From Prorocentrum cordatum (Eukaryota > Sar > Dinophyceae > Prorocentrales > Prorocentraceae), in contig CAUYUJ010018060.1 of assembly GCA_963575745.1 (NCBI GenBank), forward strand, positions 351,532 through 415,531: 64,000 nt of DNA, written 5' to 3'. The notes under the pieces are model-generated. The model saw nothing but the letters and a program-made list of their open reading frames with translations, did no database searches and was not told the DNA's origin. Position 1 is the stretch's first letter, and each line of letters begins with the position of its first letter. Made by a program: the position numbers and the translations under genes. Shown here in pieces: positions 1-64,000 of this stretch.

Positions 1-840
1 AAAAGTTATGAGTCTTCACCAGAGACGCAGGAAACCTCTCAGAAGGCCGGAGGGCTCCTGGGGAGCCCCGCCGCCTTCTGAGAGAGCATTCTCCTTCTCG
101 CTTCCCCCCCTCGCTCGCCGCCAAAGTGAGGATGCAGGGTCCAGGACGCTCGACCCTTGGAAGTCCCAGTTACAATTTGGAGCTCCTTGCCTTGAGCGTC
201 AACACTGGCTCGGGACGGGCCGACACAGTATGGATGCAAGGGTAACCTTGATGAAGCAGGGCATCCTCACTATGGATTTCGACCGTAGTCCACACGTCCG
301 CTCCGTAAGATAGGGAACGACGTTCGCGCGGCGATGCTCCGAAGAAAGTCCGACGTGAAACCGACGCGAGTCCGACGTAAAGCCGACCCGAGTCCGAAGT
401 AAAGCTGACGGGAACCCAACGAAATTAGGTCGACGCATCCCTCCTCGAAGCCTGTCTATCCCTGACGCCAGAGGAAGAACAGCGGCACAGACATAAACTT
501 CCAGAGGTCCGCGCGGATGTCTTGGACAGACGCTGGACTTCCCTGGAGGCGCCTCCGGCGCCACCCCTGGCGCGCTTCGAGCGCAAGGGAAGGGGGTCCA
601 CCGCCGATCCAAGAAATCCGCGCTAAGCTCTTCGGTGGCAACTCACTGGAGCCCCCATACCATCTTGCCGGCTCTTGCGAATCGACGTTAATCGACGCTA
701 GTCCACGCTGATCGACGCTAAATCGACGCTAATCGACGCTGACCGACGCGAAGTCGGCGTTATCTCATCGACTGCCAAGCGCTCATCGACGCAGATCGAC
801 GCGAGAGACGAAATTTAGAGGGTGTAGTCAACCCGTACCA
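1..840. other. Non-coding, with short GACGC-type repeats
   Basis: I see no convincing gene here. Positions 340-420 repeat a motif like GTCCGACGTRAA about three times, and 670-800 repeat ATCGACGCTA-like units of 10-11 bp about ten times with variation. Open frames in this stretch have arginine/proline-rich compositions typical of GC-rich non-coding DNA. Positions 37-122 are a copy of the CTTCTGAGA repeat found again at 35.4-36.3 kb. Confidence 0.5.
37..122 (+). repeat. CTTCTGAGA repeat, copy 1
   Basis: A sequence of roughly 85 bp running from TCAGAAGGC through CTTCTGAGA to CCCTCGCTCGCCGCC. Related copies lie at 35847-35932 and 36188-36252 on the same strand and at 35377-35462 and 36062-36130 on the opposite strand. 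The copies are diverged but keep the order of the three blocks, so this is a dispersed family rather than chance similarity. Confidence 0.6.
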
Positions 841-846
841 TAAGCT

Positions 847-1018
847 GACTACCTACCAAACCATCCCAACTTACCCCGAACACCCGAACTTCGGGCTGGG
901 GGGGCAATTACGGGCTCCACGCGTATTTTTGTTCAATGTTCCCAGACCCCCCGCCTCTGGAAATGGAGGGCAAATCGGGCAATTCGGGCTGGGTTGGGGT
1001 GGCTTGGTGGGCGGTGGT
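847..1018 (+). mobile_element. MITE-like family D, copy 1
   Basis: About 172 bp related to 14434-14608. The start (ACTACCTACCAAACCA) and the end (GGTTGGGGTGGCTTGGTGG region) are imperfect inverted complements, as expected of a small non-autonomous TIR element. No coding capacity. It abuts family C copy 1 at 1018, so the two elements sit end to end. Target duplications are not clear. Confidence 0.6.
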
Positions 1019-1195
1019 ACAGTGGAGACCAGCCCACAAGAAACCTTCCACAAGAAACCGAAACCTGAGACCCAGGCCGTCCACTGATTTTGGTGTGGGA
1101 GCGTCACGCTTTCCGTCGCAAAACCATCGAAACCCAAGAAACCCAGGGCACCCTGGAGGCAAGCAGGGTGTTTCTTGGCATGGGTCCTCACTGTA
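1018..1195 (+). mobile_element. MITE-like family C, copy 1
   Basis: About 178 bp beginning TACAGTGGAGACC and ending GGTCCTCACTGTA, which are near-perfect inverted complements. The interior (CCTTCCACAAGAAACC, then GCAAGCAGGGTGTTTCTTGGCATG) recurs at 12345-12522 and 46395-46573 in the same orientation. The inverted ends, constant length and three copies support a non-autonomous DNA element. It has no open frame of interest. Confidence 0.7.
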
Positions 1196-1199
1196 AGCT

Positions 1200-2600
1200 G
1201 ACGTCTCCCCGGGGCCCTGGGGGCCTTTTCTCTGCCGGTGGGGACGGCGATCTGCCCCCGCAGGCCGTGTGGGCGACCGGAGAAGGCAAGAGCGTCCAAG
1301 TCTGAGGACACCCAGCCGGAGCTGACGTGGAAGGCGGGATACTGCTGCAACGAGTGCGCAGGCAGGGACCCCGGCGAAGAGTGGGCGGTGGGAAGCGCCA
1401 TGCACTACGCCCACTGCGAGAAGGAGCCCCGCGGTCAGGACCGAGGCGACGGCCATGCAGGCCAGGGGGCAGCAGCGCGGGAGAAGCGGCAAAGGCTCCT
1501 TCGCTTCCCGGAGGCCCACCCGACGCAGCCCGGCAGCCAGCCCCGGGCCACGGCCCGGGTCGAGCCGGGGGGGCCGACCGAGGGCGCCGGCCGCAGCCCC
1601 GCGGGGGCCGCCGGCAGCGAGGCCGCGAGCTCGGAGCGCCCACCGCCATCCCCGCCGACGCGGGAGCAGTCGGGCGAGGGGCGAGGCGGAGCACGGGCGG
1701 GCCCAGGAGGTGGAGGCGGCGCACAGGACTGAGACGGAGGCACGCGCCACGAAGAGCGCGGAGCACATCGGATTGGAAGCCCCGGCGTCACCGCGCAATG
1801 GTCAAGGTCGAGCCAGAGGCGGAGGTGACGACGCCCAGCGAGCAGGAGACAGCGGCGAGGATGACGCACCGGCTGTCGGCCAAACGAGTGCACTATAGGG
1901 AGACCGGGGCCCGGCCTGCCTCGAGGGCCCAGGGCCGCGGGTCTCGGCCGAGCCCAGCCCGAAGCCCGCCGTCGACGCCAGGGGGGGCGAAATCCCCGGC
2001 GGGACGCACTCCACTGCCCCAACCAGGGCCGCGCGCAGCTCCCCAAGGTCGGGACACCCTGCCCCGACCAGGGTCGGCGGCAGGAGAGCCAAGCGTCCCG
2101 CGGGCCCGCGCTCCTCTGCCCCGGCCAGGGCGGCGCCCGGAACCAGACGGCCAGGAACCGCCACCGCAGCTGGGATCACGCTCGCCACCGGCGGAGCAAG
2201 AGGAGAAGGACCGGGGGGGGCGCACCTCGATCGGCGGGGGCGGCGTCGTCGGCAGGACCCCCAATCGGGAGGGCGCCTGTGGGGCCGCATGCGGAGGGCC
2301 CACCGCCGTCGTCGGTGGGCGCGCCGGTGGCGAAGCCGAAGCCTCCCCCGTTCTCCCTGCGCAGGAACTTCAGGGTCACGGGGGCCCTCAGGGACGACGG
2401 CCTGGGCTTCATGAGCGCAAGGACCTGGGCTCAGGAGGAGGAACTTGTGACGGTCGATCCACTAGCTGTCGACGGGTACCTGGCGGAGACCGACGGACAA
2501 AGCCAAGGGGGCTCGGACCTGGGGTGGCAGTTGAGGCAGCTAGCGCGCGATGACACCCGGCAAGCAGGAGGCAGGCCGGACGGCAGCTACAAAACGGAGC
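1200..2600 (+). other. Proline/arginine-rich open stretch upstream of the recombinase
   Basis: Very GC-rich DNA with overlapping open frames on both strands, so open length alone means little. On the plus strand 1238-1732 includes a short cysteine-containing segment (GYCCNECAGRDPGEEW), followed by Pro/Arg/Gly-rich low-complexity translation to about 2550. It could be the disordered N-terminal part of the recombinase gene that follows, or simply non-coding. No domain is recognisable. Confidence 0.25.
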
Positions 2601-3690
2601 TCCAGGGGCTCGTGGACGAAGCGGCGGCGGCTTCGGTGGCCCGCAGCACCCGCCCCACCCGCGGCGCTGCGTGGAGGCAGTGGACGACGTTCTGCCACAT
2701 CCGTCGGCGCTCGCCCGCGCTGCGCGGGGAGACGAGGGAGGATCGACACCATGGCCCACCTGTACAACAGTCTGCACAAGTCGCATTGCACAATCCGCTC
2801 GTATCTCCTCGGCATCCACCCCCAGCAAGCGATGTTGGCAGAGGCAGACCCGCTGGCAGGGAAGCCCCGCATCTGGATGGCGCTCAACGGCATCGAGAGG
2901 TGGCAAGGGCCTGGGCAGAGGAAGCTGCCGGTGACAGTCAAGATGCTGAAGCGGATCAGGAACATGCTGAGCCCGAAAGACTGCGCGAACGATGCCGCCG
3001 TGTACCTGTGTGTGATCTTCGCTTTCTTCTTCATGATGCGGGTCGGGAAGTACGCCCGCTCTGGACACTGGGACGTGCAGAAGGTGCTGACGAGGCTGGA
3101 CATCGCTCCGAAGTGCAAAGGGGAGCAGGTCAGCCGCTTCGCCGCGGCGGACGAGGTGGTTCTCCGGTTCAAATCCTCGAAGGCAAATCAAAATAGAGCA
3201 AGCCAGGCGGGGAACCACTACCGCTCGAACGACCTGGAAGGGATCTGCCCAGTGAGGGCGGCGGAGTGCTACAATCGTTGGTTCCCAAACAGGCTGACAG
3301 GCAAGGAGGCGCATCTCCTGCTCGCGAGGTGGGAGGGCGGGGGCCCGATCACACGCGAGCGCATCCAGGAGTTGCTCCAGAAGGCGGCGGCGCTGGAGGA
3401 CTATCCGCCGGATCGGCTCAAGGACCATTCGCTCCGCATCGACGGGGCGACCGCCCTCTTGCCACTGCTTCCAGGACACCGAGCTGGTAAAGCGGTGGGG
3501 GAGGTGGAACAGCGGCGCGTTCCTCCTCCACCAGTGCTTGTGGGAGGCAAACGAGGACGCGGCAGGGGTCCCAGAGGCAATGGCCAAGTCAGTGGCGAAC
3601 CTGCACGTAGGATACAAGGCTCTACAAGGCTCTGGCAGCTGGAGGCCGCCAGGCCCCCGCTGGAGGATGAGGGAGGCGAGCTGCAGCAGG
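2600..3690 (+). pseudogene. Tyrosine recombinase (phage-integrase-like), frameshifted
   Basis: Tyrosine recombinases cut and rejoin DNA; in eukaryotes they occur in DIRS, Ngaro and Crypton elements. The N-terminal SAM-like part (TRGAAWRQWTTFCHIRR, near 2660-2715) is in one frame. The core (from IDTMAHLYNSLHKSH, 2740 onward) is in a second. The C-terminal end (DTELVKRWGRWNSGAFLLHQC, from 3475) is in a third. Visible motifs are RVGKYARSG (first arginine), FKSSKANQNR (catalytic lysine region), HSLRIDG (HxxR) and GRW. Where the nucleophilic tyrosine should follow the GRW block I see only histidine and cysteine. With at least two frame shifts and no clear tyrosine it is almost certainly inactive. 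No reverse transcriptase lies next to it. Confidence 0.75.
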
Positions 3691-3830
3691 CCAGCGCAGG
3701 ATTGTCAGCAGTCTGGGGGAGGCCGACCCGAGGCAGAGCCAGAGGAGTATAGGCTGGAGTGCAGAGCTGCGTCGGGCCAGTGCAGGATTGTCAGCAGTCT
3801 GGGGGTCGTTGGCCCAAGGCAGCCCCAGAT
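3678..3830 (+). repeat. Two-copy tandem repeat, about 86 bp
   Basis: Two adjacent imperfect units share the core GCAGGATTGTCAGCAGTCTG. They immediately follow the recombinase remnant and disrupt any continuation of its frame. Confidence 0.6.
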
Positions 3831-3853
3831 GCGCAGTGCAGTCGCGAGGCGGC

Positions 3854-4005
3854 GGGGCGAAGTCCGCCAGAGCGGTCCCCGAGGAGAGAGGTGGAACGAG
3901 GTGTCGGGGCGTAGTCCGCCAGAGCGGTCCCCGAGGAGAGCGGTGGAGGTGAGTTGAGGGGACGGGGCGTAGTCCGCCAGTGCGGTCCCCGAGGAGAAAG
4001 GAGTG
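3854..4005 (+). repeat. Three-copy tandem repeat, 52-58 bp unit
   Basis: Three units start GGGGCGWAGTCCGCCAG and continue CGGTCCCCGAGGAGA, at about 3854, 3906 and 3964. No gene. Confidence 0.75.
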
Positions 4006-4119
4006 GTGGCCAAAGCCGCCGAAGGCGACACAGGTGCGCGCGCGGACGGACTGCCGCGCCTGTGATGCCAAAACGCTGCACCCGCTTGTCGGTTTTCCAA
4101 GCACGAGCCCACTCAAACC

Positions 4120-4350
4120 GGGTCGTTTTCAAAATGTGGCTCTCGCCTTAGCGCCACGCGCATTCGTTTCAAAGCTGTGCAAGGAGATTCACGGATTGAG
4201 GGCGGGTCGTTTTCAAAATGCGGCTGTCGCCATAGTGCCGCGCATAATCGTTTTAAACACTTCAGTGTTTTAAAGAGTGAGAGCGGTTCCTTTTCAAAAT
4301 GTGGCTCTCGCCTTAACGCCGCGCACATTCGTTTTAAACACGTAAAAGAG
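4120..4350 (+). repeat. Three-copy tandem repeat, about 80 bp unit
   Basis: Units begin near 4120, 4204 and 4283 with TCGTTTTCAAAATG or a close variant, followed by GGCTSTCGCC and a TTTTAAACAC-type AT-rich end. No gene from here to 4680. Confidence 0.7.
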
Positions 4351-4683
4351 TTTCACGGGTTCCCATGATCAGCGTACCAACAATCATGTGTTTGGAAAGA
4401 TTCAAGGTTATGAGGGTGCAAGAGGTACGTTGGTTCGCTGTTTCGAAGTATCAGGAATGGCGTTCTGGTACGATTCAAAGACTGTCAAGACGCAACAGAC
4501 AGGTTGATCCGTGGCGTTGAAATGCCGAGAATATTGTTTTGGTATGCTTCAGGATCTTCAAAAGGTTATCTTCCAACGAGGCAGTTCCCTCAGTGGAAAT
4601 GAACCGTTGTAGGGGCCTATGAAGATGGAGCTGGGAGGGAGGGTTTATTTCAACAACGTTGATGGCTCTTTGGTTTCCACTGG

Positions 4684-4952
4684 TGCTCCTCCTCCTCCTC
4701 CTCCTCCTCTTCCTCCTCCTCCTCTCCCTCCTCCTCGATCCTCGCTCCGACACCTCGCTCGTCCTCTCTCGTCATCGCTGCTCCTCGCCGGTCCTCGCTC
4801 CTCCTGCTATTGCTCCTCCTCCTCCTCCTCCTCCTCCTTATCGTCATCGCTGCTCCTCCTCATCTTCCTTGTCTCTCCTCCTCATCTTCCTATTCTCTCC
4901 TCCTCCTCCTCCTCCACCTCGTCCTCCTCCACCTCCTCCTCCTCCTCATCGC
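4684..4952 (+). repeat. CTC/CCT trinucleotide array
   Basis: Interrupted pyrimidine array of CTC units with short variant blocks. Open frames across it are homopolymer-like (Pro, Leu, Ser on plus; Glu, Arg on minus) and are not genes. Confidence 0.9.
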
Positions 4953-5406
4953 GCCTCCGAGGTCGGCCTCTCAACGGGGCGATGGACCAGATCGCACCCA
5001 AATTCGTGACGCAACGAACATGTCACGAATTTCGGCGCCGCGCCCGAGGGCGCATTCCTCGACGGTGGATCCACAAACCGCTCGATGAGAGCGGGGGTGA
5101 CTCCCCAAATTCCCGTCGAAGGATTTGGCCCGAGGTATGGCCGAACGTATGGCCGCAAACTATGAGTGGGGCGGGAAACGTCATTCACAGCCGCTGGCAA
5201 GGAAAACGGTTACATGGACCCCTCCTGGTGACAGCCGGTGGCCGATAGCCTTCTGCAGTACCTCCGACTTTGAGGACGTGACGTGCGGTCGGCGAACTAT
5301 TACATTCTGTGTGTCTCGCAGTCGCACAGCCTCCAATCTGTCGTTGGTGGCCGCCTCATCCTTAAAGATGGGTTTAGGTACGTTTGAAGCCTATAGCGCG
5401 CTTGGA
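4953..5406. other. Unique spacer, nothing recognised
   Basis: Unique sequence between two pyrimidine arrays. I see no gene, RNA or repeat in it. Confidence 0.4.
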
Positions 5407-6480
<1,074 letters not shown>

Positions 6481-6686
6481 CTGGCATAACCATTCGAATC
6501 CGCCGGCCCCCATGTGGGGCCACCAGGCTGTAGGCCGAAGGTTCGCAGTTCCCTGAACCAGTTGCAGCTTCCAGTTTCCACTGTTACAGTTCTGATTATT
6601 GCTGCTTACCGTTCCTTGGTGATGGGTTGCGCGAGGGGGGGAGACCCAAAACGGCATTTTTACCACGCCCTGAGCGTGTTGTCTGA

Positions 6687-7475
6687 CACCCCTCACGCAC
6701 ATCGGCGGGGTCAGGGTCCAAAAACACAGCGGATGTGCCACATTGCTGAAATTCCGTGGCACCCCTCACGCAGATCGGCGGGGTCAGGGTCCAGCAACAC
6801 AGGGGACGTGCCACATTTCTGCAATTCGGTGGCACCCCTCACGCAGATCGGCGGGGTCAGGGTCCAAAAACATATCGAATTCCCAACATTTCTGAAATTC
6901 GGTGGCACTCCTCACGCGGATCGACAGGTTCAGGGTGCAAAAACATAAAGGATTTACCGCATTTCTAAAATTCGGCGGCACCCCTCACGCAGATCCGTAG
7001 GGTCAGGGTCCAAAAACACACGGATGTGCCACATTTCTGAAATTCGGCGGCACCCATCACGCAGATCCGTAGGGTCAGGGTCCAACAACACAGGGGATGT
7101 ACCACAAATTCCGTGGCACCCCTCACGCAGATCGGCGGGGTCAGGGTCCAAAGACACATGGGATGTGCCACATGTCTCAAATTCGATACCACCTCTCATG
7201 CAGATCGGCGGGGTCAGGGTCCGAAAACAGGGGGTATTCCCAACATTTCTGAAATCCGGTGGCACTCCTCACGCGGATCGACAGGGTCAGGGTCCAAAAA
7301 CACAGGGGATTTGCCACATTCCTGAAATCTGGCCGCACCCCTCACGCAGATCCGTAGGGTCAGGGTCAAAAACACATGAGATTTGCTACATTTCTGACAT
7401 CCGGTGGCACCCCTCACGCAGATCCGTGGGGTCAGGGTCGAAAGACAAACAGGTGCTGACACTGCTTCACGGCGG
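6687..7475 (+). repeat. 72-bp minisatellite, 11 units, higher-order period of five
   Basis: Eleven units of about 66-73 bp each begin CACCCCTCACGCAGATC and contain GGGTCAGGGTCCAAAAACAC. Variants repeat every fifth unit. For example, the unit with GGATCGACAGG is followed by one with GATCCGTAGGG at both positions 4-5 and 9-10. This implies that a five-unit block of about 360 bp was duplicated. Not a CRISPR: there are no unique spacers. Confidence 0.9.
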
Positions 7476-7554
7476 CGCCCAGACCTCATGATCTAGCTTT
7501 TGCACTTCCCATTATCCGAGACAGGGGGCCCGCGGCATGGGGCGAAGCCCTTAC

Positions 7555-8133
7555 GGATCACCATCAGAAGCATCATCAGCAACAGCATCAGCATCAAACG
7601 TAGAGTCACAGCCATGATCGTCGTCAGCATCATCATCATCATCAGCATCATCATCATCATCATCATCATCATCAACAACATCATCATGATCATGATGATC
7701 ATCGTGATCATCACCATCCTCATCATCATCACCATCATTACCAACATCATCATCAGTATCATTATCGGCACCAACATAAGCATCATTATCACCACCACCA
7801 TCATCGTCAGCCTCATCATCATCCTCAGCATCGTGGCCATACTCAGCATCATCATATTAATGATCATCCGCAGTCCCATCCTCATCAACCGCATCACCAT
7901 CATCATCACCATCATCTGCAGATTCATCATCATCAGCACAATCGTCATCAGCCTCATCACCATCATCATCGACATCATCCTCGTCATCGCCATCGTCAGC
8001 ATCGTTAACACCAGACTCAGCACCATCATATTCAAACGCAGCATCGCCATCATTATCGTCATCATCATCATCACCCTCGCCATCATCATCCCCATCCGCA
8101 TCCTCAACCTCATCGTCATCAGCATCATTCGGC
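7555..8133 (+). repeat. CAT trinucleotide array (second)
   Basis: Degenerate CAT/ATC array about 580 bp long that ends abruptly at the left terminus of the TIR element at 8135. No gene. Confidence 0.85.
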
Positions 8134-8134
8134 G

Positions 8135-8829
8135 ACACGTGAGAGTGACCCTAGGCAAGAGTGCCCTTTGGTGCGCGGCCTTAGGGGGGCCCGTGGGGGC
8201 CTGGCGCAACCGCGCAAGCCGAGGCCGTCGGATTGCATCAACGATCGGTGGGGCGCGCTTCGACAGATCCCTAGGGCCAGCAAGCAATTGCGGACCTCCG
8301 CCAATTCGTTCCGGGCGCCCCAGAACACCCGCCCGAGGGCTCTGCGAAGCCAGACGCAATCGGGCGCCACCGCGGAGTGTTCTGGCACTGCCGGGCCGCA
8401 TCGCGATGACGTCTGACCGGGTCGGGCGTCAAGGCCGAAACCGAGCCGAAACTTGGCCCCCCCGCGGCCGCAAAAAACTTTCAATAGTAAAGAATTGAGT
8501 TGTAAAGCGCGGAGTGCGAAAAATTATTCAAAGTTAGTCAAAGTTGATCAAAGTTATTCCGCGACGATTTGGGACCGGTCCCAAAGCGGAGAGCACGTCG
8601 CCCGCTCGACTGGGACCCCCTTGCCAAACGAAGCACGCGGCAGAATGCACCGTGCATGCGTTGCGATCGATTGCGAGGCGCGCACCCTGAATCAAGCGCG
8701 CTCTGATGCGATCGCAGACTGGTGCAGCGTGCGCCGACACGAGGCCGAGCGCACTCCTCAGGAAAATATGTCCGACCCTATTAGGGCCAACACTAAAGGT
8801 CACTCTGGCCAAGGGTCACTCTTACGTGT
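8135..8829. mobile_element. 695-bp TIR element between two CAT arrays
   Basis: The left end ACACGTGAGAGTGACCC and the right end (reverse complement ACACGTAAGAGTGACCC) are inverted repeats that extend diverged for about 35 bp. CAT array lies close to both sides (to about 8130 on the left, from 8842 on the right). This is what an insertion of a non-autonomous DNA element into a microsatellite would leave. The interior has no transposase. A diverged piece of the terminus (AGTGACCCTGGCCCAAAGTG) is also seen near 34670. I do not see a clear target duplication. Confidence 0.65.
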
Positions 8830-8841
8830 AGCCAAAGAATC

Positions 8842-9577
8842 ATGAGCATAATCGGCATCATCATCGTCGTCGTAATCATCATCATCAGCATCATCCGTAT
8901 CCTCACCGGCATAGACATCAGCATCACGATCAGCATCATCATCAACAACAACATCAGCATCAGCCGTAGGGTCACAGCCATCATCATCATCATCAGCATC
9001 ATCAGCATCACCAGCGTATGTATTATCGTCCTCATCACCATCAACAGCAGCCGTCGCATCATATTCCGGATCAGCATCACCGTCATCATCATCATCCTCA
9101 TCGTAATCATGACCAGCATCAGAACCAACATGATAGTCATCATCATCACCACCACCATCATCACCATCAACGCCAACATCATCATCATCGTCATCACCAT
9201 CATCATCATCATCATCATCATCAGCATCATCATCATCATCATCAGCATCACCATCAGCATCATCAGCAACATCATCATCATCGTCATCGCCAGCATCGTC
9301 ACCAGTGTCATCAGCATCAGCAGCAGCACCATCGTCATCATCATGATCATCATAATCGCCATCATCATCAGCATCACCACCACCACCATCACCCCCACCA
9401 TCATCATCATATAATCAGCATCAGTATCATCAGCATCTTCCTCATCCTCATCATCAGCACCATCATCATCACCATCACCATCACCATCACCATCATCATC
9501 ATCAGCAGCATCATCATCTTCATCATCACCATCACCATCACCATCACCATCACCATCACCATCACCATCACCATCAC

Positions 9578-9622
<45 letters not shown>

Positions 9623-9638
9623 TCGTCATCATCAGGTA
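8842..9638 (+). repeat. CAT trinucleotide array (third)
   Basis: About 800 bp of ATC/CAT units, including runs with a CATCAC hexamer period at about 9466-9580. Poly-Ile, poly-His and poly-Asp translations are artefacts of the array. Confidence 0.9.
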
Positions 9639-9690
9639 CATGCCAGACCTTCCCTTGAGCGAGTGCGGCTGGGGGAGGTCTGGCATGCTA
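9639..9690. repeat. Short hairpin-forming inverted repeat
   Basis: CATGCCAGACCTTCCC is followed after about 16 nt by GGGGGAGGTCTGGCATG. This gives a near-perfect 16-bp stem between two CAT arrays. It could be a relic of a small palindromic element. Confidence 0.6.
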
Positions 9691-9785
9691 CCCTCCATTG
9701 CCTCGCATGCTCCCACTGGCAATGTTCCCTTCCCCTCTCTCCGATGATGATCTCTACGAGGATCTGACCTTCCTTCCAAAACATG

Positions 9786-10227
9786 ATACGATCATCATCA
9801 TCCTCATCATCATCATCACCATCACCATCACCATCATCATCATCACCATCACCATCAACAACAACAACATCATCATCATCAGCAGCATCAACATCATCAT
9901 AATCATCATCATCATCATCTACCTCCTCCTCCTCCTTCTCCGCTCCTTCCCTGCCTCCACGCTCCTTGCGCCTCGCTTGGCTCCACGCTCCTCGATCCTC
10001 GTTCCTTCACATCCCCCTCATCCTCATCCACATCCCCCTCCTCCTCCTCCTTCTCCTCCTCCTCTTCCTTCTCCTCCTCCTCCTCCTTCTCCTCCTTCTC
10101 CTAGCTCCCCCCCTCCTCCTCCTCCTCCTCCTCGCTCCTCCTTCTCCTCACCTCTTCATCCTCCTCCTCGCTCCTCCTCCTCCTCCTTGCTCCTCCTCCT
10201 CCTCCTCCTCCTCCTCCACCTCATTCC
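9786..10227 (+). repeat. CAT array switching to CTC array
   Basis: 9786-9925 is CAT units and 9926-10227 is CTC/CCT units with short unique islands. The CAT-to-CTC junction mirrors that at 5762 in the opposite order. Confidence 0.85.
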
Positions 10228-10455
10228 AGCGTCTTGACTGTCTTGCCCCATCCAGTGTAAGGGTAATCCTTGCCCCACGCACTGTGGACGAGGCAGGGCA
10301 GAGCCCTGGGATCGTGGACGCGCTAGCACAGGCCAGCGCCAACCCTGGCCTCTCAAGACCACGTCGCGACCCTGGGCCGGCAACGCAATAGGTCCCAAAA
10401 CCTCGGGCCGGTGGAGGGTACAGTCATCGTGCTACCATGCGGAGCGCTGGATAAT

Positions 10456-10612
10456 GAGTATCGTTTAACCGATCCCCATCCCCAGCGGCGTGGCCTGGGC
10501 CCCTCTGGCCGACTTACCCCTAGATGCGGATATAGGTCGTTCCCTTCGGGTTTCGAGGGGGTGTATCCCCAACTGAGGTGGCAGTTTGGTGGGGGTCTCG
10601 AAGGGGATGGGG
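10456..10612 (+). repeat. GAGTATCG repeat, copy 1
   Basis: About 157 bp running from GAGTATCGTTTAA through CCCAGCGGCGTGGCCTGG to TGGCAGTTTGGTGGGGGTC. It is highly similar to 12693-12856. In both copies a G-rich (GGGGAT or GGAGG) tract follows, and then a shared block beginning GAGGTCCAGAGCCCCTC (10827-10878 and 12887-12937). The two loci are therefore segments of one larger duplicated unit. Confidence 0.75.
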
Positions 10613-10930
10613 ATGGGGGTGGAGGAGGAGGGGGAGGAGGGGGGGGAGGAAGGGGAGGGGGAGGAGGGGGAGGAGGCGGAGGAGGAGGAGGAGGGGGATG
10701 GGGACGGGGACCGGGGAAACGATACCGCGACAAGGAACGAAGGGGCTCCCCTGGCCACGGCGAGCCTCCCCCTCTCCTCCACGAGCATAGGCATAGGCCG
10801 CCCGACCCGGACCCGAGGCGCGGCCCGAGGTCCAGAGCCCCTCCCGAGCCCGAGGAGGCCCCTGCGTCGGCGCCTTGCCTGCAGGAGCGGGGGCCGGCTC
10901 CCGGGTGGCTCCCAGAGGCCCCAGTCTGAG

Positions 10931-11095
10931 GTCGGGCGTGTCCCCCTGCAGGGGGGGACGTTGGAGGAGAAGTAAGACAGAGTCAAGATGCACTCAAGAA
11001 GAATCACACATCGCCAAACAAAAACTCAAAACATCGTCCCCAGACCATTTTTTGACTATTTCTGAATATTCCTCCTGCAGAGGGACACGCCCGAC
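10931..11095. mobile_element. MITE-like family A, copy 1
   Basis: 165 bp. The left end GTCGGGCGTGTCCCCCTGCAG and the right end (reverse complement GTCGGGCGTGTCCCTCTGCAG) form 21-bp terminal inverted repeats with one mismatch. Related copies are at 12533-12684 and 41258-41408. A CGTCCCCAGACCATTTTTTGA block and a TTGAATATTCC-like block are shared near the right end. Non-coding. Confidence 0.8.
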
Positions 11096-11504
11096 TTCAC
11101 CTTAGTCGGCCAGAGAATATCGAAAGGGATCGGCTGACCCCCGCCAGCGCCGCTGTCCCCCAAATGTCGGGTCACGCGCGACTCGGGACGATCCGCGCAC
11201 CCCCAAAACTGCTCGCGGCGCGGCGCGGCTGCCGGAACGAATCCCGCGGCTGGAAGGCCGCCGAGAACCGACGGAAGCGCATCCTTAGATGCTCATTTTG
11301 GGGACCTTCTTGGAGCCACTCGCTCCACACGTACGTCGAAGCTGCGTCGAACGTCCGTCGACTCGAGTCGAACCTGAGTCGAACTTGAGTCGAACCTGAG
11401 CCGAGCCGGGTCGAACCTGAGTCGAACTTGAGTCGAACAGATCCCTCCTGGACCCCAGAAAGGTCTCCAAAATGAGTATCGAAGCATACCGAGGCTGGAA
11501 CAAA

Positions 11505-11845
11505 AACCGCCGAGCACCTCGAGCCTCGCACTCCCCGACGGGAAAGCCCCGCGCCGAGGCCCAGGGTCCAGGAGGCGTCCGTCGCGCCCAGCAGCAGCAC
11601 GCCCCGCTCGGCGTCGAACGCGAAGCCCGCCGCCCCCCGACGCCCAGAGGGGGGGTCCCCGGCGCCCGCCGCCAGGCCCACCTCCTCCTCCTCGTCCTCG
11701 TCCTCCTCCTCCTCCTCCGTATCCCAGTTCTCCTCCTCCTCCTCCTCCTCCTCCTCCTCCTCCTCCTCCTCCTCCTCCCTCGCCTCCACCTCCGTATCCC
11801 AATTCTCCTCCTCGTCCTCCTCCTCCTCCTCCTCCTCCCGACGGA
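11505..11845 (-). other. Coding-like island beside a CTC array
   Basis: On the minus strand, 11505-11680 translates to a sequence of balanced composition (GFAFDAERGVLLLGATDASW) without low complexity. It is flanked on its upstream side by a GAG/CTC array (11680-11845) giving poly-Glu. It may be a fragment of an exon. No family is recognised and splice sites cannot be assigned. Confidence 0.25.
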
Positions 11846-12344
11846 CTGGCTTTCTCAGTCCGCGGGCCCCGGGCCCAGGCATCCTCGCGCCGCGGAGTGC
11901 GCTCTCCAGCGCGGGCTCCGGGCAGGAAGTGATATCGCACGGTGGGCGCGGCGGCCACGAGGCGGAGGCCGTGTGGTGTCTACGCCGCGCGCCGAGAGTG
12001 TGGTGATAGGTCGGTTGCCCAGGCCATGCGGTGTGAGTTCGGTGGTGATAACTGAGGATCGTCTGATGGTGGAGGGCTCAGGGTGAAATCCATCTGGGCC
12101 TTTCCGCCTCGAAAATCAATCCGTCGTGTGATCAACCTGTTGCAGATCCAAGCCTCGAACTTCCATCGAAACGGCATTTCAAATTTCACCGGTTGCCATC
12201 CACCCAAAGCAAATGCTCGGGTTAAGCTGTGCGGTGAAATAGTTCCGGTGGCATCATTGCAGTGCACGCCGCGTGGCGTAAGACACGCGGTACTTTCAGG
12301 CTGGACGCTGCAATCTGTGGTCCAAGCTGTGTGGTATACGCCGG

Positions 12345-12522
12345 GTGGTGGAAGTGCACAAAAGACCTTCCACAAGAAACCCGACCCGGAGACCACAGGG
12401 CGTCCACTGCTTTTTGGCGTGGGAGCGCCACGGTTTACATCGCAAAAACCATCGGAACCGAAAAAACGCCCGGGGCACTCTGGAGGTAAGCAGGGTGCTT
12501 CTTGGCATGGGCCTCCACTGCA
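12345..12522 (+). mobile_element. MITE-like family C, copy 2
   Basis: It shares the family C interior (CCTTCCACAAGAAACCCGACC, then GGTAAGCAGGGTGCTTCTTGG) and the right terminus GGCCTCCACTGCA. The left terminus is degraded, so the start is approximate. It lies 10 bp from family A copy 2. Confidence 0.65.
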
Positions 12523-12532
12523 CTTAGCTTTA

Positions 12533-12684
12533 GGTCGGACATGTCCGCCTACAAGGGGATCTTGGCAGAAACATGAAAATACCCCGAACAAGCGCAAGAA
12601 TTGTGAAAACATGGTCGATACATCGTCCCCAGACCACTTTTTGATAATTTTTGAATATTCCTTCTGTAGAGGGACGTGCCCGCC
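12533..12684. mobile_element. MITE-like family A, copy 2
   Basis: Left end GGTCGGACATGTCC and right end GGGACGTGCCCGCC are inverted relatives of the family A termini. The shared block CATCGTCCCCAGACCACTTT lies near the right end. The bases TTA precede it and TCA follows, close to a 3-bp target duplication. Confidence 0.65.
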
Positions 12685-12692
12685 TCAAAATC

Positions 12693-12937
12693 AGAGTATC
12701 GTTTAAGCGATCCCCATCCCCAGCGGCGTGGCCTGGACCCCACTGGCCGACTTACGCTCCTAGATGGGGATATAGGTCGTTCCCTTCGGGTTTCGAGGGG
12801 GTGCATCCCCAACTGGGGTGGCAGTTTGGTGGGGGTCTTGAAGGGGCTGGGGATGGGGACTGGGGACCGGAAAACAATACCGCGACGAGGTCCAGAGCCC
12901 CTCCCGAGCCCGAGGAGGCCCCTGCGTCGGCGCCTTG
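12693..12937 (+). repeat. GAGTATCG repeat, copy 2, with GAGGTCC block
   Basis: Second copy of the unit described at 10456, beginning GAGTATCGTTTAAG, followed by the GAGGTCCAGAGCCCCTC block at 12887-12937. Family A copy 2 ends just upstream, whereas family A copy 1 lies just downstream of the first GAGTATCG copy. Confidence 0.7.
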
Positions 12938-13057
12938 GGGATGGGGACGGGGATGGGGACGGGGAGGGGGATGGGGACCGGGGAAACGGTACCGATGCAG
13001 AGGGACGTGCCTTACGATCAGCGATGTGGCGCAAGCTGTGCGGCCGCCCAGCGCTCG

Positions 13058-13420
13058 AGGGCGCCCACGGGGCGCCCACGGCTGGGCACGGGCCGGCACC
13101 CGGCGAGACCTCGGCACGCACCCCTCGGCGCCCACGCGGCGCCCACGCGGCGCCCACGCGGCGCCCACGCGGCGCCCACGAGGCGCCCACGAGGCGCCCA
13201 CGAGGCGAGGAGGAGGAGGAAGACGAGGAAGAGGAGGGGGAGGAGGAGGGGGAGGGGGAGGGGGAGGAGGAGGGGGAGGAAGGGGAGGGGGAGGAGGGGG
13301 AGCAGGCGGAGGAGGCGGAGGAGGAGGAGGCCCCAAAGGCGCCCACGAGGCGCCCACGAGGCGCCCACGAGGCAGCCCACGAGGCAGCCCACTCGGCAGC
13401 CCACGAGGCAGCCGCCGTGG
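13058..13420 (+). repeat. GGCGCCCACG short tandem repeat flanking a GGAGG tract
   Basis: GGCGCCCACG(C/A) units of 11-12 bp repeat about a dozen times at 13058-13205. They are interrupted by a purine tract (13205-13335) and resume at 13336-13400. Translations are Arg/Pro/Ala repeats and I do not call a gene. Confidence 0.75.
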
Positions 13421-13666
13421 CCTCCACCGGCCCTCCTGCGAGCTCTCTCCGAGGGGGGGCCATGCCGCCCGCGGCGGCGACGGGCGCCGGCCCCGGCGGC
13501 GATCGACGACGCCGAAGGAAGACTCGCGGACCTCAGCGACCTGCACCGGCTCGTTGGCGCCTGCGGCGCCGCCGGCCGGGCGCCGACGGGCGGCGCCACC
13601 ACCCCTGTGATCTCTCCCGTGGCCCTGGTGGAAAGTAAACGGCAGGGCCTCGCTTGAGCCGTGCTC

Positions 13667-13790
13667 CAAAGAAAACACGGCCCCTGGAGAAGTCTCACCG
13701 AAGCGGTCCAAAATCCGTTCACCGGAACGGCCTTGGCAGCAAGGGGATCCGAAGGACGTTGTGAACCCTACGCGATCTTTTGTGGCCCTG
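13667..13790 (+). repeat. Dispersed repeat E, copy 1
   Basis: It contains CCGTTC...CGGCCTTGGCAGC...GGGATCCGAAGGACGTTGTGAACC. A second copy with the same block order is at 14284-14405, on the other side of the family F element. The region 13420-14050 otherwise shows nothing. Confidence 0.5.
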
Positions 13791-14052
13791 GAAACGGCAG
13801 AACCTGGTTCCAAGGCCACCCTAACGGAGTTGTTGTTTAACGGCGATGTTGGGAATCTGATCTTTGCGGCGCCGAACTCGCGCAGAACGGATTGGAGGAA
13901 ATAGCGAGCCATACGATCCTACAGTTCAAGCGCGCGAACGTATCCCTCAAACACGATACGAAATGAACTGTACGAAACCACGAACCACGCCTTCTTACAA
14001 CCGGGTCGGCCACGAACCAGGCCCACCTACAATGCTGAAGCCTAAATCACCG

Positions 14053-14261
14053 TTGTCTACATCGCCGCTACAGTCGGGGCGCTGAAGAAGGAACCCTTTT
14101 CGTTGGGGAATAGCTCCGTGTTCCTTGATTGTTCCACAATTTGCCTTAGGTGTTCCTTTGGTTTTCGACGGGAAATCGAAGTTCAACTTGTGGATAGAAG
14201 GGGCCTCGTTCCTTATTTCGGTTCATGAGAGGTCAACGCCCCGACTGTAACGTGTCTACAA
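14053..14261. mobile_element. MITE-like family F, single copy
   Basis: About 209 bp with terminal inverted repeats of about 30 bp. The left end contains CTACAGTCGGGGCGCTGA. The right end, reverse complemented, contains TTACAGTCGGGGCGTTGA, and both have a TTGT-GACA-type tip. Non-coding interior. It lies between the two copies of repeat E. Confidence 0.65.
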
Positions 14262-14283
14262 TTATTAAAACCGTTCTCCGCAA

Positions 14284-14405
14284 AACAAATGCCCCTCGAG
14301 AAAATCGGAAAGACGAGAATTTCGCACCGGAACAATAAAAGAAAAACCGTTCGCAGAGGCGGCCTGGGCAGCCCCGGGATCCGAAAGGCGTCGTGAACCG
14401 GTTCG
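14284..14405 (+). repeat. Dispersed repeat E, copy 2
   Basis: Contains CCGTTCGCAGAGGCGGCCTGG and GGGATCCGAAAGGCGTCGTG, matching the order seen at 13667-13790. Confidence 0.5.
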
Positions 14406-14433
14406 AGAATGGCTCGGACACTGTCTTGATTTG

Positions 14434-14608
14434 ACTACCTACCAAACCACCCCAACCCAACTCGAATATCCTAATTTGACTCGAATTTCGGGTTGGGGGG
14501 GTTACGGGTTCCATGTGTTGTTTTTCACTGTTCCCCGACCCCCCACTGGACATGGAGGGAAAATTGAAGCCTTCGGGTTGGGTTGGGGTCGTTTGGGGGG
14601 TGGTGAGT
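14434..14608 (+). mobile_element. MITE-like family D, copy 2
   Basis: 175 bp. The start ACTACCTACCAAACCACCCC and the end GGGGTGGTGAGT are inverted complements over about 30 bp with mismatches, with a TCGGGTTGGG-type core next to both ends. Same family as 847-1018. Confidence 0.7.
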
Positions 14609-14672
14609 TGTACAAAACAAAAAGTGATCTGAACCAGGCCCCCACCAAGAGAGCCCAGAATCGAATCGACAT

Positions 14673-14880
14673 GTCTGATCGGCGATCGAAACGAATCGGA
14701 TCGGCGGAAATCGGCAGCCACGTCGGGAGAAGTCGAATCGGCAGAAATCGGCAGGCTAGTAGGCCTCCATTGAGAAATCCGAATCCAAATCGGAATCCGA
14801 AATCGAACCGAATCGGAATCGGAAGCCGTCGAGGTCGAATCGAATCGAATCGGAAGAATCGAAACGAGCCCTGCCCCACC
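14673..14880 (+). repeat. AATCGG-rich repeat G, copy 1
   Basis: It shares the long block GGATCGGCGGAAATCGGCAG, then GGGAGAAGTCGAATCGGCAG, and an ending like GAATCGAAACGAGCCCTGC, with 49547-49752. The internal AATCGGAATC hexamer-like periodicity suggests that it grew from a short repeat. Not coding. Confidence 0.7.
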
Positions 14881-15087
14881 AAAGGAAACGAACACTGTAA
14901 AACAACGTCGCCGAAAACATCCCCCAAATAGGCACTGGAAACCATACAACAAACAGACAAAAACTCATAGAGGTGGAACCAAAAAACTGCCCCGTCGCTT
15001 CCGGTGCTCACCAAGGTCCCCGACACGTGGCGCACCGGAAGAGCCGAGGCGTTGGGCTGCTTCGGAGGTCCCAAGATCGGTGAGACG

Positions 15088-15243
15088 TAAGACTCGGGTT
15101 CGAGGGACTCGGGTTGGCCTGGCGGGGCCATCATGAAAATGACGAGACACAGTCTGAAATTTGACGCGAGCCCCCGCTGCAAAAAACCCAGGAACTCAGG
15201 ACCGCCAAAATCCAGGACGCGTTCGTCCAAAAGCGTCCGGGAT
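15088..15243 (+). mobile_element. MITE-like family B, copy 1, right end lost
   Basis: Begins TAAGACTCGGG and shares ATGAAAATGACGAGACNCAG and TCTGAAATTTGACGCG with copies at 40970-41151 and 46214-46395. The match stops at about 15243, where repeat H begins, so the right terminus is missing. Confidence 0.65.
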
Positions 15244-15244
15244 A

Positions 15245-15425
15245 TTCTGACACGGGTCAAGCCAGACCCAGGTCAGTCAGGCCTTGCGGAATCCTGCAAG
15301 ATAACGCGGGGTCCTGCAGGATCCTGCACCCAAGCCCGGGCCAGTGCACCCCTGGCTCTGCAGCATCCTGCAAGATCCGGCACCCTGACTGACCCCCGCT
15401 TGCATCGGCCCCCGTCTCCCGAGCC
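15245..15425 (+). repeat. CCTGCAGGATCCTGCA repeat H, copy 1
   Basis: About 180 bp rich in the palindromic motif TCCTGCAGGATCCTGCA, framed by GGTCAGTCAGGCCTTGC and GATCCGGCACCCTGACTGAC. Copies are at 48122-48310 and 50718-50880. The inner motif is itself tandemly repeated. No gene. Confidence 0.7.
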
Positions 15426-15918
15426 CCCGAAAGTGCAGGCGCACCCGCGTTCCAACGCCCTCGAGTCCCACGCTTCCTCCCCGGCCAGGCCGTGTGGTGG
15501 CCCGCCGCGCGAGGACCTCGGAGTCCCAGGAGGCCTCCAGGCGCGCGGCGCTCCGTCGCCGCGCCGTGCTCGAGGGCCCGCGCGGGCGCCCCGAAGAGCG
15601 TGCGGTGGCCCCCCGCAGCCCCACGGACTCTTGGCCGCACGCACCGGAAGGGGCCTCATGGATCGGGGGCGCGCAAACATGGATTAGCGATCCATTGATC
15701 TGGCGCGCGGTCGCCAATCCATGGATCGGGGGAGGTGCCCTCCCCAAAATGCGGCCGGTGCCGCCTCGTCCGGCGGCGGAAATCCGCGATTTCCCCTGGA
15801 AAGGGAACCCGTCGCTAATCCACGCCCCCTTGATCCATGTTTGCGATCACCTGAATGGATGCGGTCGGAGCACAGCCAGACCTAGGCCAGAAGAACATCC
15901 TTCAAGAACATGAGACCC
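15426..15918. other. Unique sequence left of the retrotransposon
   Basis: GC-rich, no gene recognised. The last about 40 bp (CTTCAAGAACATGAGACCCTC) match 34047-34070, part of the repeat into which the retrotransposon inserted. Confidence 0.4.
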
Positions 15919-15923
15919 TCCGC
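15919..15923 (+). repeat. Target-site duplication, left
   Basis: TCCGC immediately precedes the left LTR. The identical five bases follow the right LTR at 33889-33893. Five bases is the usual length for copia-type integrases. Confidence 0.9.
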
Positions 15924-16121
15924 TGTGAATGGGGTTGAAGTACAAAGGGTACAGAACCCCTGATCCGCTGGTAGAGGGAAGGAGGGATAGATGGATGTCT
16001 TTCCCTCCTGCACGATCAAAGGTCTGATCGATTTGTCCCAATACCTGAGCCCAAACGGCCAGGCGCAGGAGAGGTGAAGATACGGAGTATATATCAGGGT
16101 ATTACACGGATTCTATTCACA
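15924..16121 (-). repeat. 3' LTR of the retrotransposon
   Basis: 198 bp, starting TGTGAATGGGG and ending CTATTCACA on the plus strand. Contains TATATA-like sequence near 16087-16094, a candidate core promoter element in U3/R on the minus strand. About 97% identical to 33692-33888. Confidence 0.95.
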
Positions 16122-16160
16122 CACCCCGTCCCGAATCCCGCCCGTGAGGGTAGGACTCGG
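16122..16160 (-). promoter_or_regulatory. Candidate polypurine tract
   Basis: Read on the minus strand, the bases just before the 3' LTR end GGGATTCGGGACGGGGTG, a G-rich purine-biased run abutting TGTGAA. This is where plus-strand priming would occur. It is not a clean polypurine run, so the call rests on position. Confidence 0.45.
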
Positions 16161-16773
16161 GAACAGAGGAAAAGAATCCGTCACCCTTTTACTCCTTCAA
16201 TCCTCAAGTCTGTCAGGCAGCTCGGCGCAAATCTGGATAGCCTCAGCTGCAAGGTAAGGTAAGAAGGAACACCCAGGGTCCCTATTTCTTCGCCAAGCAC
16301 GCTTTGGTGCCCCCTCGGTGCGCCCCCAAAAAACGCTTCGGCACTCGAGGGCGGAGAAGAATGAGGCACGGGTGGGCGGAGAAAGAGGACCTGAGCAAGA
16401 TAAAGCAACATCATAATCTGCCTCGCCTAAGCAAGGCAGGCGTTGCCACCAGCGGTCTGAAGAGAGCTGCCCGTCAGATCATTCCCAACGCAATGTGAGC
16501 AGACTCTAAAGAGTATGCATTCTGGGATCGCGTTGATGAGCACGAACGTGTTACGAAACGCATCTATGTATCAAAGCAAATGTCTAGCCAGACGCAAGGT
16601 CGTGTTGATGAACACGAACAGTTGCATATATATAATCATAAATTCTCTATTTGGCGACTCCCGTTGGCGTTGCTCCTTAGGAGGCTGCCTTGGTTATCGC
16701 AAAATGTGTGTGTATGTGTGTGGCCACTTGTCTGAGATAGTGAAGTGGCCTAAAAGAATATAATGGCCACCGC
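16161..16773 (-). other. 3' untranslated region of the retrotransposon
   Basis: About 600 bp between the last coding segment and the 3' LTR, with no convincing gene. It is more AT-rich than the flanking host DNA. Confidence 0.5.
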
Positions 16774-18987
16774 TCAAGACGAACTTGTATTATAATGAAG
16801 TTCAAGCCTTTCGAGCGGTGGGCCTGGCGGCCGACTCTACTACGCGTTGCCGTTCTCGTAGAACCTGCGGTCCCACATCCTGTGGCCATCGTGCGCCACG
16901 TAGCTCGTCGCGGACGCATCCCAAGATGTCCTCGGGATCCAGTGGCGAAGCCACTTGTTGTACTGGATGTCGCGGACGTATACGAACTCGTCGTTGTTGA
17001 GCGCGATGTAGATCCAGCAGTTGATGTAGTAGCTCCAGTACCTGAGGCCCCACTGGCTGTCCTCTAGGTCGCCGCGCCACCAGGCGGCGTAGTCTGTCGT
17101 GCGCGCCCTCTTGGCGCGGGGTCTGTAGCTGCCATCGCTGTCCTGCCGCTGCGCTGCAGTGCCGCGCGGCCCCGCGAGCATGTAGTCCTGCGCGCCAGAG
17201 GCGCTGGGCCCTGCAGCGTCGCCAGGAGCGGGGCGCGGCGGCGGCGGCGGGCGCCGCGGCATGCGTGGCTCCATGGCATCATCAGAGTACTGGGAGTGTG
17301 TATCAGGTTCGATCGGATCGGTTCTCATTCCTGAATCAACCCCCCTCTGGTCAGTGGAACCCAAGGCAGATTCCATCAACCCGTAAGCAAGCGCGGCAAG
17401 CTTGCGCTGCGTGACTTTCTCACGGGCGCCATCCCGCCTGGGGAGGGCAATCGCGACAAGTCCGCGTGCCTGCCGCGTGCTTCTGTCGAGTCTGCCTTCG
17501 TTCAACCACCATTTCTTCCGACCAGCTTGGCCAGTCCTGATGCTGGTCTCGATGATTTCACATGCACCGCGCATGTCCTCAACGGTATAGGCCTTCTTGC
17601 CTGCATTAATACGAGCGCCTGTCATTTGGCGGTGGAACTTCAAATCATTGAGAAAACGCTGAACGAGATTGGCACATGGATGGTATAGAGGTCTGTCGTC
17701 TTCACGCTCGCCCATCAGTCTGCACTCGCGTGCAGGAGGGGAGCCAGAGGCGACCCACTTCTCATACCTCTTCCTTGCGGAATTGGCCAATCTCCTCAGT
17801 CCGTCGTTCTCATTGCCTGGAAAAAAGCGCTTACCTGTCATGATGACCTGCGTTCCGTCTCTCATGTACCTCGTGATGTCATCCTGGGAGAGCGTCGTCT
17901 TGATCCAGCGGGCAAGCTTCTGGAGGTATGCCAGGTCGCTCTGGACGGCAGTACTTTTACCCGTAGCACCTACAGATACAGTGCACTGCCAACAGATGTC
18001 GCAAAGGGTACCTTCAACTGTAACGATCCCTAGGGATAAGATGCGATCGCAATTCCGACACCGCGCGATATCATGCTGAATAGCTTCTGGGGCTCCGTCA
18101 ATCGTGAGGTGCTCACGAGATCCCCAGCGAGTTTCCCGACCACGAGCAAGACTGCGGCCGATCTGATCCATGGCATCGCGGTTGATCTCGGCGGTCGGCC
18201 GGGAAGCGATCGATCTGCTCATTCCCTCGATCTCGATCCTCGACAATCTTTCCCCTGGCAGTCCTATGCGCTCGGTCGTGTCGTTGTCCGCGTCCTCAGT
18301 ATCACCATGGCATACGTTTTCTGTACGGATACGGCTAGCCTCTTCCTGCAAGGCGGACTCGTTGTCACCCTCCTCGCGGTTGATTCCCTTCTGTTCGGCG
18401 ATGATCCGTACCATGGTTTCTTGATCGGGAGCTGCGGATGCAATGCTGCCTGGATCCTGGGGAATGTCCTGCTCCGCGCCTGGGTCACGTGGCGCGGCAG
18501 GTGTTTCCACCAGCTCCGTCCATACGGGGAAGCCTGGATTGCCGAATGTCTTGATGCAATGTGTAAATAGATCACGCAGCGTCTGGAGTGCAGGATGGTT
18601 CTGATGAATAGCATCTTTTGTGAAATCACGGAGCTCCCCAATACTGTCCAGCAATATGAGTTGATACACTTTAGAGATCCATTGGAAGACGCCTGTAGTC
18701 GACTCCTCGATGACCTCTGGGTCCAGGTAGTGCACCAACTTTTTGAAGAAGCTGTCTGCACTGCAAATTGGTAAGTCGCGCGCCCATTTGTGGGTATGAT
18801 TGTAATCCAAATAGTATGTCTCCGCGTTCCATGTTTTGGATCCAAATTGAATTTCAAATCGTAAGTACGACTGTACTTTATCCACCACAAATCTGTCCGC
18901 GCCAGTGTGCACCTCACTGATTTGCTTCACCTTTATCATAGGCGAGTCCACCAATAGCTCCGACGCCCAGCGGTATATGCGGTGGTC
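16774..18987 (-). CDS. Retroelement extra ORF 6: zinc-ribbon-like protein, unknown function
   Basis: Uninterrupted from the TTG codon at 18954 (first ATG a few residues later) to TAG at 16840: 704 residues. The same frame is open upstream to the TAA at 18988, where it joins ORF 5. A cysteine cluster at residues 299-324 (CRNC, then CDICWQC) looks like a zinc ribbon. Residues about 150-290 are acidic and glutamine-rich, and 560-640 are Pro/Arg-rich (PRRPPPPPRP), probably disordered. The C-terminus is rich in Trp and Tyr (WRGDLEDSQWGLRYWSYYIN). The stop is a doubled TAG TAG, and the frame then stays open for another 20 codons to a TGA at 16774. I do not recognise the family. Confidence 0.75.
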
Positions 18988-19827
18988 TTATGATTGTTTG
19001 GTCCACTTTGAGTCCTCCTCTGGGTCGTAGTCGGGGTGGTTGAGGAAGTCTTCTGGCGGGTCAATAATATTGTCGAGGATGCTCGCGTCGACGTGTTCAT
19101 CTGCTTGGATCTCTGCTGGTAGATCTGCTCTCATATTGTCAGTTGCCGCTTTCTCCTCGGCAGTGAGTGGTATGTTTGATATATCCACAATAACGGTAAC
19201 CAGAGGTTCAGCAGATTGGCCTGCCTTTTGTTGGTGTCCATCGTGCGCGGGAGCAGTATCCTCGGCAGATGTGGCCACCAGCTCCTCAGGATCGGGTGTC
19301 CGAGAAGCGGGCCGTCTGGTCGGTGTACGTGGGATACGTGGCTTATAAATGCTCGGCATTCCGAGATATGGTAGATCACAATCTGTGCTGTGCTGAAGTA
19401 TTTTGTCACGGCATGAGGATGGTCCTTCCAGCGCAGTATTCATGTCTCTCGGGTCAATGTCGGCACGAACTGGTAAAGCAAAGACAACGCCCTTGAGAGG
19501 CATGCTTTTGTCATTGTACCTTATGTTTACCCATGGTAAACCGTAGTTGAGGATAGGTATTTGTACCGCAAAGAACTTGTCAAATACTCCGAAATGAACG
19601 ATTGGGCCGTATATGTGGCCCTCGTTCATGAGGACCTTGGGGTTGTGATTGCCCTTGGGGTAGTGATTATCATAATGATAACAATTGGTAGATCCCCAAT
19701 TCTTAGTGATAATGAAGTCCCCCATGCGAACATCATTAAATATAGGCCGACGATTCCAATCTTTCTGTGTAATATTTGATGTGATGGGTCGAAGAGCCTC
19801 TCGGGAGTATGACATAGCGATTAACCA
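18988..19827 (-). CDS. Retroelement extra ORF 5: unknown protein
   Basis: 275 residues from ATG at 19815 to TAA at 18988, in the same frame as ORF 4 upstream and ORF 6 downstream. The short gaps are open and protein-like (WLIA before the ATG; DHRIYRWASELL after the stop). The N-terminal 150 residues are rich in Asn, Tyr and His (NWGSTNCYHYDNHYPKGNHN) and look globular. The C-terminal part is Pro/Glu/Asp-rich and probably disordered. No known domain is recognised. It may be a separate protein or one segment of a polyprotein with its neighbours. Confidence 0.7.
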   Translation of the reverse strand, partial: WLIAMSYSREALRPITSNITQKDWNRRPIFNDVRMGDFIITKNWGSTNCYHYDNHYPKGNHNPKVLMNEGHIYGPIVHFGVFDKFFAVQIPILNYGLPWVNIRYNDKSMPLKGVVFALPVRADIDPRDMNTALEGPSSCRDKILQHSTDCDLPYLGMPSIYKPRIPRTPTRRPASRTPDPEELVATSAEDTAPAHDGHQQKAGQSAEPLVTVIVDISNIPLTAEEKAATDNMRADLPAEIQADEHVDASILDNIIDPPEDFLNHPDYDPEEDSKWTKQS

Positions 19828-20880
19828 TTATGTATCTTCTGTTTTGTGCTCGCATTCGTCGATCATAGCACGGACCATTTGTTCGTCCAAGGCGTTGGCG
19901 CCAAATATGCGGCCAGCAGGGGTTGCCCCCAGCTGAGGGGCAATCGGTCGCTGAGCCGAAGATGCTGATGCTGACGACGTCCTTGGCTGCTGATCCATGT
20001 CGTGATCCATGTCAGCTGGTGTAATCCAAGGAGGGTTATCGATGAACTCCTGTCCAGGGAGAACGGCGCAAATTTCGCACTGGCTCAATGGTTGTCTCGC
20101 GGCCAATGGCGGATAGTCCCAGGGCGGGCCCTCCGGCCATATCTGCTGGCCGTGCGCGTGGCGTGGTTGGAGACGGCGAATTGCAATGACTGCCGCTGCT
20201 GGAACCACGTCCTCTGTCATAATAGCGCCTTGAGCGCCCAACCAAAATCTGCAACCAGCTTTTGTGGCGATCTCCATGTTGATCACCAGCTCGACCTCGT
20301 TCTTGTAGTGATTGAACTTGTATGACTGTACCGAGGTGTGGGGAGTCTTCTGGACATTGTCTATATATGTGCTGGAACTGAAGAATCCCTCCGTGCGTTG
20401 TGATGGTTTATGATGCTTGTCTCTCTGAGAAGATGGATCAACGTAGCCAGGAATGATCCCTGTCTTGAGGATGTTGCGCCAAGCGCGGAATGTCGTGCCG
20501 TGGTGGAGGTATTTCACGTCTGTCCATCGTAGGCCCCCCCAGCCCATGTTCCACGGTTTGGAAAGTGGATTGCCGCAGTTGTGGCCTCCAACACATCGAA
20601 TGGCAATAACGCTGTTCCAATCGAAACAGCTGGGATCACCTCCCTCGGGGATTGGTTTGGCGTATATCTCGATCCGATTCTTCAGCGGGTCAATATGTTT
20701 CTGGAACGCGCGAATGATGAAGATCGGGTAATAATCGTTCCAATCGGGATACCCATCTTTCTCGCCATCTTTTTTGAAGTGCGTCATGGCCGCATCCATG
20801 GATGGTCCGTTGTGGTTTCTACGGTCACTGAATTTCCATTGGACCATCTCCTGAAAGGATTTCCAAGTACGTAGGATCTT
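19828..20880 (-). CDS. Retroelement extra ORF 4: KptA/Tpt1-like RNA 2'-phosphotransferase fold
   Basis: 339 residues from ATG at 20847, open upstream to the TAA at 20881. Residues 83-213 carry, in order, the hallmarks of the KptA/Tpt1 family: IRCVGGHN (83-90, like IRAxQGHS), LHHGTTFRAWRNILKTGIIPG (114-134, like LYHGT...I...GL), GFFSSS at 154-159 where HVHLS is usual, and FWLGAQGAIMTED (201-213, like FYxSxNGVxLT). Family members use NAD+ to remove an internal 2'-phosphate from RNA, and relatives ADP-ribosylate nucleic acids. I do not see the N-terminal lobe with its catalytic Arg-His pair, so the activity may differ. Such a gene in an LTR retrotransposon is unusual. A role in modifying RNA ends, the primer tRNA or host RNA is inference only. 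Confidence 0.72.
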   Translation of the reverse strand, partial: KILRTWKSFQEMVQWKFSDRRNHNGPSMDAAMTHFKKDGEKDGYPDWNDYYPIFIIRAFQKHIDPLKNRIEIYAKPIPEGGDPSCFDWNSVIAIRCVGGHNCGNPLSKPWNMGWGGLRWTDVKYLHHGTTFRAWRNILKTGIIPGYVDPSSQRDKHHKPSQRTEGFFSSSTYIDNVQKTPHTSVQSYKFNHYKNEVELVINMEIATKAGCRFWLGAQGAIMTEDVVPAAAVIAIRRLQPRHAHGQQIWPEGPPWDYPPLAARQPLSQCEICAVLPGQEFIDNPPWITPADMDHDMDQQPRTSSASASSAQRPIAPQLGATPAGRIFGANALDEQMVRAMIDECEHKTEDT

Positions 20881-21183
20881 TTACTCACGATATGTTGTCT
20901 TCGGCCAAATGTTGATACGTCGATCGTAAAATTGATTGACGTAGAACTTCTTGTAGTGGATCTCGTGGCGTAACATCGTCGTGCTGTCTTTGCTCATGTA
21001 TTTGGGCTCTCCGAGCCACTCATGAAGTAAGTCAGGACCATAACGTATATCGTCGTAATGTGGTAACGATATCCACTTCCACTCTGGAAAGCAACCAGAT
21101 TGTGCAATGTCAGGAGCATGAGCAATCACACAATCGTCGCGTTGCAACTGATCGAACCTCGTCTTGCAGGCAAGCAAATCCAT
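20881..21183 (-). CDS. Retroelement extra ORF 3b: C-terminal half, unknown
   Basis: 100 residues of natural composition (WKWISLPHYDDIRYGPDLLHEW). The segment at 21110-21190 overlaps the end of ORF 3a in another frame, and both frames carry protein-like sequence on their own sides, so one frame shift near 21150 probably splits a single gene. The TAA at 20881 is followed in frame by KILRTWKSFQE and then ORF 4. Confidence 0.65.
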   Translation of the reverse strand: MDLLACKTRFDQLQRDDCVIAHAPDIAQSGCFPEWKWISLPHYDDIRYGPDLLHEWLGEPKYMSKDSTTMLRHEIHYKKFYVNQFYDRRINIWPKTTYRE

Positions 21184-21685
21184 TGATCGCGGATCTACCC
21201 CGCAATACTGGAGAAACGTACGGGTGGTCGTCCATGCTGCCTGCTTGCAGCTTGTACTCTCGAGTAGCGCATCCGTTATCGAACATCCCGACCTGGCTGA
21301 TGTCCTCGTACATAGAACGCTCGCAGCTGTCCTGCCATGACAATAAATTCACCGTGTGTGGAGAAGGGTCGTCGTCGGCAGGAGTTGCCTCCAGCTCCAT
21401 CGCATCTAGGTCAGTGCCGTCGTCTGGGATCGGGACTGCCTCGGCTTTCGGGAGCTGATCTGCTGGCGGTTGGTCCGCTGGCGTACGGCTTGTCAGCGGG
21501 CCAGGCGTTGATGGCTCTGGCACGGCTATCGGTTGCGGGCCAGGCTGCAGTGGCTCGGGCAATGGGCCTGGTGGTGCTGGCTGGTCCGCCTCGGCCGCCG
21601 CGCGCCATGCGGCAGTCGGAACATCAGGATCGTATCGAGAAGAATGTTTTGCATTATTCGATGGTCTGTTGGTTCTCGGCAGCAA
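21110..21685 (-). CDS. Retroelement extra ORF 3a: Pro-rich N-terminal half, unknown
   Basis: 191 residues from ATG at 21685, overlapping the end of ORF 2 by 32 nt. Residues 25-110 are a Pro/Asp/Glu-rich linker (PLPEPLQPGPQPIAVPEP), followed by a more structured part (NLLSWQDSCERSMYEDIS). The sequence after about residue 165 looks out of frame, and the true continuation is ORF 3b. The overlap with ORF 2 may be a +1 shift inside one polyprotein or a real overlapping start. Confidence 0.6.
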   Translation of the reverse strand: MLPRTNRPSNNAKHSSRYDPDVPTAAWRAAAEADQPAPPGPLPEPLQPGPQPIAVPEPSTPGPLTSRTPADQPPADQLPKAEAVPIPDDGTDLDAMELEATPADDDPSPHTVNLLSWQDSCERSMYEDISQVGMFDNGCATREYKLQAGSMDDHPYVSPVLRGRSAINGFACLQDEVRSVATRRLCDCSCS

Positions 21686-23094
21686 GGCCGATACGGTGAG
21701 ATTTCAACCTGCTGCCTTCTGCAATGAGTCGTGATTTGGTCGCGTTATCGTATCCGTCCAAATCGGTAATCTGCTGTAGAAACTGCTCAAACACAACCCA
21801 AGTAACAACATGTGCATCTTCCACTGTTTTGATGATCTTGGGGTGGCGGAGCTCTTGTTTCTCGACTGAATCCCAGGATGCCCATGCCCCAGGATAGTCG
21901 TTGATCAGCAATAAGAGGTACTTGACTAAGTCGTCGTATGCAGGACCAAATGGGTCGTTCTGAGGAATAGCCTTGTTCGGCTCGCGAGGATCAAGTGCTG
22001 GTGGCTGTGTCGGGATTCCAGGAATAGGTACATTCGGATCACCTGCGGTAGCAGGCAGTGATGCCGACAGCGTACCATCGGCACATGATGCCATCCAAGC
22101 ACAATGGGCCATCTCGCCTGCTGTCTGTGTCATCAGCGTCGTGAGGCTGAGATCTCTCTTCCATTCGTTTGTCATCCTCTCTCTGAAGTCGAGAGCCTCC
22201 ATGATCTCCTTGGCCTGCGTGTAGGCCTGCCCGTCCGTGACGGGAGTCAGGATGGGAGGCCTGAATGGATACGGCTGAGAAGGCAGTGACTGAATCAAAG
22301 CGCAGAAGTTACGATAGCATACTGCGTCGCAGAACTGTGTCGTAAACATTGCCATGTTGTGGTTGTTCTGGTTTGCATGCCAAGCCTGTGGCGTAATTCT
22401 ATCGCACGCTTCTATCCAATGGCCTGATGGAAGAACTGTAATACCACGATTTTGCATCGTCCTGATCAAATCGTCCGTGTGGTAATCAAAGTTCGGGTGC
22501 ATGCCCCACTGCGCTGCTTTGCCAGGCCCCATAACCGTGGGGCAACGGAAGTACTGCATCACGTCGACAAAGCGTGATACATCCACTTGTACGTGTACTG
22601 GCATGAGCGTCGGGACGCCGCCCTCACATTCCGTTTTCTGGAGCTCGCGCGCGGCAGTAGGTGCTCGATCCTGGTGACGACGCATGTCCACGGTGTTCTG
22701 TCCGTGGTTGGCACATGCGATGTCGTTCGCGCTCCATACCACCATGGCATTGAGGCCTCTGCAATAGTGTCTTTGTTTCACATATGCAGGAAAATCATTG
22801 GCCCAATAATTCCAGATGACCTCGTTTAATTCACGCCACTTTCTGATAGAGGCGTTGTCGCTGTATAACATGAGGCCTCTGGCCTCGCGGATCATCTTGA
22901 TCATGTTGCGCTGCTCGAGGGTGGACTCAAACTGGTTGTTGAGAATAGCTGTGGTACGGCTCTCCTGTGTCTGCGTGCGCTGTTCACGGAGTTCTGCCAT
23001 GCCATAGCGGGTGTCTCCGCCAGCCTCTGACAATTGAATGCAATCTTGGCCGATCGGCGTGTCGTTCTGTTTGAACCATCCTTTGTAATTGCCA
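21654..23094 (-). CDS. Retroelement extra ORF 2: unknown 459-residue protein
   Basis: Open from the codon after the TAG at 23097 to TAA at 21654. The first possible start is TTG at 23033 and the first ATG lies a little further in. The preceding in-frame residues (FGNYKGWFKQNDTPIGQDCIQ) are also protein-like, suggesting fusion to ORF 1. The interior is well mixed, rich in Met, Trp and His (PSGHWIEACDRITPQAWHAN), with a Pro-rich linker at residues about 335-370. No family is recognised. Confidence 0.7.
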
Positions 23095-23096
23095 AA

Positions 23097-24194
23097 CTAG
23101 AATGCCCACATCATGGTGTCGTCGCGGATGATGGTCGACAAATGCTCGAGAGTAGCGCCGCCCATGCATTCCGCGCGATTGAGGCGCGGCAAAAATAGCG
23201 GTACAAGTGCAACGTTTGATACTTTGGCGAGATGGTCTCGCTTCCGTGGACAGCTGAGCTCGTCAATGCCGCGACTTGGGTACTTCTTGTGCTTTGTACC
23301 CTTGGACCCTTTCTTGGGCTGCATAATCCATGTTGAATCGGTGTACAAGTTGGTCCATGTGTATGCGCGCCCTGATGGACCGAAGGCATGATGCAAAAGA
23401 AGTCCCAAATCTTCTTGTACGAGTGAATACAACCCGTTATCTGAAAGAAGAGTAGAAACCAACCGACAACCACAAAACGCGCTGTACTTTGCTTGTTCAA
23501 GCTCGAGTGGGTCAATATCAGGACCAGGAGTAAGACCAAGGTCAACCTCAGAAGGAGTCTCGCCAATGAAGACGGAGCCCTCGTTGCATGGTTGCCAACG
23601 ATAAGTACTTGTCATAGTCTCGTCGTTCTGTGGTATTGCCTGCCAGCCGTCAGGATGATCGAATCGCGTTGCCACCGTCTCGGAGTATGATCCGATACCT
23701 CCGAAGCCTCCGCGTGCAGTCAGCCATGTGCTGAGCTTGCGGCGGAATTTGCTTGTCTGGCTAATGTCGGAAAATGCTCGCATTTCGGTGACCAGATTAT
23801 CTTCAACAGCGTGGCCGATGTGTCCCGCAGTATCCGATGCCCTGGCTAAGCCAGGTGGGCGTGTGGGTAACTTGATCGTTGAACGATCAAGTTTAGGAGC
23901 ATAGCTTGGGGTTGTCAATCCATTGCTGTATACATCAGAAGGTGCACAAATACCATTTCCATAGTAGTGTTTTGTATCCTGAACGCTGTCCTCGGCATAT
24001 TGTCCCAGTACTGCACTGCCAATGTTGGACCAATCGTTGCGAAACATCATCCACTCCGTCTTCAATATCACCGTCGTGAGGTCCATTGGCGGGCACTTGC
24101 GGTGCGCTCCTGGGATCACTGCGTTCAAGCGATCATGTGAACCACGAACACTTTCTTGCACAGACGAGTTACGAGTGAAGAAGCTGGAAATCAT
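23097..24194 (-). CDS. Retroelement extra ORF 1: unknown 365-residue protein
   Basis: ATG at 24194 to TAG at 23097. Balanced composition (LKTEWMMFRNDWSNIGSAVL) and no low complexity. The frame continues into ORF 2 through the single TAG. Near the start all three frames look protein-like, so the true N-terminus may lie further upstream after a frame shift. I do not recognise a domain. Confidence 0.7.
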   Translation of the reverse strand: MISSFFTRNSSVQESVRGSHDRLNAVIPGAHRKCPPMDLTTVILKTEWMMFRNDWSNIGSAVLGQYAEDSVQDTKHYYGNGICAPSDVYSNGLTTPSYAPKLDRSTIKLPTRPPGLARASDTAGHIGHAVEDNLVTEMRAFSDISQTSKFRRKLSTWLTARGGFGGIGSYSETVATRFDHPDGWQAIPQNDETMTSTYRWQPCNEGSVFIGETPSEVDLGLTPGPDIDPLELEQAKYSAFCGCRLVSTLLSDNGLYSLVQEDLGLLLHHAFGPSGRAYTWTNLYTDSTWIMQPKKGSKGTKHKKYPSRGIDELSCPRKRDHLAKVSNVALVPLFLPRLNRAECMGGATLEHLSTIIRDDTMMWAF

Positions 24195-24205
24195 GCACGT
24201 AGCCC

Positions 24206-24592
24206 TTATGAAACACAGCCATGGTGTAGCCGTAAACGTGCTGCACTCGCAGTTGGCGTCGCCGCCGACTTATCCACCAGTTTCGCTGATCCAACTCTTG
24301 ACGTCGGCGGACGCAGAGCGGGCAATTTCTTGAATAGTGGATTCGTCGGGTACGCGGAGATCAAAATCTGCGCTGCGATCAGCGCGCCGTTGATGTATGT
24401 ATGTATATATATATATCCATCATCAGGATCACGAGGACGACCAGTTTGAGCGTGGTACGTGAAACCCACGCGGTCGTCGTCCTTGGCGTCCGGGTCGCAC
24501 TCGGCATCGCAGCCGATGGGCCAGCCGATGAGGTGGAGCGGCTGTGCCTGATCCATCGTGGATGGGGGTATCGGGATTAGAACCGATCTCAC
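24206..24592 (-). CDS. Small ORF between pol and the extra ORFs
   Basis: The likely start is the ATG near 24554 (MDQAQPLHLIGWPIGCDAEC), giving about 115 residues to TAA at 24206. It is in the same frame as the end of pol, separated from it by TAA codons at 24863 and 24593 with open sequence between. The middle passes through an AT microsatellite (24395-24418) giving YIYIHTYIN. It could be a pol extension or an independent small protein. Confidence 0.45.
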   Translation of the reverse strand: MRSVLIPIPPSTMDQAQPLHLIGWPIGCDAECDPDAKDDDRVGFTYHAQTGRPRDPDDGYIYIHTYINGALIAAQILISAYPTNPLFKKLPALRPPTSRVGSAKLVDKSAATPTASAARLRLHHGCVS

Positions 24593-24862
24593 TTATTTGC
24601 GCCTCGCACACGGCGAACAAGATGCCTGTAGGCTATGTGGCTCGAGTCGTAAAACTGCTGCGGCATGAACGCACAATGAGTGTCCTAGAGACCTCTCTGT
24701 ATCCTGTGGAGGTGAGGGAGGATGGCGGGGCTGTCTACCGTGCGGGGAACGGGCTCTCGAACGAGGCGTGCGCGAACCGGTAGTTGCGGCGGGTACACCA
24801 ATGTGGTACATACATGCACATATGCCCTCGTGATTGGCTTGTCCAACGCACTGCGTTCCACA
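24593..24862 (-). other. Open segment after pol
   Basis: About 90 codons open in the pol frame between TAA at 24863 and TAA at 24593, with composition rich in Ser, Arg and Pro in the middle. It may be untranslated spacer or a read-through extension. No domain is seen. Confidence 0.3.
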
Positions 24863-25560
24863 TTATGATCCTACCTCGCCCCATCTTTCTTCTTCTGTAA
24901 GTAATATTTTGCATACTTCCGGACATCCATCCAGTTTTGGAGGTTCTGCAACATGAGGTAAACCGTCGGGCGGCCCTTTCAGTGGTTTCCATGGTTTCTT
25001 TGGAGGACATCGTACCGGAGCAGCGGGAAAGATGAGCGAGTGTTCCAAGAGGTCCCTCCAGAGGTCTGCTTTCGTTGGCTCGAAATGTTTGGTCATCATA
25101 TCTGCAATCTGCTCTTTTGTACCTACATATTTGAGCTGAATATGTTCGAGTTGGCATGTCTCGCATATCCAATCCAGGTTAATACGGTGAGTACGATGAA
25201 GATGACGAAGTGCTGGTGCACGTCCCTTTTGGACAATTTTGATCACGGCCTGGTTATCCTCGAGGACGATAAGACGCACTTTGGGAGAACTGATCTCCTG
25301 AGCTGGTTCTGGATCCACGTGCAATACGGTACCCTCGTGGGATATCGTACGCCTCTTTGGAGGCGTAGGTAACTCCGTCTTTAGCGGTAGTTGCCTACGG
25401 CTAGGAGAAGATCCCCTTGTGGGGGGTGCCTTGCGAGGTGATGGCTTGCGCCGCTTTTTGGCGGCCAGTGTCGGACACGTCGCTGTGTCGGCGCGCCCCT
25501 GGCAGCCCATGCAAGTATTTATTTTTGCATGTTTTGGCAACTCCCACCACGGCTTCCCAG
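24863..25560 (-). CDS. pol: pol: RNase H C-terminal half and tail
   Basis: It follows the N-terminal RNase H segment after a +1 frame shift somewhere in 25450-25560. VRLIVLEDNQAVIKIVQKGR and RTHRINLDWICE, then IQLKYVGTKEQIADMMTKHF, are the characteristic copia C-terminal RNase H motifs. The tail after ADMMTKHF continues another 70 residues to TAA at 24863. The insert before the motifs is Lys/Pro-rich and probably a linker. Confidence 0.85.
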
Positions 25561-25808
25561 CACGAGAGTAGTGGTAGTCCTTCCAGTCGTAGCGCTGAGT
25601 CAAGAGCAACGATCTCGGATTCTGTAGATGAATGCAATACAACCGTTTGTTTCTTACACACAGCGTTGACCGGGAAGAACGCATTAGGTCCAACAAGCGC
25701 GGCGAAGACGCCGGTAGTGGACTTGGATGATGTAATGCAATCGGCGAACGAGGCGTCAGTGAAGAACATGAAAGATAAGTTGTCTGACGAATCACCTATC
25801 CATCCGTG
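25401..25808 (-). CDS. pol: pol: RNase H N-terminal half
   Basis: RNase H degrades the RNA strand of the RNA/DNA hybrid. FTDASFADC and SKSTTGVFAALVG, then KKQTVVLHSSTESEIVALD, match the copia RNase H signatures, with catalytic Asp and Glu visible. It is in the same frame as the preceding connection segment and separated from it only by TAA at 25809 (THW, stop, HGWIGDSS). Confidence 0.9.
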   Translation of the reverse strand, partial: HGWIGDSSDNLSFMFFTDASFADCITSSKSTTGVFAALVGPNAFFPVNAVCKKQTVVLHSSTESEIVALDSALRLEGLPLLSCWEAVVGVAKTCKNKYLHGLPGARRHSDVSDTGRQKAAQAITSQGTPHKGIFS

Positions 25809-26477
25809 TTACCAATGTGTACGCGTCGTTTTGATGTAGCATATCAATCGATGTAGACGTTTATCACACGTGGTATTCCATTTGGTAATTTCTCTGGCTA
25901 GCATACATACTGGATGTAGAAGGTCGAAACGACAGCAACGTGCCAGGTAGAGAATCTTCATCAGTACACTCGCCGCGTCCTGCCCAAGGATGCCCTCATC
26001 GGAGCAATCGGAGTCGGTGAAGGAGGTGTCCTCGAAGCCAGGGGCTTCAGCGTCAGGTAGGTCATCGTATGTGACTGGTATGGATTCTGTTGTAGTAGAT
26101 GGTGTATCGACCGATCTTGCTGGGCTGGATGATCGCGGCCGTGCATTGAGGACGCTAGTAGGTCTGGCGACCGACCCGGAGGACGCAGGCGATTTGGATC
26201 GCGAAGTCCTCGGCGAGCCGGACCGTTTCCGACGTGACCCGGGCCCCTGGGCGCGCTTGGAAGCGCATTCCAGGTGCCGCTCAATGCACTGATCAGTAAA
26301 ACCAAGCATATCATGTCGAATTACACGAACTTGTTTGGCTGCATTGTAATCATTTTCGCTGTGCACGGGCAACATAGGTCGTATGGTAGACATTCTTTTG
26401 TCGAAGATGTTCTGCGGTACATCGTATGCCTGTTGTCCACAGCCAAGATATTGCGAGTATGGAGTAGGCGGATCCAA
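25809..26477 (-). CDS. pol: pol: reverse transcriptase thumb/connection
   Basis: Begins LDPPTPYSQYLGC (usual copia YLG block after YVDD). It passes through a Ser/Arg-rich insert at 26100-26280, then resumes with AASVLMKILYLARCCRFDLL and KWNTTCDKRLHRLICYIK, the standard copia segment before RNase H. Ends at the in-frame TAA at 25809. Confidence 0.88.
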   Translation of the reverse strand: MDPPTPYSQYLGCGQQAYDVPQNIFDKRMSTIRPMLPVHSENDYNAAKQVRVIRHDMLGFTDQCIERHLECASKRAQGPGSRRKRSGSPRTSRSKSPASSGSVARPTSVLNARPRSSSPARSVDTPSTTTESIPVTYDDLPDAEAPGFEDTSFTDSDCSDEGILGQDAASVLMKILYLARCCRFDLLHPVCMLAREITKWNTTCDKRLHRLICYIKTTRTHW

Positions 26478-26523
26478 GTCACTACCGCTTTTGCGGATAT
26501 AATCCCAGCCAGCTTGTAGATTG

Positions 26524-27180
26524 TTAGCTGGTCCGGCTAATTTTTAAGTCGTCCACATATACTGAAAGTATCAGTCCCAGTTTGTTGTGTCCCCATACGC
26601 ATTCCCATCCTGGAATAGGCTCGAAACCAACGCTTTCCAAGCATGTGCGACACTTGCGTTCCCAAAAGACCCCTGCAAGAGGGTGTCCGTATAGTGCCAA
26701 TCGTAATCGGCACACTGGATTTTTGTATTTTGACAAGGATGCCGCTTGGCGCCATTTGGGTATGGTAATCCAAGTACCGACTGGATCGATTCGTCCGTCG
26801 CCATATAGTAATGCCTGAGTGCAGGCTCCAGGTGCATCACTTTGTTCGCCTGCATATTGTGGCAATAATGCAGTAGCATCGCAAAGTTTGGAAGCCTCAA
26901 TACGCGAAGCACTGGAAGCTGCGTCGGCGCATATGGCGGCCAAACCAGTTTCATCTTTGCCTGTATTGCCCTGAACCACCACTCTGCCCTTAAATTTACG
27001 TAGATCAGGTGGAAGTTCTTCGTGTTTGACTGAAGATAGCTCCAAGATATTGAAGAAATGAACTTTCGTCCCAGTGCGAAGAGCTTGCGACTCAATATCA
27101 GCTTTTTCTGCAACAGTCTCCAACATCCACGTTTGTTTCTTTTCCAATCTCTCGTATTCTTTTCGCAGGGCTTCCTGTGC
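26524..27180 (-). CDS. pol: pol: reverse transcriptase fingers/palm
   Basis: RNA-dependent DNA polymerase. In the 207-residue open segment ending at TAG-free TGA-free sequence up to 26524, RKFKGRVVVQGN (50-61) opens the domain. SDAPGACTQALL (103-114) holds the motif A aspartate. VCRLRLALYGHPLAGVFWER (146-165) is the copia block and YVDD (197-200) is the catalytic centre. After YVDDLKIS the frame is lost near 26524; the next segment resumes at LDPPTPYSQYLG. All polymerase aspartates are intact. Confidence 0.9.
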   Translation of the reverse strand, partial: AQEALRKEYERLEKKQTWMLETVAEKADIESQALRTGTKVHFFNILELSSVKHEELPPDLRKFKGRVVVQGNTGKDETGLAAICADAASSASRIEASKLCDATALLPQYAGEQSDAPGACTQALLYGDGRIDPVGTWITIPKWRQAASLSKYKNPVCRLRLALYGHPLAGVFWERKCRTCLESVGFEPIPGWECVWGHNKLGLILSVYVDDLKISRTS

Positions 27181-27289
27181 AAGTGGTTATGCGGCAACTT
27201 CTTTCTTACTCAGGCTTCTGGTAACTAGGGCCGGGCGTGCCCATGAGGAATCGGGGATTTTGTCTCTGTGTGCCGGTGTGTAGGTCGTC

Positions 27290-28098
27290 TCACGTGGCAT
27301 AGTGGGTATTGCTACCGACTGGGTGAACTGGCGTATAAGCGGGTTCATGGTCCCAAAAGTCGGTCCCCTCACTATCCACCAGTACCAAAGCACGTTCTTC
27401 TCCAGCGTGCTGTTGCGGGGTTTGGCGGTAGTACAGTACCGTAGTAATGTCACGTGGCCCACCAGGTAGTTTGGCATACAGTATCTCTTTGTTCGTCACG
27501 CCCTTGACGTTTTCGTCACGGATGACCGCGCCGTTGTCAGTGTCGTACGTAATCCTTCGTTCCACAGTATTCCATGTGGGTCCGCCGGCTGCAGTGGTAC
27601 GGAAATTGTTGACCTGTTTGTCCTGTCTTGTCCACACTCGAAGTGCATCTCGGTCACGAATCTCACGAGCTCGTTCACGTCTTCGGCGTACTCGATTTCT
27701 TTCTTCTGTTGTCCACGAGATAAGGTTTTCCAATGCTCTGGAAGAATGTGATCAAAACGCGTAGTAGTCTGTACACGTGTCTCGCGGCCACGGACCACCA
27801 TTTTGCCATCTGGCGTTATCTTTGGAAGCTCATAGAATCGAACCAGGCCGGTCCATGGCTCGCTCAACTCCCTGTGGTCGTTGGCGCTGACACCGTCCCA
27901 AACATCGCGAAAGTCACTTTCTCCTTCAAAAATAGAAGTCGTCTTGAAATCTCGTGTCACGTCGAGTTGATCAACAGGTACAGGTATGATCATGACGTCG
28001 TCCGTCGGGATGAACAATTTCTTGCGTGGAGCACGTATGTGTGATGACGCAATATCCGCGCTGTTCCCAGTAGTCGGGCTCTGGCGCTGGTGCAGCAA
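27290..28098 (-). CDS. pol: pol: linker between integrase and reverse transcriptase
   Basis: Two overlapping open segments (27496-28098 and 27290-27733) in different frames, with protein-like sequence switching between them at about 27600-27700 (FDHILPEHWKTLSRGQQKKEI in one, RVWTRQDKQVNNF in the other). The first follows the integrase C-terminal segment after a frame shift near 28040. This region is poorly conserved in copia elements and no domain is expected. Confidence 0.7.
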
Positions 28099-28651
28099 CT
28101 TCAGAGGCCGATGCGTAGATATCAGCGGCGTTGTCTTCCGTTGTCATCATAGACGGGTCATCCCATTCTTTAGGGTAGGAAAGTGGAGGATCGGGCATTG
28201 GTTTGTCGCCCAAGGGGCGAGAAGCAGATGCCTTGACCTCATCGTGTGCCTCAGGGTTGTGGTGTCGCAGGGTACCTTCTTTCACTGGGTAGGTGAAATT
28301 GCCATCAGGGATGATGATGTCTTTGACTCTGTGCACGTGACACATTTCCCCATCGGGGTTCTTGGCGTATGTAGCCGTGTCCAAGACAAGATAGTCACCT
28401 GACCATCGTCCACCAGAGTGTAAATGGTAACCCATGAATACCCCTTCCCGAGCATTTTCTTTGAACTTTGCAGTCTCGTTATTAATCTCGGGGTTGCGGC
28501 ATTTCCAGGAGATCCGAGCACCGAAATCAATGCAGTGCCCGGGCAAACTTTCACCAAAACGTATTTCATGAGCTGTCTTATCGACATGCTCCTCGCTGAG
28601 GGCAGCAACGCCCGTGGATGTATGCACAACATTATGTCCACAGCTAAAGGC
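27971..28651 (-). CDS. pol: pol: integrase C-terminal region
   Basis: It continues the integrase frame after TAA at 28652. The block FGARISWKCR, later EGVFMGYHLHSGGRWSGDYLVLD, corresponds to the copia integrase C-terminal GKxxxxGxxxG-type region just after the catalytic core. The TAA falls where the family normally continues without interruption (EWWKEAM, stop, AFSCGHNVV). Confidence 0.8.
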   Translation of the reverse strand, partial: AFSCGHNVVHTSTGVAALSEEHVDKTAHEIRFGESLPGHCIDFGARISWKCRNPEINNETAKFKENAREGVFMGYHLHSGGRWSGDYLVLDTATYAKNPDGEMCHVHRVKDIIIPDGNFTYPVKEGTLRHHNPEAHDEVKASASRPLGDKPMPDPPLSYPKEWDDPSMMTTEDNAADIYASASEVAAPAPEPDYWEQRGYCVITHTCSTQEIVHPDGRRHDHTCTC

Positions 28652-29230
28652 TTACATGGCCTCTTTCCACCATTCATGTCCCAGACCAGACATATGTAAC
28701 ACAGCTCTCGTACCGAGAATGACAATCTTGACGACGCGCTCGATCAATCCATTCGTTTGCGGACGATGCGGCGCACTCGTGTCGCGTCTCCATTCCAGTT
28801 GGCGGCAAGCCTTCTGAAGCGCTCCAGAATTGTCTGTATAGATGTGCTTCACCTCATCGTTCGCGGCGATGAACTGTTGAAAGGATGCCTTTGTGGTAGC
28901 TGCGTCTTTGTGTAGTGCTGGGTAGGCCATGAAGATGCCGGTGTATCTATCCAGGACAAAAAGTGCATACTTGTCGCCGTGCCTGTCCGCGGCATCGTCT
29001 TTGGCCAGGGCGACATGGTCGGCAGTTAAAGCTTCCCCAAACTTCTTCGGGACAAAAGCTTCGTAGGCTGTATCCTCGTCGGTGGGGTCTGCCGGTGGAC
29101 GTGGTTTGCGCTGTCGTCGACACGGAGCATTCTGCGCCATCGCGCGAGAACAAATTTCACAGTCAGGGTGTTTTGGACTGTGGGTCATGGTGCGTCGGGT
29201 GCACTAGTGTAAGTGTCTCCGTCGGAATGT
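28652..29230 (-). CDS. pol: pol: integrase zinc-binding and catalytic core
   Basis: Integrates the cDNA into the host genome. HPDCEIC at the start is the cysteine end of the HHCC zinc site; its histidines lie just upstream in the overlapping frame (HPTHH), so a frame shift splits the motif near 29170. The catalytic triad is visible as D57 (LTADHV), D119 (YTDNSG) and E150 (NGLIER), with 30 residues between the second Asp and Glu, a little shorter than the classical 35. PHRPQTNG precedes the Glu as usual. Confidence 0.88.
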
Positions 29231-30131
29231 CGGCATCTGCTTGAGCTGTATCTGCTAGCCCCCCGCATGTTAGAGGGGAACACTGCGTCTGAGACGTAGT
29301 CGAGTCGGTGGGTGTGTCCACGTTAGGCTCGGCGTTATTTGTGTCGGGAAGTTCTTCGACCGTTGCGGTCCGTGCTCCACCTCCCTCTCCGACATGTGGT
29401 CTCTTGGGGCAGGTCCCTATGTGGGGCCGTAGCTCATCTGCAGTCGTTGACTGCTCTGTAGTTTTGCAGCACCAACAAATGTCGTTGCAGCGGGCGGACG
29501 AACGCTTGCGCTGACGACGTCGGGGCGCTGACGAAGTGCATAGACGTGGTGGTGGTATCAGTGTCAGGTCGTCGAGTCGTAATTCTGGAACTCTATTGTT
29601 GACTGGAATATTATACCACTGGCCCCACGGATCCTGAAGCAAGTAGCCCAGCTCAGGATCCCAAAGCTGCCGAAAGCTATCAACCTCGATCAATTTCCCA
29701 CCTGATAGTAAAGATGGACAGTCTGGCAGGGCAAGGGCTGAACTATGTAAGCCAACCTCGGGTAGCCGTATGTCGTAGTGCTCGTTGACAGTACGATCAC
29801 CGTTGGCGGCTTCCAGAATATGCTCTTCGCGAATAGATATGCGATCCGATTCGGTCTGCGTCAGTTCGTGTTTACCCGGAATATAATGCGCAGAACCACT
29901 GTCGAGAACCCAAGATCGTGTCAATGCAGCGGTCGAGCGTGGTGGGTCGACTTGCATCGTCGTTGTCTTCGTCTGGGCTGTCTTTGATGACTGCTTGACA
30001 GCGTCATCGTATTCTCGGGTCGCAGTTGGTGTGACCACCGACTCTTTGTTGTGTCGATAGTCATATAGATCTACCATAGCTGTGCCTCTTTTTGACATTC
30101 TCGTAGAGCGTCTGCACTTTGATCCCACCAT
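29163..30131 (-). CDS. pol: pol: aspartic protease
   Basis: Matures the Gag-Pol polyprotein. WVLDSGSAHYI (residues 74-84) is the copia protease active site (D-S/T-G). Downstream there are LLSGGKLIEVD and an Arg-rich stretch with CNDICWCC, leading to the integrase. The segment joins the preceding one by a frame change in 30070-30110. Confidence 0.85.
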   Translation of the reverse strand: MVGSKCRRSTRMSKRGTAMVDLYDYRHNKESVVTPTATREYDDAVKQSSKTAQTKTTTMQVDPPRSTAALTRSWVLDSGSAHYIPGKHELTQTESDRISIREEHILEAANGDRTVNEHYDIRLPEVGLHSSALALPDCPSLLSGGKLIEVDSFRQLWDPELGYLLQDPWGQWYNIPVNNRVPELRLDDLTLIPPPRLCTSSAPRRRQRKRSSARCNDICWCCKTTEQSTTADELRPHIGTCPKRPHVGEGGGARTATVEELPDTNNAEPNVDTPTDSTTSQTQCSPLTCGGLADTAQADADIPTETLTLVHPTHHDPQSKTP

Positions 30132-30358
30132 CGTTGTGGTAGCGGGTCTGGTACATTGGCAATGTCACCCTCGTCCGGCATCTCCTTCCATTTATCCAGT
30201 CTGGCCCTGCCAGATACGGTATGTAGGCAATATTCCACATTACGTGTGTCGAATCGTATCCGACGGCGTGTTTTGGTAGATGTCGTAGTGACCTTCGTGT
30301 TGGCCATGAGGGTCTTGTCACGAATGACGCAACTGCGGTCGGAACGGCGTGAGCGTCG
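30071..30358 (-). CDS. Gag-Pol junction segment
   Basis: Open in the same frame as gag directly after the TAA at 30359, so gag and pol are separated here by one in-frame stop. That resembles retroviruses that translate pol by stop-codon read-through, but it could also be a nonsense mutation. QRWWDQSADALRECQKEAQL reads as protein near its end, and then the frame moves to VDLYDYRHNKE of the protease segment. Confidence 0.6.
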   Translation of the reverse strand, partial: RRSRRSDRSCVIRDKTLMANTKVTTTSTKTRRRIRFDTRNVEYCLHTVSGRARLDKWKEMPDEGDIANVPDPLPQRWWDQSADALRECQKEAQLW

Positions 30359-31100
30359 TTAGCTGGCAGGAGAACGTGATCTGGCGTGGGGGGGACCACA
30401 GGACGAACCACGGCTCGGGGAACGTCTGCCACGTCCTTTGTCACTACCATATGATCTATCACGGCCGCGCGGGCTGCCGCGCCCGCCGCCACGGTTGTCT
30501 CGTCCTCGCGAGGTAGATCTCGAAGATCTGTCGTATCGACTTCTCGATTGCCTGCGAGAGTCTAGAGACCTCCTGGATGTTGAACGAGATCGGTCGTATT
30601 GGCGTCGGTTGTCACGTCCATGGCGTGAGTCGTTCGCGTAGCGGAACCCCCCGCTTTGTGAAGAACGTTGGCTTCCTGATCCGCGGGATGGTGATCGGCC
30701 ACGACTATCCTGACTGGAGGCCCGTGGTCGACTCGGGCTTCGCTCGGGAGCCTTCGCACCAGGTGTGAGATGTGCGCATTTGCATTTGTCGCCCTTGGGG
30801 CACTTGTTCTGTGCGAAGTCTTTACACTGTGCAACGTGTGGAAAGTTGCACTTGTCGCCTCTGGTGCATGTGTTGCGCTTGGCGAACTCGAAGCAAAATG
30901 GTTTCGATGCTGGCTTCTTGTGATTCGCAGGAGTTGACACGGTGCGGCGGGAGCTGCCACCAGCTGTCGATGCTCTGGAAGATTTGTTGTTCTTCCAATC
31001 CCTGGAATATGTATGCAAAACCTTGCGCCGTTCACCATTGCGACAATTTCCTTTCTTCCAGGCAGCGCGCGCATTGACTTGAGAACGTGTCATGTTCGTA
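30359..31100 (-). CDS. gag: gag: nucleocapsid with two CCCH zinc fingers
   Basis: Nucleocapsid part of Gag, expected to bind element RNA. Two CCCH fingers lie in tandem. The first is CFEFAKRNTC...C...H (C94, C103, C109, H113; C-x8-C-x5-C-x3-H). The second is CKDFAQNKC...C...H (C117, C125, C131, H135; C-x7-C-x5-C-x3-H). Most retroelement Gags use the CCHC knuckle. After the fingers comes a long Arg/Ser/Gly tract (RSRYDRSSRSTSRGRDNRGG) typical of RNA-binding tails. Ends at TAA 30359. It joins the preceding gag segment by a +1 shift near 31080. Confidence 0.88.
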
Positions 31101-32660
31101 CCGTAACTTAGTGTGATTCTTCTCCAATTGTTTGAGCTCCAGTACGTCCAGGGCGCGCTGTCGAAGCCAATCATAGGTTCGATTCGGGTCGCTGATCTTC
31201 ATGCGCTGGTACTCGTACATGTCTTGTTTCATCCAGGCATGTCTTCGAATCTGTGTGCGAAACAGAGATTCCAAGATCTTTGGATCGGGTGCTTCTCGGC
31301 ACTCCAATCGTAAAGCGTCCCAGTCAGTAATAAAACGTTGCAAACCTTCATCCCTCACCCTCAGTTCTTTAAGGCGCTCGAAGTCGTGCAGGTCGTCATC
31401 AACCTCTGTCACCTTGTAGGACTGTAGGATGTGCCAGTATATCTGGCGTCCTTTGAGCATGCGTCCTGCTTTGTGCTCTCTGGTTTCGATGGGCCTGATT
31501 TGGTAGCGCAAGTCTGAGGATAAGATGTCGCTCAGAGCGGTAGCGAGTTTGCAATCGGTGCTCTCAAAGTCTCCACTGTCTTGTAAGTCCTCGAAGGTAC
31601 ACTCGGGCTGTTCGGCCACGCATGGGAAGGCATATGCTTTGGATGGTCGCCCCGAGGCGGCCCCAAAGTTCTTCCGTACCTTTTGCTGCCACTCGAGCAG
31701 CTGCGTGATCTTAGGCAAGACAGGGGCTCGGACGGTGTCTGACTCCTTGATAGGAGTTGTAGTATGGACCGAAACCGCAGACAGTGGTTGCGAGGGTATC
31801 GGTACACCGTCAGCAGTCGGTTCTGCGCGCACAGGAGACACATGGCGTGTCTGTGCAGAAGCTGCCGCGGAGGCTGCTCCTGGTGACGTACGTCGCTGTT
31901 GTCCTGCAGAAACTTGTGGTGCTTCAGCGGACGCTGCCGTCGGCCTTTGCAGGTCGGTTGCAGGTCGAAGGTGGAGACTGGTGTCGTTGGTGTGGTCGAT
32001 CAGCTGATTCGTCCAGCTCGTCATGTCTTCGTGTATTTTGGCCGCCCTTTGGCGCGTGTACTCATCAGTATCCCGAGAACGTTGTGAGTACCGATCACGT
32101 CGTTGCTCGTAGGCTCGGAGACGGGCGCCTTGTGCCTCCAGCTCGCTTTCCAGACGTGCGAGGAGCCCCTCGACACGTACTTTCTCAATATCTCTCTCAC
32201 GAATAACCTGGGAGAGCTCCAACTCCGCGTGGTCCGCCGCCTTCTCAACCTCCTGCAACCTGTCAGTGAGGCGGGCGAAATCGTAAACCGTGGGAGGAAA
32301 ATCCAGCTGGCCAGTCTGGGCTCGTCCGACACGCAACTCTGCCAGGGCGTCCTGCACACCAGGAAAACGCTGCTCGATTTCAGAGATCCGGTTAGCGAGT
32401 GGCTGCACGACAGCGTTGGTCGCATCAAGCTTTTGAGTGATGACTCTCTCAGTACGCTGCAACATGTCGATCAGGTTCGACGAGTTGGTGTGTGCTTCGT
32501 TGCGAAGCGTCGCCGTAGTGTGGTCTATGTGGGATCGAAGATCATTGATCTGAGACGGAACGTCGCCAAGGTCGGTGGCCTCGGCTGGTGTTGGTCGGTT
32601 GCGGAGCTGGTCGTGGATCTCATCGTGTAAGATCCTGACTGCTGAACGCCTGTGTCGCGT
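31032..32660 (-). CDS. gag: gag: capsid-like core
   Basis: Structural Gag region. The N-terminal third (from IHDQLRNRP to about 31990) is alpha-helical and heptad-rich (VEKAADHAELELSQVIRERDIEK), probably coiled coil. Then comes a Ser/Ala/Thr linker, and a globular C-terminal part with YWHILQSYKVTEVDDDLHDF and LEKNHTKLRYE that resembles a copia capsid domain. The segment begins out of frame with the N-terminal gag ORF (a -1 shift at 32640-32700). Confidence 0.8.
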   Translation of the reverse strand, partial: TRHRRSAVRILHDEIHDQLRNRPTPAEATDLGDVPSQINDLRSHIDHTTATLRNEAHTNSSNLIDMLQRTERVITQKLDATNAVVQPLANRISEIEQRFPGVQDALAELRVGRAQTGQLDFPPTVYDFARLTDRLQEVEKAADHAELELSQVIRERDIEKVRVEGLLARLESELEAQGARLRAYEQRRDRYSQRSRDTDEYTRQRAAKIHEDMTSWTNQLIDHTNDTSLHLRPATDLQRPTAASAEAPQVSAGQQRRTSPGAASAAASAQTRHVSPVRAEPTADGVPIPSQPLSAVSVHTTTPIKESDTVRAPVLPKITQLLEWQQKVRKNFGAASGRPSKAYAFPCVAEQPECTFEDLQDSGDFESTDCKLATALSDILSSDLRYQIRPIETREHKAGRMLKGRQIYWHILQSYKVTEVDDDLHDFERLKELRVRDEGLQRFITDWDALRLECREAPDPKILESLFRTQIRRHAWMKQDMYEYQRMKISDPNRTYDWLRQRALDVLELKQLEKNHTKLRYEHDTFSSQCARCLEERKLSQW

Positions 32661-33547
32661 ACGAGCACAAGCTGTTGCTCCATCTGCACAAGGTAGTTGC
32701 GCAGGTTTTCGACCATTGCCGTTCGTTCACCCGAGTGTGACACCTCACGATCAACCTGGTACTGCAGTTCACCTATGATGCGTCGATCTTCGGCGATCCT
32801 GGAATCAATGATCCCTAAGGCGCCGTAAAGATCTCGGCGCATGGCTGCAGTATTGGCAGCGTTCGTCTGAACGCTCTGCAGTAGTCCAGAATATTGCCTG
32901 GACACGAAGGTTTCAACCTGGTCTCTGAGCTCAGCTATTTCACCTGCGGCGGACGTTTCCGCCAGCTGGTCGTCTGAAATGGAGAGGTGGGGAGCGTAGG
33001 CTTCCCTCTGCTCCCTCTCGCGAGGAGCGATTGGCCTCTGAGAGGCTGTACGCGGGCTCGACCTACTCTCGCCGCATGGGCCTGGGGTCCCACGACGGTT
33101 GCGCGCGGACGAGCTGCGGCTAGGACCGTGTGTGCGCGGTGTCTCATCCGATGATACCTTGGGATACTGCGTCTGCGGCTGTGCCGCCACTGGTCTACTG
33201 AGTTCCTCGAGGGTGGCTACGTGCTCCGCAACAGGAACGGTCGCAGGGCTGGTGGTACCAGCGCCTGAGGTCCATCGGCGGTTAGCGCGAAAGCGCCCTG
33301 GAGTATCAGGACCAGTGAGGCTTTCGCCTGACGCAGTTGGGATTGCTCCCGACTGACGAGGAGATGGAGGATCGAAGGTCGGCGTGCGAAACTCCTTCCT
33401 ACCTGTTCCTGCTCCTTTTCCTGCCCCCCCGCGGGCGGCGCTGCGGTGAAGTTCAGCAGCTAGACGCGCCTCGGGTCCGTCGGAGCTGGGGGGGGGGGGT
33501 ACCTGGGACACCAACACAATCCGCACTAAGGCTCTCCAACCCATCAC
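32525..33547 (-). CDS. gag: gag: N-terminal region
   Basis: Up to 340 residues from ATG at 33547, although only sequence to about 32650 is in the true frame. The first 160 residues are Pro/Arg/Ser-rich and disordered. Residues 195-305 (EIAELRDQVETFVSRQYSG, then RTAMVENLRNYLVQMEQQL) are helical. The start is uncertain; the upstream leader has a G10 run at 33491-33500 that is prone to length change. Confidence 0.7.
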   Translation of the reverse strand: MMGWRALVRIVLVSQVPPPPSSDGPEARLAAELHRSAARGGAGKGAGTGRKEFRTPTFDPPSPRQSGAIPTASGESLTGPDTPGRFRANRRWTSGAGTTSPATVPVAEHVATLEELSRPVAAQPQTQYPKVSSDETPRTHGPSRSSSARNRRGTPGPCGESRSSPRTASQRPIAPREREQREAYAPHLSISDDQLAETSAAGEIAELRDQVETFVSRQYSGLLQSVQTNAANTAAMRRDLYGALGIIDSRIAEDRRIIGELQYQVDREVSHSGERTAMVENLRNYLVQMEQQLVLVRDTGVQQSGSYTMRSTTSSATDQHQPRPPTLATFRLRSMIFDPT

Positions 33548-33679
33548 CGAGCCGTCGCGCTGTCGGAGAGCTCGGACGCGAGGCCCCGATGGACCCCTTA
33601 CAGCGCATGCGCCGCTTGGGTTCCATCGAGGCCGCGTGCGAGGTCGCGACGCGGGGTTCGATGATCAGTGAGCTTTAAA

Positions 33680-33691
33680 GGGCTGATAACC
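33680..33691 (-). promoter_or_regulatory. Primer-binding site
   Basis: Directly inside the 5' LTR the minus strand reads GGTTATCAGCCC. It is complementary to GGGCUGAUAACC, which has the form of an anticodon arm with loop CUGAUAA, i.e. an isoleucine GAU anticodon. Drosophila copia begins its site GGTTATGGGCCC and is primed by an internal fragment of initiator tRNA cut in the anticodon loop. A similar half-tRNA mode with another tRNA is plausible here but inferred. Confidence 0.6.
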
Positions 33692-33888
33692 TGTGAATGG
33701 GCTTGAAGTACAAGGGTACAGAACCCCTGATCCGCTGGTAGAGGGAAGGAGGGATAGATGGATGTCTTTCCCTCCTGCACGATCAAAGGTCTGATCGATC
33801 TGTCCCAATACCTGAGCCCAAACGGCCAGGCGCAGGAGAGGTGAGGATAAGGAGTATATATGAGGGTATTACACGGATTCTATTCACA
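33692..33888 (-). repeat. 5' LTR of the retrotransposon
   Basis: 197 bp, TGTGAATGGGC to CTATTCACA. Differs from the other LTR by five substitutions and a 1-bp indel. Contains the TATATA-like stretch at about 33855-33861. Followed by the TCCGC duplication. Confidence 0.95.
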
Positions 33889-34080
33889 TCCGCCGGCCAA
33901 AGCACACAGAATAGCCAAGGGTACCCTCCCCAGGATGCACTGGAGCATCCACCGAGCACGAAAAACATCAGGGCACCCTCCCCGAACCGTCCTCGATCTT
34001 ATGCCTCGGTCCGACTGTACAGTCGGACCTGTGGCAGAAGATCACGCTTCAAGAGCATGAGACCCTCCGCCGCCCCCAAA
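33889..34080 (+). repeat. Repeat J, copy 1, containing the retroelement insertion site
   Basis: From CCGGCCAAAGCACACAGAA through GGGTACCCTCCCCAGG to CTCGGTCCGACTG and CTTCAAGAGCATGAGACCCTC. Its beginning is interrupted by the retrotransposon: the missing left part (CATGAGACCCTCCGC) lies at 15909-15923. Copies: 34180-34320 and 50905-51060. Confidence 0.7.
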
Positions 34081-34179
34081 CAGGGCATATAATCACGGAG
34101 GGTACCCTTTCTGCTGCGTCACGCGAATGATGAGCCCCGAAGCCCAGCCTTGCCAGAACGAGCGAACAAAGACGTCAGA

Positions 34180-34320
34180 CTGAAGAACATTCGAGGGTAC
34201 CCTCCCCCAGGAAGCACAAGGACATCCAACAAGCACGAAGAACACTGGGCCCTCCCCGAACCAGTCTCGATCTCATACCACGGTCCGACCGTAGATGGTG
34301 TCGGAGGATCGCGCCGCCTC
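34180..34320 (+). repeat. Repeat J, copy 2
   Basis: Same block order as copy 1: GAACATTCGAGGGTACCCTCC, then ACAAGCACGAAGAACACTG, and CTCGATCTCATACCACGGTC. It is adjacent to a palindromic CATCGGCGATGC cluster. Confidence 0.65.
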
Positions 34321-34432
34321 GCCGATGGCAGATGCATCGGCGATACATCGGCGATGCATCGGCGACGTCGGCGCGCAGAAAATCGAGCTCCACATCGAGG
34401 CGCATCGCCGATGCATCGGCGATGCGGCACGA
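34318..34432. repeat. CATCGGCGATGC cluster, copy 1
   Basis: CGATGCATCGGCGAT-like units on both strands, able to fold on themselves. A related cluster is at 50484-50600, and the same hexamer alphabet (TATCGGCGAT) makes the centre of the hairpin at 35471-35815. Confidence 0.6.
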
Positions 34433-34497
34433 TCCTCTGGCCCCATCTGCTCGGACCCGATCTGGGAGGCGTAGAGCACCAGGAAGAAGGGGAAGAA

Positions 34498-34660
34498 TGG
34501 CAGGCTTCTCAGAAGGAAACTGGTTCTTGGGAGGCGCTGGCCCTGCACCTGCAGATAGGGCCCGCGCCTTCTGAGAAGCAGGGGTGTTTCCAAGAAGCCC
34601 TCCCCCCTCCCCCCACCCCCCTCTTGCGCGTGGCTGACGCTGACTCACCACGCGTTGTTC
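34498..34660 (+). repeat. Repeat K, copy 1
   Basis: GGCTTCTCAGAAGGAAACTGG through GGCCCGCGCCTTCTGAGAAGC to CCCCCCTCTTGCGCGTGGCTG. A second copy with the same order is at 44566-44705. Confidence 0.65.
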
Positions 34661-35470
34661 GGGTGTTGCTAGAAGTGACCCTGGCCCAAAGTGCACCCAG
34701 GATTCCCAAGGAGGCCCTCCAATATGAGGCGAAAAGTAGGGGGCACCTTAGACCAGGGGCACCTTTAGCAACCCCCGACAACCTTCCTCTGCGCGTGGTT
34801 GGCACTGACTCACCACGCGGTGTTTAGCATAGGGAAAGTGGGTCATGCGGAAAAGCGGGTCCTGAACCAGGGATCATGAATCTAGACGATCGCGTTCCAC
34901 TACTCGCAAAGCAACTACTCGCAAATGGGCTGGGTCCGCCGCGGGGGGTTTACGACACGCATTACATCGAGGCAAGCAGATGCTCTTCGGACGTCTGCGA
35001 CCAACGTGGCTACCCAAAACTGCGCGCACACGACGACAATATGCCCGGTGGCACCCGACGCCACAAACCACTCGCGCCCAGACGTAGCTCTTGCCGCGGG
35101 GGGGGGCTTACTCACGACTCGAGAGGGGGCCCACTCCCTGGACCCCGCTCCCTCGTCGGCAGAGAGCTCTGGTCGGCCCGTGGCGCTGTCGCCGTGGACG
35201 GGGCTGATCAGGGAGGCCTAATCTGAGGATGAGCCTCTCCAGAGCGTTCCGGAACGCTCTCGGAGCCTTCCATGCCGCTCTGAAGCGACCGCGGCGCCCG
35301 ATGCATCTTCCAGACCTACTGGCTCTCAGAGATTCCTTCTTGTCCGCATCCGAAGTTATCCTCATCTTGCCCTCGTCGGCGGCGAGCGACGGGGGGAAGT
35401 GAGAAGGGGAAGGCCTTCTCAGAAAGCTCGGAAGCCCCCCGGCCTTCCCAGGAGCTTCCTGAGCCTTCCC
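34661..35470. other. Unique sequence with no recognised gene
   Basis: I see no gene. A perfect 16-bp palindrome AGCGTTCCGGAACGCT lies near 35240, and a similar sequence recurs near 50090. A second arm of the CTTCTGAGA repeat is at 35377-35462 on the minus strand. Confidence 0.4.
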
Positions 35471-35815
35471 CAGGGGCAACGATAGACGATAGGGGGGGAT
35501 AGCCCTAGGGGGGGATGCATCGACCTCCAATCACCCACTGATCGCCGATTGGTGCCCGATAGCCCCAACCTGCCCAGGAACGGTCGGATTCACTATCGGG
35601 AGCCTATCGCCGATCTATCGGCGATGTGTCGCCATTAGGGGGGGAACATCGACCTGGAATCGGCGATACATCGCCGATAGATCGGCGATAGGCTCCCGAT
35701 AGTGAATCCGCACGTTCCTGGGCAGGTTGGGGCTATCGGGCACCAATCGGCGGTCAGTGGGCGATTGAGGGTCGATGCATCCCCCCTAGGGCTATCCCCC
35801 CCTATCGTTTCCCCT
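35471..35815. repeat. Long near-perfect inverted repeat (hairpin), arms about 155-163 bp
   Basis: Left arm 35471-35633 and right arm 35662-35815 are reverse complements with few mismatches and one small indel (GATAGAC extra at 35481). The loop is 28 nt. Landmarks read CTAGGGGGGGATGCATCGACC on the left and GGTCGATGCATCCCCCCTAGG on the right. No ORF. It could be a foldback element, or a source of double-stranded small RNA if transcribed. Confidence 0.88.
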
Positions 35816-35846
35816 GCCTTCCCCGAAGACACAGACAATTTCTCAG

Positions 35847-36252
35847 AAGGCACGAGGGCTTCTGAAAAGACCCGCCGCCATCTGAGAAGATCTTCTCCTC
35901 CTGACTTCACCCCCCTCGCTTGCCGCCGAACTCGGACTCCACATCTTGACGCATGCGCTCCCCACCACGGCGGCAGGACCTCCCCGGACTCGCTGCAGGT
36001 CCGCCGACGGCCCCTCCCCGGCGGCAGGACCTTCCTCCTCCTCCTCCTCCTCCTCCTCCTCTCGGCGGCGAGCGAGGGGGGAAGTGAGAGGCAAGAGGGC
36101 CTTCTCAGAGTGCGGACTTCTCAGGAGGCCTCAGGCCTAGAAGTCGTCTGCGTCTTCGTGGACGGCTCAGGAAAATTCTCGGAAGGGCGGGAGACTTCCG
36201 AGCCTTCTGAGAAGGCCTCCTCCGTTTCACTTCCCTCCCTCGCTCGCCGCCG
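35847..36252. repeat. Cluster of CTTCTGAGA repeats in both orientations
   Basis: Three copies in 400 bp: 35847-35932 (+), 36062-36130 (-) and 36188-36252 (+), each with the CCCTCGCTCGCCGCC block or its complement. A short CTC array lies at 36030-36060 between the first two. No gene. Confidence 0.6.
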
Positions 36253-36572
36253 ATCCTCCGCATCATCCTGATACTGGCGACCATCGTCCCCACAGTCGTC
36301 ATCGGCATCACACTCAGCCTCGTCCTCGTCCTCGTCATCATGTTCATTCAAATCTACTCATCGTCAAAGACCGTCCTCATCATCACCAACATCGACACCA
36401 TCACCATCATCATCAGCAACAACAACAACATCATTCCACTCAACCTCTGCATCCTCCGGGAGCGAGGTACTTTCAAGAGCCCCAAATCCTTAAACAACAG
36501 AAGGACCACATTTGTGCTCGCGAAAGCGGGTAAACCGAGGCATTTCCGGTTCTTGCGTTCCCCAGCGCGCTA

Positions 36573-37739
36573 CAATGTCCAGCAGCCGCTCCCCGCTGAA
36601 CCTCGAGAAGAGGTTGGCGGCTGTGCTGTCCCAAACCCATCCGCAGGGACAAGGGACTACCCAGGGAGCTGGTGCTCCAGTCGGCCAGCTGTTGGCGGGT
36701 TAATCTGTTCGAGCAGATTAGGGAGAAGGTCGCGCGCACGGGATCTGGTCCTGCCTCGCCTTCTACTCCTCTATTGGCAGACAGTCGTTACCAACGCATG
36801 GAGGATGACGGGGAGGAGGGTGATGAGATGATTACATCGCCGCACGTGCGGCCGTACTTGGGGAAGTACGGGAACTCGCAGGAGAAGCAAGTCACGATGT
36901 TCGGCATAGCGGCGATACTCCGGCAGGAGTTGACTCCCGTCACAACCTCGGTGGAGGAGTTGCGCTTGGGGTTCAGAGTTTTGGACACACGCCTCAACGA
37001 ATCTATGACAGTTGTGAACAAGCGCCTGCAGTCCGTGGAGAGCAGGCTGGACGTCTCAGAGGTCAGGATCAAGAAGCTGGAGAGCATGCTCAAGAATTTC
37101 GAGTCTGCCCGGCCAGCCGGCGCAGCTCCATCTCAAAGCTCCATTCAACACGCAACCACGGACACGAGGAACATCACGGCCGTGATTGGCAACCTGGACG
37201 CGTTGAGCAGCATTGCGGAGGCGACCACGTGGCTGAAGGACAAGCTGATGGTGTTGAAGGGTCCAGCCCCAAGCAGCACGTATATACTCCGAGGGGAACT
37301 GCAAGGGCATCCTATTCGGAATTCCAGGGGACCGCGGACAGGGACACCGCTGTGGACTTCCTCCGCGCGGCGGGTCTCCAGCCAGGCGGAGGGAAAAAAT
37401 GGTGGGCGACGGCTGATCGTCCTGCTCCAGAGCGTGCGGTCCGGAACTTTTGTTTCGGCCTGAAGCGGTTGTTCAAAAACGAATGGCGAATCAAGTACCA
37501 CGTGAAGATATCCGACGAGGCTCCGTACCTGCTCACAGCGGGGGGAAAAGGCAGTGACGGTCCACGTTGACGACAACGCCGTGCGATATGAATGGCACGG
37601 CGATTGGAGGACATGGGAAGAGCTGCACAACAATCAAGCTGTGCAAGACCTTCTGCAGAAGAACACGGACATGCTGTCCTGGGCCAGCCTGGGCATGAAG
37701 GGCTCAGAGGGGCAGAAGGGCAGTGCCAAAGGGCACTAG
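36573..37739 (+). pseudogene. LINE ORF1-like protein, frameshifted
   Basis: The likely start is ATG at 36573 (MSSSRSPLNLEKRLAAVL). The frame breaks at about 36700 and resumes in the segment from 36720, with a clear coiled coil (SVESRLDVSEVRIKKLESML). It then shifts near 37290 into a frame with FCFGLKRLFKNEWRIKYHVK and again at about 37555 (VHVDDNAVRYEWHGDWRTWEE). The coiled coil followed by a small nucleic-acid-binding-like domain resembles LINE ORF1 chaperones. Confidence 0.65.
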
Positions 37740-37751
37740 GAAACACAGCAC

Positions 37752-38867
37752 ATGAGCACAGTTTCACCCACAGTTTCACCCAGAGCATCTGTAGTTGTCC
37801 ACACCACAAGCCCCAGTTGTGGTACCAAATCTACACAATGCACAACACGGTCGTATGAAGCGGATCTTTTTCGGGGCGGCCAGCTCGCGGTCTCTGGCCA
37901 GGGATTCAAAGTTGGGACTTGGAATGTGGAAGGGCTTACAGAGGCAAATCTTGCAGAGCTCCAGCGGCACATGCAGCAGGAGGACATCAGCGTTCTCAGC
38001 ATCCATGAAACGCACGAGGGCAAATCTGAGTATGAGATCACAGACGGGGGCTTCCTGCTTATCTTGTCTGGCACGGCAGAAGACGAACTGGAGGCAACTG
38101 CAGGAGTTGGATTCCTGATCTCTCCGCTGACACGTCGCAGCGTCATTGGTTTCAGAAAGCGTCTTCGAGAATGGCGGCCCTCAAACTGCGGGTCTGCGGT
38201 CTGTCGGGGGAACATGATTATCTGCAGCGCCTACGCCCCGCACAGCGGGAAGCCATTCGCCGACCGGCAGGCTTTCTTCTCCGCGTTAACCAGCTTCCTG
38301 GGCAGCCACTCCGCTCACGGACCGGTGCTGTTATTTGGCGATTTCAAAACCAGAATACACCGGCGCTTCCCCGCAGAAGAGGACGTACTGGGGCCTTCCA
38401 TTTTCGGGAACCCGAGCGCCCTTCACAACCAAGAATCAAATAGGATACTCCTGCTCGAATTGTGCACATCTCGCATGGTCGCCGTCGGCAATACACTTTT
38501 CGACGAGACCCCGGAGCGCCAGATTATCTACTACGATATCGAATGCTCGCTGGCGGACCCCCCGGTGCACCAGAACTACGGGCAGTTGGATTTGACGATC
38601 GTGTCTATTGAGTGGCTTCGGTGCTTACAGGAAGTGCGCAGCACCAAGCACAGGGCGATCGCGTCGCATCATGTTCTCGTCATTGCATCCCTGGACGTCC
38701 ACGTCAGTCGCGAAGACAACGCCCCCCTCGAGCCTCCACGACAGCTTGGCGCGCTTCGGGACGAAATGGTGGCCAGCGCATTATCCGATGCATTCTGTTC
38801 TCGCATGAGCTCAAGCGGGTGCGAGAGCACGGGCGCGCCAGCGTCCAGCAGCTCGCGTCGAGCATGA
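37752..38867 (+). pseudogene. LINE apurinic/apyrimidinic-type endonuclease
   Basis: Cuts target DNA to prime reverse transcription. Visible motifs: VGTWNVEGL (family TWN), ISVLSIHETH (usual QET/E), IICSAYAPHSG, LLFGDFKTRI (family GDFN with Asn replaced by Lys) and ASHHVLV (family SDHxxV with Asp replaced). Two catalytic-motif substitutions suggest loss of function. The frame is lost near 38810, after which the linker continues in another frame (HELKRVREHGRASVQQLAS). Confidence 0.8.
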
Positions 38868-40632
38868 CAGATGCTCTTCGTTGCGCTGCCAAAGACGCTC
38901 TCCCGACCCTCGTGAGGAGACCGCGGCGACTGTGGATATCTGGCAGGACGCTCCAGCTCATGGACCAGAGAGACTGAGCGAGAGCACGAGGAGCGACGCA
39001 AGAGGAGCGGCGCTTGCACCGAGCTGTGAGGGGTTCTGTCAAGGCAGACCGTTCGGATTGGTGAGAGAGCCAGCTTTCTGTCCTCCGGGGACTGGGCGCC
39101 GATCCGCGCCTTCACCGAAGGCGAAGTCGTTGGCGCGGCTGCTCGGATGAAGCAAGGTAGAGCGTCTGGCAAAGACAAGATCCCGCCAGAGTTTTGGAAG
39201 ACAGTCTGCCGAGCTGGGACGCCTGCCTGCAGGTGGGCTGTCGAGTTGTGCAACGCATGCTGGACTGACGCAGCAGTTCCAGCAGAGTGGCACGAGGCGC
39301 TGGTTGCAACAATATTCAAAGAGGAAGACGTGGCCCAGTGCAAAAACTACAGGCCCATCTCCTTGACGGCCGTTGGCTACAAAATATTCGCTGCAATTTT
39401 ACTGGGCCGGCTGAAAGCAGGCGTGGCCGAGAGCCGGATATGGCGCACTCTGTTCGGCTTCAATTCGAAGCATGGAACAGCGGACGCCAGATTTCTGGTC
39501 GGGCGAATTCTCGACAGGACTTGGGCCGAAAGGGACGGGCAGATCGTCGTGTTGGCGCTCGATTGGGCAAAAGCCTTCGACAGCGTCTCCCCGGAGTCTC
39601 TAACATCAGCTCGAGCTCTAGTCTCTAACATCAGCTCTGGTCAGCGGAGGTGGTGCGGGCGATCTACCGGGATCCCAGTTGCTGCGTCCGGGATGCCGGC
39701 TCGACATCGGCGCCGAGGGCGCAGGAATTCGGCATCAGCAAGGGGTGCCCGCTGTCGCCTTTTATCTGCGCGATCGTGATGACTGTGTTGCTGCGGGACG
39801 CGAAGGAGGAGGCTGGGCCGCTGCTCGACCTCTCCCAGGCGGTGCATGAATTGGTCTACGCCGACGGCGCATTGCTCGTGTCTGGCGAGTCCGAGACAGC
39901 GACGGCACACATGCGCAGCATCGAAAAAACCGGATCGCAGAACGGGCTGTAGTTCAATTGGCGCAAGCTGGAAGTTTTATCCGTTGGATTTGGGGTGCCG
40001 CAGAAAGAGAGCATTCAATTGTTGGGCAGCTTGATGTCAAACGATGGGAAGATTGGCCCAGAACTCTCCCGCCGACTCGGCGCCGCGAGGGCGGAATTCG
40101 ACAAGTTGGAGCGAGTGTGGGGCCATTCCACGCTGACGCAGTCAAGGAAGCTTGAGATCTCCAACGTTTGTGTTCTCAATAAACTGCTGTGTTGCCTTCA
40201 TACGGCCTTCCTGAACCAGGCATAAACGAAGAGGCTCGACGCATTCCAAGTGAGTTGTTTTGAGGCAGATACTTTGCATACCCCATTCATACGTTAGCCA
40301 CGTGACGAGTGTCAGTGTTTTGAAGCAAGCAGACGTTTCCCCGCTGAGCAATATTCAACTGAATGGTCAGCTGCTGCTCCTGGCGCAATTGCCCGAAAGC
40401 CAGCTGATAATCCTGTCAGATACACTATCCTACGCCCTTTTTCATGCAAGCTAGCACCACAGAGCTTCAAGCGAAAGCGGGGGCGTCCCCAGAAAACTTG
40501 CACCGCAACAAATTTGCCCACGCTGTCCGGGCCGCGCAGGGCGAGGAGGCCCTGCAGCAGCTTTGGCATGATGGCGTAATTTCTGCAGTAGCCTGGCGCG
40601 CAGCCGTGAATCGGTATTGCGACGCCCTGTGA
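38868..40632 (+). pseudogene. LINE reverse transcriptase with YADG in place of YADD
   Basis: Motifs in order: RASGKDKIPPEFWK (39162), CKNYRPISLTAVGYKI (39340), FGFNSKHGTADARF, ALDWAKAFDSVSPESL (39556), a small duplication CTCTAACATCAGCTC repeated at 39598-39635, then in another frame GISKGCPLSPFICAI (39735) and LVYADGALL (near 39857), where the second catalytic Asp is Gly. The C-terminal tail continues to RNKFAHAVRAAQGEEALQQL and VNRYCDAL with a TGA at 40630. In-frame TGA and TAG codons occur in the linker and tail. Dead enzyme. Confidence 0.85.
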
Positions 40633-40755
40633 GGCCACGGCATTTGTGCTCATGTGCTTCGCACTCAGTTTTTTTGTTGTTCCTCTCTCTCTCTCCATCC
40701 TCGTGAACGTCAGAACCAACAACATCGTGGTCATCCTCTGGATCGGCATCGTCAC

Positions 40756-40968
40756 CGTGAGTCATCGTCGACATTGTCATCATCACCATCATCACCATCA
40801 CCGCCGACATCACCCAACACTCATACAGGCCATCCTCCATCCACCCTCCTCCATCCCTCCTGCCCTTCGTTTCCCATCTCTCTCCGCCCTCCTGCCGCAG
40901 TCGACTGAGGAGGGGATACACGGGACTGGGATCGAGTAAGCCAGCAGTGGGCCAACTATCGGGGAGAC
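40756..40968 (+). repeat. Short CAT array and spacer
   Basis: A CATCACCATCATCACC run at about 40772-40810 just after the LINE end, then unique sequence up to the family B element. No gene. Confidence 0.6.
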
Positions 40969-40969
40969 G

Positions 40970-41151
40970 TAAGACTCGGGCTCGGGGGACTCGGGTTGGC
41001 CCGACGGGGCCGTCATGAAAATGACGAGACCCAGTCTGAAATTTGACGCGGGTCCCGCTGCAAACATCCCACGAATGCTGGACCATCAAAATCCAAGACG
41101 CGCTCGTCAAAAAGCGTCGGCAGACCCGAGCTTCGGCGTACTCGAGCCTTA
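40970..41151 (+). mobile_element. MITE-like family B, copy 2 (complete)
   Basis: 182 bp. The left end TAAGACTCGGG and the right end CTCGAGCCTTA are inverted complements. The interior ATGAAAATGACGAGACCCAG, then CTCGTCAAAAAGCGTCGGC, is shared with copies 1 and 3. Non-coding. Confidence 0.75.
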
Positions 41152-41257
41152 CGCTCCCCCGAAACGGTTGGTCGGCCATGGGCCAGCTGCTACGGGCCGG
41201 CGAGGGGCTGGAGGAGGACGGCGCAGGCGACGACGACGGCGAGGACGACAAGCGTTA

Positions 41258-41408
41258 GGTCGGGCATGTCCCCCGACAGGCCTATTTTGGACGAAGGATG
41301 AAAATGCGCACACAATATACAGTAAATGTGCAACAATTGTAAAAAGTCGTCCCCTGATTATTTCTTGACTGCTTTCGAATATTCCCCCTGTAGAGGGACA
41401 CGCCCGAC
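41258..41408. mobile_element. MITE-like family A, copy 3, with TTA target duplication
   Basis: Left end GGTCGGGCATGTCCCCC and right end GAGGGACACGCCCGAC are inverted repeats. TTA stands on both sides (41255-41257 and 41409-41411), a clean 3-bp duplication. Internal block TCGTCCCCTGATTATTTCTT is shared with the other copies. Confidence 0.8.
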
Positions 41409-41419
41409 TTAAGACTAGC

Positions 41420-41560
41420 GGCGGCGACGACGACGGCGGCAAGGCGCATGGCTGTCTGAACTCGGCGACGCGCTCCGGCAGGCCGAAGAAGGCCTGCACC
41501 TCGGGGCAGTTGAGGGCGTCTCGCCGGGAGCACAGCGCCTGCCCGCCGTCCACAGGCGGG
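41420..41560 (-). other. Coding-like island between purine arrays
   Basis: The minus strand reads DGGQALCSRRDALNCPEVQA then FFGLPERVAEFRQPCALPP, a balanced composition, flanked upstream by a long GAG array (poly-Glu or poly-Ser in translation). It may be an exon fragment. No family recognised, and exon ends cannot be set. Confidence 0.25.
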
Positions 41561-42110
41561 AAGAGGGAGGGGGAGGAGGAGGGGGAGGAGGAGGATGAGG
41601 AGGAGGAGGAGGACAAGGGCGAGAAGGAGGAGGAGGAGGAGTAGGAGGAGGAGGAGGAGGACAAGGACCGGTGTAAGCCCAAGGCTCATCAACGATGTTT
41701 GAATACTACACCCTCCCTCCAAGCTCCCTCTTCACGGGCCCCTACAAGGGCTCATGTCCACAAGGGAAGTGCCCCGTTGGGGGAGGAGGAGGAGGAGGAG
41801 GAGGAGGAGGAGGAGGAGGACGAGGAGGGGAGGAGGAGGGGGAAGAGGAGGAGGAGGAGGAGGAGGAGGAGGAGGAGGAGGAGGAGGAGGAGGAGGAGGG
41901 TTCTCGCAGCGCCGGGATTGACGACAGCACAGACAGAGGCCGCCGCTTGTGCAAGTATGCACGGCGGCGAGGCCTCTCCCTCCACCCTCCCGTCTCGAAC
42001 GGCTGCCCTCTCTCCCTCCCTCCCTCCTCCTCCTCTTCCTCCTCGTCCTCGCCCTCCTCCTCCTCGCCCTCCTCATCCTCCTCCTCCTCCTCCTCCTTCT
42101 CCGTCCCTCT
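41560..42110 (+). repeat. GAG then CTC arrays around a short unique island
   Basis: GGAGGA arrays at 41560-41665 and 41780-41900, and a CTC array at 42015-42105, separated by unique DNA. Low-complexity translations only. Confidence 0.8.
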
Positions 42111-42639
42111 GGAAACCGACCAACGTCGGCGCGCGCTGGTCCGCGACAGAAGCAACGATAACTCGGGCCACCGAGCAGGCGCGGCGGGGCGCTGCGGCTC
42201 GGGATCGCCGCGTGGCGCTGCTAGAGAGGAGAGAGGGGAGAGAAAGAGAGGAGGAGGGAGGATGAGGAGGAGGAGGAGAAGGGAGGATTAGGACGAAGAG
42301 AAACGCCCACTGCAAAACAAGGCATCAACATGGATAGGAAGAACACGGGTTCTCCTCTGAGTCGTCAGGAGGACGGTGAGAGGTGAAAGAGGAGGCGGAT
42401 GAGGAGAAGGAAGGGGCAGACAGATTGAGGGGGAAGGAGGAGAAGTCCGCCTCGCCCAGAACCACCTGCACCTCCTCGTTTCCCTCCCCTCCACAGCCTC
42501 CCCCCTGTCCCCCTCCGTCTCGACTTCGTCAGCCTCTCCTCCCTCCCCTCCTTCTGCCCCCCCTCTACATCACCTCCAGTCCTTCCCTGTTGCCTTATCC
42601 TTTACCCTATCTCCTTTTCCTCTAGTGCTTCTTCTCCCT

Positions 42640-43110
42640 CCTCCTCCTCCTCCTCCTCCTCCTCCTCCTCCTCCTCCTCCTCCTCCTACACAACTACACA
42701 ATACTCTCCTCTCTCCCCCGATGACGTCCGGAAGATATTCGCCCCCCCCTCCGATTGCTGTTTTTGACACAAACAGGATTCCCGGGAACTGGGTTTACGC
42801 TTGGGCTTTGTTTCAACATGTTGCTCCCGCTGAAGCTCTGGCCTCATTTTCGGCCTTCCGCTCGTTCCGAATCGTGCTCCCGTTGCAACGCTTGCCTCAT
42901 TTTCCGATCGTGCTCCCGCTGCAGCGCTGGTCTTATGTGTTGGCTGTCGTATGCGTTGTTGGCAATTTGTGCTGGTTTCCACGTGTTTTTGGCAATCCGA
43001 TTCTCTTCGGTCCTTGAAAACGCTGCTCTCGCTGCATCGCTGGCCCACTTTCTGCGCGTCTGGTTGTTCCAAAACGTGCTCCTGCTGCAGCGCGGGCGTT
43101 TTCGGTCCTG
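42640..43110 (+). repeat. CTC array followed by degenerate CTCCCGCTGCARCGCT repeat
   Basis: 42640-42690 is a clean CTC array. From about 42819 to 43100 a motif like TCGTGCTCCCGCTGCAGCGC recurs at least five times at irregular spacing of 35-70 bp. Not coding. Confidence 0.6.
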
Positions 43111-43699
43111 CCAATTAGGCCCCAAATCGCAAGTGATTACACATCCGGTTTCGATTCGTTTAGTTTTTGGACCGCAGGAAATATCAAGCGGGAGCTCCGT
43201 TTCTGCTTTCAGAAAGCGATGTTGCAAGCTGAGCCACCGGGTGCTCTCCATCAGCCCCGCCTTTTGGGAAGCTTGTCGCGGAACCCAGGGAACTAAACAT
43301 GGAGCCGCGACTCCAGACCGGCCCGGCCCTTCGAAGACTATCTACTTACCCTCCAAGGAACCCGGTGCCCTGCTATGACATACGCTCTGCCGTGCTCTTC
43401 TACGCCATGCCATGCCGTGATCTACGATGCATCGCGCACCCTCTTGCGATCATTGCCCTGCTCGACATCCGACTGTGCGAATACAGAGGGATCTACGCCA
43501 TGGTAAGGGATGGGAGGGAGGGACAGGACGTCAGATATGACGCGAGCGCATGTACCTTGTCCTCTCTCCCCGCCCCTCTCCCCCATCCCTCGGCTGCCGA
43601 TCGGTGCGGGCGCCGATCGCATGCCGAGGTGGGCACCGATCGCATGCCGGTGTGGGATCTCGGGGGAGCGGGGCCTGACATGGCACCGGGAGCGGGGTG

Positions 43700-44355
43700 C
43701 CGCGGGTGACCAGGCGAACTGTCGCCCCAGCTCCTTGCAGATTTTTACAGAGGAGGGGGAGGAGGGAAAGGAGGAGGAGGAGGAGGAGAGGAGCCAGAAG
43801 AGGAGGAGGGGCAGGAGGAGGAGGAGGGGGAGGAGGAGGGGGAGGAAGATTTCCCTCCTGGGCGCGGCGCATCTGCTTCGCTCGCCGGGTCGCCGACGAG
43901 AGCGGCGGCGAGGCCGCGCGCGAGGCGCAGTGCCCACGCGACAACGTGGCAGAGCTGCTGCGGCGGGGAGCCTGCCTTTGATGGGCCTGTTTTCCACCAC
44001 CATAAGTTGAAGGCGGGAAGGAGGAGGACGAGGAGGAGGAGGACGAGGAGGAGGAGAAGGAGGACGACGAGGAGGTGGAGGAGAAGAAGAGGAGGAACCC
44101 CTCCCCCTCCATTCTATGGTGGTGTTGGTGGAAAACAAGCCCATCAGCCTTGTCTTCGCGCAACTCGCATCGGAAAGCAAGGACGCCAAACTTCGCGCTC
44201 TCGCTGCAGCGCGGAGCGCCAAGCGCGAAGAGCTTGGCGCTCTTTCACGCCGCCCCCCCTCCCCAGGGGAGAAGAGGAGGAGGCTGAATCGGAGCCGAAC
44301 CGCGAAGCGCGGACAACTTCGCGCCATCGAGGGCGCCCTTGCTTTCGATCGCTGA
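43700..44355 (+). other. Coding-like islands around GGA arrays, with an inverted repeat
   Basis: 43847-43980 reads WARRICFARRVADESGGEAA and ends RRGACL before TGA. 44116-44355 reads NKPISLVFAQLASESKDAKL and onward to 79 residues. Between them, CTGTTTTCCACCACCATAAG (43989) and its inverse (44113-44146) bracket a GGA array. The islands could be exon fragments or ORFs by chance. No family recognised. Confidence 0.25.
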
Positions 44356-44565
44356 GTTGGAACGCGCACCAGTCCCAACAGTTGCGCCAGCTGTTGCTCT
44401 TGTGCCGTGGGAGGGGGGGGGGGAGTGGGAGGGCCCCGCTGACTCGTTCGACCTGGCCACATCGGCATCGGCTCCTCCTTCTGTCCCTGCGTCCTCCTCC
44501 TGCTCCGCCCCCCTTTGCCACCCCTGCTCCTCCTTGGCGGCGCGAACAGGGGGGTAGGAGGAGGG

Positions 44566-44705
44566 GGGAAGGCTTCTTAAAAGGAGACTGCTTCTTAGAA
44601 GGCACCTGCCTTGCATCTACAGACCAGGCCCGCGCCTTCTAAGAAGCAGGGCTGCTTCTGAGAAGCCGTCCCCCCTCCTCCTAACCCCCCTCTTCGCGTG
44701 GCTGA
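44566..44705 (+). repeat. Repeat K, copy 2
   Basis: GGCTTCTTAAAAGGAGACTGC through AGGCCCGCGCCTTCTAAGAAG to CCCCCCTCTTCGCGTGGCTG. Same order as 34498-34660. Confidence 0.65.
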
Positions 44706-44772
44706 AGGAAGAGGAGCGTCGAAGACCCTCCTCATCCCCCCCCTCCTGCTGGGGCTCCGCAGACCGCCAACT

Positions 44773-44856
44773 GCACGAACCCAGACATCTGGCAGCTCCC
44801 ATGTTTTCGATGCGTGGGCCCAAAGGGTGCAGACCACTTCCTTGGGGCCGGTTTTT
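44773..44856 (+). repeat. Inverted dispersed repeat M, plus copy
   Basis: CCCAGACATCTGGCAGCTCC through TTTTCGATGCGTGGGCC to GGGGCCGGTTTTTCC. The same blocks in reverse complement lie at 46047-46133. Confidence 0.65.
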
Positions 44857-44867
44857 CCTCCTCACCC

Positions 44868-45020
44868 CTCCTCCTCCTCCTCCTCCTCCTCCTCCTCCTC
44901 CTCCTCCTCCTCCTCCTCCTCCTCGCATTATTCGTATCATTATTCTTACTGTTTTTCTTCGTCGTCTGAAACTTTCTTCTTCTTGTTCCTCTTCCTCCTC
45001 CTCCTCCTCCTCCTCCTCCT
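44868..45020 (+). repeat. CTC arrays
   Basis: CTC runs at 44868-44925 and 44985-45020 with an AT-richer island (ATTATTCGTATCATTATTC) between. The second ends four bases before the spliced-leader match. Confidence 0.8.
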
Positions 45021-45023
45021 ACC

Positions 45024-45044
45024 CCGTAGCCATTTTGGCTCAAG
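45024..45044 (+). other. Dinoflagellate spliced-leader sequence relic
   Basis: Positions 45024-45044 match the conserved dinoflagellate trans-spliced leader from CCGTAGCC through ATTTTGGC to TCAAG, as I recall that 22-nt leader (its first base is variable). There is no splice donor GT directly after (TGGGAT follows), so this is not an SL RNA gene. It looks like the 5' end of a reverse-transcribed mRNA. The leader also forms a hairpin with 45055-45082, whose reverse complement reads CCGTGGAAGCATTTTGGCCC. Confidence 0.75.
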
Positions 45045-45059
45045 TGGGATACCTCCCCA

Positions 45060-45640
45060 CTTGGGCCAAAATGCTTCCACGGCCGTTTCCCTCGAGGAAT
45101 CCTGGCCGAGCGTTCGGGCTCGGGCGCAATGGAGGAGGGATTCGTTCCTTGGCGCTGGCTTCGTCGCGGAGGACCGCGATGCCGTCCGGCTTGAAGGACA
45201 AGCCAGAGGACAAGGGTGCGCCACTGGCTTGAAGTACAAGCTGGAGGACAAGTGCAGGCTTCGCTCGAAGCTTGAATTCCGGCCCTCATGTCGATGTGCA
45301 GTGTTTCTTCAGCAACTTCGTTTCCACGGAGGTCGTAACGCTGAGCTGCAAGGCTCAAGTATGAGCAAGGGAGGAGGTCGCCACGTGGGTCAGCAAACCA
45401 CCTTTCTCAACTCCTTCGGCGTGCTCCTCGGGGATTGTGGCCAGGCATTTCCGTCTGTCGCAGTGGCTACTTCGTCGGGATGTTCTTGGAGTTTTGAGGT
45501 CGCACCTTCCTCTTCCTCCTCGAAGTCGGCAAACACTCTTCTTTCAGGAAGCGTGCTGGTCCTCCTCCTCCTCCTCCACATTCTCTTGATCCACTTAGCC
45601 GGCGCAGCGTTTCACCCTTCATTCCGCGACGCTGCTTGAG
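45060..45640 (+). other. Sequence downstream of the spliced-leader relic
   Basis: If the leader marks a retroposed mRNA, its body should start here. One frame stays open to 45639 (YKLEDKCRLRSKLEFRPSCR region) and another starts ATG at 45071 for about 54 residues, but neither shows a recognisable domain. No poly-A tail is visible. I list it as a candidate processed pseudogene without a named parent. Confidence 0.25.
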
Positions 45641-45695
45641 ACTGTGCTCCTGCCCACGCGCCGGACGCCGTACGGCTTGTGAGTGAGTGAGTCAA

Positions 45696-46035
45696 TGTTT
45701 TTTCGCCCTCCCGAGGCCCCGCGAGGGCCCCCGGAGGCCGAAAACTGCCAAAATCCCGCGGTGCACCCATTTTTGTTGGAGCACCGGACCGGATCTCTGG
45801 ACCCCCCTCCCCCTTGCCGCCTGCAGGTAGCCGCTCAGCGCCGCCTTGCGCGCCTCGAGGTCCGACGGCCCCCCACGGGGGGGGGCGCCTGGCGGATGGC
45901 GGCGCGGCGTCTGGCCCGCCACGGCGACCGGGAAGTCGATGAAGCCAGAGATCCGACGCTCCCAACAAATCGGAGCGGCGGGATTTTGGCAGTTTTCGGC
46001 CTCCAGGGGCCCTCGCCGAGCCTCGAGTCAAAAAA
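45696..46035. mobile_element. Inverted-repeat element, about 340 bp, arms about 57 bp
   Basis: The left arm contains GAGGGCCCCCGGAGGCCGAA then AACTGCCAAAATCCC. The right arm contains the reverse complement (GGGATTTTGGCAGTTTTCGG, then GGGGCCCTCG). Interior about 220 bp, GC-rich and non-coding. Ends have a GTCAATGTTTTTT/GTTTTTTGAC character. Confidence 0.65.
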
Positions 46036-46046
46036 CGACGCAGGAC

Positions 46047-46133
46047 GAAAAACCGGCCCTGGGGAAGTGGTACGGACCTCCGAGGCCCACGCATCGAAAA
46101 AGCTGGAGCAGCCAGATGTCTGGGAATGAACGA
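46047..46133 (-). repeat. Inverted dispersed repeat M, minus copy
   Basis: Reverse complement of 44773-44856 with moderate divergence (GAAAAACCGGCCCTGGGGAAG, then GCCCACGCATCGAAAA, then GCCAGATGTCTGGGA). About 1.2 kb separates the copies. Confidence 0.65.
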
Positions 46134-46213
46134 CGCCAGGGGGCCACGACGTTAACAAAAGAGATACGCCTGCTGGGAAAGACTGCGACGAGGGCGATCC
46201 AACTGAGAAGGCC

Positions 46214-46395
46214 TAAGACTCGGGTTCGGGGTACTCCGGTTGGCCCGACGGGGCCGTCATGAAAATGACGAGACCCAGTCTGAAATTTGACGCGAGCTCC
46301 CGCTGCAAACATCCCACGAACATTGGGCCGTCAACATCCAGGACGTGCTCGTCAAAAAGCGTCGGCAAACCGAGTTCTGGCGTACTCGAGTCTTA
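46214..46395 (+). mobile_element. MITE-like family B, copy 3
   Basis: 182 bp, TAAGACTCGGG to CTCGAGTCTTA, same length and interior as copy 2. It touches family C copy 3 without any spacer. Confidence 0.75.
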
Positions 46396-46573
46396 TAGTG
46401 GAGGCCAGTCAAAAAGAAACCTTCCACAAGAAACCCGACCCTGAGAACCCAGGACGTCCAAAAATGTTGGTGTGGGAACGTCACGCTTTCCGTAGGACAG
46501 CCATCAAAAACCAAAGAAATCCAGGGCACCCTAGAGGCAAGCAGGGTGTTTCTTGGCATGTGTCTCCACTGTA
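46395..46573 (+). mobile_element. MITE-like family C, copy 3
   Basis: Left end TATAGTGGAGGCC, right end GTCTCCACTGTA. Interior CCTTCCACAAGAAACCCGACC and GCAAGCAGGGTGTTTCTTGG as in copies 1 and 2. Confidence 0.75.
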
Positions 46574-46599
46574 GGTAAACACATGAAGTAGAAAGGCAG

Positions 46600-48110
46600 A
46601 TCAAGCAGATTGGGTTCAGGCCCTCCAAAAGGGATAGTTGAACACGGCAGCGGCATATCGACTCCTGAAGTAGGAGATCGTTAAAAGTGGATTGGGATCT
46701 GGGGATCCAAAAATACATACTTCCAACGACAGACGGGTCACTGCCCCCACCACGATATCCCACTCCGCCTCCCAGGCATCACGCCTACCTTTGGGACGCC
46801 CACCGAGGCGAGGAAGCCCGCGAGCAGGCTGGGAACGCCTTGCACTATAAAACCACGGCCCAGGGGCGCCTATAGCTGCGCGACAGGCCCGCCACCCCCC
46901 AGGCATTTCCGAGATCGCCACCACACTCTCGGCAGAAGAACACCGCGTGAGCAATACTCCGACGCTGGGACACCACATGAGAATCACCCTGACCAGTTTT
47001 GAGGTAGCCCGCATCGTCGCCCTCGTGATACAGTCAACCCGTAGAGTAAGGACGCGCGATAAGGATGCAAGGGCCTCGGAAGGCCGCGTCGAAGCCTTTG
47101 GAGCGGGGCGCGGCCAACGAAAGTGGCCAAGGATAGGCCGAGGAGGCAAGGATGCAAGGGTATCCCTGGGAAGGTTGCCCATCCTTACTATGCGGGTTGA
47201 TTGTAAGGAGGCTCTATTCCTGTCCCCCCCTCGCCCTTTCCCCCCCGCCCTGGCGGAGGCCCTCATCCTGCCCCATTGCTTCGTCCTCCCCCTCAAAGCT
47301 TCCCCTGCCCCTTTGCTTCCTCCTGCTTCCTTCTCCTTCCTCCTGCCCCATTGCTTCCTTCTCAGTGCTTCCTTCCTACTCATTGTTTCCTTCTCCTTCC
47401 TCCTGCCCCATTGCTTCCTCCTGCCCCATTGCTTCCCCGTTGCCTCCTCCTCCTCCTTCGATTTCACCTCAAAGCACCACGCAAGCAGAAGCTTTCCGAG
47501 GCGCGCGCGGGCTTTGTGGGTCGGCTCTGCACCTTCCTCCACACACACACACAAACACACACACACACACACACACACTTTTTGCGTCGGCGGCTAGGCA
47601 GAAAGACTGCGCTGGCGAATTCAAATAAAACGGGGCGCGTTAGGCGAATTCAACCACCATGCAGGAGGGAGGGGAGAGAAAAAGAAGGCGCCGGCCTGGG
47701 GGGTCCTCCCCACACACACCTTGTCCGGCGGGCAGGGGAGGCGCCGCAAGAGGTGTGAGGAGGGGGGCGTCTGCCTTCGCAAGAAGCCCGCGCTGACCTC
47801 CAAAAGTTCATGTGTATGTCGTCAGTTGCCCCACAAAGGCAGTGGGTAAACGGTCCGCAGGAAACCGAAGCTCTTGAGGAGGTCACGCGCACCAGCGAGG
47901 GCGGGACCGCCTGACGCAGGATGAAAACCCCGCAAACACTGTGCTTCCTGGCATTGGTCGCCAACGCCGCCTTGAGAGGCTTCGGCGCCATGGTCTTGTA
48001 CGGCCACGTCGATGATTCACGTCGAGGGCGGGTCTAGAAGACCTGGCGGTGCTGTCGAATGTTGAGCGCGTGGGGCGCTGTGAAGGTTGCGGGACCTGAT
48101 GCGACCACCC
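46600..48110. other. No gene recognised; CA microsatellite at 47540-47578
   Basis: Unique and low-complexity DNA. 47270-47460 repeats CCTGCCCCATTGCTTCC several times. 47540-47578 is a CA dinucleotide run. Long open frames here are Pro/Ser/Cys-rich and appear in several frames at once. Confidence 0.45.
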
Positions 48111-48121
48111 TTGATTTCCTC

Positions 48122-48310
48122 GGGGATCTGCTGACCCGGGTCAATCCAGACCCGGGTCAGTCAGGCCTTGCAGGAACCTGCAAGATCCTGCAGGATCCTG
48201 CAGGATCCTGCAGGACCCTGAACCCGAGCCCGGGTCACTGCGCCCCTGGCCCTCACTGCGCCCCTGGCCCTGCAGGATCCTGCAAGATCCGGCGCTCTGA
48301 CTGATCCCCG
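48122..48310 (+). repeat. Repeat H, copy 2
   Basis: Framed by ACCCGGGTCAGTCAGGCCTTG and GATCCGGCGCTCTGACTGATC, with four tandem CCTGCAGGAT units at 48185-48220 and a duplicated CACTGCGCCCCTGGCCCT. Confidence 0.75.
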
Positions 48311-48611
48311 ATTTCCAGGGGCTGACGCAATGCCGGGCATGACCGCGCCGTTAAGATACAAAAAAAACAAGCAACTGCGTCGCACCCACAGATGCCTGCG
48401 GAAAACCCTTGCCGGCGCTGCAGCGTTGAGGTAAGCGACAAGCAACAAGCTAAACAGCAATGAAACATATAGATTGCATGCTACATTACATATACGACAA
48501 CCCTTCGGTTGATAACCAACTGCTGGCAACTGCGATGGGTGTGATGATGACGATGCTGGTGGCGCGCCTTGAGTTGGTGACGACGCGTGATGACGATGTT
48601 GCGCCGCGTTG

Positions 48612-48915
48612 TGATCTTACGATCGATCTTACTATCGATCTCACTCGACCGATCTCACTATCGATTTCACATTTGATCAATGGAGCGATCTCAGTCGATC
48701 TCACGATCGAGCTCACAATCGATCCCACTATCGACCTCTTTGTCGGTCTCGCCATCGATCGCAATATCGAACTCACTATCGATTGCACAGTGGATGCAGA
48801 TATCGATCTCACCATCGACCTCACGATCGATCTCACTATCAATCTTACTACCGATCTCAACACTTCTGGGTCGTTCACGATCTCACTATCGATCTCACTA
48901 TCGACCGGGATACCA
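48612..48915 (+). repeat. CGATCTCACTAT 12-bp tandem repeat
   Basis: About 25 degenerate units of CGATCTCACTAT and CGACCTCACGAT type. Because 12 is a multiple of three, all frames stay open (DLTIDLTI on plus), but I regard this as a repeat, not a protein. Confidence 0.85.
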
Positions 48916-49245
48916 TCGGGACACCACGGCAGGACACCGCGGGACACCAGGGGACACCACCGGACACTACGGGACACCGCGGGACACCTCTGGGACACCG
49001 CGGGGCACCACGGGACACCACGGGACACCACGAGACACCATCGGGACACCACGGCGGAACACCGCGGGACTCCATTGGGACAACGCGGGACACCACGGCG
49101 AGACACCCCCAGCCACCGCGCGCCCACCGGAGGGCCAGACTTGTGCATCCGAGTCGCCCTAACGACGGCGGGAGCATTCCTCTCGCGCGACCACGGCGAG
49201 ACACCGCGGGACACCATCGGGACCACGCGGAACACCACGGCGGGA
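48915..49245 (+). repeat. GGGACACC short repeat array
   Basis: Dozens of GGGACACC units at 9-12 bp spacing, with a second-level duplication of about 170 bp (CACGGCGAGACACC and CCCAGCCACCG blocks at 49090-49115 and 49190-49260). Confidence 0.8.
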
Positions 49246-49546
49246 CAACCCCAGCCACCGTGTGCCCACCCGATGGCCGCACTTTTGCATCCGAATCGCC
49301 CTGGCGACGTCGGGAGCACTCCGGCCCACGCAGCTTCGCCTCGCCCGCACGCACGACACGAACACGAAACCGAAACCGATTTCCTGGTGGAGGGCTCTCC
49401 GATCCGCTGCGATCTCACCCCCCAACTTCCGACCTGGACGGTGCTTGGTGCATTTACTCGTTCAAGCAACGTGGCGCTCCTGCGGACGCATGGCGCATGA
49501 TGTGCTTCCCGCGCACGCAGGAGAGCCCATTATCGAATCGATAAGA

Positions 49547-49752
49547 GGGGTCGACGATCGAATTGAATCGGATCGGCGGAAATCGGCAGCCGAGTCGGGA
49601 GAAGTCGAATCGGCAGAAATCGGCAGGCCAATAGGCCCCCGTGGAGGAACGTCGGCATCCGAATCGGAAACCGAAGTCGAATCGCATCGGTATCGGAAGC
49701 CAACGACATCGGCGCGGAGCGAGTCGGGAGAATCGAGATGAGCCCTGCGCAC
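49547..49752 (+). repeat. AATCGG-rich repeat G, copy 2
   Basis: Same blocks as 14673-14880 (GGATCGGCGGAAATCGGCAG, then GGGAGAAGTCGAATCGGCAG, then GAGCCCTGCGCA). Confidence 0.7.
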
Positions 49753-50480
49753 GAGGAAGCCTGGGCGGGGGGCGGCGGAGGCGGCCGCGCGGGCGGCGGG
49801 GCTACTCCGGGCTGAACTGCCGCACCGCCGACTTGGGGGGTAGCTCCGGCAGGGCGGCGATGCGCTTCTTCAGCAGCTCGGCGCGCGGCACGCGCGACAG
49901 CCACGGCCCCCCTCTAAGACGAGGCCAGGACGCGGATAACTTCCTCCTCCTCCTCCTCGTCCTCCTCCTCCTCCTCCTCCTCCTCCGTAAGACGAGGCCA
50001 GGACGAGGAAATATCGGGTAAGGGTAAATCGGCAACCTCTGAAATACGGCGGATCTGGAGGATGTCTCGGACGCCGAGGCCTTCTCAGAGCGTTCCAGAA
50101 CGCTCCGGAACAAATTGTCATCCCCGTGTTAACCCCATCCGACCTCTCGCGTCGTGGCCGATTCGCGACGAAGGTTTTCGAACATAACCCCCGTGGCCGT
50201 AAGAGAACGGCTCAGGATGCGAGGCCCGTTCCCGGGAAAGGGCCCAGGTCTCTGGGAGCCGCCTTGCGAGAGCGATCAATTCGGATGTCTGGAGCTAAGT
50301 GGGACGCCAAGCGACACAAACACAAACTGTGGACGGCCCGCGCGGATGGCTTGGATCTGCGCTGAATCCTCCTCCTCTGGCGCGTATGTCCAAGAAATCC
50401 TCGAAGACCGTCAACAGTTTCTGTCTATGCCGTTTTTGAAAGGCCTCTTAGATGGGGTCGGGGTATATGGGTTCGGAAGA
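49753..50480. other. Spacer with a minus-strand coding-like fragment and a CTC array
   Basis: The minus strand at 49815-49925 reads ELLKKRIAALPELPPKSAVR, ends QFSPE at TGA, and is followed upstream by a CTC array (49945-49985). It could be an exon end. The rest to 50480 shows nothing. Confidence 0.25.
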
Positions 50481-50483
50481 TCG

Positions 50484-50600
50484 TGCCGCATCGGCGACGC
50501 ATCGACGATGCATCAGCGACGACGGCGGTGCATCGGCGACGCCAGCGTGAAGACAATCGGGCTCCGCATCGAGCCGCATCGCCAATACATCGGCGATGTG
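50484..50600. repeat. CATCGGCGATGC cluster, copy 2
   Basis: GCATCGGCGACGCATCGACG-like units on both strands, related to 34318-34432. Confidence 0.6.
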
Positions 50601-50717
50601 GGGTGGTCCTCCGACCCAATCTACTCCGACCCCATCTGGGAATCCCAGGGTCAACAAATTATGCTCATGCCGTTCTTTATTCTTCGAGGGGCGGCGATCG
50701 GGGGAAGGTCGGGGTTC

Positions 50718-50880
50718 TACTGACCCAGGTCAATCCAAACCCGGGCCAGTCCGGCTTTGCAGGATCCTGCAAATTTCTTCAACATCCTGCGGGATCCTGC
50801 ACGCTAACCCAGGTCAGCGCAGCCTTGGCAAACATCTGGCGCTCTGACAAACCACCGTTTGCATTGACCCCCGTCTCAAG
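50718..50880 (+). repeat. Repeat H, copy 3
   Basis: ACCCAGGTCAATCCAAACCCG, then TTTGCAGGATCCTGCAAATT, and GGCGCTCTGACAAACC. More diverged than copies 1 and 2. Confidence 0.65.
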
Positions 50881-50904
50881 GCTCCCGATCACGAACATGA
50901 TCCC

Positions 50905-51060
50905 CCCGCTGGCGAAAGCACACACACAGAACATCCAGCGGTATCCTCCCCGGGATGCACGAGAACTTCCAGCAAACACGAAGAACCGTACGGTACCCTG
51001 CCCTAACAGACCTCGATCATATACCTTGGTCCGGCTGTACCTCGACGGTCGAAGCCGTTT
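50905..51060 (+). repeat. Repeat J, copy 3
   Basis: GCTGGCGAAAGCACACACAC, then GGTATCCTCCCCGGGATGCAC, then CTCGATCATATACC and TTGGTCCGGCTGTAC. Same order as 33889-34080, and directly downstream of repeat H. Confidence 0.65.
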
Positions 51061-52462
51061 GGGAGTGGGTCGCCCGTCTGGAAGAGCTTTGGCATTTCCC
51101 ATCGCCACATAATGATAACCACAGAGGAAGAGGAAAACAATTACAACAACAACAGAACGAACGTTGAACAACGAACCGCGCGCACGCATCGAATCCCCCT
51201 CACCAGCTTCGCGGGGGATGGGAGAATTCCAATGCGCGGTCTGGATGTCCGCGTCCAAAACATCCCACGCCTGCTACGACTGCCCTTACTCGCCTCGCCT
51301 CCTCGCCTCTACTCTCATGCGGCCCCCTTGCGATGGGGGACAGACGGCATGCCCGAAATCCGCAAAGTCTAGCTGTGCGATCGGGCGCTCGGGGATTCGC
51401 CCCGCAGTCATGAAACAGCGGATCGCTGTGCGATTGTGTATGCGGCGATAGTGTCGTGCCACTTGCCATCGCTTGCACGTCCATTCCACGTGCAAATTTC
51501 GGCGTCGTGCGCGTGCTCTTCCGCGCGATGATGCGGGATGCTCTTCGATGGCAATCGCCCCCCATAAAAACCACACGCCCGAGCGATGCCAAAGGCCACG
51601 CGGGCACGCGCACTTGTGCTGCATCGGCGGGGGGGCCTCGGACTGCAACTTCCGCTCGGGCGTCGGCGCGCGTCGCCGGGCACCTCCCCCGCGCGAGCGC
51701 TCCCTCGACGGGTGGGAGGACTCGTGCGTCGCAGCGCCGGGGGTTTCATCTAGGGGTTTCGCTCCGCGGTCTGCCCGCGGGGCCCCGCTCCGCGAAGGGC
51801 GCGGCGCTTCGTTGCGCGGCCAGGGGCGGCGCGGCGCGCGGCCGCGCCGCAGCGGCAGCGGCATCGGGGAACGATGCTGCGTGGGCGCCCCGCTCCGCGA
51901 TGGCGGTGGCACCTCGCTGCGAGCACGCGCGGGTCTCGCGCGGGGGCGTTGTAGTGTTCGCGCGGGGGTCTTGGTCCGCGAAAGTGGTGGCGTTCGCTGC
52001 GTGACCGTGCGCGCGGTCACGCGCGCGGGTGTCCTTGTGGATGCGTCGCCGCCGCGTCGCATCAGTGGGCATCTCGCCACGCGAGCACCGCGCGGGGGGG
52101 GGCCTGCACAGGAACCCCGATATCATGGGAGATCCTGAGAATTTCCCATCACCTTAAAGTTTCCCAAGTGACACGTTTTCTGATGGAACTCCCAATCACC
52201 TGCTAAGAACATCGGATGATCGACCACTCGCATGCCAACTCGCGACCTGCGCACGACAACGGGTATCCTAAGAAATCGGATTCTGGCATCCCCCCATCAA
52301 CGAGCGCGTTCATTGCCCATGATAAACGACGAAACGATTGAAAGCGCGCCCCCCCCCCCCCACCCCCCCCCCAATCCACGACTTAAGCACACCAACAAAT
52401 ACTTCACGAGTGTCATTGGCATCTCCCTCCCCGCGCATGCTCGACCAACCCACTGCGAATAG
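51061..52462. other. No gene recognised
   Basis: 51460-52100 is extremely GC-rich with CGCGGCG-type short repeats and open frames on both strands of Arg/Ala/Pro composition. 52350-52375 has C runs. I see nothing that I would annotate. Confidence 0.4.
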
Positions 52463-53161
52463 TCAATCACCTTTTGCAGCGGGCGCTCCATCGCCATGTA
52501 TTTTGATCGCAGTTGATTGGACGACGTCAATGCGACTTTCATTGCGAGTGAAACAAACGCGTCTTCTCATATGATACAAAAAGCCTGGACTACCCAGATC
52601 TGCTCCTCGAATTGTTGCATTGGGCCGCTCCAGGTTTTTATTCGCCATGGCCTCTACCATGTCGATCGGCAACGAGCGAGCGACGCCTCCTTTGCATGCA
52701 ACATCGATCCATCGAATTGGAGGGGCAGCTGATGGATGCCCAACTGTATTCACTATCATGCGATGCGCGTTCCTGACGTCGCCAGTCAGCCTCTCGACAT
52801 CTGGAGCTCCCATCGCTGATGCTGCACCCGCATGCTCAACGAATTCTTTTGCAGACAATTTTTCCGATCGGAAACATTTCAACGCCATCTAGTTTAAAGG
52901 TTTGTCGCTGGTGAGGTCTCCAATCGAATTCGATGCAACCGGTGCTGCACTTGCCTCCGGCCTCTGCCTGATTCCACCGCGCGACGCCGCAGGGCGCCCG
53001 GCAACCGATCGACCTCCGTCATCCCTGAGCCGCCGACGAATCCCGCCGCGTCGACCCTCGCATGGTTCGTCGGCAGGCGGGCCATCCTCATCTACGTTAA
53101 GACGGAGTCGCTTCCTGGCGCCACCCTGCATCGACGCGTGGAGGGCGACAAAAACACGCAA
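52463..53161 (-). CDS. Uncharacterised ORF with one in-frame TAG
   Basis: The downstream part is 141 residues from ATG at 52888 to TGA at 52463 with a natural composition (KEFVEHAGAASAMGAPDVER, then PPIRWIDVACKGGVARSLP). The same frame is open upstream of the TAG at 52889, reaching 53161 (ATG), and reads DGPPADEPCEGRRGGIRRRL. It is therefore either two ORFs separated by TAG-ATG or one 232-codon ORF interrupted by TAG. No family recognised. Confidence 0.5.
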
Positions 53162-53399
53162 AGGCTTGAAACGAGACGGCTACGGAGGAGGATGCGGAGC
53201 AGGAGGAGGTGCGTCGAGAGGGCCCTCGTAACGCACCTGGGGCCATATCGTCGAGAGGGTCTTTGAAGGGGGCCTGGGGGGGGGGGTCTCGAGAAAGTCC
53301 TTTGACCTGCCTGGGGCATGTCGTTCGTTCCAGAACTCGCCCCGAGAAAATGTTTGAACGCGGGCAGCGATGCTGTTGGCTAGGTGGGATGCGCAAGCC

Positions 53400-53530
53400 T
53401 GGATTTCACGAGCTTGGATCGACGCCCTCCTCCTCCCCCTCCTCTTCCTCCTCCCCCTCCCCCTCCTCCTCCTCCTCCTCCTCCCCCTCCTCCTCCTCTC
53501 CTCAGTCTCTCCCTCCGTCTAGCACTACTC
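53400..53530 (+). repeat. CTC array
   Basis: CCTCCTCCCC-type pyrimidine array at 53430-53510 in otherwise unremarkable sequence. Confidence 0.75.
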
Positions 53531-53739
53531 GGTAGCATCGCCCCCTGTTGGGGCGCTTGCATTCAACGTTCTGTCGCGCCACCATTTCCCCGAAAACAGG
53601 TTCGCATGCCGGCCAACTTTTGATATGAGAGCGTCTGCGTTTTTCTCGCACCGCCCAGGGTGCAAAAGGCGCGCCCCGATGCACGCAGCGCCCGCGGGAC
53701 CGATCCAACGGGCAAGCCATCGAGGGCGCGCTCAGGAAC

Positions 53740-54857
53740 TCACTCTTCGGAGGGATCGGTCTGGGAGATCTCCTTGGGCGACTTTGGCAAGAGCCCCGAA
53801 GCCCAGATGCAGTACTCGTTGTACTTGTCGAAGTCCTTGATGCTCTTGAGCGCGATCGCCAGTTTTTCTGTTTCCGACAGTGGTTCGGTCGACTCCTGAA
53901 TGACCATCTTCTCAAGTGAGGTGAAGTATTTCTTGAGAAGCGGCAGCAGCTTGCCGGTCATCCTTCAAGGTAGACGTGTACTTCGAAGCTGATTTGGCGC
54001 GCAGTTGACTCGACAGGGTCTACACGCGAGCGAGAGCTGCCCCAATCTGGCGCAGCACCTTCTTCGGGTTCTGCGCGATGCTGCCGAACGTCTCCTGGTC
54101 TTCCCCCGGGAGGTCCCGCGGGGCAGCGGAGCCAACTGCCTGGGCCTGGCCAGCGGGCCCCTGCTCGACGGGGGCCCCATCGCCACTTGAGCTTCCCCCC
54201 GTGCCAGAGCAGCTCGCGATGTCCTCGAGGGCCTCCTTCTTCGCCTGGTCGCCCGTGAGCTCGGTCGCGCGCTTTCGGCTGCGAGCGCTGGAGTCCGTCG
54301 CCGTCCTGGCCGCGGCGTCGCTGCACAACCAGAACTCCCTCTCCCGCCCCCCGTCTTCTCCAGCGTCACGATCTGGGCGGTGAACTCCACCCATGATGTC
54401 TAATTTCCAAATATTGCTCAGCGCCTTGGCCTCCCCCTTCTCGTTGACCATCTGCTGCTTGGACGGCCAGAGGCCTCCGTCGGTCGAGGCGTCGCCGCGC
54501 TCGACCTCTCCATTGCCCTTCCCGACGGACACCGTAGACGCACTGATTTTCCTAGCGAACCACCTCTTGAACACATTCTTGCTGGCGCTGGCATGCTGTC
54601 GCATGTATCCGTCTGGTTCGCGCATTTCAAATAGTACTGCGCGTTGCTGTTCGCCCTGCGCTTGGCCTCAGCATGCTGGATGGCCTGCTCGGTCTCCGCC
54701 ATGGCCTCGGCGCTCGCAGCAGGGGGCCCCATCGAGCTTCGGCTTCTTCTTCGGCGGCATCTGCGCCGATCTGCCGCGGGGAATGCGGGGCCCCAAACGG
54801 CTTTGAGCACGCATTCTTACGGCAAAGAATCAACGCGCGCGCCTTCTGGTAGCTCAT
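53740..54857 (-). pseudogene. Uncharacterised ORF, frameshifted, with in-frame TAG
   Basis: Protein-like minus-strand sequence passes through several frames. KARALILCRKNACSKPFGAP (from 54857), AMAETEQAIQHAEAKRRANS (about 54690), YMRQHASASKNVFKRWFARK and WKLDIMGGVHRPDRDAGEDG (54020-54625), then past TAG at 54020 TLSSQLRAKSASKYTSTLK. After a shift it continues MTGKLLPLLKKYFTSLEKMV to DPSEE and TGA at 53740. Charged, helical and possibly coiled coil at the C-terminus. Function unknown. Confidence 0.5.
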
Positions 54858-54947
54858 GGCCCACGGACGATATCAACCAAACTGGGGCGCCTCCCGTCAG
54901 CCCCTGTGTAAACGTGCTGCGCTTGCCAACCCCTGGACAAGAGCCCC

Positions 54948-54980
54948 CCCCCCCCCCCCCTGCCCCCCCCCCCCCCTCTC
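54948..54980. repeat. C-homopolymer runs
   Basis: Runs of 17 and 15 C interrupted by TG. Similar long G/C runs occur at 55650-55670, 56046-56092, 59948-59970 and 61433-61482. Lengths are unreliable in any assembly. Confidence 0.7.
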
Positions 54981-55079
54981 CTTCGCCCCTGGTGCCCGTC
55001 GACTCCGCCCTCCCGGCCCGCGGCCTGCAGGCGCCAAGGGCCATGCTTCGAGTCAGTCGGACGCCCTTGGATCTATTCC

Positions 55080-56500
55080 GTTAGACGGGCGCTCCTCTAG
55101 GATTCGCAACAATTCCAAAGGGAATCCATCCAAATTTCCCAGATGCCTCCACGCTTCTCCAGAGTCCTCCAGAGTCTTCCAGAAAACTCAAGAGTCCTCC
55201 AGGAGTTTTCGAATGCGCTGGCTTTCCAAACGATGTCAGGTTTTCCCGAATTCTCTAAAAGAACATCAAGAATTTTCTTGATTCTGGAAAGTATTATCTT
55301 TCGTATATGTATACGCACGTATTGCTTCATCGATCTGGACCAATTCTGGAAAATTCCCAAAAAGAAAATCCATAACATTCTGGAAACTAAGCACCCGTCG
55401 GAAACTCCCCCTATGCGCCCGTCCGCCCGTCGGATCTCTCGTAGCGCCTCACAGTAACACTTGCGGAGGGCTGCTCTCGATTGAGCGGTGGGTCCAGGGG
55501 GGGCGATGAGGGCAATGAGCGGCGCTCTCTCGCGAGCGCGCTCCTATCTTGACCGTTTGGCGGCTGCTGGCGCCGCGGGCAGCGCCCTGGCCCGCCGCCC
55601 CTGCCCCGCCCGAGAGATCGAGGAGAAGGAGGGGGGGTGAGAAGGGGGGGGGGGGGGGGGCAGGAGGAGGAGGAAGAGAAGCAAGATTCAAACGGGGGCT
55701 GGAGTGATGGAGAGAAGAAGTGCTCTGATCTCTGGCAGCCGGGCCCTCTGCTGCGCGCCGGGTCTCGAGCGGCTGCGCAACGGGCGCGCGCGCTCGTCGC
55801 AGACCGCAAGCGCGTCTAGCGCGCGCCGACGACGACGAAGTCAACGATGACAGAGGCGGGCGCCTTTATTTGAAAACGATGTGCCCCCCGCATGGCCGCG
55901 CAGACGAACGCGCGCGACCCCCGGCAATCCACGTGGCTCGACGCAAAATGCAGGGGGTCAGCGGGCGCGCGAGGGCACGGCGAGAGCGGGCGGAGACAGA
56001 AGATTGAGCAAACGGACGGGGGGGGACAGCGCGAGGACGATGGGGGGGAGGAGGGGGGGGGGGGGGGGGGGGGGGAGGAGGGGGGGGGGGGAGGACGAGG
56101 ATGGCGAGCAGGATGAGAAAGGCTTCGACGATGAGGAGGCGGAGGAGGACAGGGGGGGCAGGTGGATTGCAGCCGAAGGATGAGCTTGATAACAAAGCAG
56201 CTACGCGCGCGATATCACGGGCTGGCAGGGTAGGGGTAGGAAGCGCGCGTGGTGGGGGAAGGGCTTGGGCCGAGAATGTGGGATGGATGATATGGATGCG
56301 CTGAGTGCTGAAGATGCGCTCTGCATCGCAGAGCGCGAAGCGGCCGCAAGCTTGCGCGCGCGCAGAGGGCAGTCGCAACGCCAGATCAGCAGCACCAGCA
56401 ATCTGTGCTAGCGAATAATATCACCTGCAGCATGCGCGACGGAATAGCGAGCCGCGCGCGCGGCGCGGTGACCAGTCAAGCAGTGCACGATGTGTAGCGC
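55080..56500. other. No gene recognised; CTCCAGAGTCTTCC repeats and G-runs
   Basis: 55150-55215 repeats TCCAGAGTCCTCC units. 56040-56095 is almost pure G. Open frames here are low-complexity. Confidence 0.4.
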
Positions 56501-56513
56501 AGCTCGCAGGCCA

Positions 56514-57163
56514 TCATGGGTCGCTAGGGCTACGCTTGCTGACCTTCGACGGCCTGTCGAGTTCCATCTTGTCGGCGACGGCCTTCATCTCGGTGAAGTC
56601 CTTAATGATCAAACGAAACGTGGTCACGGTGGGGCCCGCATCCTCCACGGAGATCTGGTCCGGCGCCGATGCCGCAAGTGCGACGCTCACCGCCAGCGCG
56701 TCGACGCCGGCGTGGACAGACGCCGTGTAGCGCGACGCGGGGGCCGCGGCCTTCCACGCGCCGACGCAGAGCTGCGCCTGCCCCAGCGCACGCTGCATGC
56801 GCCCCATCTCGTCGGCTTCCTGGCCCTGGTCAGGACCCTGAACTTCAGCCGCGCCGACCTCCATCTCTGGCGCAGTATCTGCAGCGCCGTGACCTGTAGC
56901 ACCAAGGAAGTCGACCTCGCTGCCACTGTCGCCAACGCCAGCTCCGTCGAGCTGATCGGATGCTGCGCCGCCGCGAGCACATTCACGTGGGGGGCGCCGC
57001 CTGGGGCGCCTGCGCTGCTCAGCGGACGGCCCAGCAGCTGCGAAAATTCAGCGCCGTTGTCGCCGGCATCATTGCGGCGCACCGCAGGGGCCGAAGAAAC
57101 GATCATGAAGCCGCTCTCCTGATCAGAAGGCACTTGCGACATGCTGGTGTAGATAGCTGGCAT
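56514..57163 (-). pseudogene. Uncharacterised ORF in two frames
   Basis: From ATG at 57163, SMSQVPSDQESGFMIVSSAP to LQVTALQILRQRWR is in one frame. Near 56860 the protein-like sequence moves to another frame (MEVGAAEVQGPDQGQEADEM, ending FTEMKAVADKMELDRPSKVS) and stops at TGA 56514. Ala/Val-rich. It lies downstream of the 57253-57920 segment in the same direction. No family recognised. Confidence 0.45.
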
Positions 57164-57252
57164 ATAGACAGTGCTCCGACACCTGGCGCGTCTGAGCCAA
57201 AACGGCTTCGCTGTTTCATTGGCGATTGTGGGTGAGGGGTGAGGGTTTGGGA

Positions 57253-57920
57253 CTACGCCAATTCGGCATTGGGGGTCATGCCCGTTGTGGGTTGGGATTC
57301 GGGGTCGCGCGGACTGTTGTTATCGTGCGTATTTGCTCGCGTGCGCGTGTGTCTTGTCTGCGGGGGTGTGATTGTCGGTGATGAGGTGCTGTCGCCCGCT
57401 AGCTCGTCCCGCGATTGCGCGGCGCATTGCGCCATTGCTGCGCTGTGTCTTAACGTGTGCTGGTCCCAGCTGTTGTCCATGATCCTGCCTTGCTGTAGCA
57501 CGCGCTTATACATGCTGGTCGCGGTGCTCGTGCATGTGCGCGTTCGTTTGGTGACATGCGTTGCCGCAACTGTTGCTTGTGCGATCTCACGGGGCTCCCG
57601 CCTGGAACTTCCGCGCATTTCGCTGATCGCCGGGGTGGTCGTTGATTGCTGCGCCGTCTACTTCCCCTGGCGATCAGCAAGTGCATTTAGAAGATGATGG
57701 CGCGATGCAAGGAAAGGGGGCCGAACGCACATGACGCTGCACAGCTGCGAAATCTCGGCGCCCCGAGCGAGACTTGAAACCGTTCGAAACAGCTCGACGG
57801 CCCCGCCCAATCGAGCAACGCATGCTAATCCACGTTCAGGATACGGTTGAGCTCGCCAGCGCCCCGCAGCCTGCGCAGCGACGCCATGAACTCGCAGGCC
57901 TTCTTCGAGGCCCCAGCCTT
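57253..57920 (-). pseudogene. Uncharacterised ORF with in-frame TAG codons
   Basis: ACEFMASLRRLRGAGELNRI precedes TAG at 57825. In an overlapping frame LFRTVSSLARGAEISQLCSV leads to ADRQGK and TAG at 57658, then TAQQSTTTPAISEMRGSSRR and VLQQGRIMDNSWDQHTLRHS to NAELA and TAG at 57253. The segment between the last two TAGs is 135 open codons of Thr/Gln/Arg-rich sequence. Frame continuity across each TAG is seen directly. Function unknown. Confidence 0.45.
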
Positions 57921-57959
57921 GGCCCCCTAACGGGGCAGCGGCAAGGGCACGCGCATTCG

Positions 57960-58690
57960 CCTCCTCCTCCCTCCCCCCCCCCCCTTCCCCCCCCCTCTGC
58001 CCCTCCTCGCACCGCCCCCCCCCCCCCCCCCATCCACAATCCCCCTTCTTTCCCCTCCTCTCTCCCCCCCTCCTCCTCCTTCTCCGTCTCCCCCCCCAGC
58101 CCCCCCCCTCAAAAAAAAAATCCCCGCCCCCCTCCCCCGCCCCCCCCCCCCCCCCCCCCCCCTCCACCACCGCCACCACCCCGCGCCCCCCCCCCCCGCC
58201 CCCTCCGCCCCCCACCCCCCCCCTTCCCCCCCCTCCTCCTGCCGTCGTCGCGCGCCGCCCCGCCCGCGCAGTCGCCGTCGTCGTCGCCGCCGCCAGGTCT
58301 CGCCGCCGCCGCCGCCGCCTTCCCCATCGTCGCCGACGTCGGCGCCGTCGGAGGATCAGGGGGGGAGGGGGGGGGGGGGGGGGATTGGCGATGAGGGGCG
58401 GAGAAAATGGAAGAGGAGGAAATGTAAAAAAAAAGAGGGGAGGGGAATGAGGAGGGAAAGAGGAGAAAGAGGGGGAATGAGGAGGAAATGTAAAAAATGG
58501 AAGAGGAGAAAGAGGGGGGGAATGAGGAGGGGGAGGGGGGGGGGGGGGCGGGAGGGGGGCGGGGGAAGGGAGGGGGGGGAATAGGAGGACAAGCAGGAGG
58601 GGGGCGAGGAGGGCGAGGAGGAAGAGGAGCAGGAGGAGGAGGAGGAGGGGCAGCGGGAGGAGGAGAAGGAGGAGAAGGATGAGGAGGAGA
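57960..58690. repeat. C-rich/CCT low-complexity tract, 730 bp
   Basis: Long runs of C, an A9 run near 58112, CCTCC repeats and (from 58360) the G-rich complement-like half with GGAGGAGGAAATG units. It splits the coding-like minus-strand segments at 57832-57920 and 58700-59754, and could be an intron expansion or an insertion. Confidence 0.7.
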
Positions 58691-58699
58691 AGGAGGCGA

Positions 58700-59754
58700 A
58701 GGTGAGAAGGGCGAATTGGTTCGAACACCCGCGTCCTCGTCGGACTTGCCCGAGGATTGCAGGCGCTTGCGCTCGGCTGCCCGCGCCTTGCTGTGCTCCC
58801 GCTTGGAGTGGGTGGCCCACGTCACCTGGGCCCTTCTGTCAATCGGCGCGCTGCCCTTGCTCTTGCTGTTCTTGCCCTTCTGGCCCTGTCCGTTCTCGCC
58901 CTTGCGCGTCTCTTTCTCGTTTGCTTTGAGCCCCGTCCACTTCGCAGGTGCGAGCGGGCCCGTGGACGAGCTGCCGTCGGCGATCGCCTCGATCGCCCTC
59001 TCGCTCAGCGCGCCGCGCTGGCCGAAGTCCGCCGCCCAGCGAGCGCCTGCGATTGACCGGCGATGGCAGCCCGCGCGCGGGCGGCAACGGCGCCGATGAC
59101 GGCGAATCGGGGATAGCGTCGACCTCTAGCTTCAACTTGGCCAGCTCCTCGTCCGTCTCGGATGACTGCGCCGGCGGAATGTGCCTGACCTAAGTTGGGG
59201 GCACCTCCACGTCGCTGCTGTCGTTGCCATCGTTGCCCTCGTCGGCTGCGTGACCATCGTCGTGGCCGATGCCAGCCTGTGAGTTCTGGTCGCCCTCGGT
59301 GTTGAGCGTCTGCCATATTGGCCCGGACGCGCCAGCGAACTGAACTGACGCGCTCCGCAACTTGGACTTATGGTCCAAGAGCTGTGCTACGCAAGCCCTG
59401 GCCCTGTACCAAGTCTGCTCGCGGTCCCCCGAGGAAATCTTCAACTCCTGATCCGCGATGATCGATGTTGCCGAGCTGGGTCTGGAAGCCCTTCTGGTGA
59501 ACGTTCACCCCGTTGGTGTACTTCAGTAGCTTGGACATGCGCGGGGGCAACTTCTCCGCGTCGGCCCACGTCGGCGCGCTCTTGAATTTTGAGCGTTTGT
59601 AGAAGCCCGTTGGTTTCTGAAGCGCTGCAGGAAGAAAGGATGAGAACGCGCCAACGGCGCGTGCCTGCGCGAGGTCGCAGCTCTTGCGATAGCCCGCGGT
59701 TGTCAACACGACCCAGGGCACTTCTTCGGAAGAAGAATCGGCATCCCAAGCCAA
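58700..59754 (-). pseudogene. Uncharacterised lysine/glutamate-rich ORF, frameshifted, in-frame TAG
   Basis: From ATG at 59754: SKLLKYTNGVNVHQKGFQTQ, then after a shift LKISSGDREQTWYRARACVA and a Gly/Asp-rich stretch to DVEVPPT, TAG at 59190, and in the same frame VRHIPPAQSSETDEELAKLK. After another shift near 59060, ALSERAIEAIADGSSSTGPL, KETRKGENGQGQKGKNSKSK and KREHSKARAAERKRLQSSGK run into the C-rich tract. The composition suggests a nucleic-acid-binding or disordered protein. No family recognised. Confidence 0.5.
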
Positions 59755-60059
59755 AACCGAAAGCCAAAACGGTCATAGGAGAGAGGTGGAGAAATGCCAA
59801 TTGGAAAAATGATGCGGGGCAGAACGGAAGGGGTCGACCCCGCTCGCCGCGGCCGCGGCAGCGGGCGCCCGAGAGCCCCCACCCCCAGTCTACGAAGTCT
59901 ACTGGGCCCCCGAAGGCCTTTTGAGGCCGAAGCTGATTCCCCGTGGTGGGGGGGGGGGGGGGGGGGGGGCGTTCCACTTCAACGATCCCCCCCGACTTCA
60001 TTAGACTGGAAGAAGGGGGATGGTGGTGGGGGCCCACGAAACCCTTAGGGATAACTTGA

Positions 60060-60540
60060 CGTCGGGCAAGTCGGACTGACTTGTTCGTTCCTTCGGTTCA
60101 ACACTGTTGTTACACTGGTCGAGGGTATACCTGACTCAAAATGAATCTCTCGCCGAATCGCCGCGCACATTCGCTGACGCATTTTCCAACTCTGAAGCGG
60201 ACCGCGGGCATCTGCAACTCAAAATGAAGATTTCACCAAGCTGTCTTGTGGTTGTTTTGACATCTACGTTCGCTTTTATGCATGGTCGCGATGTGTTGTT
60301 GAACTGCTACATTTGTTTCCGCGCGCGCGTCCTAGCTGCATGCGTGTATTGCCAAGTGACGCACTGGGCGTCATCTGTAGTAGGAATGGGCCTGGTGTAT
60401 TTTTAGGGTAGTGTTTTGACATGAAATGGTCATGTTTGGATAGGAAAACCGCTGTTGTTTCACACGATTAGCTTGTGATTCCACACCACTGTTTTGACAC
60501 GCGCGAAATTTTAATTGACATGCGCGCTTTTAAATGGCAT
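60060..60540. other. AT-richer spacer, no gene
   Basis: A GTTTTGACAT-like motif recurs at about 60255, 60411 and 60492. A 99-codon plus-strand frame (60107-60406) has a hydrophobic stretch (CLVVVLTSTFAFM) but no other support. Confidence 0.35.
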
Positions 60541-60559
60541 CAATGACGGTCTGGGCCCA

Positions 60560-60960
60560 GCTGCGGCCGGCCCCAACCCCCGCCCCGGCTCCGGGTTCCG
60601 GCCCCCGGCCCCGGCCCCAGCCCCGATGCCCGTTTCCAGCCCGGGCCCTGGCCACGACCGCGGCTGGTCCCCGCCTCGGCCCCGGCCCCACTCAATCCCC
60701 AGCTCTGGCTCCGGTCCCGGCCCCGGCCCGAAATCCCAACCCCGGCCCCGGCCCTGGCCCAGGCCCCGGCCGGCCCTGGCTTCCGCCCCGGCCCCGGACC
60801 TGGCCTCGGCGTCGGCCCCAGCCGTGGGCCCGGCTCCGGCCCGGCTCCGGTCCTGGAGCCGGGCCCCAATCTGGCTTCGGCCCAGGCCCCGGCCCCGGCC
60901 CTGGCTGCCAGCCCGCTCTGGCCCCTGCCCAGGTCGAAGCGCCCTCCAAGTCTAGTCCGC
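60560..60960 (+). repeat. GGCCCCGGCCC hexamer-like repeat
   Basis: GGCCCCGGCCCC and variants with TGGCC/AGCCC fill about 400 bp. The Pro/Ala/Gly-rich frames on both strands are artefacts. Confidence 0.8.
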
Positions 60961-61432
60961 GGCCTCCCAGATGCCCAAGATGCCGAACCTAGCCGACAAA
61001 ACGGCGAACGAAGCCTGGAAGTCGCCCCAGCAGGGCCCCAAGACGCCCCGAATGGTCCTGAAAGGCAACTGGCGTCGTCGACAACGTCGTCAACATCCTC
61101 GCCATTATGTCCCTCCGCGCCCTCCTCATTATCGCCGCGCTCTACTCGCCCCTGCCCTTCTTTCGCGCCCCCCCCTTCCGCGTGCACATGCGGCCCTGCT
61201 CGTCCCACCCTCCTCCTATTCATTCCCCCATGAGCTCCTATTCCTCCTCATCCACCTCTTCCTCCTCTTCCTCCTCCTCCTCCTCCTCTTCCCCCTCGCC
61301 TGCCCCCCTCCTCATATTCCCCCCCCATGTTCCGCGCCCGCCCCCCCCCCGACCTCAGGGTCGGCGGCGCTGGCCGTCAGGCCTTCGCATCGATAGCAAA
61401 TTCAAATACGGAAAGGGGGGCGCTTAAATCTG

Positions 61433-61490
61433 ATGGGGGGGGGGGGGGGGGGGGGGGGGGGTGGGGGGGGGGCGGGGGGGGGATCCTGAT
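61433..61490 (+). repeat. G-homopolymer tract, about 50 bp
   Basis: Almost uninterrupted G with single T and C breaks; strong quadruplex potential. Length may be an assembly estimate. Confidence 0.75.
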
Positions 61491-61935
61491 GCTCGGTTAG
61501 AGAGGAGAACATACGAGGTCCACGGCCGATGTTGTACAATCTATGTTGCACAACACTTGTGCACTATGGTGTGAAATCTGAATTGTGCGATGGGCGTCGC
61601 GCGACAAATGGATGGGTGGCTCCGTCCCGAAGCAGGGCCTGGGGGTCTGAAACAACGCAACCTTTGGACGAGAGGGTCGCGGAAGGTTTGAACGCCTGAG
61701 GGCCCTTCGAATAACCGTGGGCCCTGCGGCCTCCGCTTTCCATATTCTCCAGCGCCCATGAGCGCCAGTCCTTGCGCGCCTGCATAGCAAATGCACAACT
61801 CGAGGGCTTCTGCTACCGCGCAGCGCAAGTTGTCGAGGCGGCGAGAGCAGCTGGAATGCGAAAGCGAGCCGCCAAGGCAGTCCTGACCTAGCTGGCAAGC
61901 AAATGCCAAAAGACGGGGGGCAACCGGGAAACGGG

Positions 61936-62571
61936 TCAGAGACGATCACAACCATGAGAAGGGGATCCGACAGAACACGCGCCGTGACCAGGGCCCCGTC
62001 GGGCCAACCAACCAAGGAAGACCTGTCCGAAAACTTCAGTGAATTGGCATGCGGCCATTTCATGGCGCAGAAAAGGTGGGCATTTCACGCAGCCCAGGTC
62101 CTTGCCCAAGGGCGGCCTCCAATGGGTGACGGGCCCCATGATCCGAGAATCCCAGACAGGCAACTCCACTCCAAAGACCCTAGACAGCCCCTTCTCGCAT
62201 TGGTTGGCCCACGCGCCAGGCGCTCCGCCAAGAAGGATAGACGTCAATTGAGGGCCGCCCCCCCTCAGCGCGCGGAACAAACGCTCCTCCGCCTTCTCGT
62301 GAACTCGGTCAAACTCGCGGGCTTCAGGAAGCGGGCCGAAGGGCGCGGCGGTGGGGCTCTCAGGCGGGCACCTGAACTCCAGGTAACACACCTGCGCCGA
62401 GCCGGCGTGAAACTCCAACGCGACAGGCGCGCGAGGTGCGAAGCCATGATTCTGAAACTGCACCACTTGTTTAGCCCCCTTAGCACACCAGAGCAGAACA
62501 GACAAAACAATCGCACTGCCGAAGAACGCCCACGCGACGCGCAGGGGCCCCTGAGGTGAGCAGCTGGCCAA
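61936..62571 (-). CDS. Uncharacterised protein with N-terminal membrane segment
   Basis: 211 residues from ATG at 62571 to TGA at 61936. Residues 12-30 (VAWAFFGSAIVLSVLLWCA) form a hydrophobic segment fit for a signal anchor, followed by a basic/polar stretch and a mixed Cys-containing region (QVCYLEFRCPP; then DLGCVKCPPFL). The composition is not low-complexity and codon-like over the whole length. It could be one exon of a longer gene. Upstream the same strand stays protein-like (NLGPATFVSSLCVTKLVGQL) in another frame. Family unknown. Confidence 0.45.
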   Translation of the reverse strand: MASCSPQGPLRVAWAFFGSAIVLSVLLWCAKGAKQVVQFQNHGFAPRAPVALEFHAGSAQVCYLEFRCPPESPTAAPFGPLPEAREFDRVHEKAEERLFRALRGGGPQLTSILLGGAPGAWANQCEKGLSRVFGVELPVWDSRIMGPVTHWRPPLGKDLGCVKCPPFLRHEMAACQFTEVFGQVFLGWLARRGPGHGACSVGSPSHGCDRL

Positions 62572-62784
62572 CCAACTTGGTCACGCACAACGAGGACACA
62601 AAGGTGGCGGGCCCCAGGTTCCAGCCCCCTTCCGAAGATGAAGGGTCTCCCACGCGTAGCCCCGAGGGCCCCCGCAGCCGACAGAATATCCAAGTTCCTA
62701 TCTGAGAGACCCTCTGGATCCCAGAGATATACCGAACAGAAAAGCCCAAACCGCCCTAAGTGGCACCTAGAACATTTGCATCCG

Positions 62785-62955
62785 GCACCTCGAATTTGTC
62801 CGTTGGCTTCGACGCAGCGAAGCCTTGAGCCGATTAGGACGCAACTTTCTTGGACAGAACCCTGACGATTTCTTGGGACCATAGGGGCCATCTCGGAGCC
62901 ATGAAGATCGCCAGGGCCCCTCTCTTGGGCCGTCTTGGGGCCATCGTGGGCCGTC
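62785..62955 (+). repeat. Repeat N, plus copy of an inverted pair
   Basis: From CACCTCGAATTTGTCCGTTGG, then GCGAAGCCTTGAGCCGAT, then TCTTGGGCCGTCTTGGGGCC. Its reverse complement is at 63815-64000. The internal motif GGGCCGTCTTGGGGCC is repeated two to three times. Confidence 0.8.
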
Positions 62956-63464
62956 TTGGGGCCCTCTTGGGGGCCTCTTGGGCCGTCTCGGAACGAGCTT
63001 TCGGGCCTCTTGGGCCGTTCTTGGCCCGAAGAAGCGACTAATAATATGATCACGACTACACCTACCACTACTACCATGCTATTATTATCACTATACGCAC
63101 GCAATACGGCGATTACTTATACCATTACCGCGAATATAACATTATTGTCCCGGGGAGGTCATCCAATGAGCCTGACCCCCCGGGGGGGGGTCGGGCTCTT
63201 TGGATTACCTCTCCGGGGAACCTGCCGCTGCAACACGCGCATTTTGATGGGACAACAGCTATTGACAGACGTGGTGGTAAGACATGATGACGGCTGCGTC
63301 GATGAAGATGGGAATGAATGGAAGACTTCATCGTCGTCGCGCCCAATGTCCAAAAAAGGCCCGACGCCGCCCCCCTGGGAGATTCCGTCGGGCGTCTCTC
63401 AACGAAGGCGACTTGCTTATTGGACGCGGCCGGTGCGCAATGAGCAACCCAAGATTCCCGGGGC
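62956..63464. other. Spacer, nothing recognised
   Basis: 63040-63145 is unusually AT-rich (TAATAATATGATCACGAC and ACTATTATTATCAC-like). No gene supported. Confidence 0.4.
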
Positions 63465-63468
63465 CTCG

Positions 63469-63630
63469 GAAGATCAGTTCCGGCTTGGGCAGGGCCTTGG
63501 TGGCCTCCCAGGGTCCAATTTCGCTCTGGGCCGCCGCATGAGGGGGGTTCCCGGGGTCCAATTCCGGCTTGGGCCGCTCCTGAGGAGCCTTCCCGGGGCC
63601 CAATTCCGGCTTGGGCCGCCGGTTCCCGTG
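63469..63630 (+). repeat. Three-copy tandem repeat, about 54 bp unit
   Basis: CAATTCCGGCTTGGGC or a close variant recurs at about 63476, 63560 and 63600 with CCCGGGGYCCAATT between. A degenerate unit CAATTTCGCTCTGGGCCGCC lies at 63518. Confidence 0.6.
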
Positions 63631-63814
63631 AAACGCATGCCTGCTGACCGCCATCTTCCGAGATTGGTCGCACCTGGGACCCTTATGGTCCCAAGTGTGA
63701 CCAGGTCCCGGCCTCCGGAGTCTCGACGTTCCCCGCCGCTGCGGCGAGTCTCTGAGACCTGCCCGGAGACCCCCGGTCCGGGCCCCCCGCATGCATGGCC
63801 CAAGATGGCGGGAT

Positions 63815-64000
63815 GACCCCAGCGCGACATCGCGGCCCAAGATGGCCCCGAGACGGCCCAAGAGAGGGGCCCCGGCGATCCGCATGGCTCCAAGATGACC
63901 CCTATGGCCCCAAGATATCGCCAGGGTTCTGTCCAGGAAAGCTGCGCCCTCATCGGCTCAAGGCTTCGCTGCGTCGAAGCCAACGGACAAATTCGAGTTG
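63815..64000 (-). repeat. Repeat N, minus copy, cut by the window end
   Basis: Reverse complement of 62785-62955 at high similarity, with GCTCAAGGCTTCGCTGCGTC and CCAACGGACAAATTCGAG at the edge. About 860 bp lie between the arms. The outer end is beyond the window. Confidence 0.8.

Follow-up and report, generated by a model that had tools for sequence, protein, structure and literature searches.

A decayed Ty1/copia-type retrotransposon of Prorocentrum cordatum, probably one of a multicopy family of about 18 kb, with an extended Pol frame and a Tpt1/KptA-like segment

LTR retrotransposons are usually described as getting by with gag and pol, and the element studied here raises the question of what a further 8 kb of protein-like sequence, lying between its RNase H and its 3' LTR, might be and whether it belongs to the element at all. 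The element lies in what we call the window, the whole stretch of 64,000 nucleotides that was analysed (contig CAUYUJ010018060.1, positions 351,532 to 415,531). We take it, with a probability of roughly 75%, for a decayed member of a multicopy family of Ty1/copia-type elements of about 18 kb, the Pol frame of which is extended by about 2,660 codons.

The limits of the element were recovered at exactly the coordinates first claimed for them, with TG...CA termini and TCCGC on both flanks. The coding strand is the minus strand, along which the order is gag, protease, integrase, reverse transcriptase, RNase H and then the extension; the earlier note had not given this orientation.

15919..15923, no strand: target-site duplication TCCGC, one side (read from the flank)
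15924..16121, minus strand: 3' LTR, 198 bp (LTR comparison and genome matches)
16122..16839, minus strand: 3' untranslated stretch, without codon-position bias (17001-17500 of the element) and with indels mostly not multiples of three
33684..33691, minus strand: GGTTATCA, immediately internal to the 5' LTR, taken as the beginning of a putative primer-binding site (position and recurrence in copies)
33692..33888, minus strand: 5' LTR, 197 bp, TG...CA on the element strand (LTR comparison and genome matches)
33889..33893, no strand: target-site duplication TCCGC, other side (read from the flank)

As is typical of Ty1/copia, the TG...CA LTRs go with a short target-site duplication, TCCGC in the window and GCCTT in the second full copy described below. 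Aligned with each other, the two LTRs of the window match at 192 of 197 bases, with a single gap, and an LTR search of the genome gave 40 scored matches at 96% or more, the two window LTRs among them. The putative primer-binding sequence GGTTATCA directly follows the LTR in 19 of the 20 5'-LTR loci other than the window, its place being taken by GGTTTTCA in the remaining one. The 64-kb window contains no tRNA gene, and no clear long purine run was seen by eye upstream of the 3' LTR where a polypurine tract was sought.

30359..33664, minus strand: gag region, frameshifted in the window copy, with CCCH zinc fingers
29163..30164, minus strand: ORF with the aspartic-protease motif WVLDSGSAHYI (DSG; spotted by eye)
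28652..29203, minus strand: integrase core (rve, PF00665; Pfam E 5.8e-6, below the gathering score)
26524..27186, minus strand: reverse transcriptase of copia type (RVT_2, PF07727) with a YVDD motif (Pfam E 7.9e-7, below the gathering score)
24866..25808, minus strand: RNase H region, the end of standard Pol (assigned from position and by eye)

All copia pol domains had been claimed to be present in order, and they do follow one another on the minus strand, but with Pfam scores that stay under the gathering threshold and with the protease and RNase H assigned by eye; Pfam returned no match for the RNase H ORF (24863-25795). The integrase precedes the reverse transcriptase, as Ty1/copia requires, and RVT_2 is the sole Pfam family listed for the reverse transcriptase pieces of the window and of the second full copy. 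This second copy has an identical order, with PF00665 at E 2.8e-7 and PF07727 at E 8.8e-6, both likewise below the gathering score, and its gag runs for 1213 codons from stop to stop.

24863..24865, minus strand: junction codon, TAA in the window copy (aligned junctions of copies)
16840..24862, minus strand: C-terminal extension, about 2,660 codons, one frame, broken in the window copy (frame comparison across copies)

This TAA is 8.7 kb away from the 3' LTR; a single coding frame, that of the extension, takes up 8.0 kb of the distance, and its stop codon stands 0.7 kb ahead of the LTR. The window copy has at least eight in-frame stops from the junction codon onward, plus frameshifts, and because it is degenerate its ORFs are to be read as pieces of one frame. 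In another copy (L038) the 3,005 codons that run from RNase H to the final stop of the element contain 2 stops; the extension, read in the two remaining frames, contains 71 and 136. The plural "cargo genes" of the earlier note must be given up, since long ORFs from different copies overlap in a single frame, L038 is almost fully open, and in a further copy the Tpt1-like segment that was scored is part of 2,849 uninterrupted codons. This frame is either fused to the RNase H end of Pol or one stop away from it, the codon after RNase H being TAA in seven of the 19 copies and GAA in the other 12. The extension looks less like a captured set of host genes than like a C-terminal addition to Pol that the element itself encodes and that includes at least one enzyme-like domain. 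Two other accounts of the stops were set aside: an alternative genetic code, as the frame is broken by TAA and TAG in the window copy, and by TGA too in other copies, with stops that mostly differ from copy to copy, so that decay accounts for the broken frames; and re-initiation at the TAATG overlap, where the ATG lies, by eye, in a different frame.

That the extra 8 kb travels with the element, as had been proposed, was borne out by other copies, which have the same sequence at the same junction, between RNase H and the 3' LTR. A second full copy (C13996:33707-51759) is colinear with the window from LTR to LTR (93.3% and 90.5%), with a target-site duplication of its own and LTRs identical at 195 of 197 positions. 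Extension sequence is present in 19 of the 20 5'-LTR loci besides the window; the remaining locus (L016) is itself interrupted, its homology ending at window position 27732 within the stretch compared. All six 3'-LTR loci examined, which were chosen for their matching flank, traverse the whole extension. A genome search with the Tpt1-like ORF as query scored 116 of 1,921 candidates, with identities of 82-100% throughout. The recurrence of the 8 kb at the same place shows that it is not there by chance, and its presence in many copies argues for a family of giant elements rather than a single accident; the colinear copy and the extension across LTR loci likewise support the distinct giant copia lineage suggested at the outset. 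Neither short copies with the same LTRs nor a neutral nested insert, the outcomes that the earlier note had named as telling against it, turned up among the copies examined. Deletion derivatives of the element do occur among the copies.

What the extension encodes is most readable near its middle.

20190..20980 (approximate), minus strand: Tpt1/KptA-like (RNA 2'-phosphotransferase / ADP-ribosyltransferase family) segment in the extension (profiles and motifs)

The Pfam profile PF01885 matches all 11 copies, five at 26.6-28.8 bits against a cut-off of 26 and six, the window copy included, below it (20.3-22.6 bits); one alignment spans profile positions 6-176 of 177, and that of the copy L044 begins at position 6, within the RNA lobe. 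Alignment to Tpt1/KptA with hhalign gave E 3.7e-7 and a score of 55.1; the highest score among 50 column shuffles was 23.0, and the reversed alignment scored 11.6. The hhalign match covers 98 columns of the NAD lobe only and leaves the RNA lobe unaligned. The motifs LRH, KxR, GHS, HGT, R...SS and FW...G follow the KptA order, with HGT, of the NAD+ pocket, in 8 of 11 copies (HGA in two, DGT in one). The Arg-His-Arg-Arg tetrad could be followed in order by eye, LRH being present in 10/10, KxR in 11/11 and the fourth R in 8/10 of the copies covered, at a motif spacing in the RNA lobe about twice that of KptA. Tpt1 structures exist, e.g. 1WFX (PMC6333775); a PDB profile search with the same alignment as hhalign returned nothing at E 10, and a PDB search with a single sequence found only lytic transglycosylases, at chance level. 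Judging from the profiles and motifs, the middle of the extension very probably holds a Tpt1/KptA-like domain.

Gag and Pol would be made as in other copia elements, with the Pol frame running on past RNase H for about 2,660 codons. The extension would then be produced as a Pol fusion, directly where the junction is GAA or by stop read-through where it is TAA; we give this an even chance, by analogy with the copia element SIRE1, for the env-like protein of which stop suppression has reportedly been found, a parallel to the junction stop of some copies here. More tentatively, the Tpt1-like domain may work on RNA in the particle, stripping 2'-phosphates from the element RNA or the tRNA primer or ADP-ribosylating them, which would repair them or shield them from host RNA cleavage. 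The other 2,300 or so residues of the extension, which match nothing known, might be structural or binding domains that are not recognisable so far. Taken whole, the proposal that Pol is a giant polyprotein with its own RNA-repair or ADP-ribosylation enzyme and large further machinery, behind a leaky or absent stop and required for retrotransposition, is doubtful; this machinery might, for instance, reverse cuts made by the host in the element's RNA or in the tRNA primer.

The domain could instead be a repurposed ADP-ribosyltransferase acting on protein or DNA in place of an RNA 2'-phosphate, conceivable targets being a silencing factor of the host or the ends of the element's cDNA. The hhalign support falls on the NAD lobe, as this would predict, and enzymes of the Tpt1 kind are described as able to ADP-ribosylate nucleic acids; however, LRH and KxR of the RNA lobe are kept in every copy covered and the L044 alignment begins within that lobe, and we regard such a change of substrate as unlikely.

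Lower still we place the idea that the extension is a third ORF of the env or movement type known from Sireviruses, structural or membrane-bound and stop-suppressed, with only an incidental likeness to Tpt1. Extra sense-strand coding sequence is indeed present at the same place, between RNase H and the 3' LTR, in the same superfamily, and the junction stop in seven copies would suit the suppression reported for SIRE1. Env-like ORFs are, however, several-fold shorter than the extension, and the Tpt1 match scores above all shuffles. Hydropathy of L038, moreover, revealed no membrane-spanning stretch in the extension, the only above-threshold window lying at residue 61, upstream of it; by this measure no env-like membrane or fusion features are seen, and an env-like membrane protein was set aside.

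Purifying selection, which had been raised as a check on the extra ORFs, is apparent in the extension: pairwise dN/dS has medians of 0.20 (35 comparisons), 0.305 (36) and 0.32 (28), and indels are multiples of three in 115 of 249 cases against 8 of 60 in the 3' UTR and LTR, the pairs and the indels sharing ancestry and hence not being independent. Codon positions are biased in the same sense. Between the window and C13996, dN/dS is 0.29 over 2,181 codons of extension and 0.24-0.54 in the gag and pol pieces. The extension has been inherited with the element, in a single frame and under purifying selection, during multiplication of the family. A passenger that drift has yet to remove is a very improbable description of it: young pairs have higher dN/dS, up to 0.65, as neutral decay after insertion predicts, and the deletion derivatives would fit too, but pairs that have diverged to a dS near 0.5 retain dN/dS near 0.2, there is bias in codon positions and in the length of indels, and the Tpt1-like segment is stop-free in 88 of the 116 scored copies. 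Nesting of an unrelated element or captured host sequence in one ordinary 9-kb copia copy is scarcely credible, since this fits the window copy alone, with its broken ORFs and mostly unrecognised domains, and is refuted by a junction shared among copies, the same sequence standing in frame with RNase H at the loci examined.

Several known systems resemble parts of this arrangement. Many Sireviruses, the plant Ty1/copia genus of the SIRE1 type, have extra coding sequence between RNase H and the 3' LTR (PMC2829016), and share a copia pol with the family described here, but theirs is an env-like ORF, whereas here about 2,660 codons include a Tpt1-like domain, lack a membrane segment and begin at a junction that varies between TAA and GAA. 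Retand, a Ty3/gypsy element of plants, also has an unusually long region from pol to the 3' LTR, of 2.9-6.6 kb, with antisense ORFs (TRP28) and, in about half, tandem repeats (PMC11963269); here it is 8.7 kb, in sense and in frame with Pol. LTR elements of bdelloid rotifers carry an accessory enzyme (DEDDy exonuclease, GDSL esterase) beyond gag and pol (PMC5408684), in another host, lineage and domain and as a separate ORF3. Retrotransposons that carry a DNMT, in Symbiodinium (LINE, DIRS) and in Klebsormidium (Gypsy), are dinoflagellate or algal elements with an added enzyme under purifying selection, which lies inside Pol in the DIRS and Gypsy cases; that source gives Symbiodinium Copia elements as without DNMT domains (PMC5890265), and here copia is combined with a Tpt1-like domain. 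With Tpt1/KptA enzymes themselves (PMC6333775) the segment shares the profile match and HGT and further motifs in order, but it lies within a retrotransposon polyprotein, has wider motif spacing and exceeds the Pfam cut-off in 5/11 copies.

The family described here has spread while carrying some 2,660 extra residues of protein, which selection has preserved. Activity of the Tpt1-like domain, should there be any, would mean that a retroelement contains an enzyme for repairing or modifying RNA, and would suggest that RNA damage or tagging limits retrotransposition in this host. Among the matches listed in an open-access literature search, no title or abstract start described a retrotransposon with KptA or Tpt1. 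Some copies have a stop at the junction and others none, a ready-made series in which expression of the extension could be studied.

Weak Pfam matches to Mig-6, zf-FPG_IleRS, Zn_ribbon_9 and Tox-ART-HYE1 (E 0.019 to 0.8) were taken as chance; the last, itself an ADP-ribosyltransferase family, matched one of the nine members of A3. NCBIfam yielded two matches only, far under the cut-off, further PDB searches nothing convincing, and viral contigs scanned with two extension alignments no relative. In the protein database, where the integrase as a control gave 16 matches, the middle of the extension had no match among 5,182 candidates, and its first third had one among the best 8,000 (P0017, 72% over 166 residues), from a data set named Pyramimonas sp., either as a real sequence of that source or as contamination.

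The LTRs, the TG...CA ends and the target site duplication TCCGC described in the earlier note were all found again on re-reading the window sequence. The coding strand of the element is the minus strand, and its 5' LTR is hence the one at 33692-33888. The window copy contains, in this order, a gag region with CCCH zinc fingers, a protease motif, integrase, an RVT_2 reverse transcriptase, RNase H and an extension of ~8.0 kb (~2,660 codons) that precedes the 3' LTR:

33692-33888, minus strand: 5' LTR
30359-33664, minus strand: gag with CCCH zinc fingers
24863-24865, minus strand: junction codon, directly after RNase H
20190..20980, minus strand: segment of the extension resembling the RNA 2'-phosphotransferases Tpt1/KptA
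15924-16121, minus strand: 3' LTR

Because integrase precedes a reverse transcriptase of the RVT_2 type, the element probably belongs with Ty1/copia, a placement drawn from these two features, the Pfam scores of the pol domains lying under Pfam's cut-offs. The gag of a second full copy (C13996, 33707-51759) has three stretches of CCCH zinc fingers, and Pfam listed no CCHC knuckle in it.

The element is a multicopy family. Genome searches covered the 4.13-Gb assembly (21,875 contigs); the LTR gave 1,487 first-look candidates, the best 40 of which were scored (both window LTRs among them) and were all at least 96% identical, and the Tpt1-like ORF gave 1,921, the best 116 of which (the window's among them) were 82-100% identical, neither 40 nor 116 being a copy number since only the best candidates were scored. 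The Tpt1-like segment is stop-free in 88 of these 116 copies, and one match sits within a 2,849-codon open frame. Among 28 other LTR loci with flanks, 20 are 5' LTRs with gag on the inner side and 7 mark the 3' end of an element. One locus, L014 (G000:C16597:192441-192637), is counted in both groups: its single LTR adjoins the gag of one element and, at its opposite edge, the 3' end of a second, and is thus shared by a head-to-tail pair. Two further loci (L005 and L021) look like solo LTRs, since they have no element flank on either side and are yet bordered by 5-bp duplications (TCCCC and TGTGG).

The earlier note had claimed that the extra 8 kb moves with the element, and the search for other copies that it proposed bore this out: the extension recurs between RNase H and the 3' LTR, and its sequence was found in 19 of the 20 other 5'-LTR loci, all of which were examined and, C13996 excepted, taken regardless of downstream content. 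C13996, spotted first through the ~18 kb spacing of its two LTRs, was compared whole; it is colinear with the window element from LTR to LTR (93.3% and 90.5% identity) and has its own duplication, GCCTT. Six loci were read through a 4-kb stretch and all contain the extension; one of them (C21865) is a 12.9-kb deletion derivative in which this stretch covered the 3' end only, and the Tpt1-like search placed that segment there as well. Twelve were read through a 1.5-kb stretch at the RNase H end, and the extension was seen directly in 11, including one with an RNase H deletion (L057); in the twelfth (C8525, or L065) the stretch stops short of the junction, and the genome search found the Tpt1-like segment at the expected distance. 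The twentieth (L016) was judged from the flank stretches of the LTR survey; its homology ends at window position 27732, with no extension in the stretch examined. On the 3' side, the whole extension is present in 6/6 loci, which were selected for a matching flank; one of these (L035) has a deletion further into pol.

One copy, L038, has RNase H and the extension in a single reading frame that reaches a last stop 0.7-0.9 kb ahead of the 3' LTR and contains 2 stops in 3,005 codons; 71 and 136 stops fall in the extension's two other frames. Differences between the copies and the window concentrate at one codon position across most of the extension, the favoured position moving where the window copy has frameshifts, and this bias is absent in the 500 bases past the extension (17001-17500, element numbering). 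Indels relative to L038, tallied per copy so that common ones count more than once, are multiples of three in 115/249 cases in the extension versus 8/60 in the 3' UTR and LTR. The dN/dS check on the extra coding sequence that the earlier note had called for points to purifying selection: pairwise NG86 medians against three copies are 0.20 (35 comparisons), 0.305 (36) and 0.32 (28), with a range of 0.11-0.65, for pairs that are not independent, a set limited to ORFs of at least 270 codons, comparisons of at least 120 codons and alignments scoring above 600, and an L038 frame that takes in 345 RNase H codons. Between the window copy and C13996, dN/dS is 0.29 over 2,181 codons of the extension, and 0.43 in gag, 0.29 in protease, 0.54 in integrase, 0.24 in reverse transcriptase and 0.34 in RNase H. 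Values are higher in young pairs, as expected from drift of dead copies.

One segment of the extension resembles Tpt1/KptA in sequence. PF01885 matches all 11 copies, reaching its cut-off of 26 bits in 5 (26.6-28.8) and missing it in 6 (20.3-22.6; 21 in the window); the match is to the C-terminal NAD lobe in most copies and spans profile positions 6-176 of 177 in L044. Aligned by hhalign with nine KptA sequences, a ten-copy profile gave E 3.7e-7 (score 55.1, 98 columns), whereas shuffling the columns 50 times gave scores of at most 23.0 and reversing the profile gave 11.6. Among the remaining alignments from the extension, E was 0.14 for A3 and 0.86 for A7; A6 (1.6e-5) and A8 (0.0099) are not clean controls, as one row of each includes part of the Tpt1-like segment. 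Candidate KptA motifs occur in KptA order (LRH 10/10, KxR 11/11, HGT 8/11 and the fourth Arg in 8/10 covered copies), the RNA-lobe counterparts being assigned by eye. Counting against the Tpt1 reading, a profile of the copies retrieved no PDB chain at E 10, although Tpt1 structures exist. The other ~2,300 residues of the extension had no convincing match in Pfam, NCBIfam or PDB. The first third of the extension has one match, at 72% identity over 166 residues, in a 188-residue protein whose data set is labelled Pyramimonas sp.; therefore, either a relative exists beyond this assembly or the element contaminates that data set.

The junction codon, compared in the window and 18 other copies, is TAA in 7/19 and GAA in 12/19, and any other in-frame stop is common to at most two copies. 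In a tree built from the 1.2 kb around this codon, rooted at its midpoint and read for topology alone, TAA copies are dispersed and include early branches of both subfamilies; since they fall in several places, repeated switches or exchanges at this site are probable. The copia element SIRE1 reportedly makes its env-like protein via stop-codon suppression, which the TAA of some copies recalls, and read-through may by analogy occur here. Beyond the inheritance, frame, selection and profile similarity that we observed for the extension, the most likely course is that Pol would carry the extension partly or always, that this product would be packaged and then cut by the protease, and that the Tpt1-like domain would afterwards act on RNA.

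Additional ORFs downstream of pol are well documented (PMC7264820, PMC11963269, PMC5408684), and known retrotransposons of dinoflagellates include some that have acquired a methyltransferase, though none of the Copia type (PMC5890265), whereas the element here is a copia with a Tpt1-like domain. No copia Pol extension this large with such a domain was among the matches listed in the open-access literature, where most subscription papers are missing.

The element sits within a local repeat, as the 52-bp flank ending at its left insertion point (15872-15923) recurs with 83% identity just right of it (34019-34070). Two plus-strand ORFs elsewhere in the window had no Pfam match at 0.01: 37740-38867, which begins like an endonuclease (GTWNVEGL...) and to the eye resembles part of a non-LTR retrotransposon, and 2544-3752, perhaps a DIRS-type element, whose motif HSLRIDGATALL is by eye reminiscent of tyrosine recombinases. 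Long trinucleotide arrays of TCC, TCA and CAT lie at 5409-6472 and 7613-9634.
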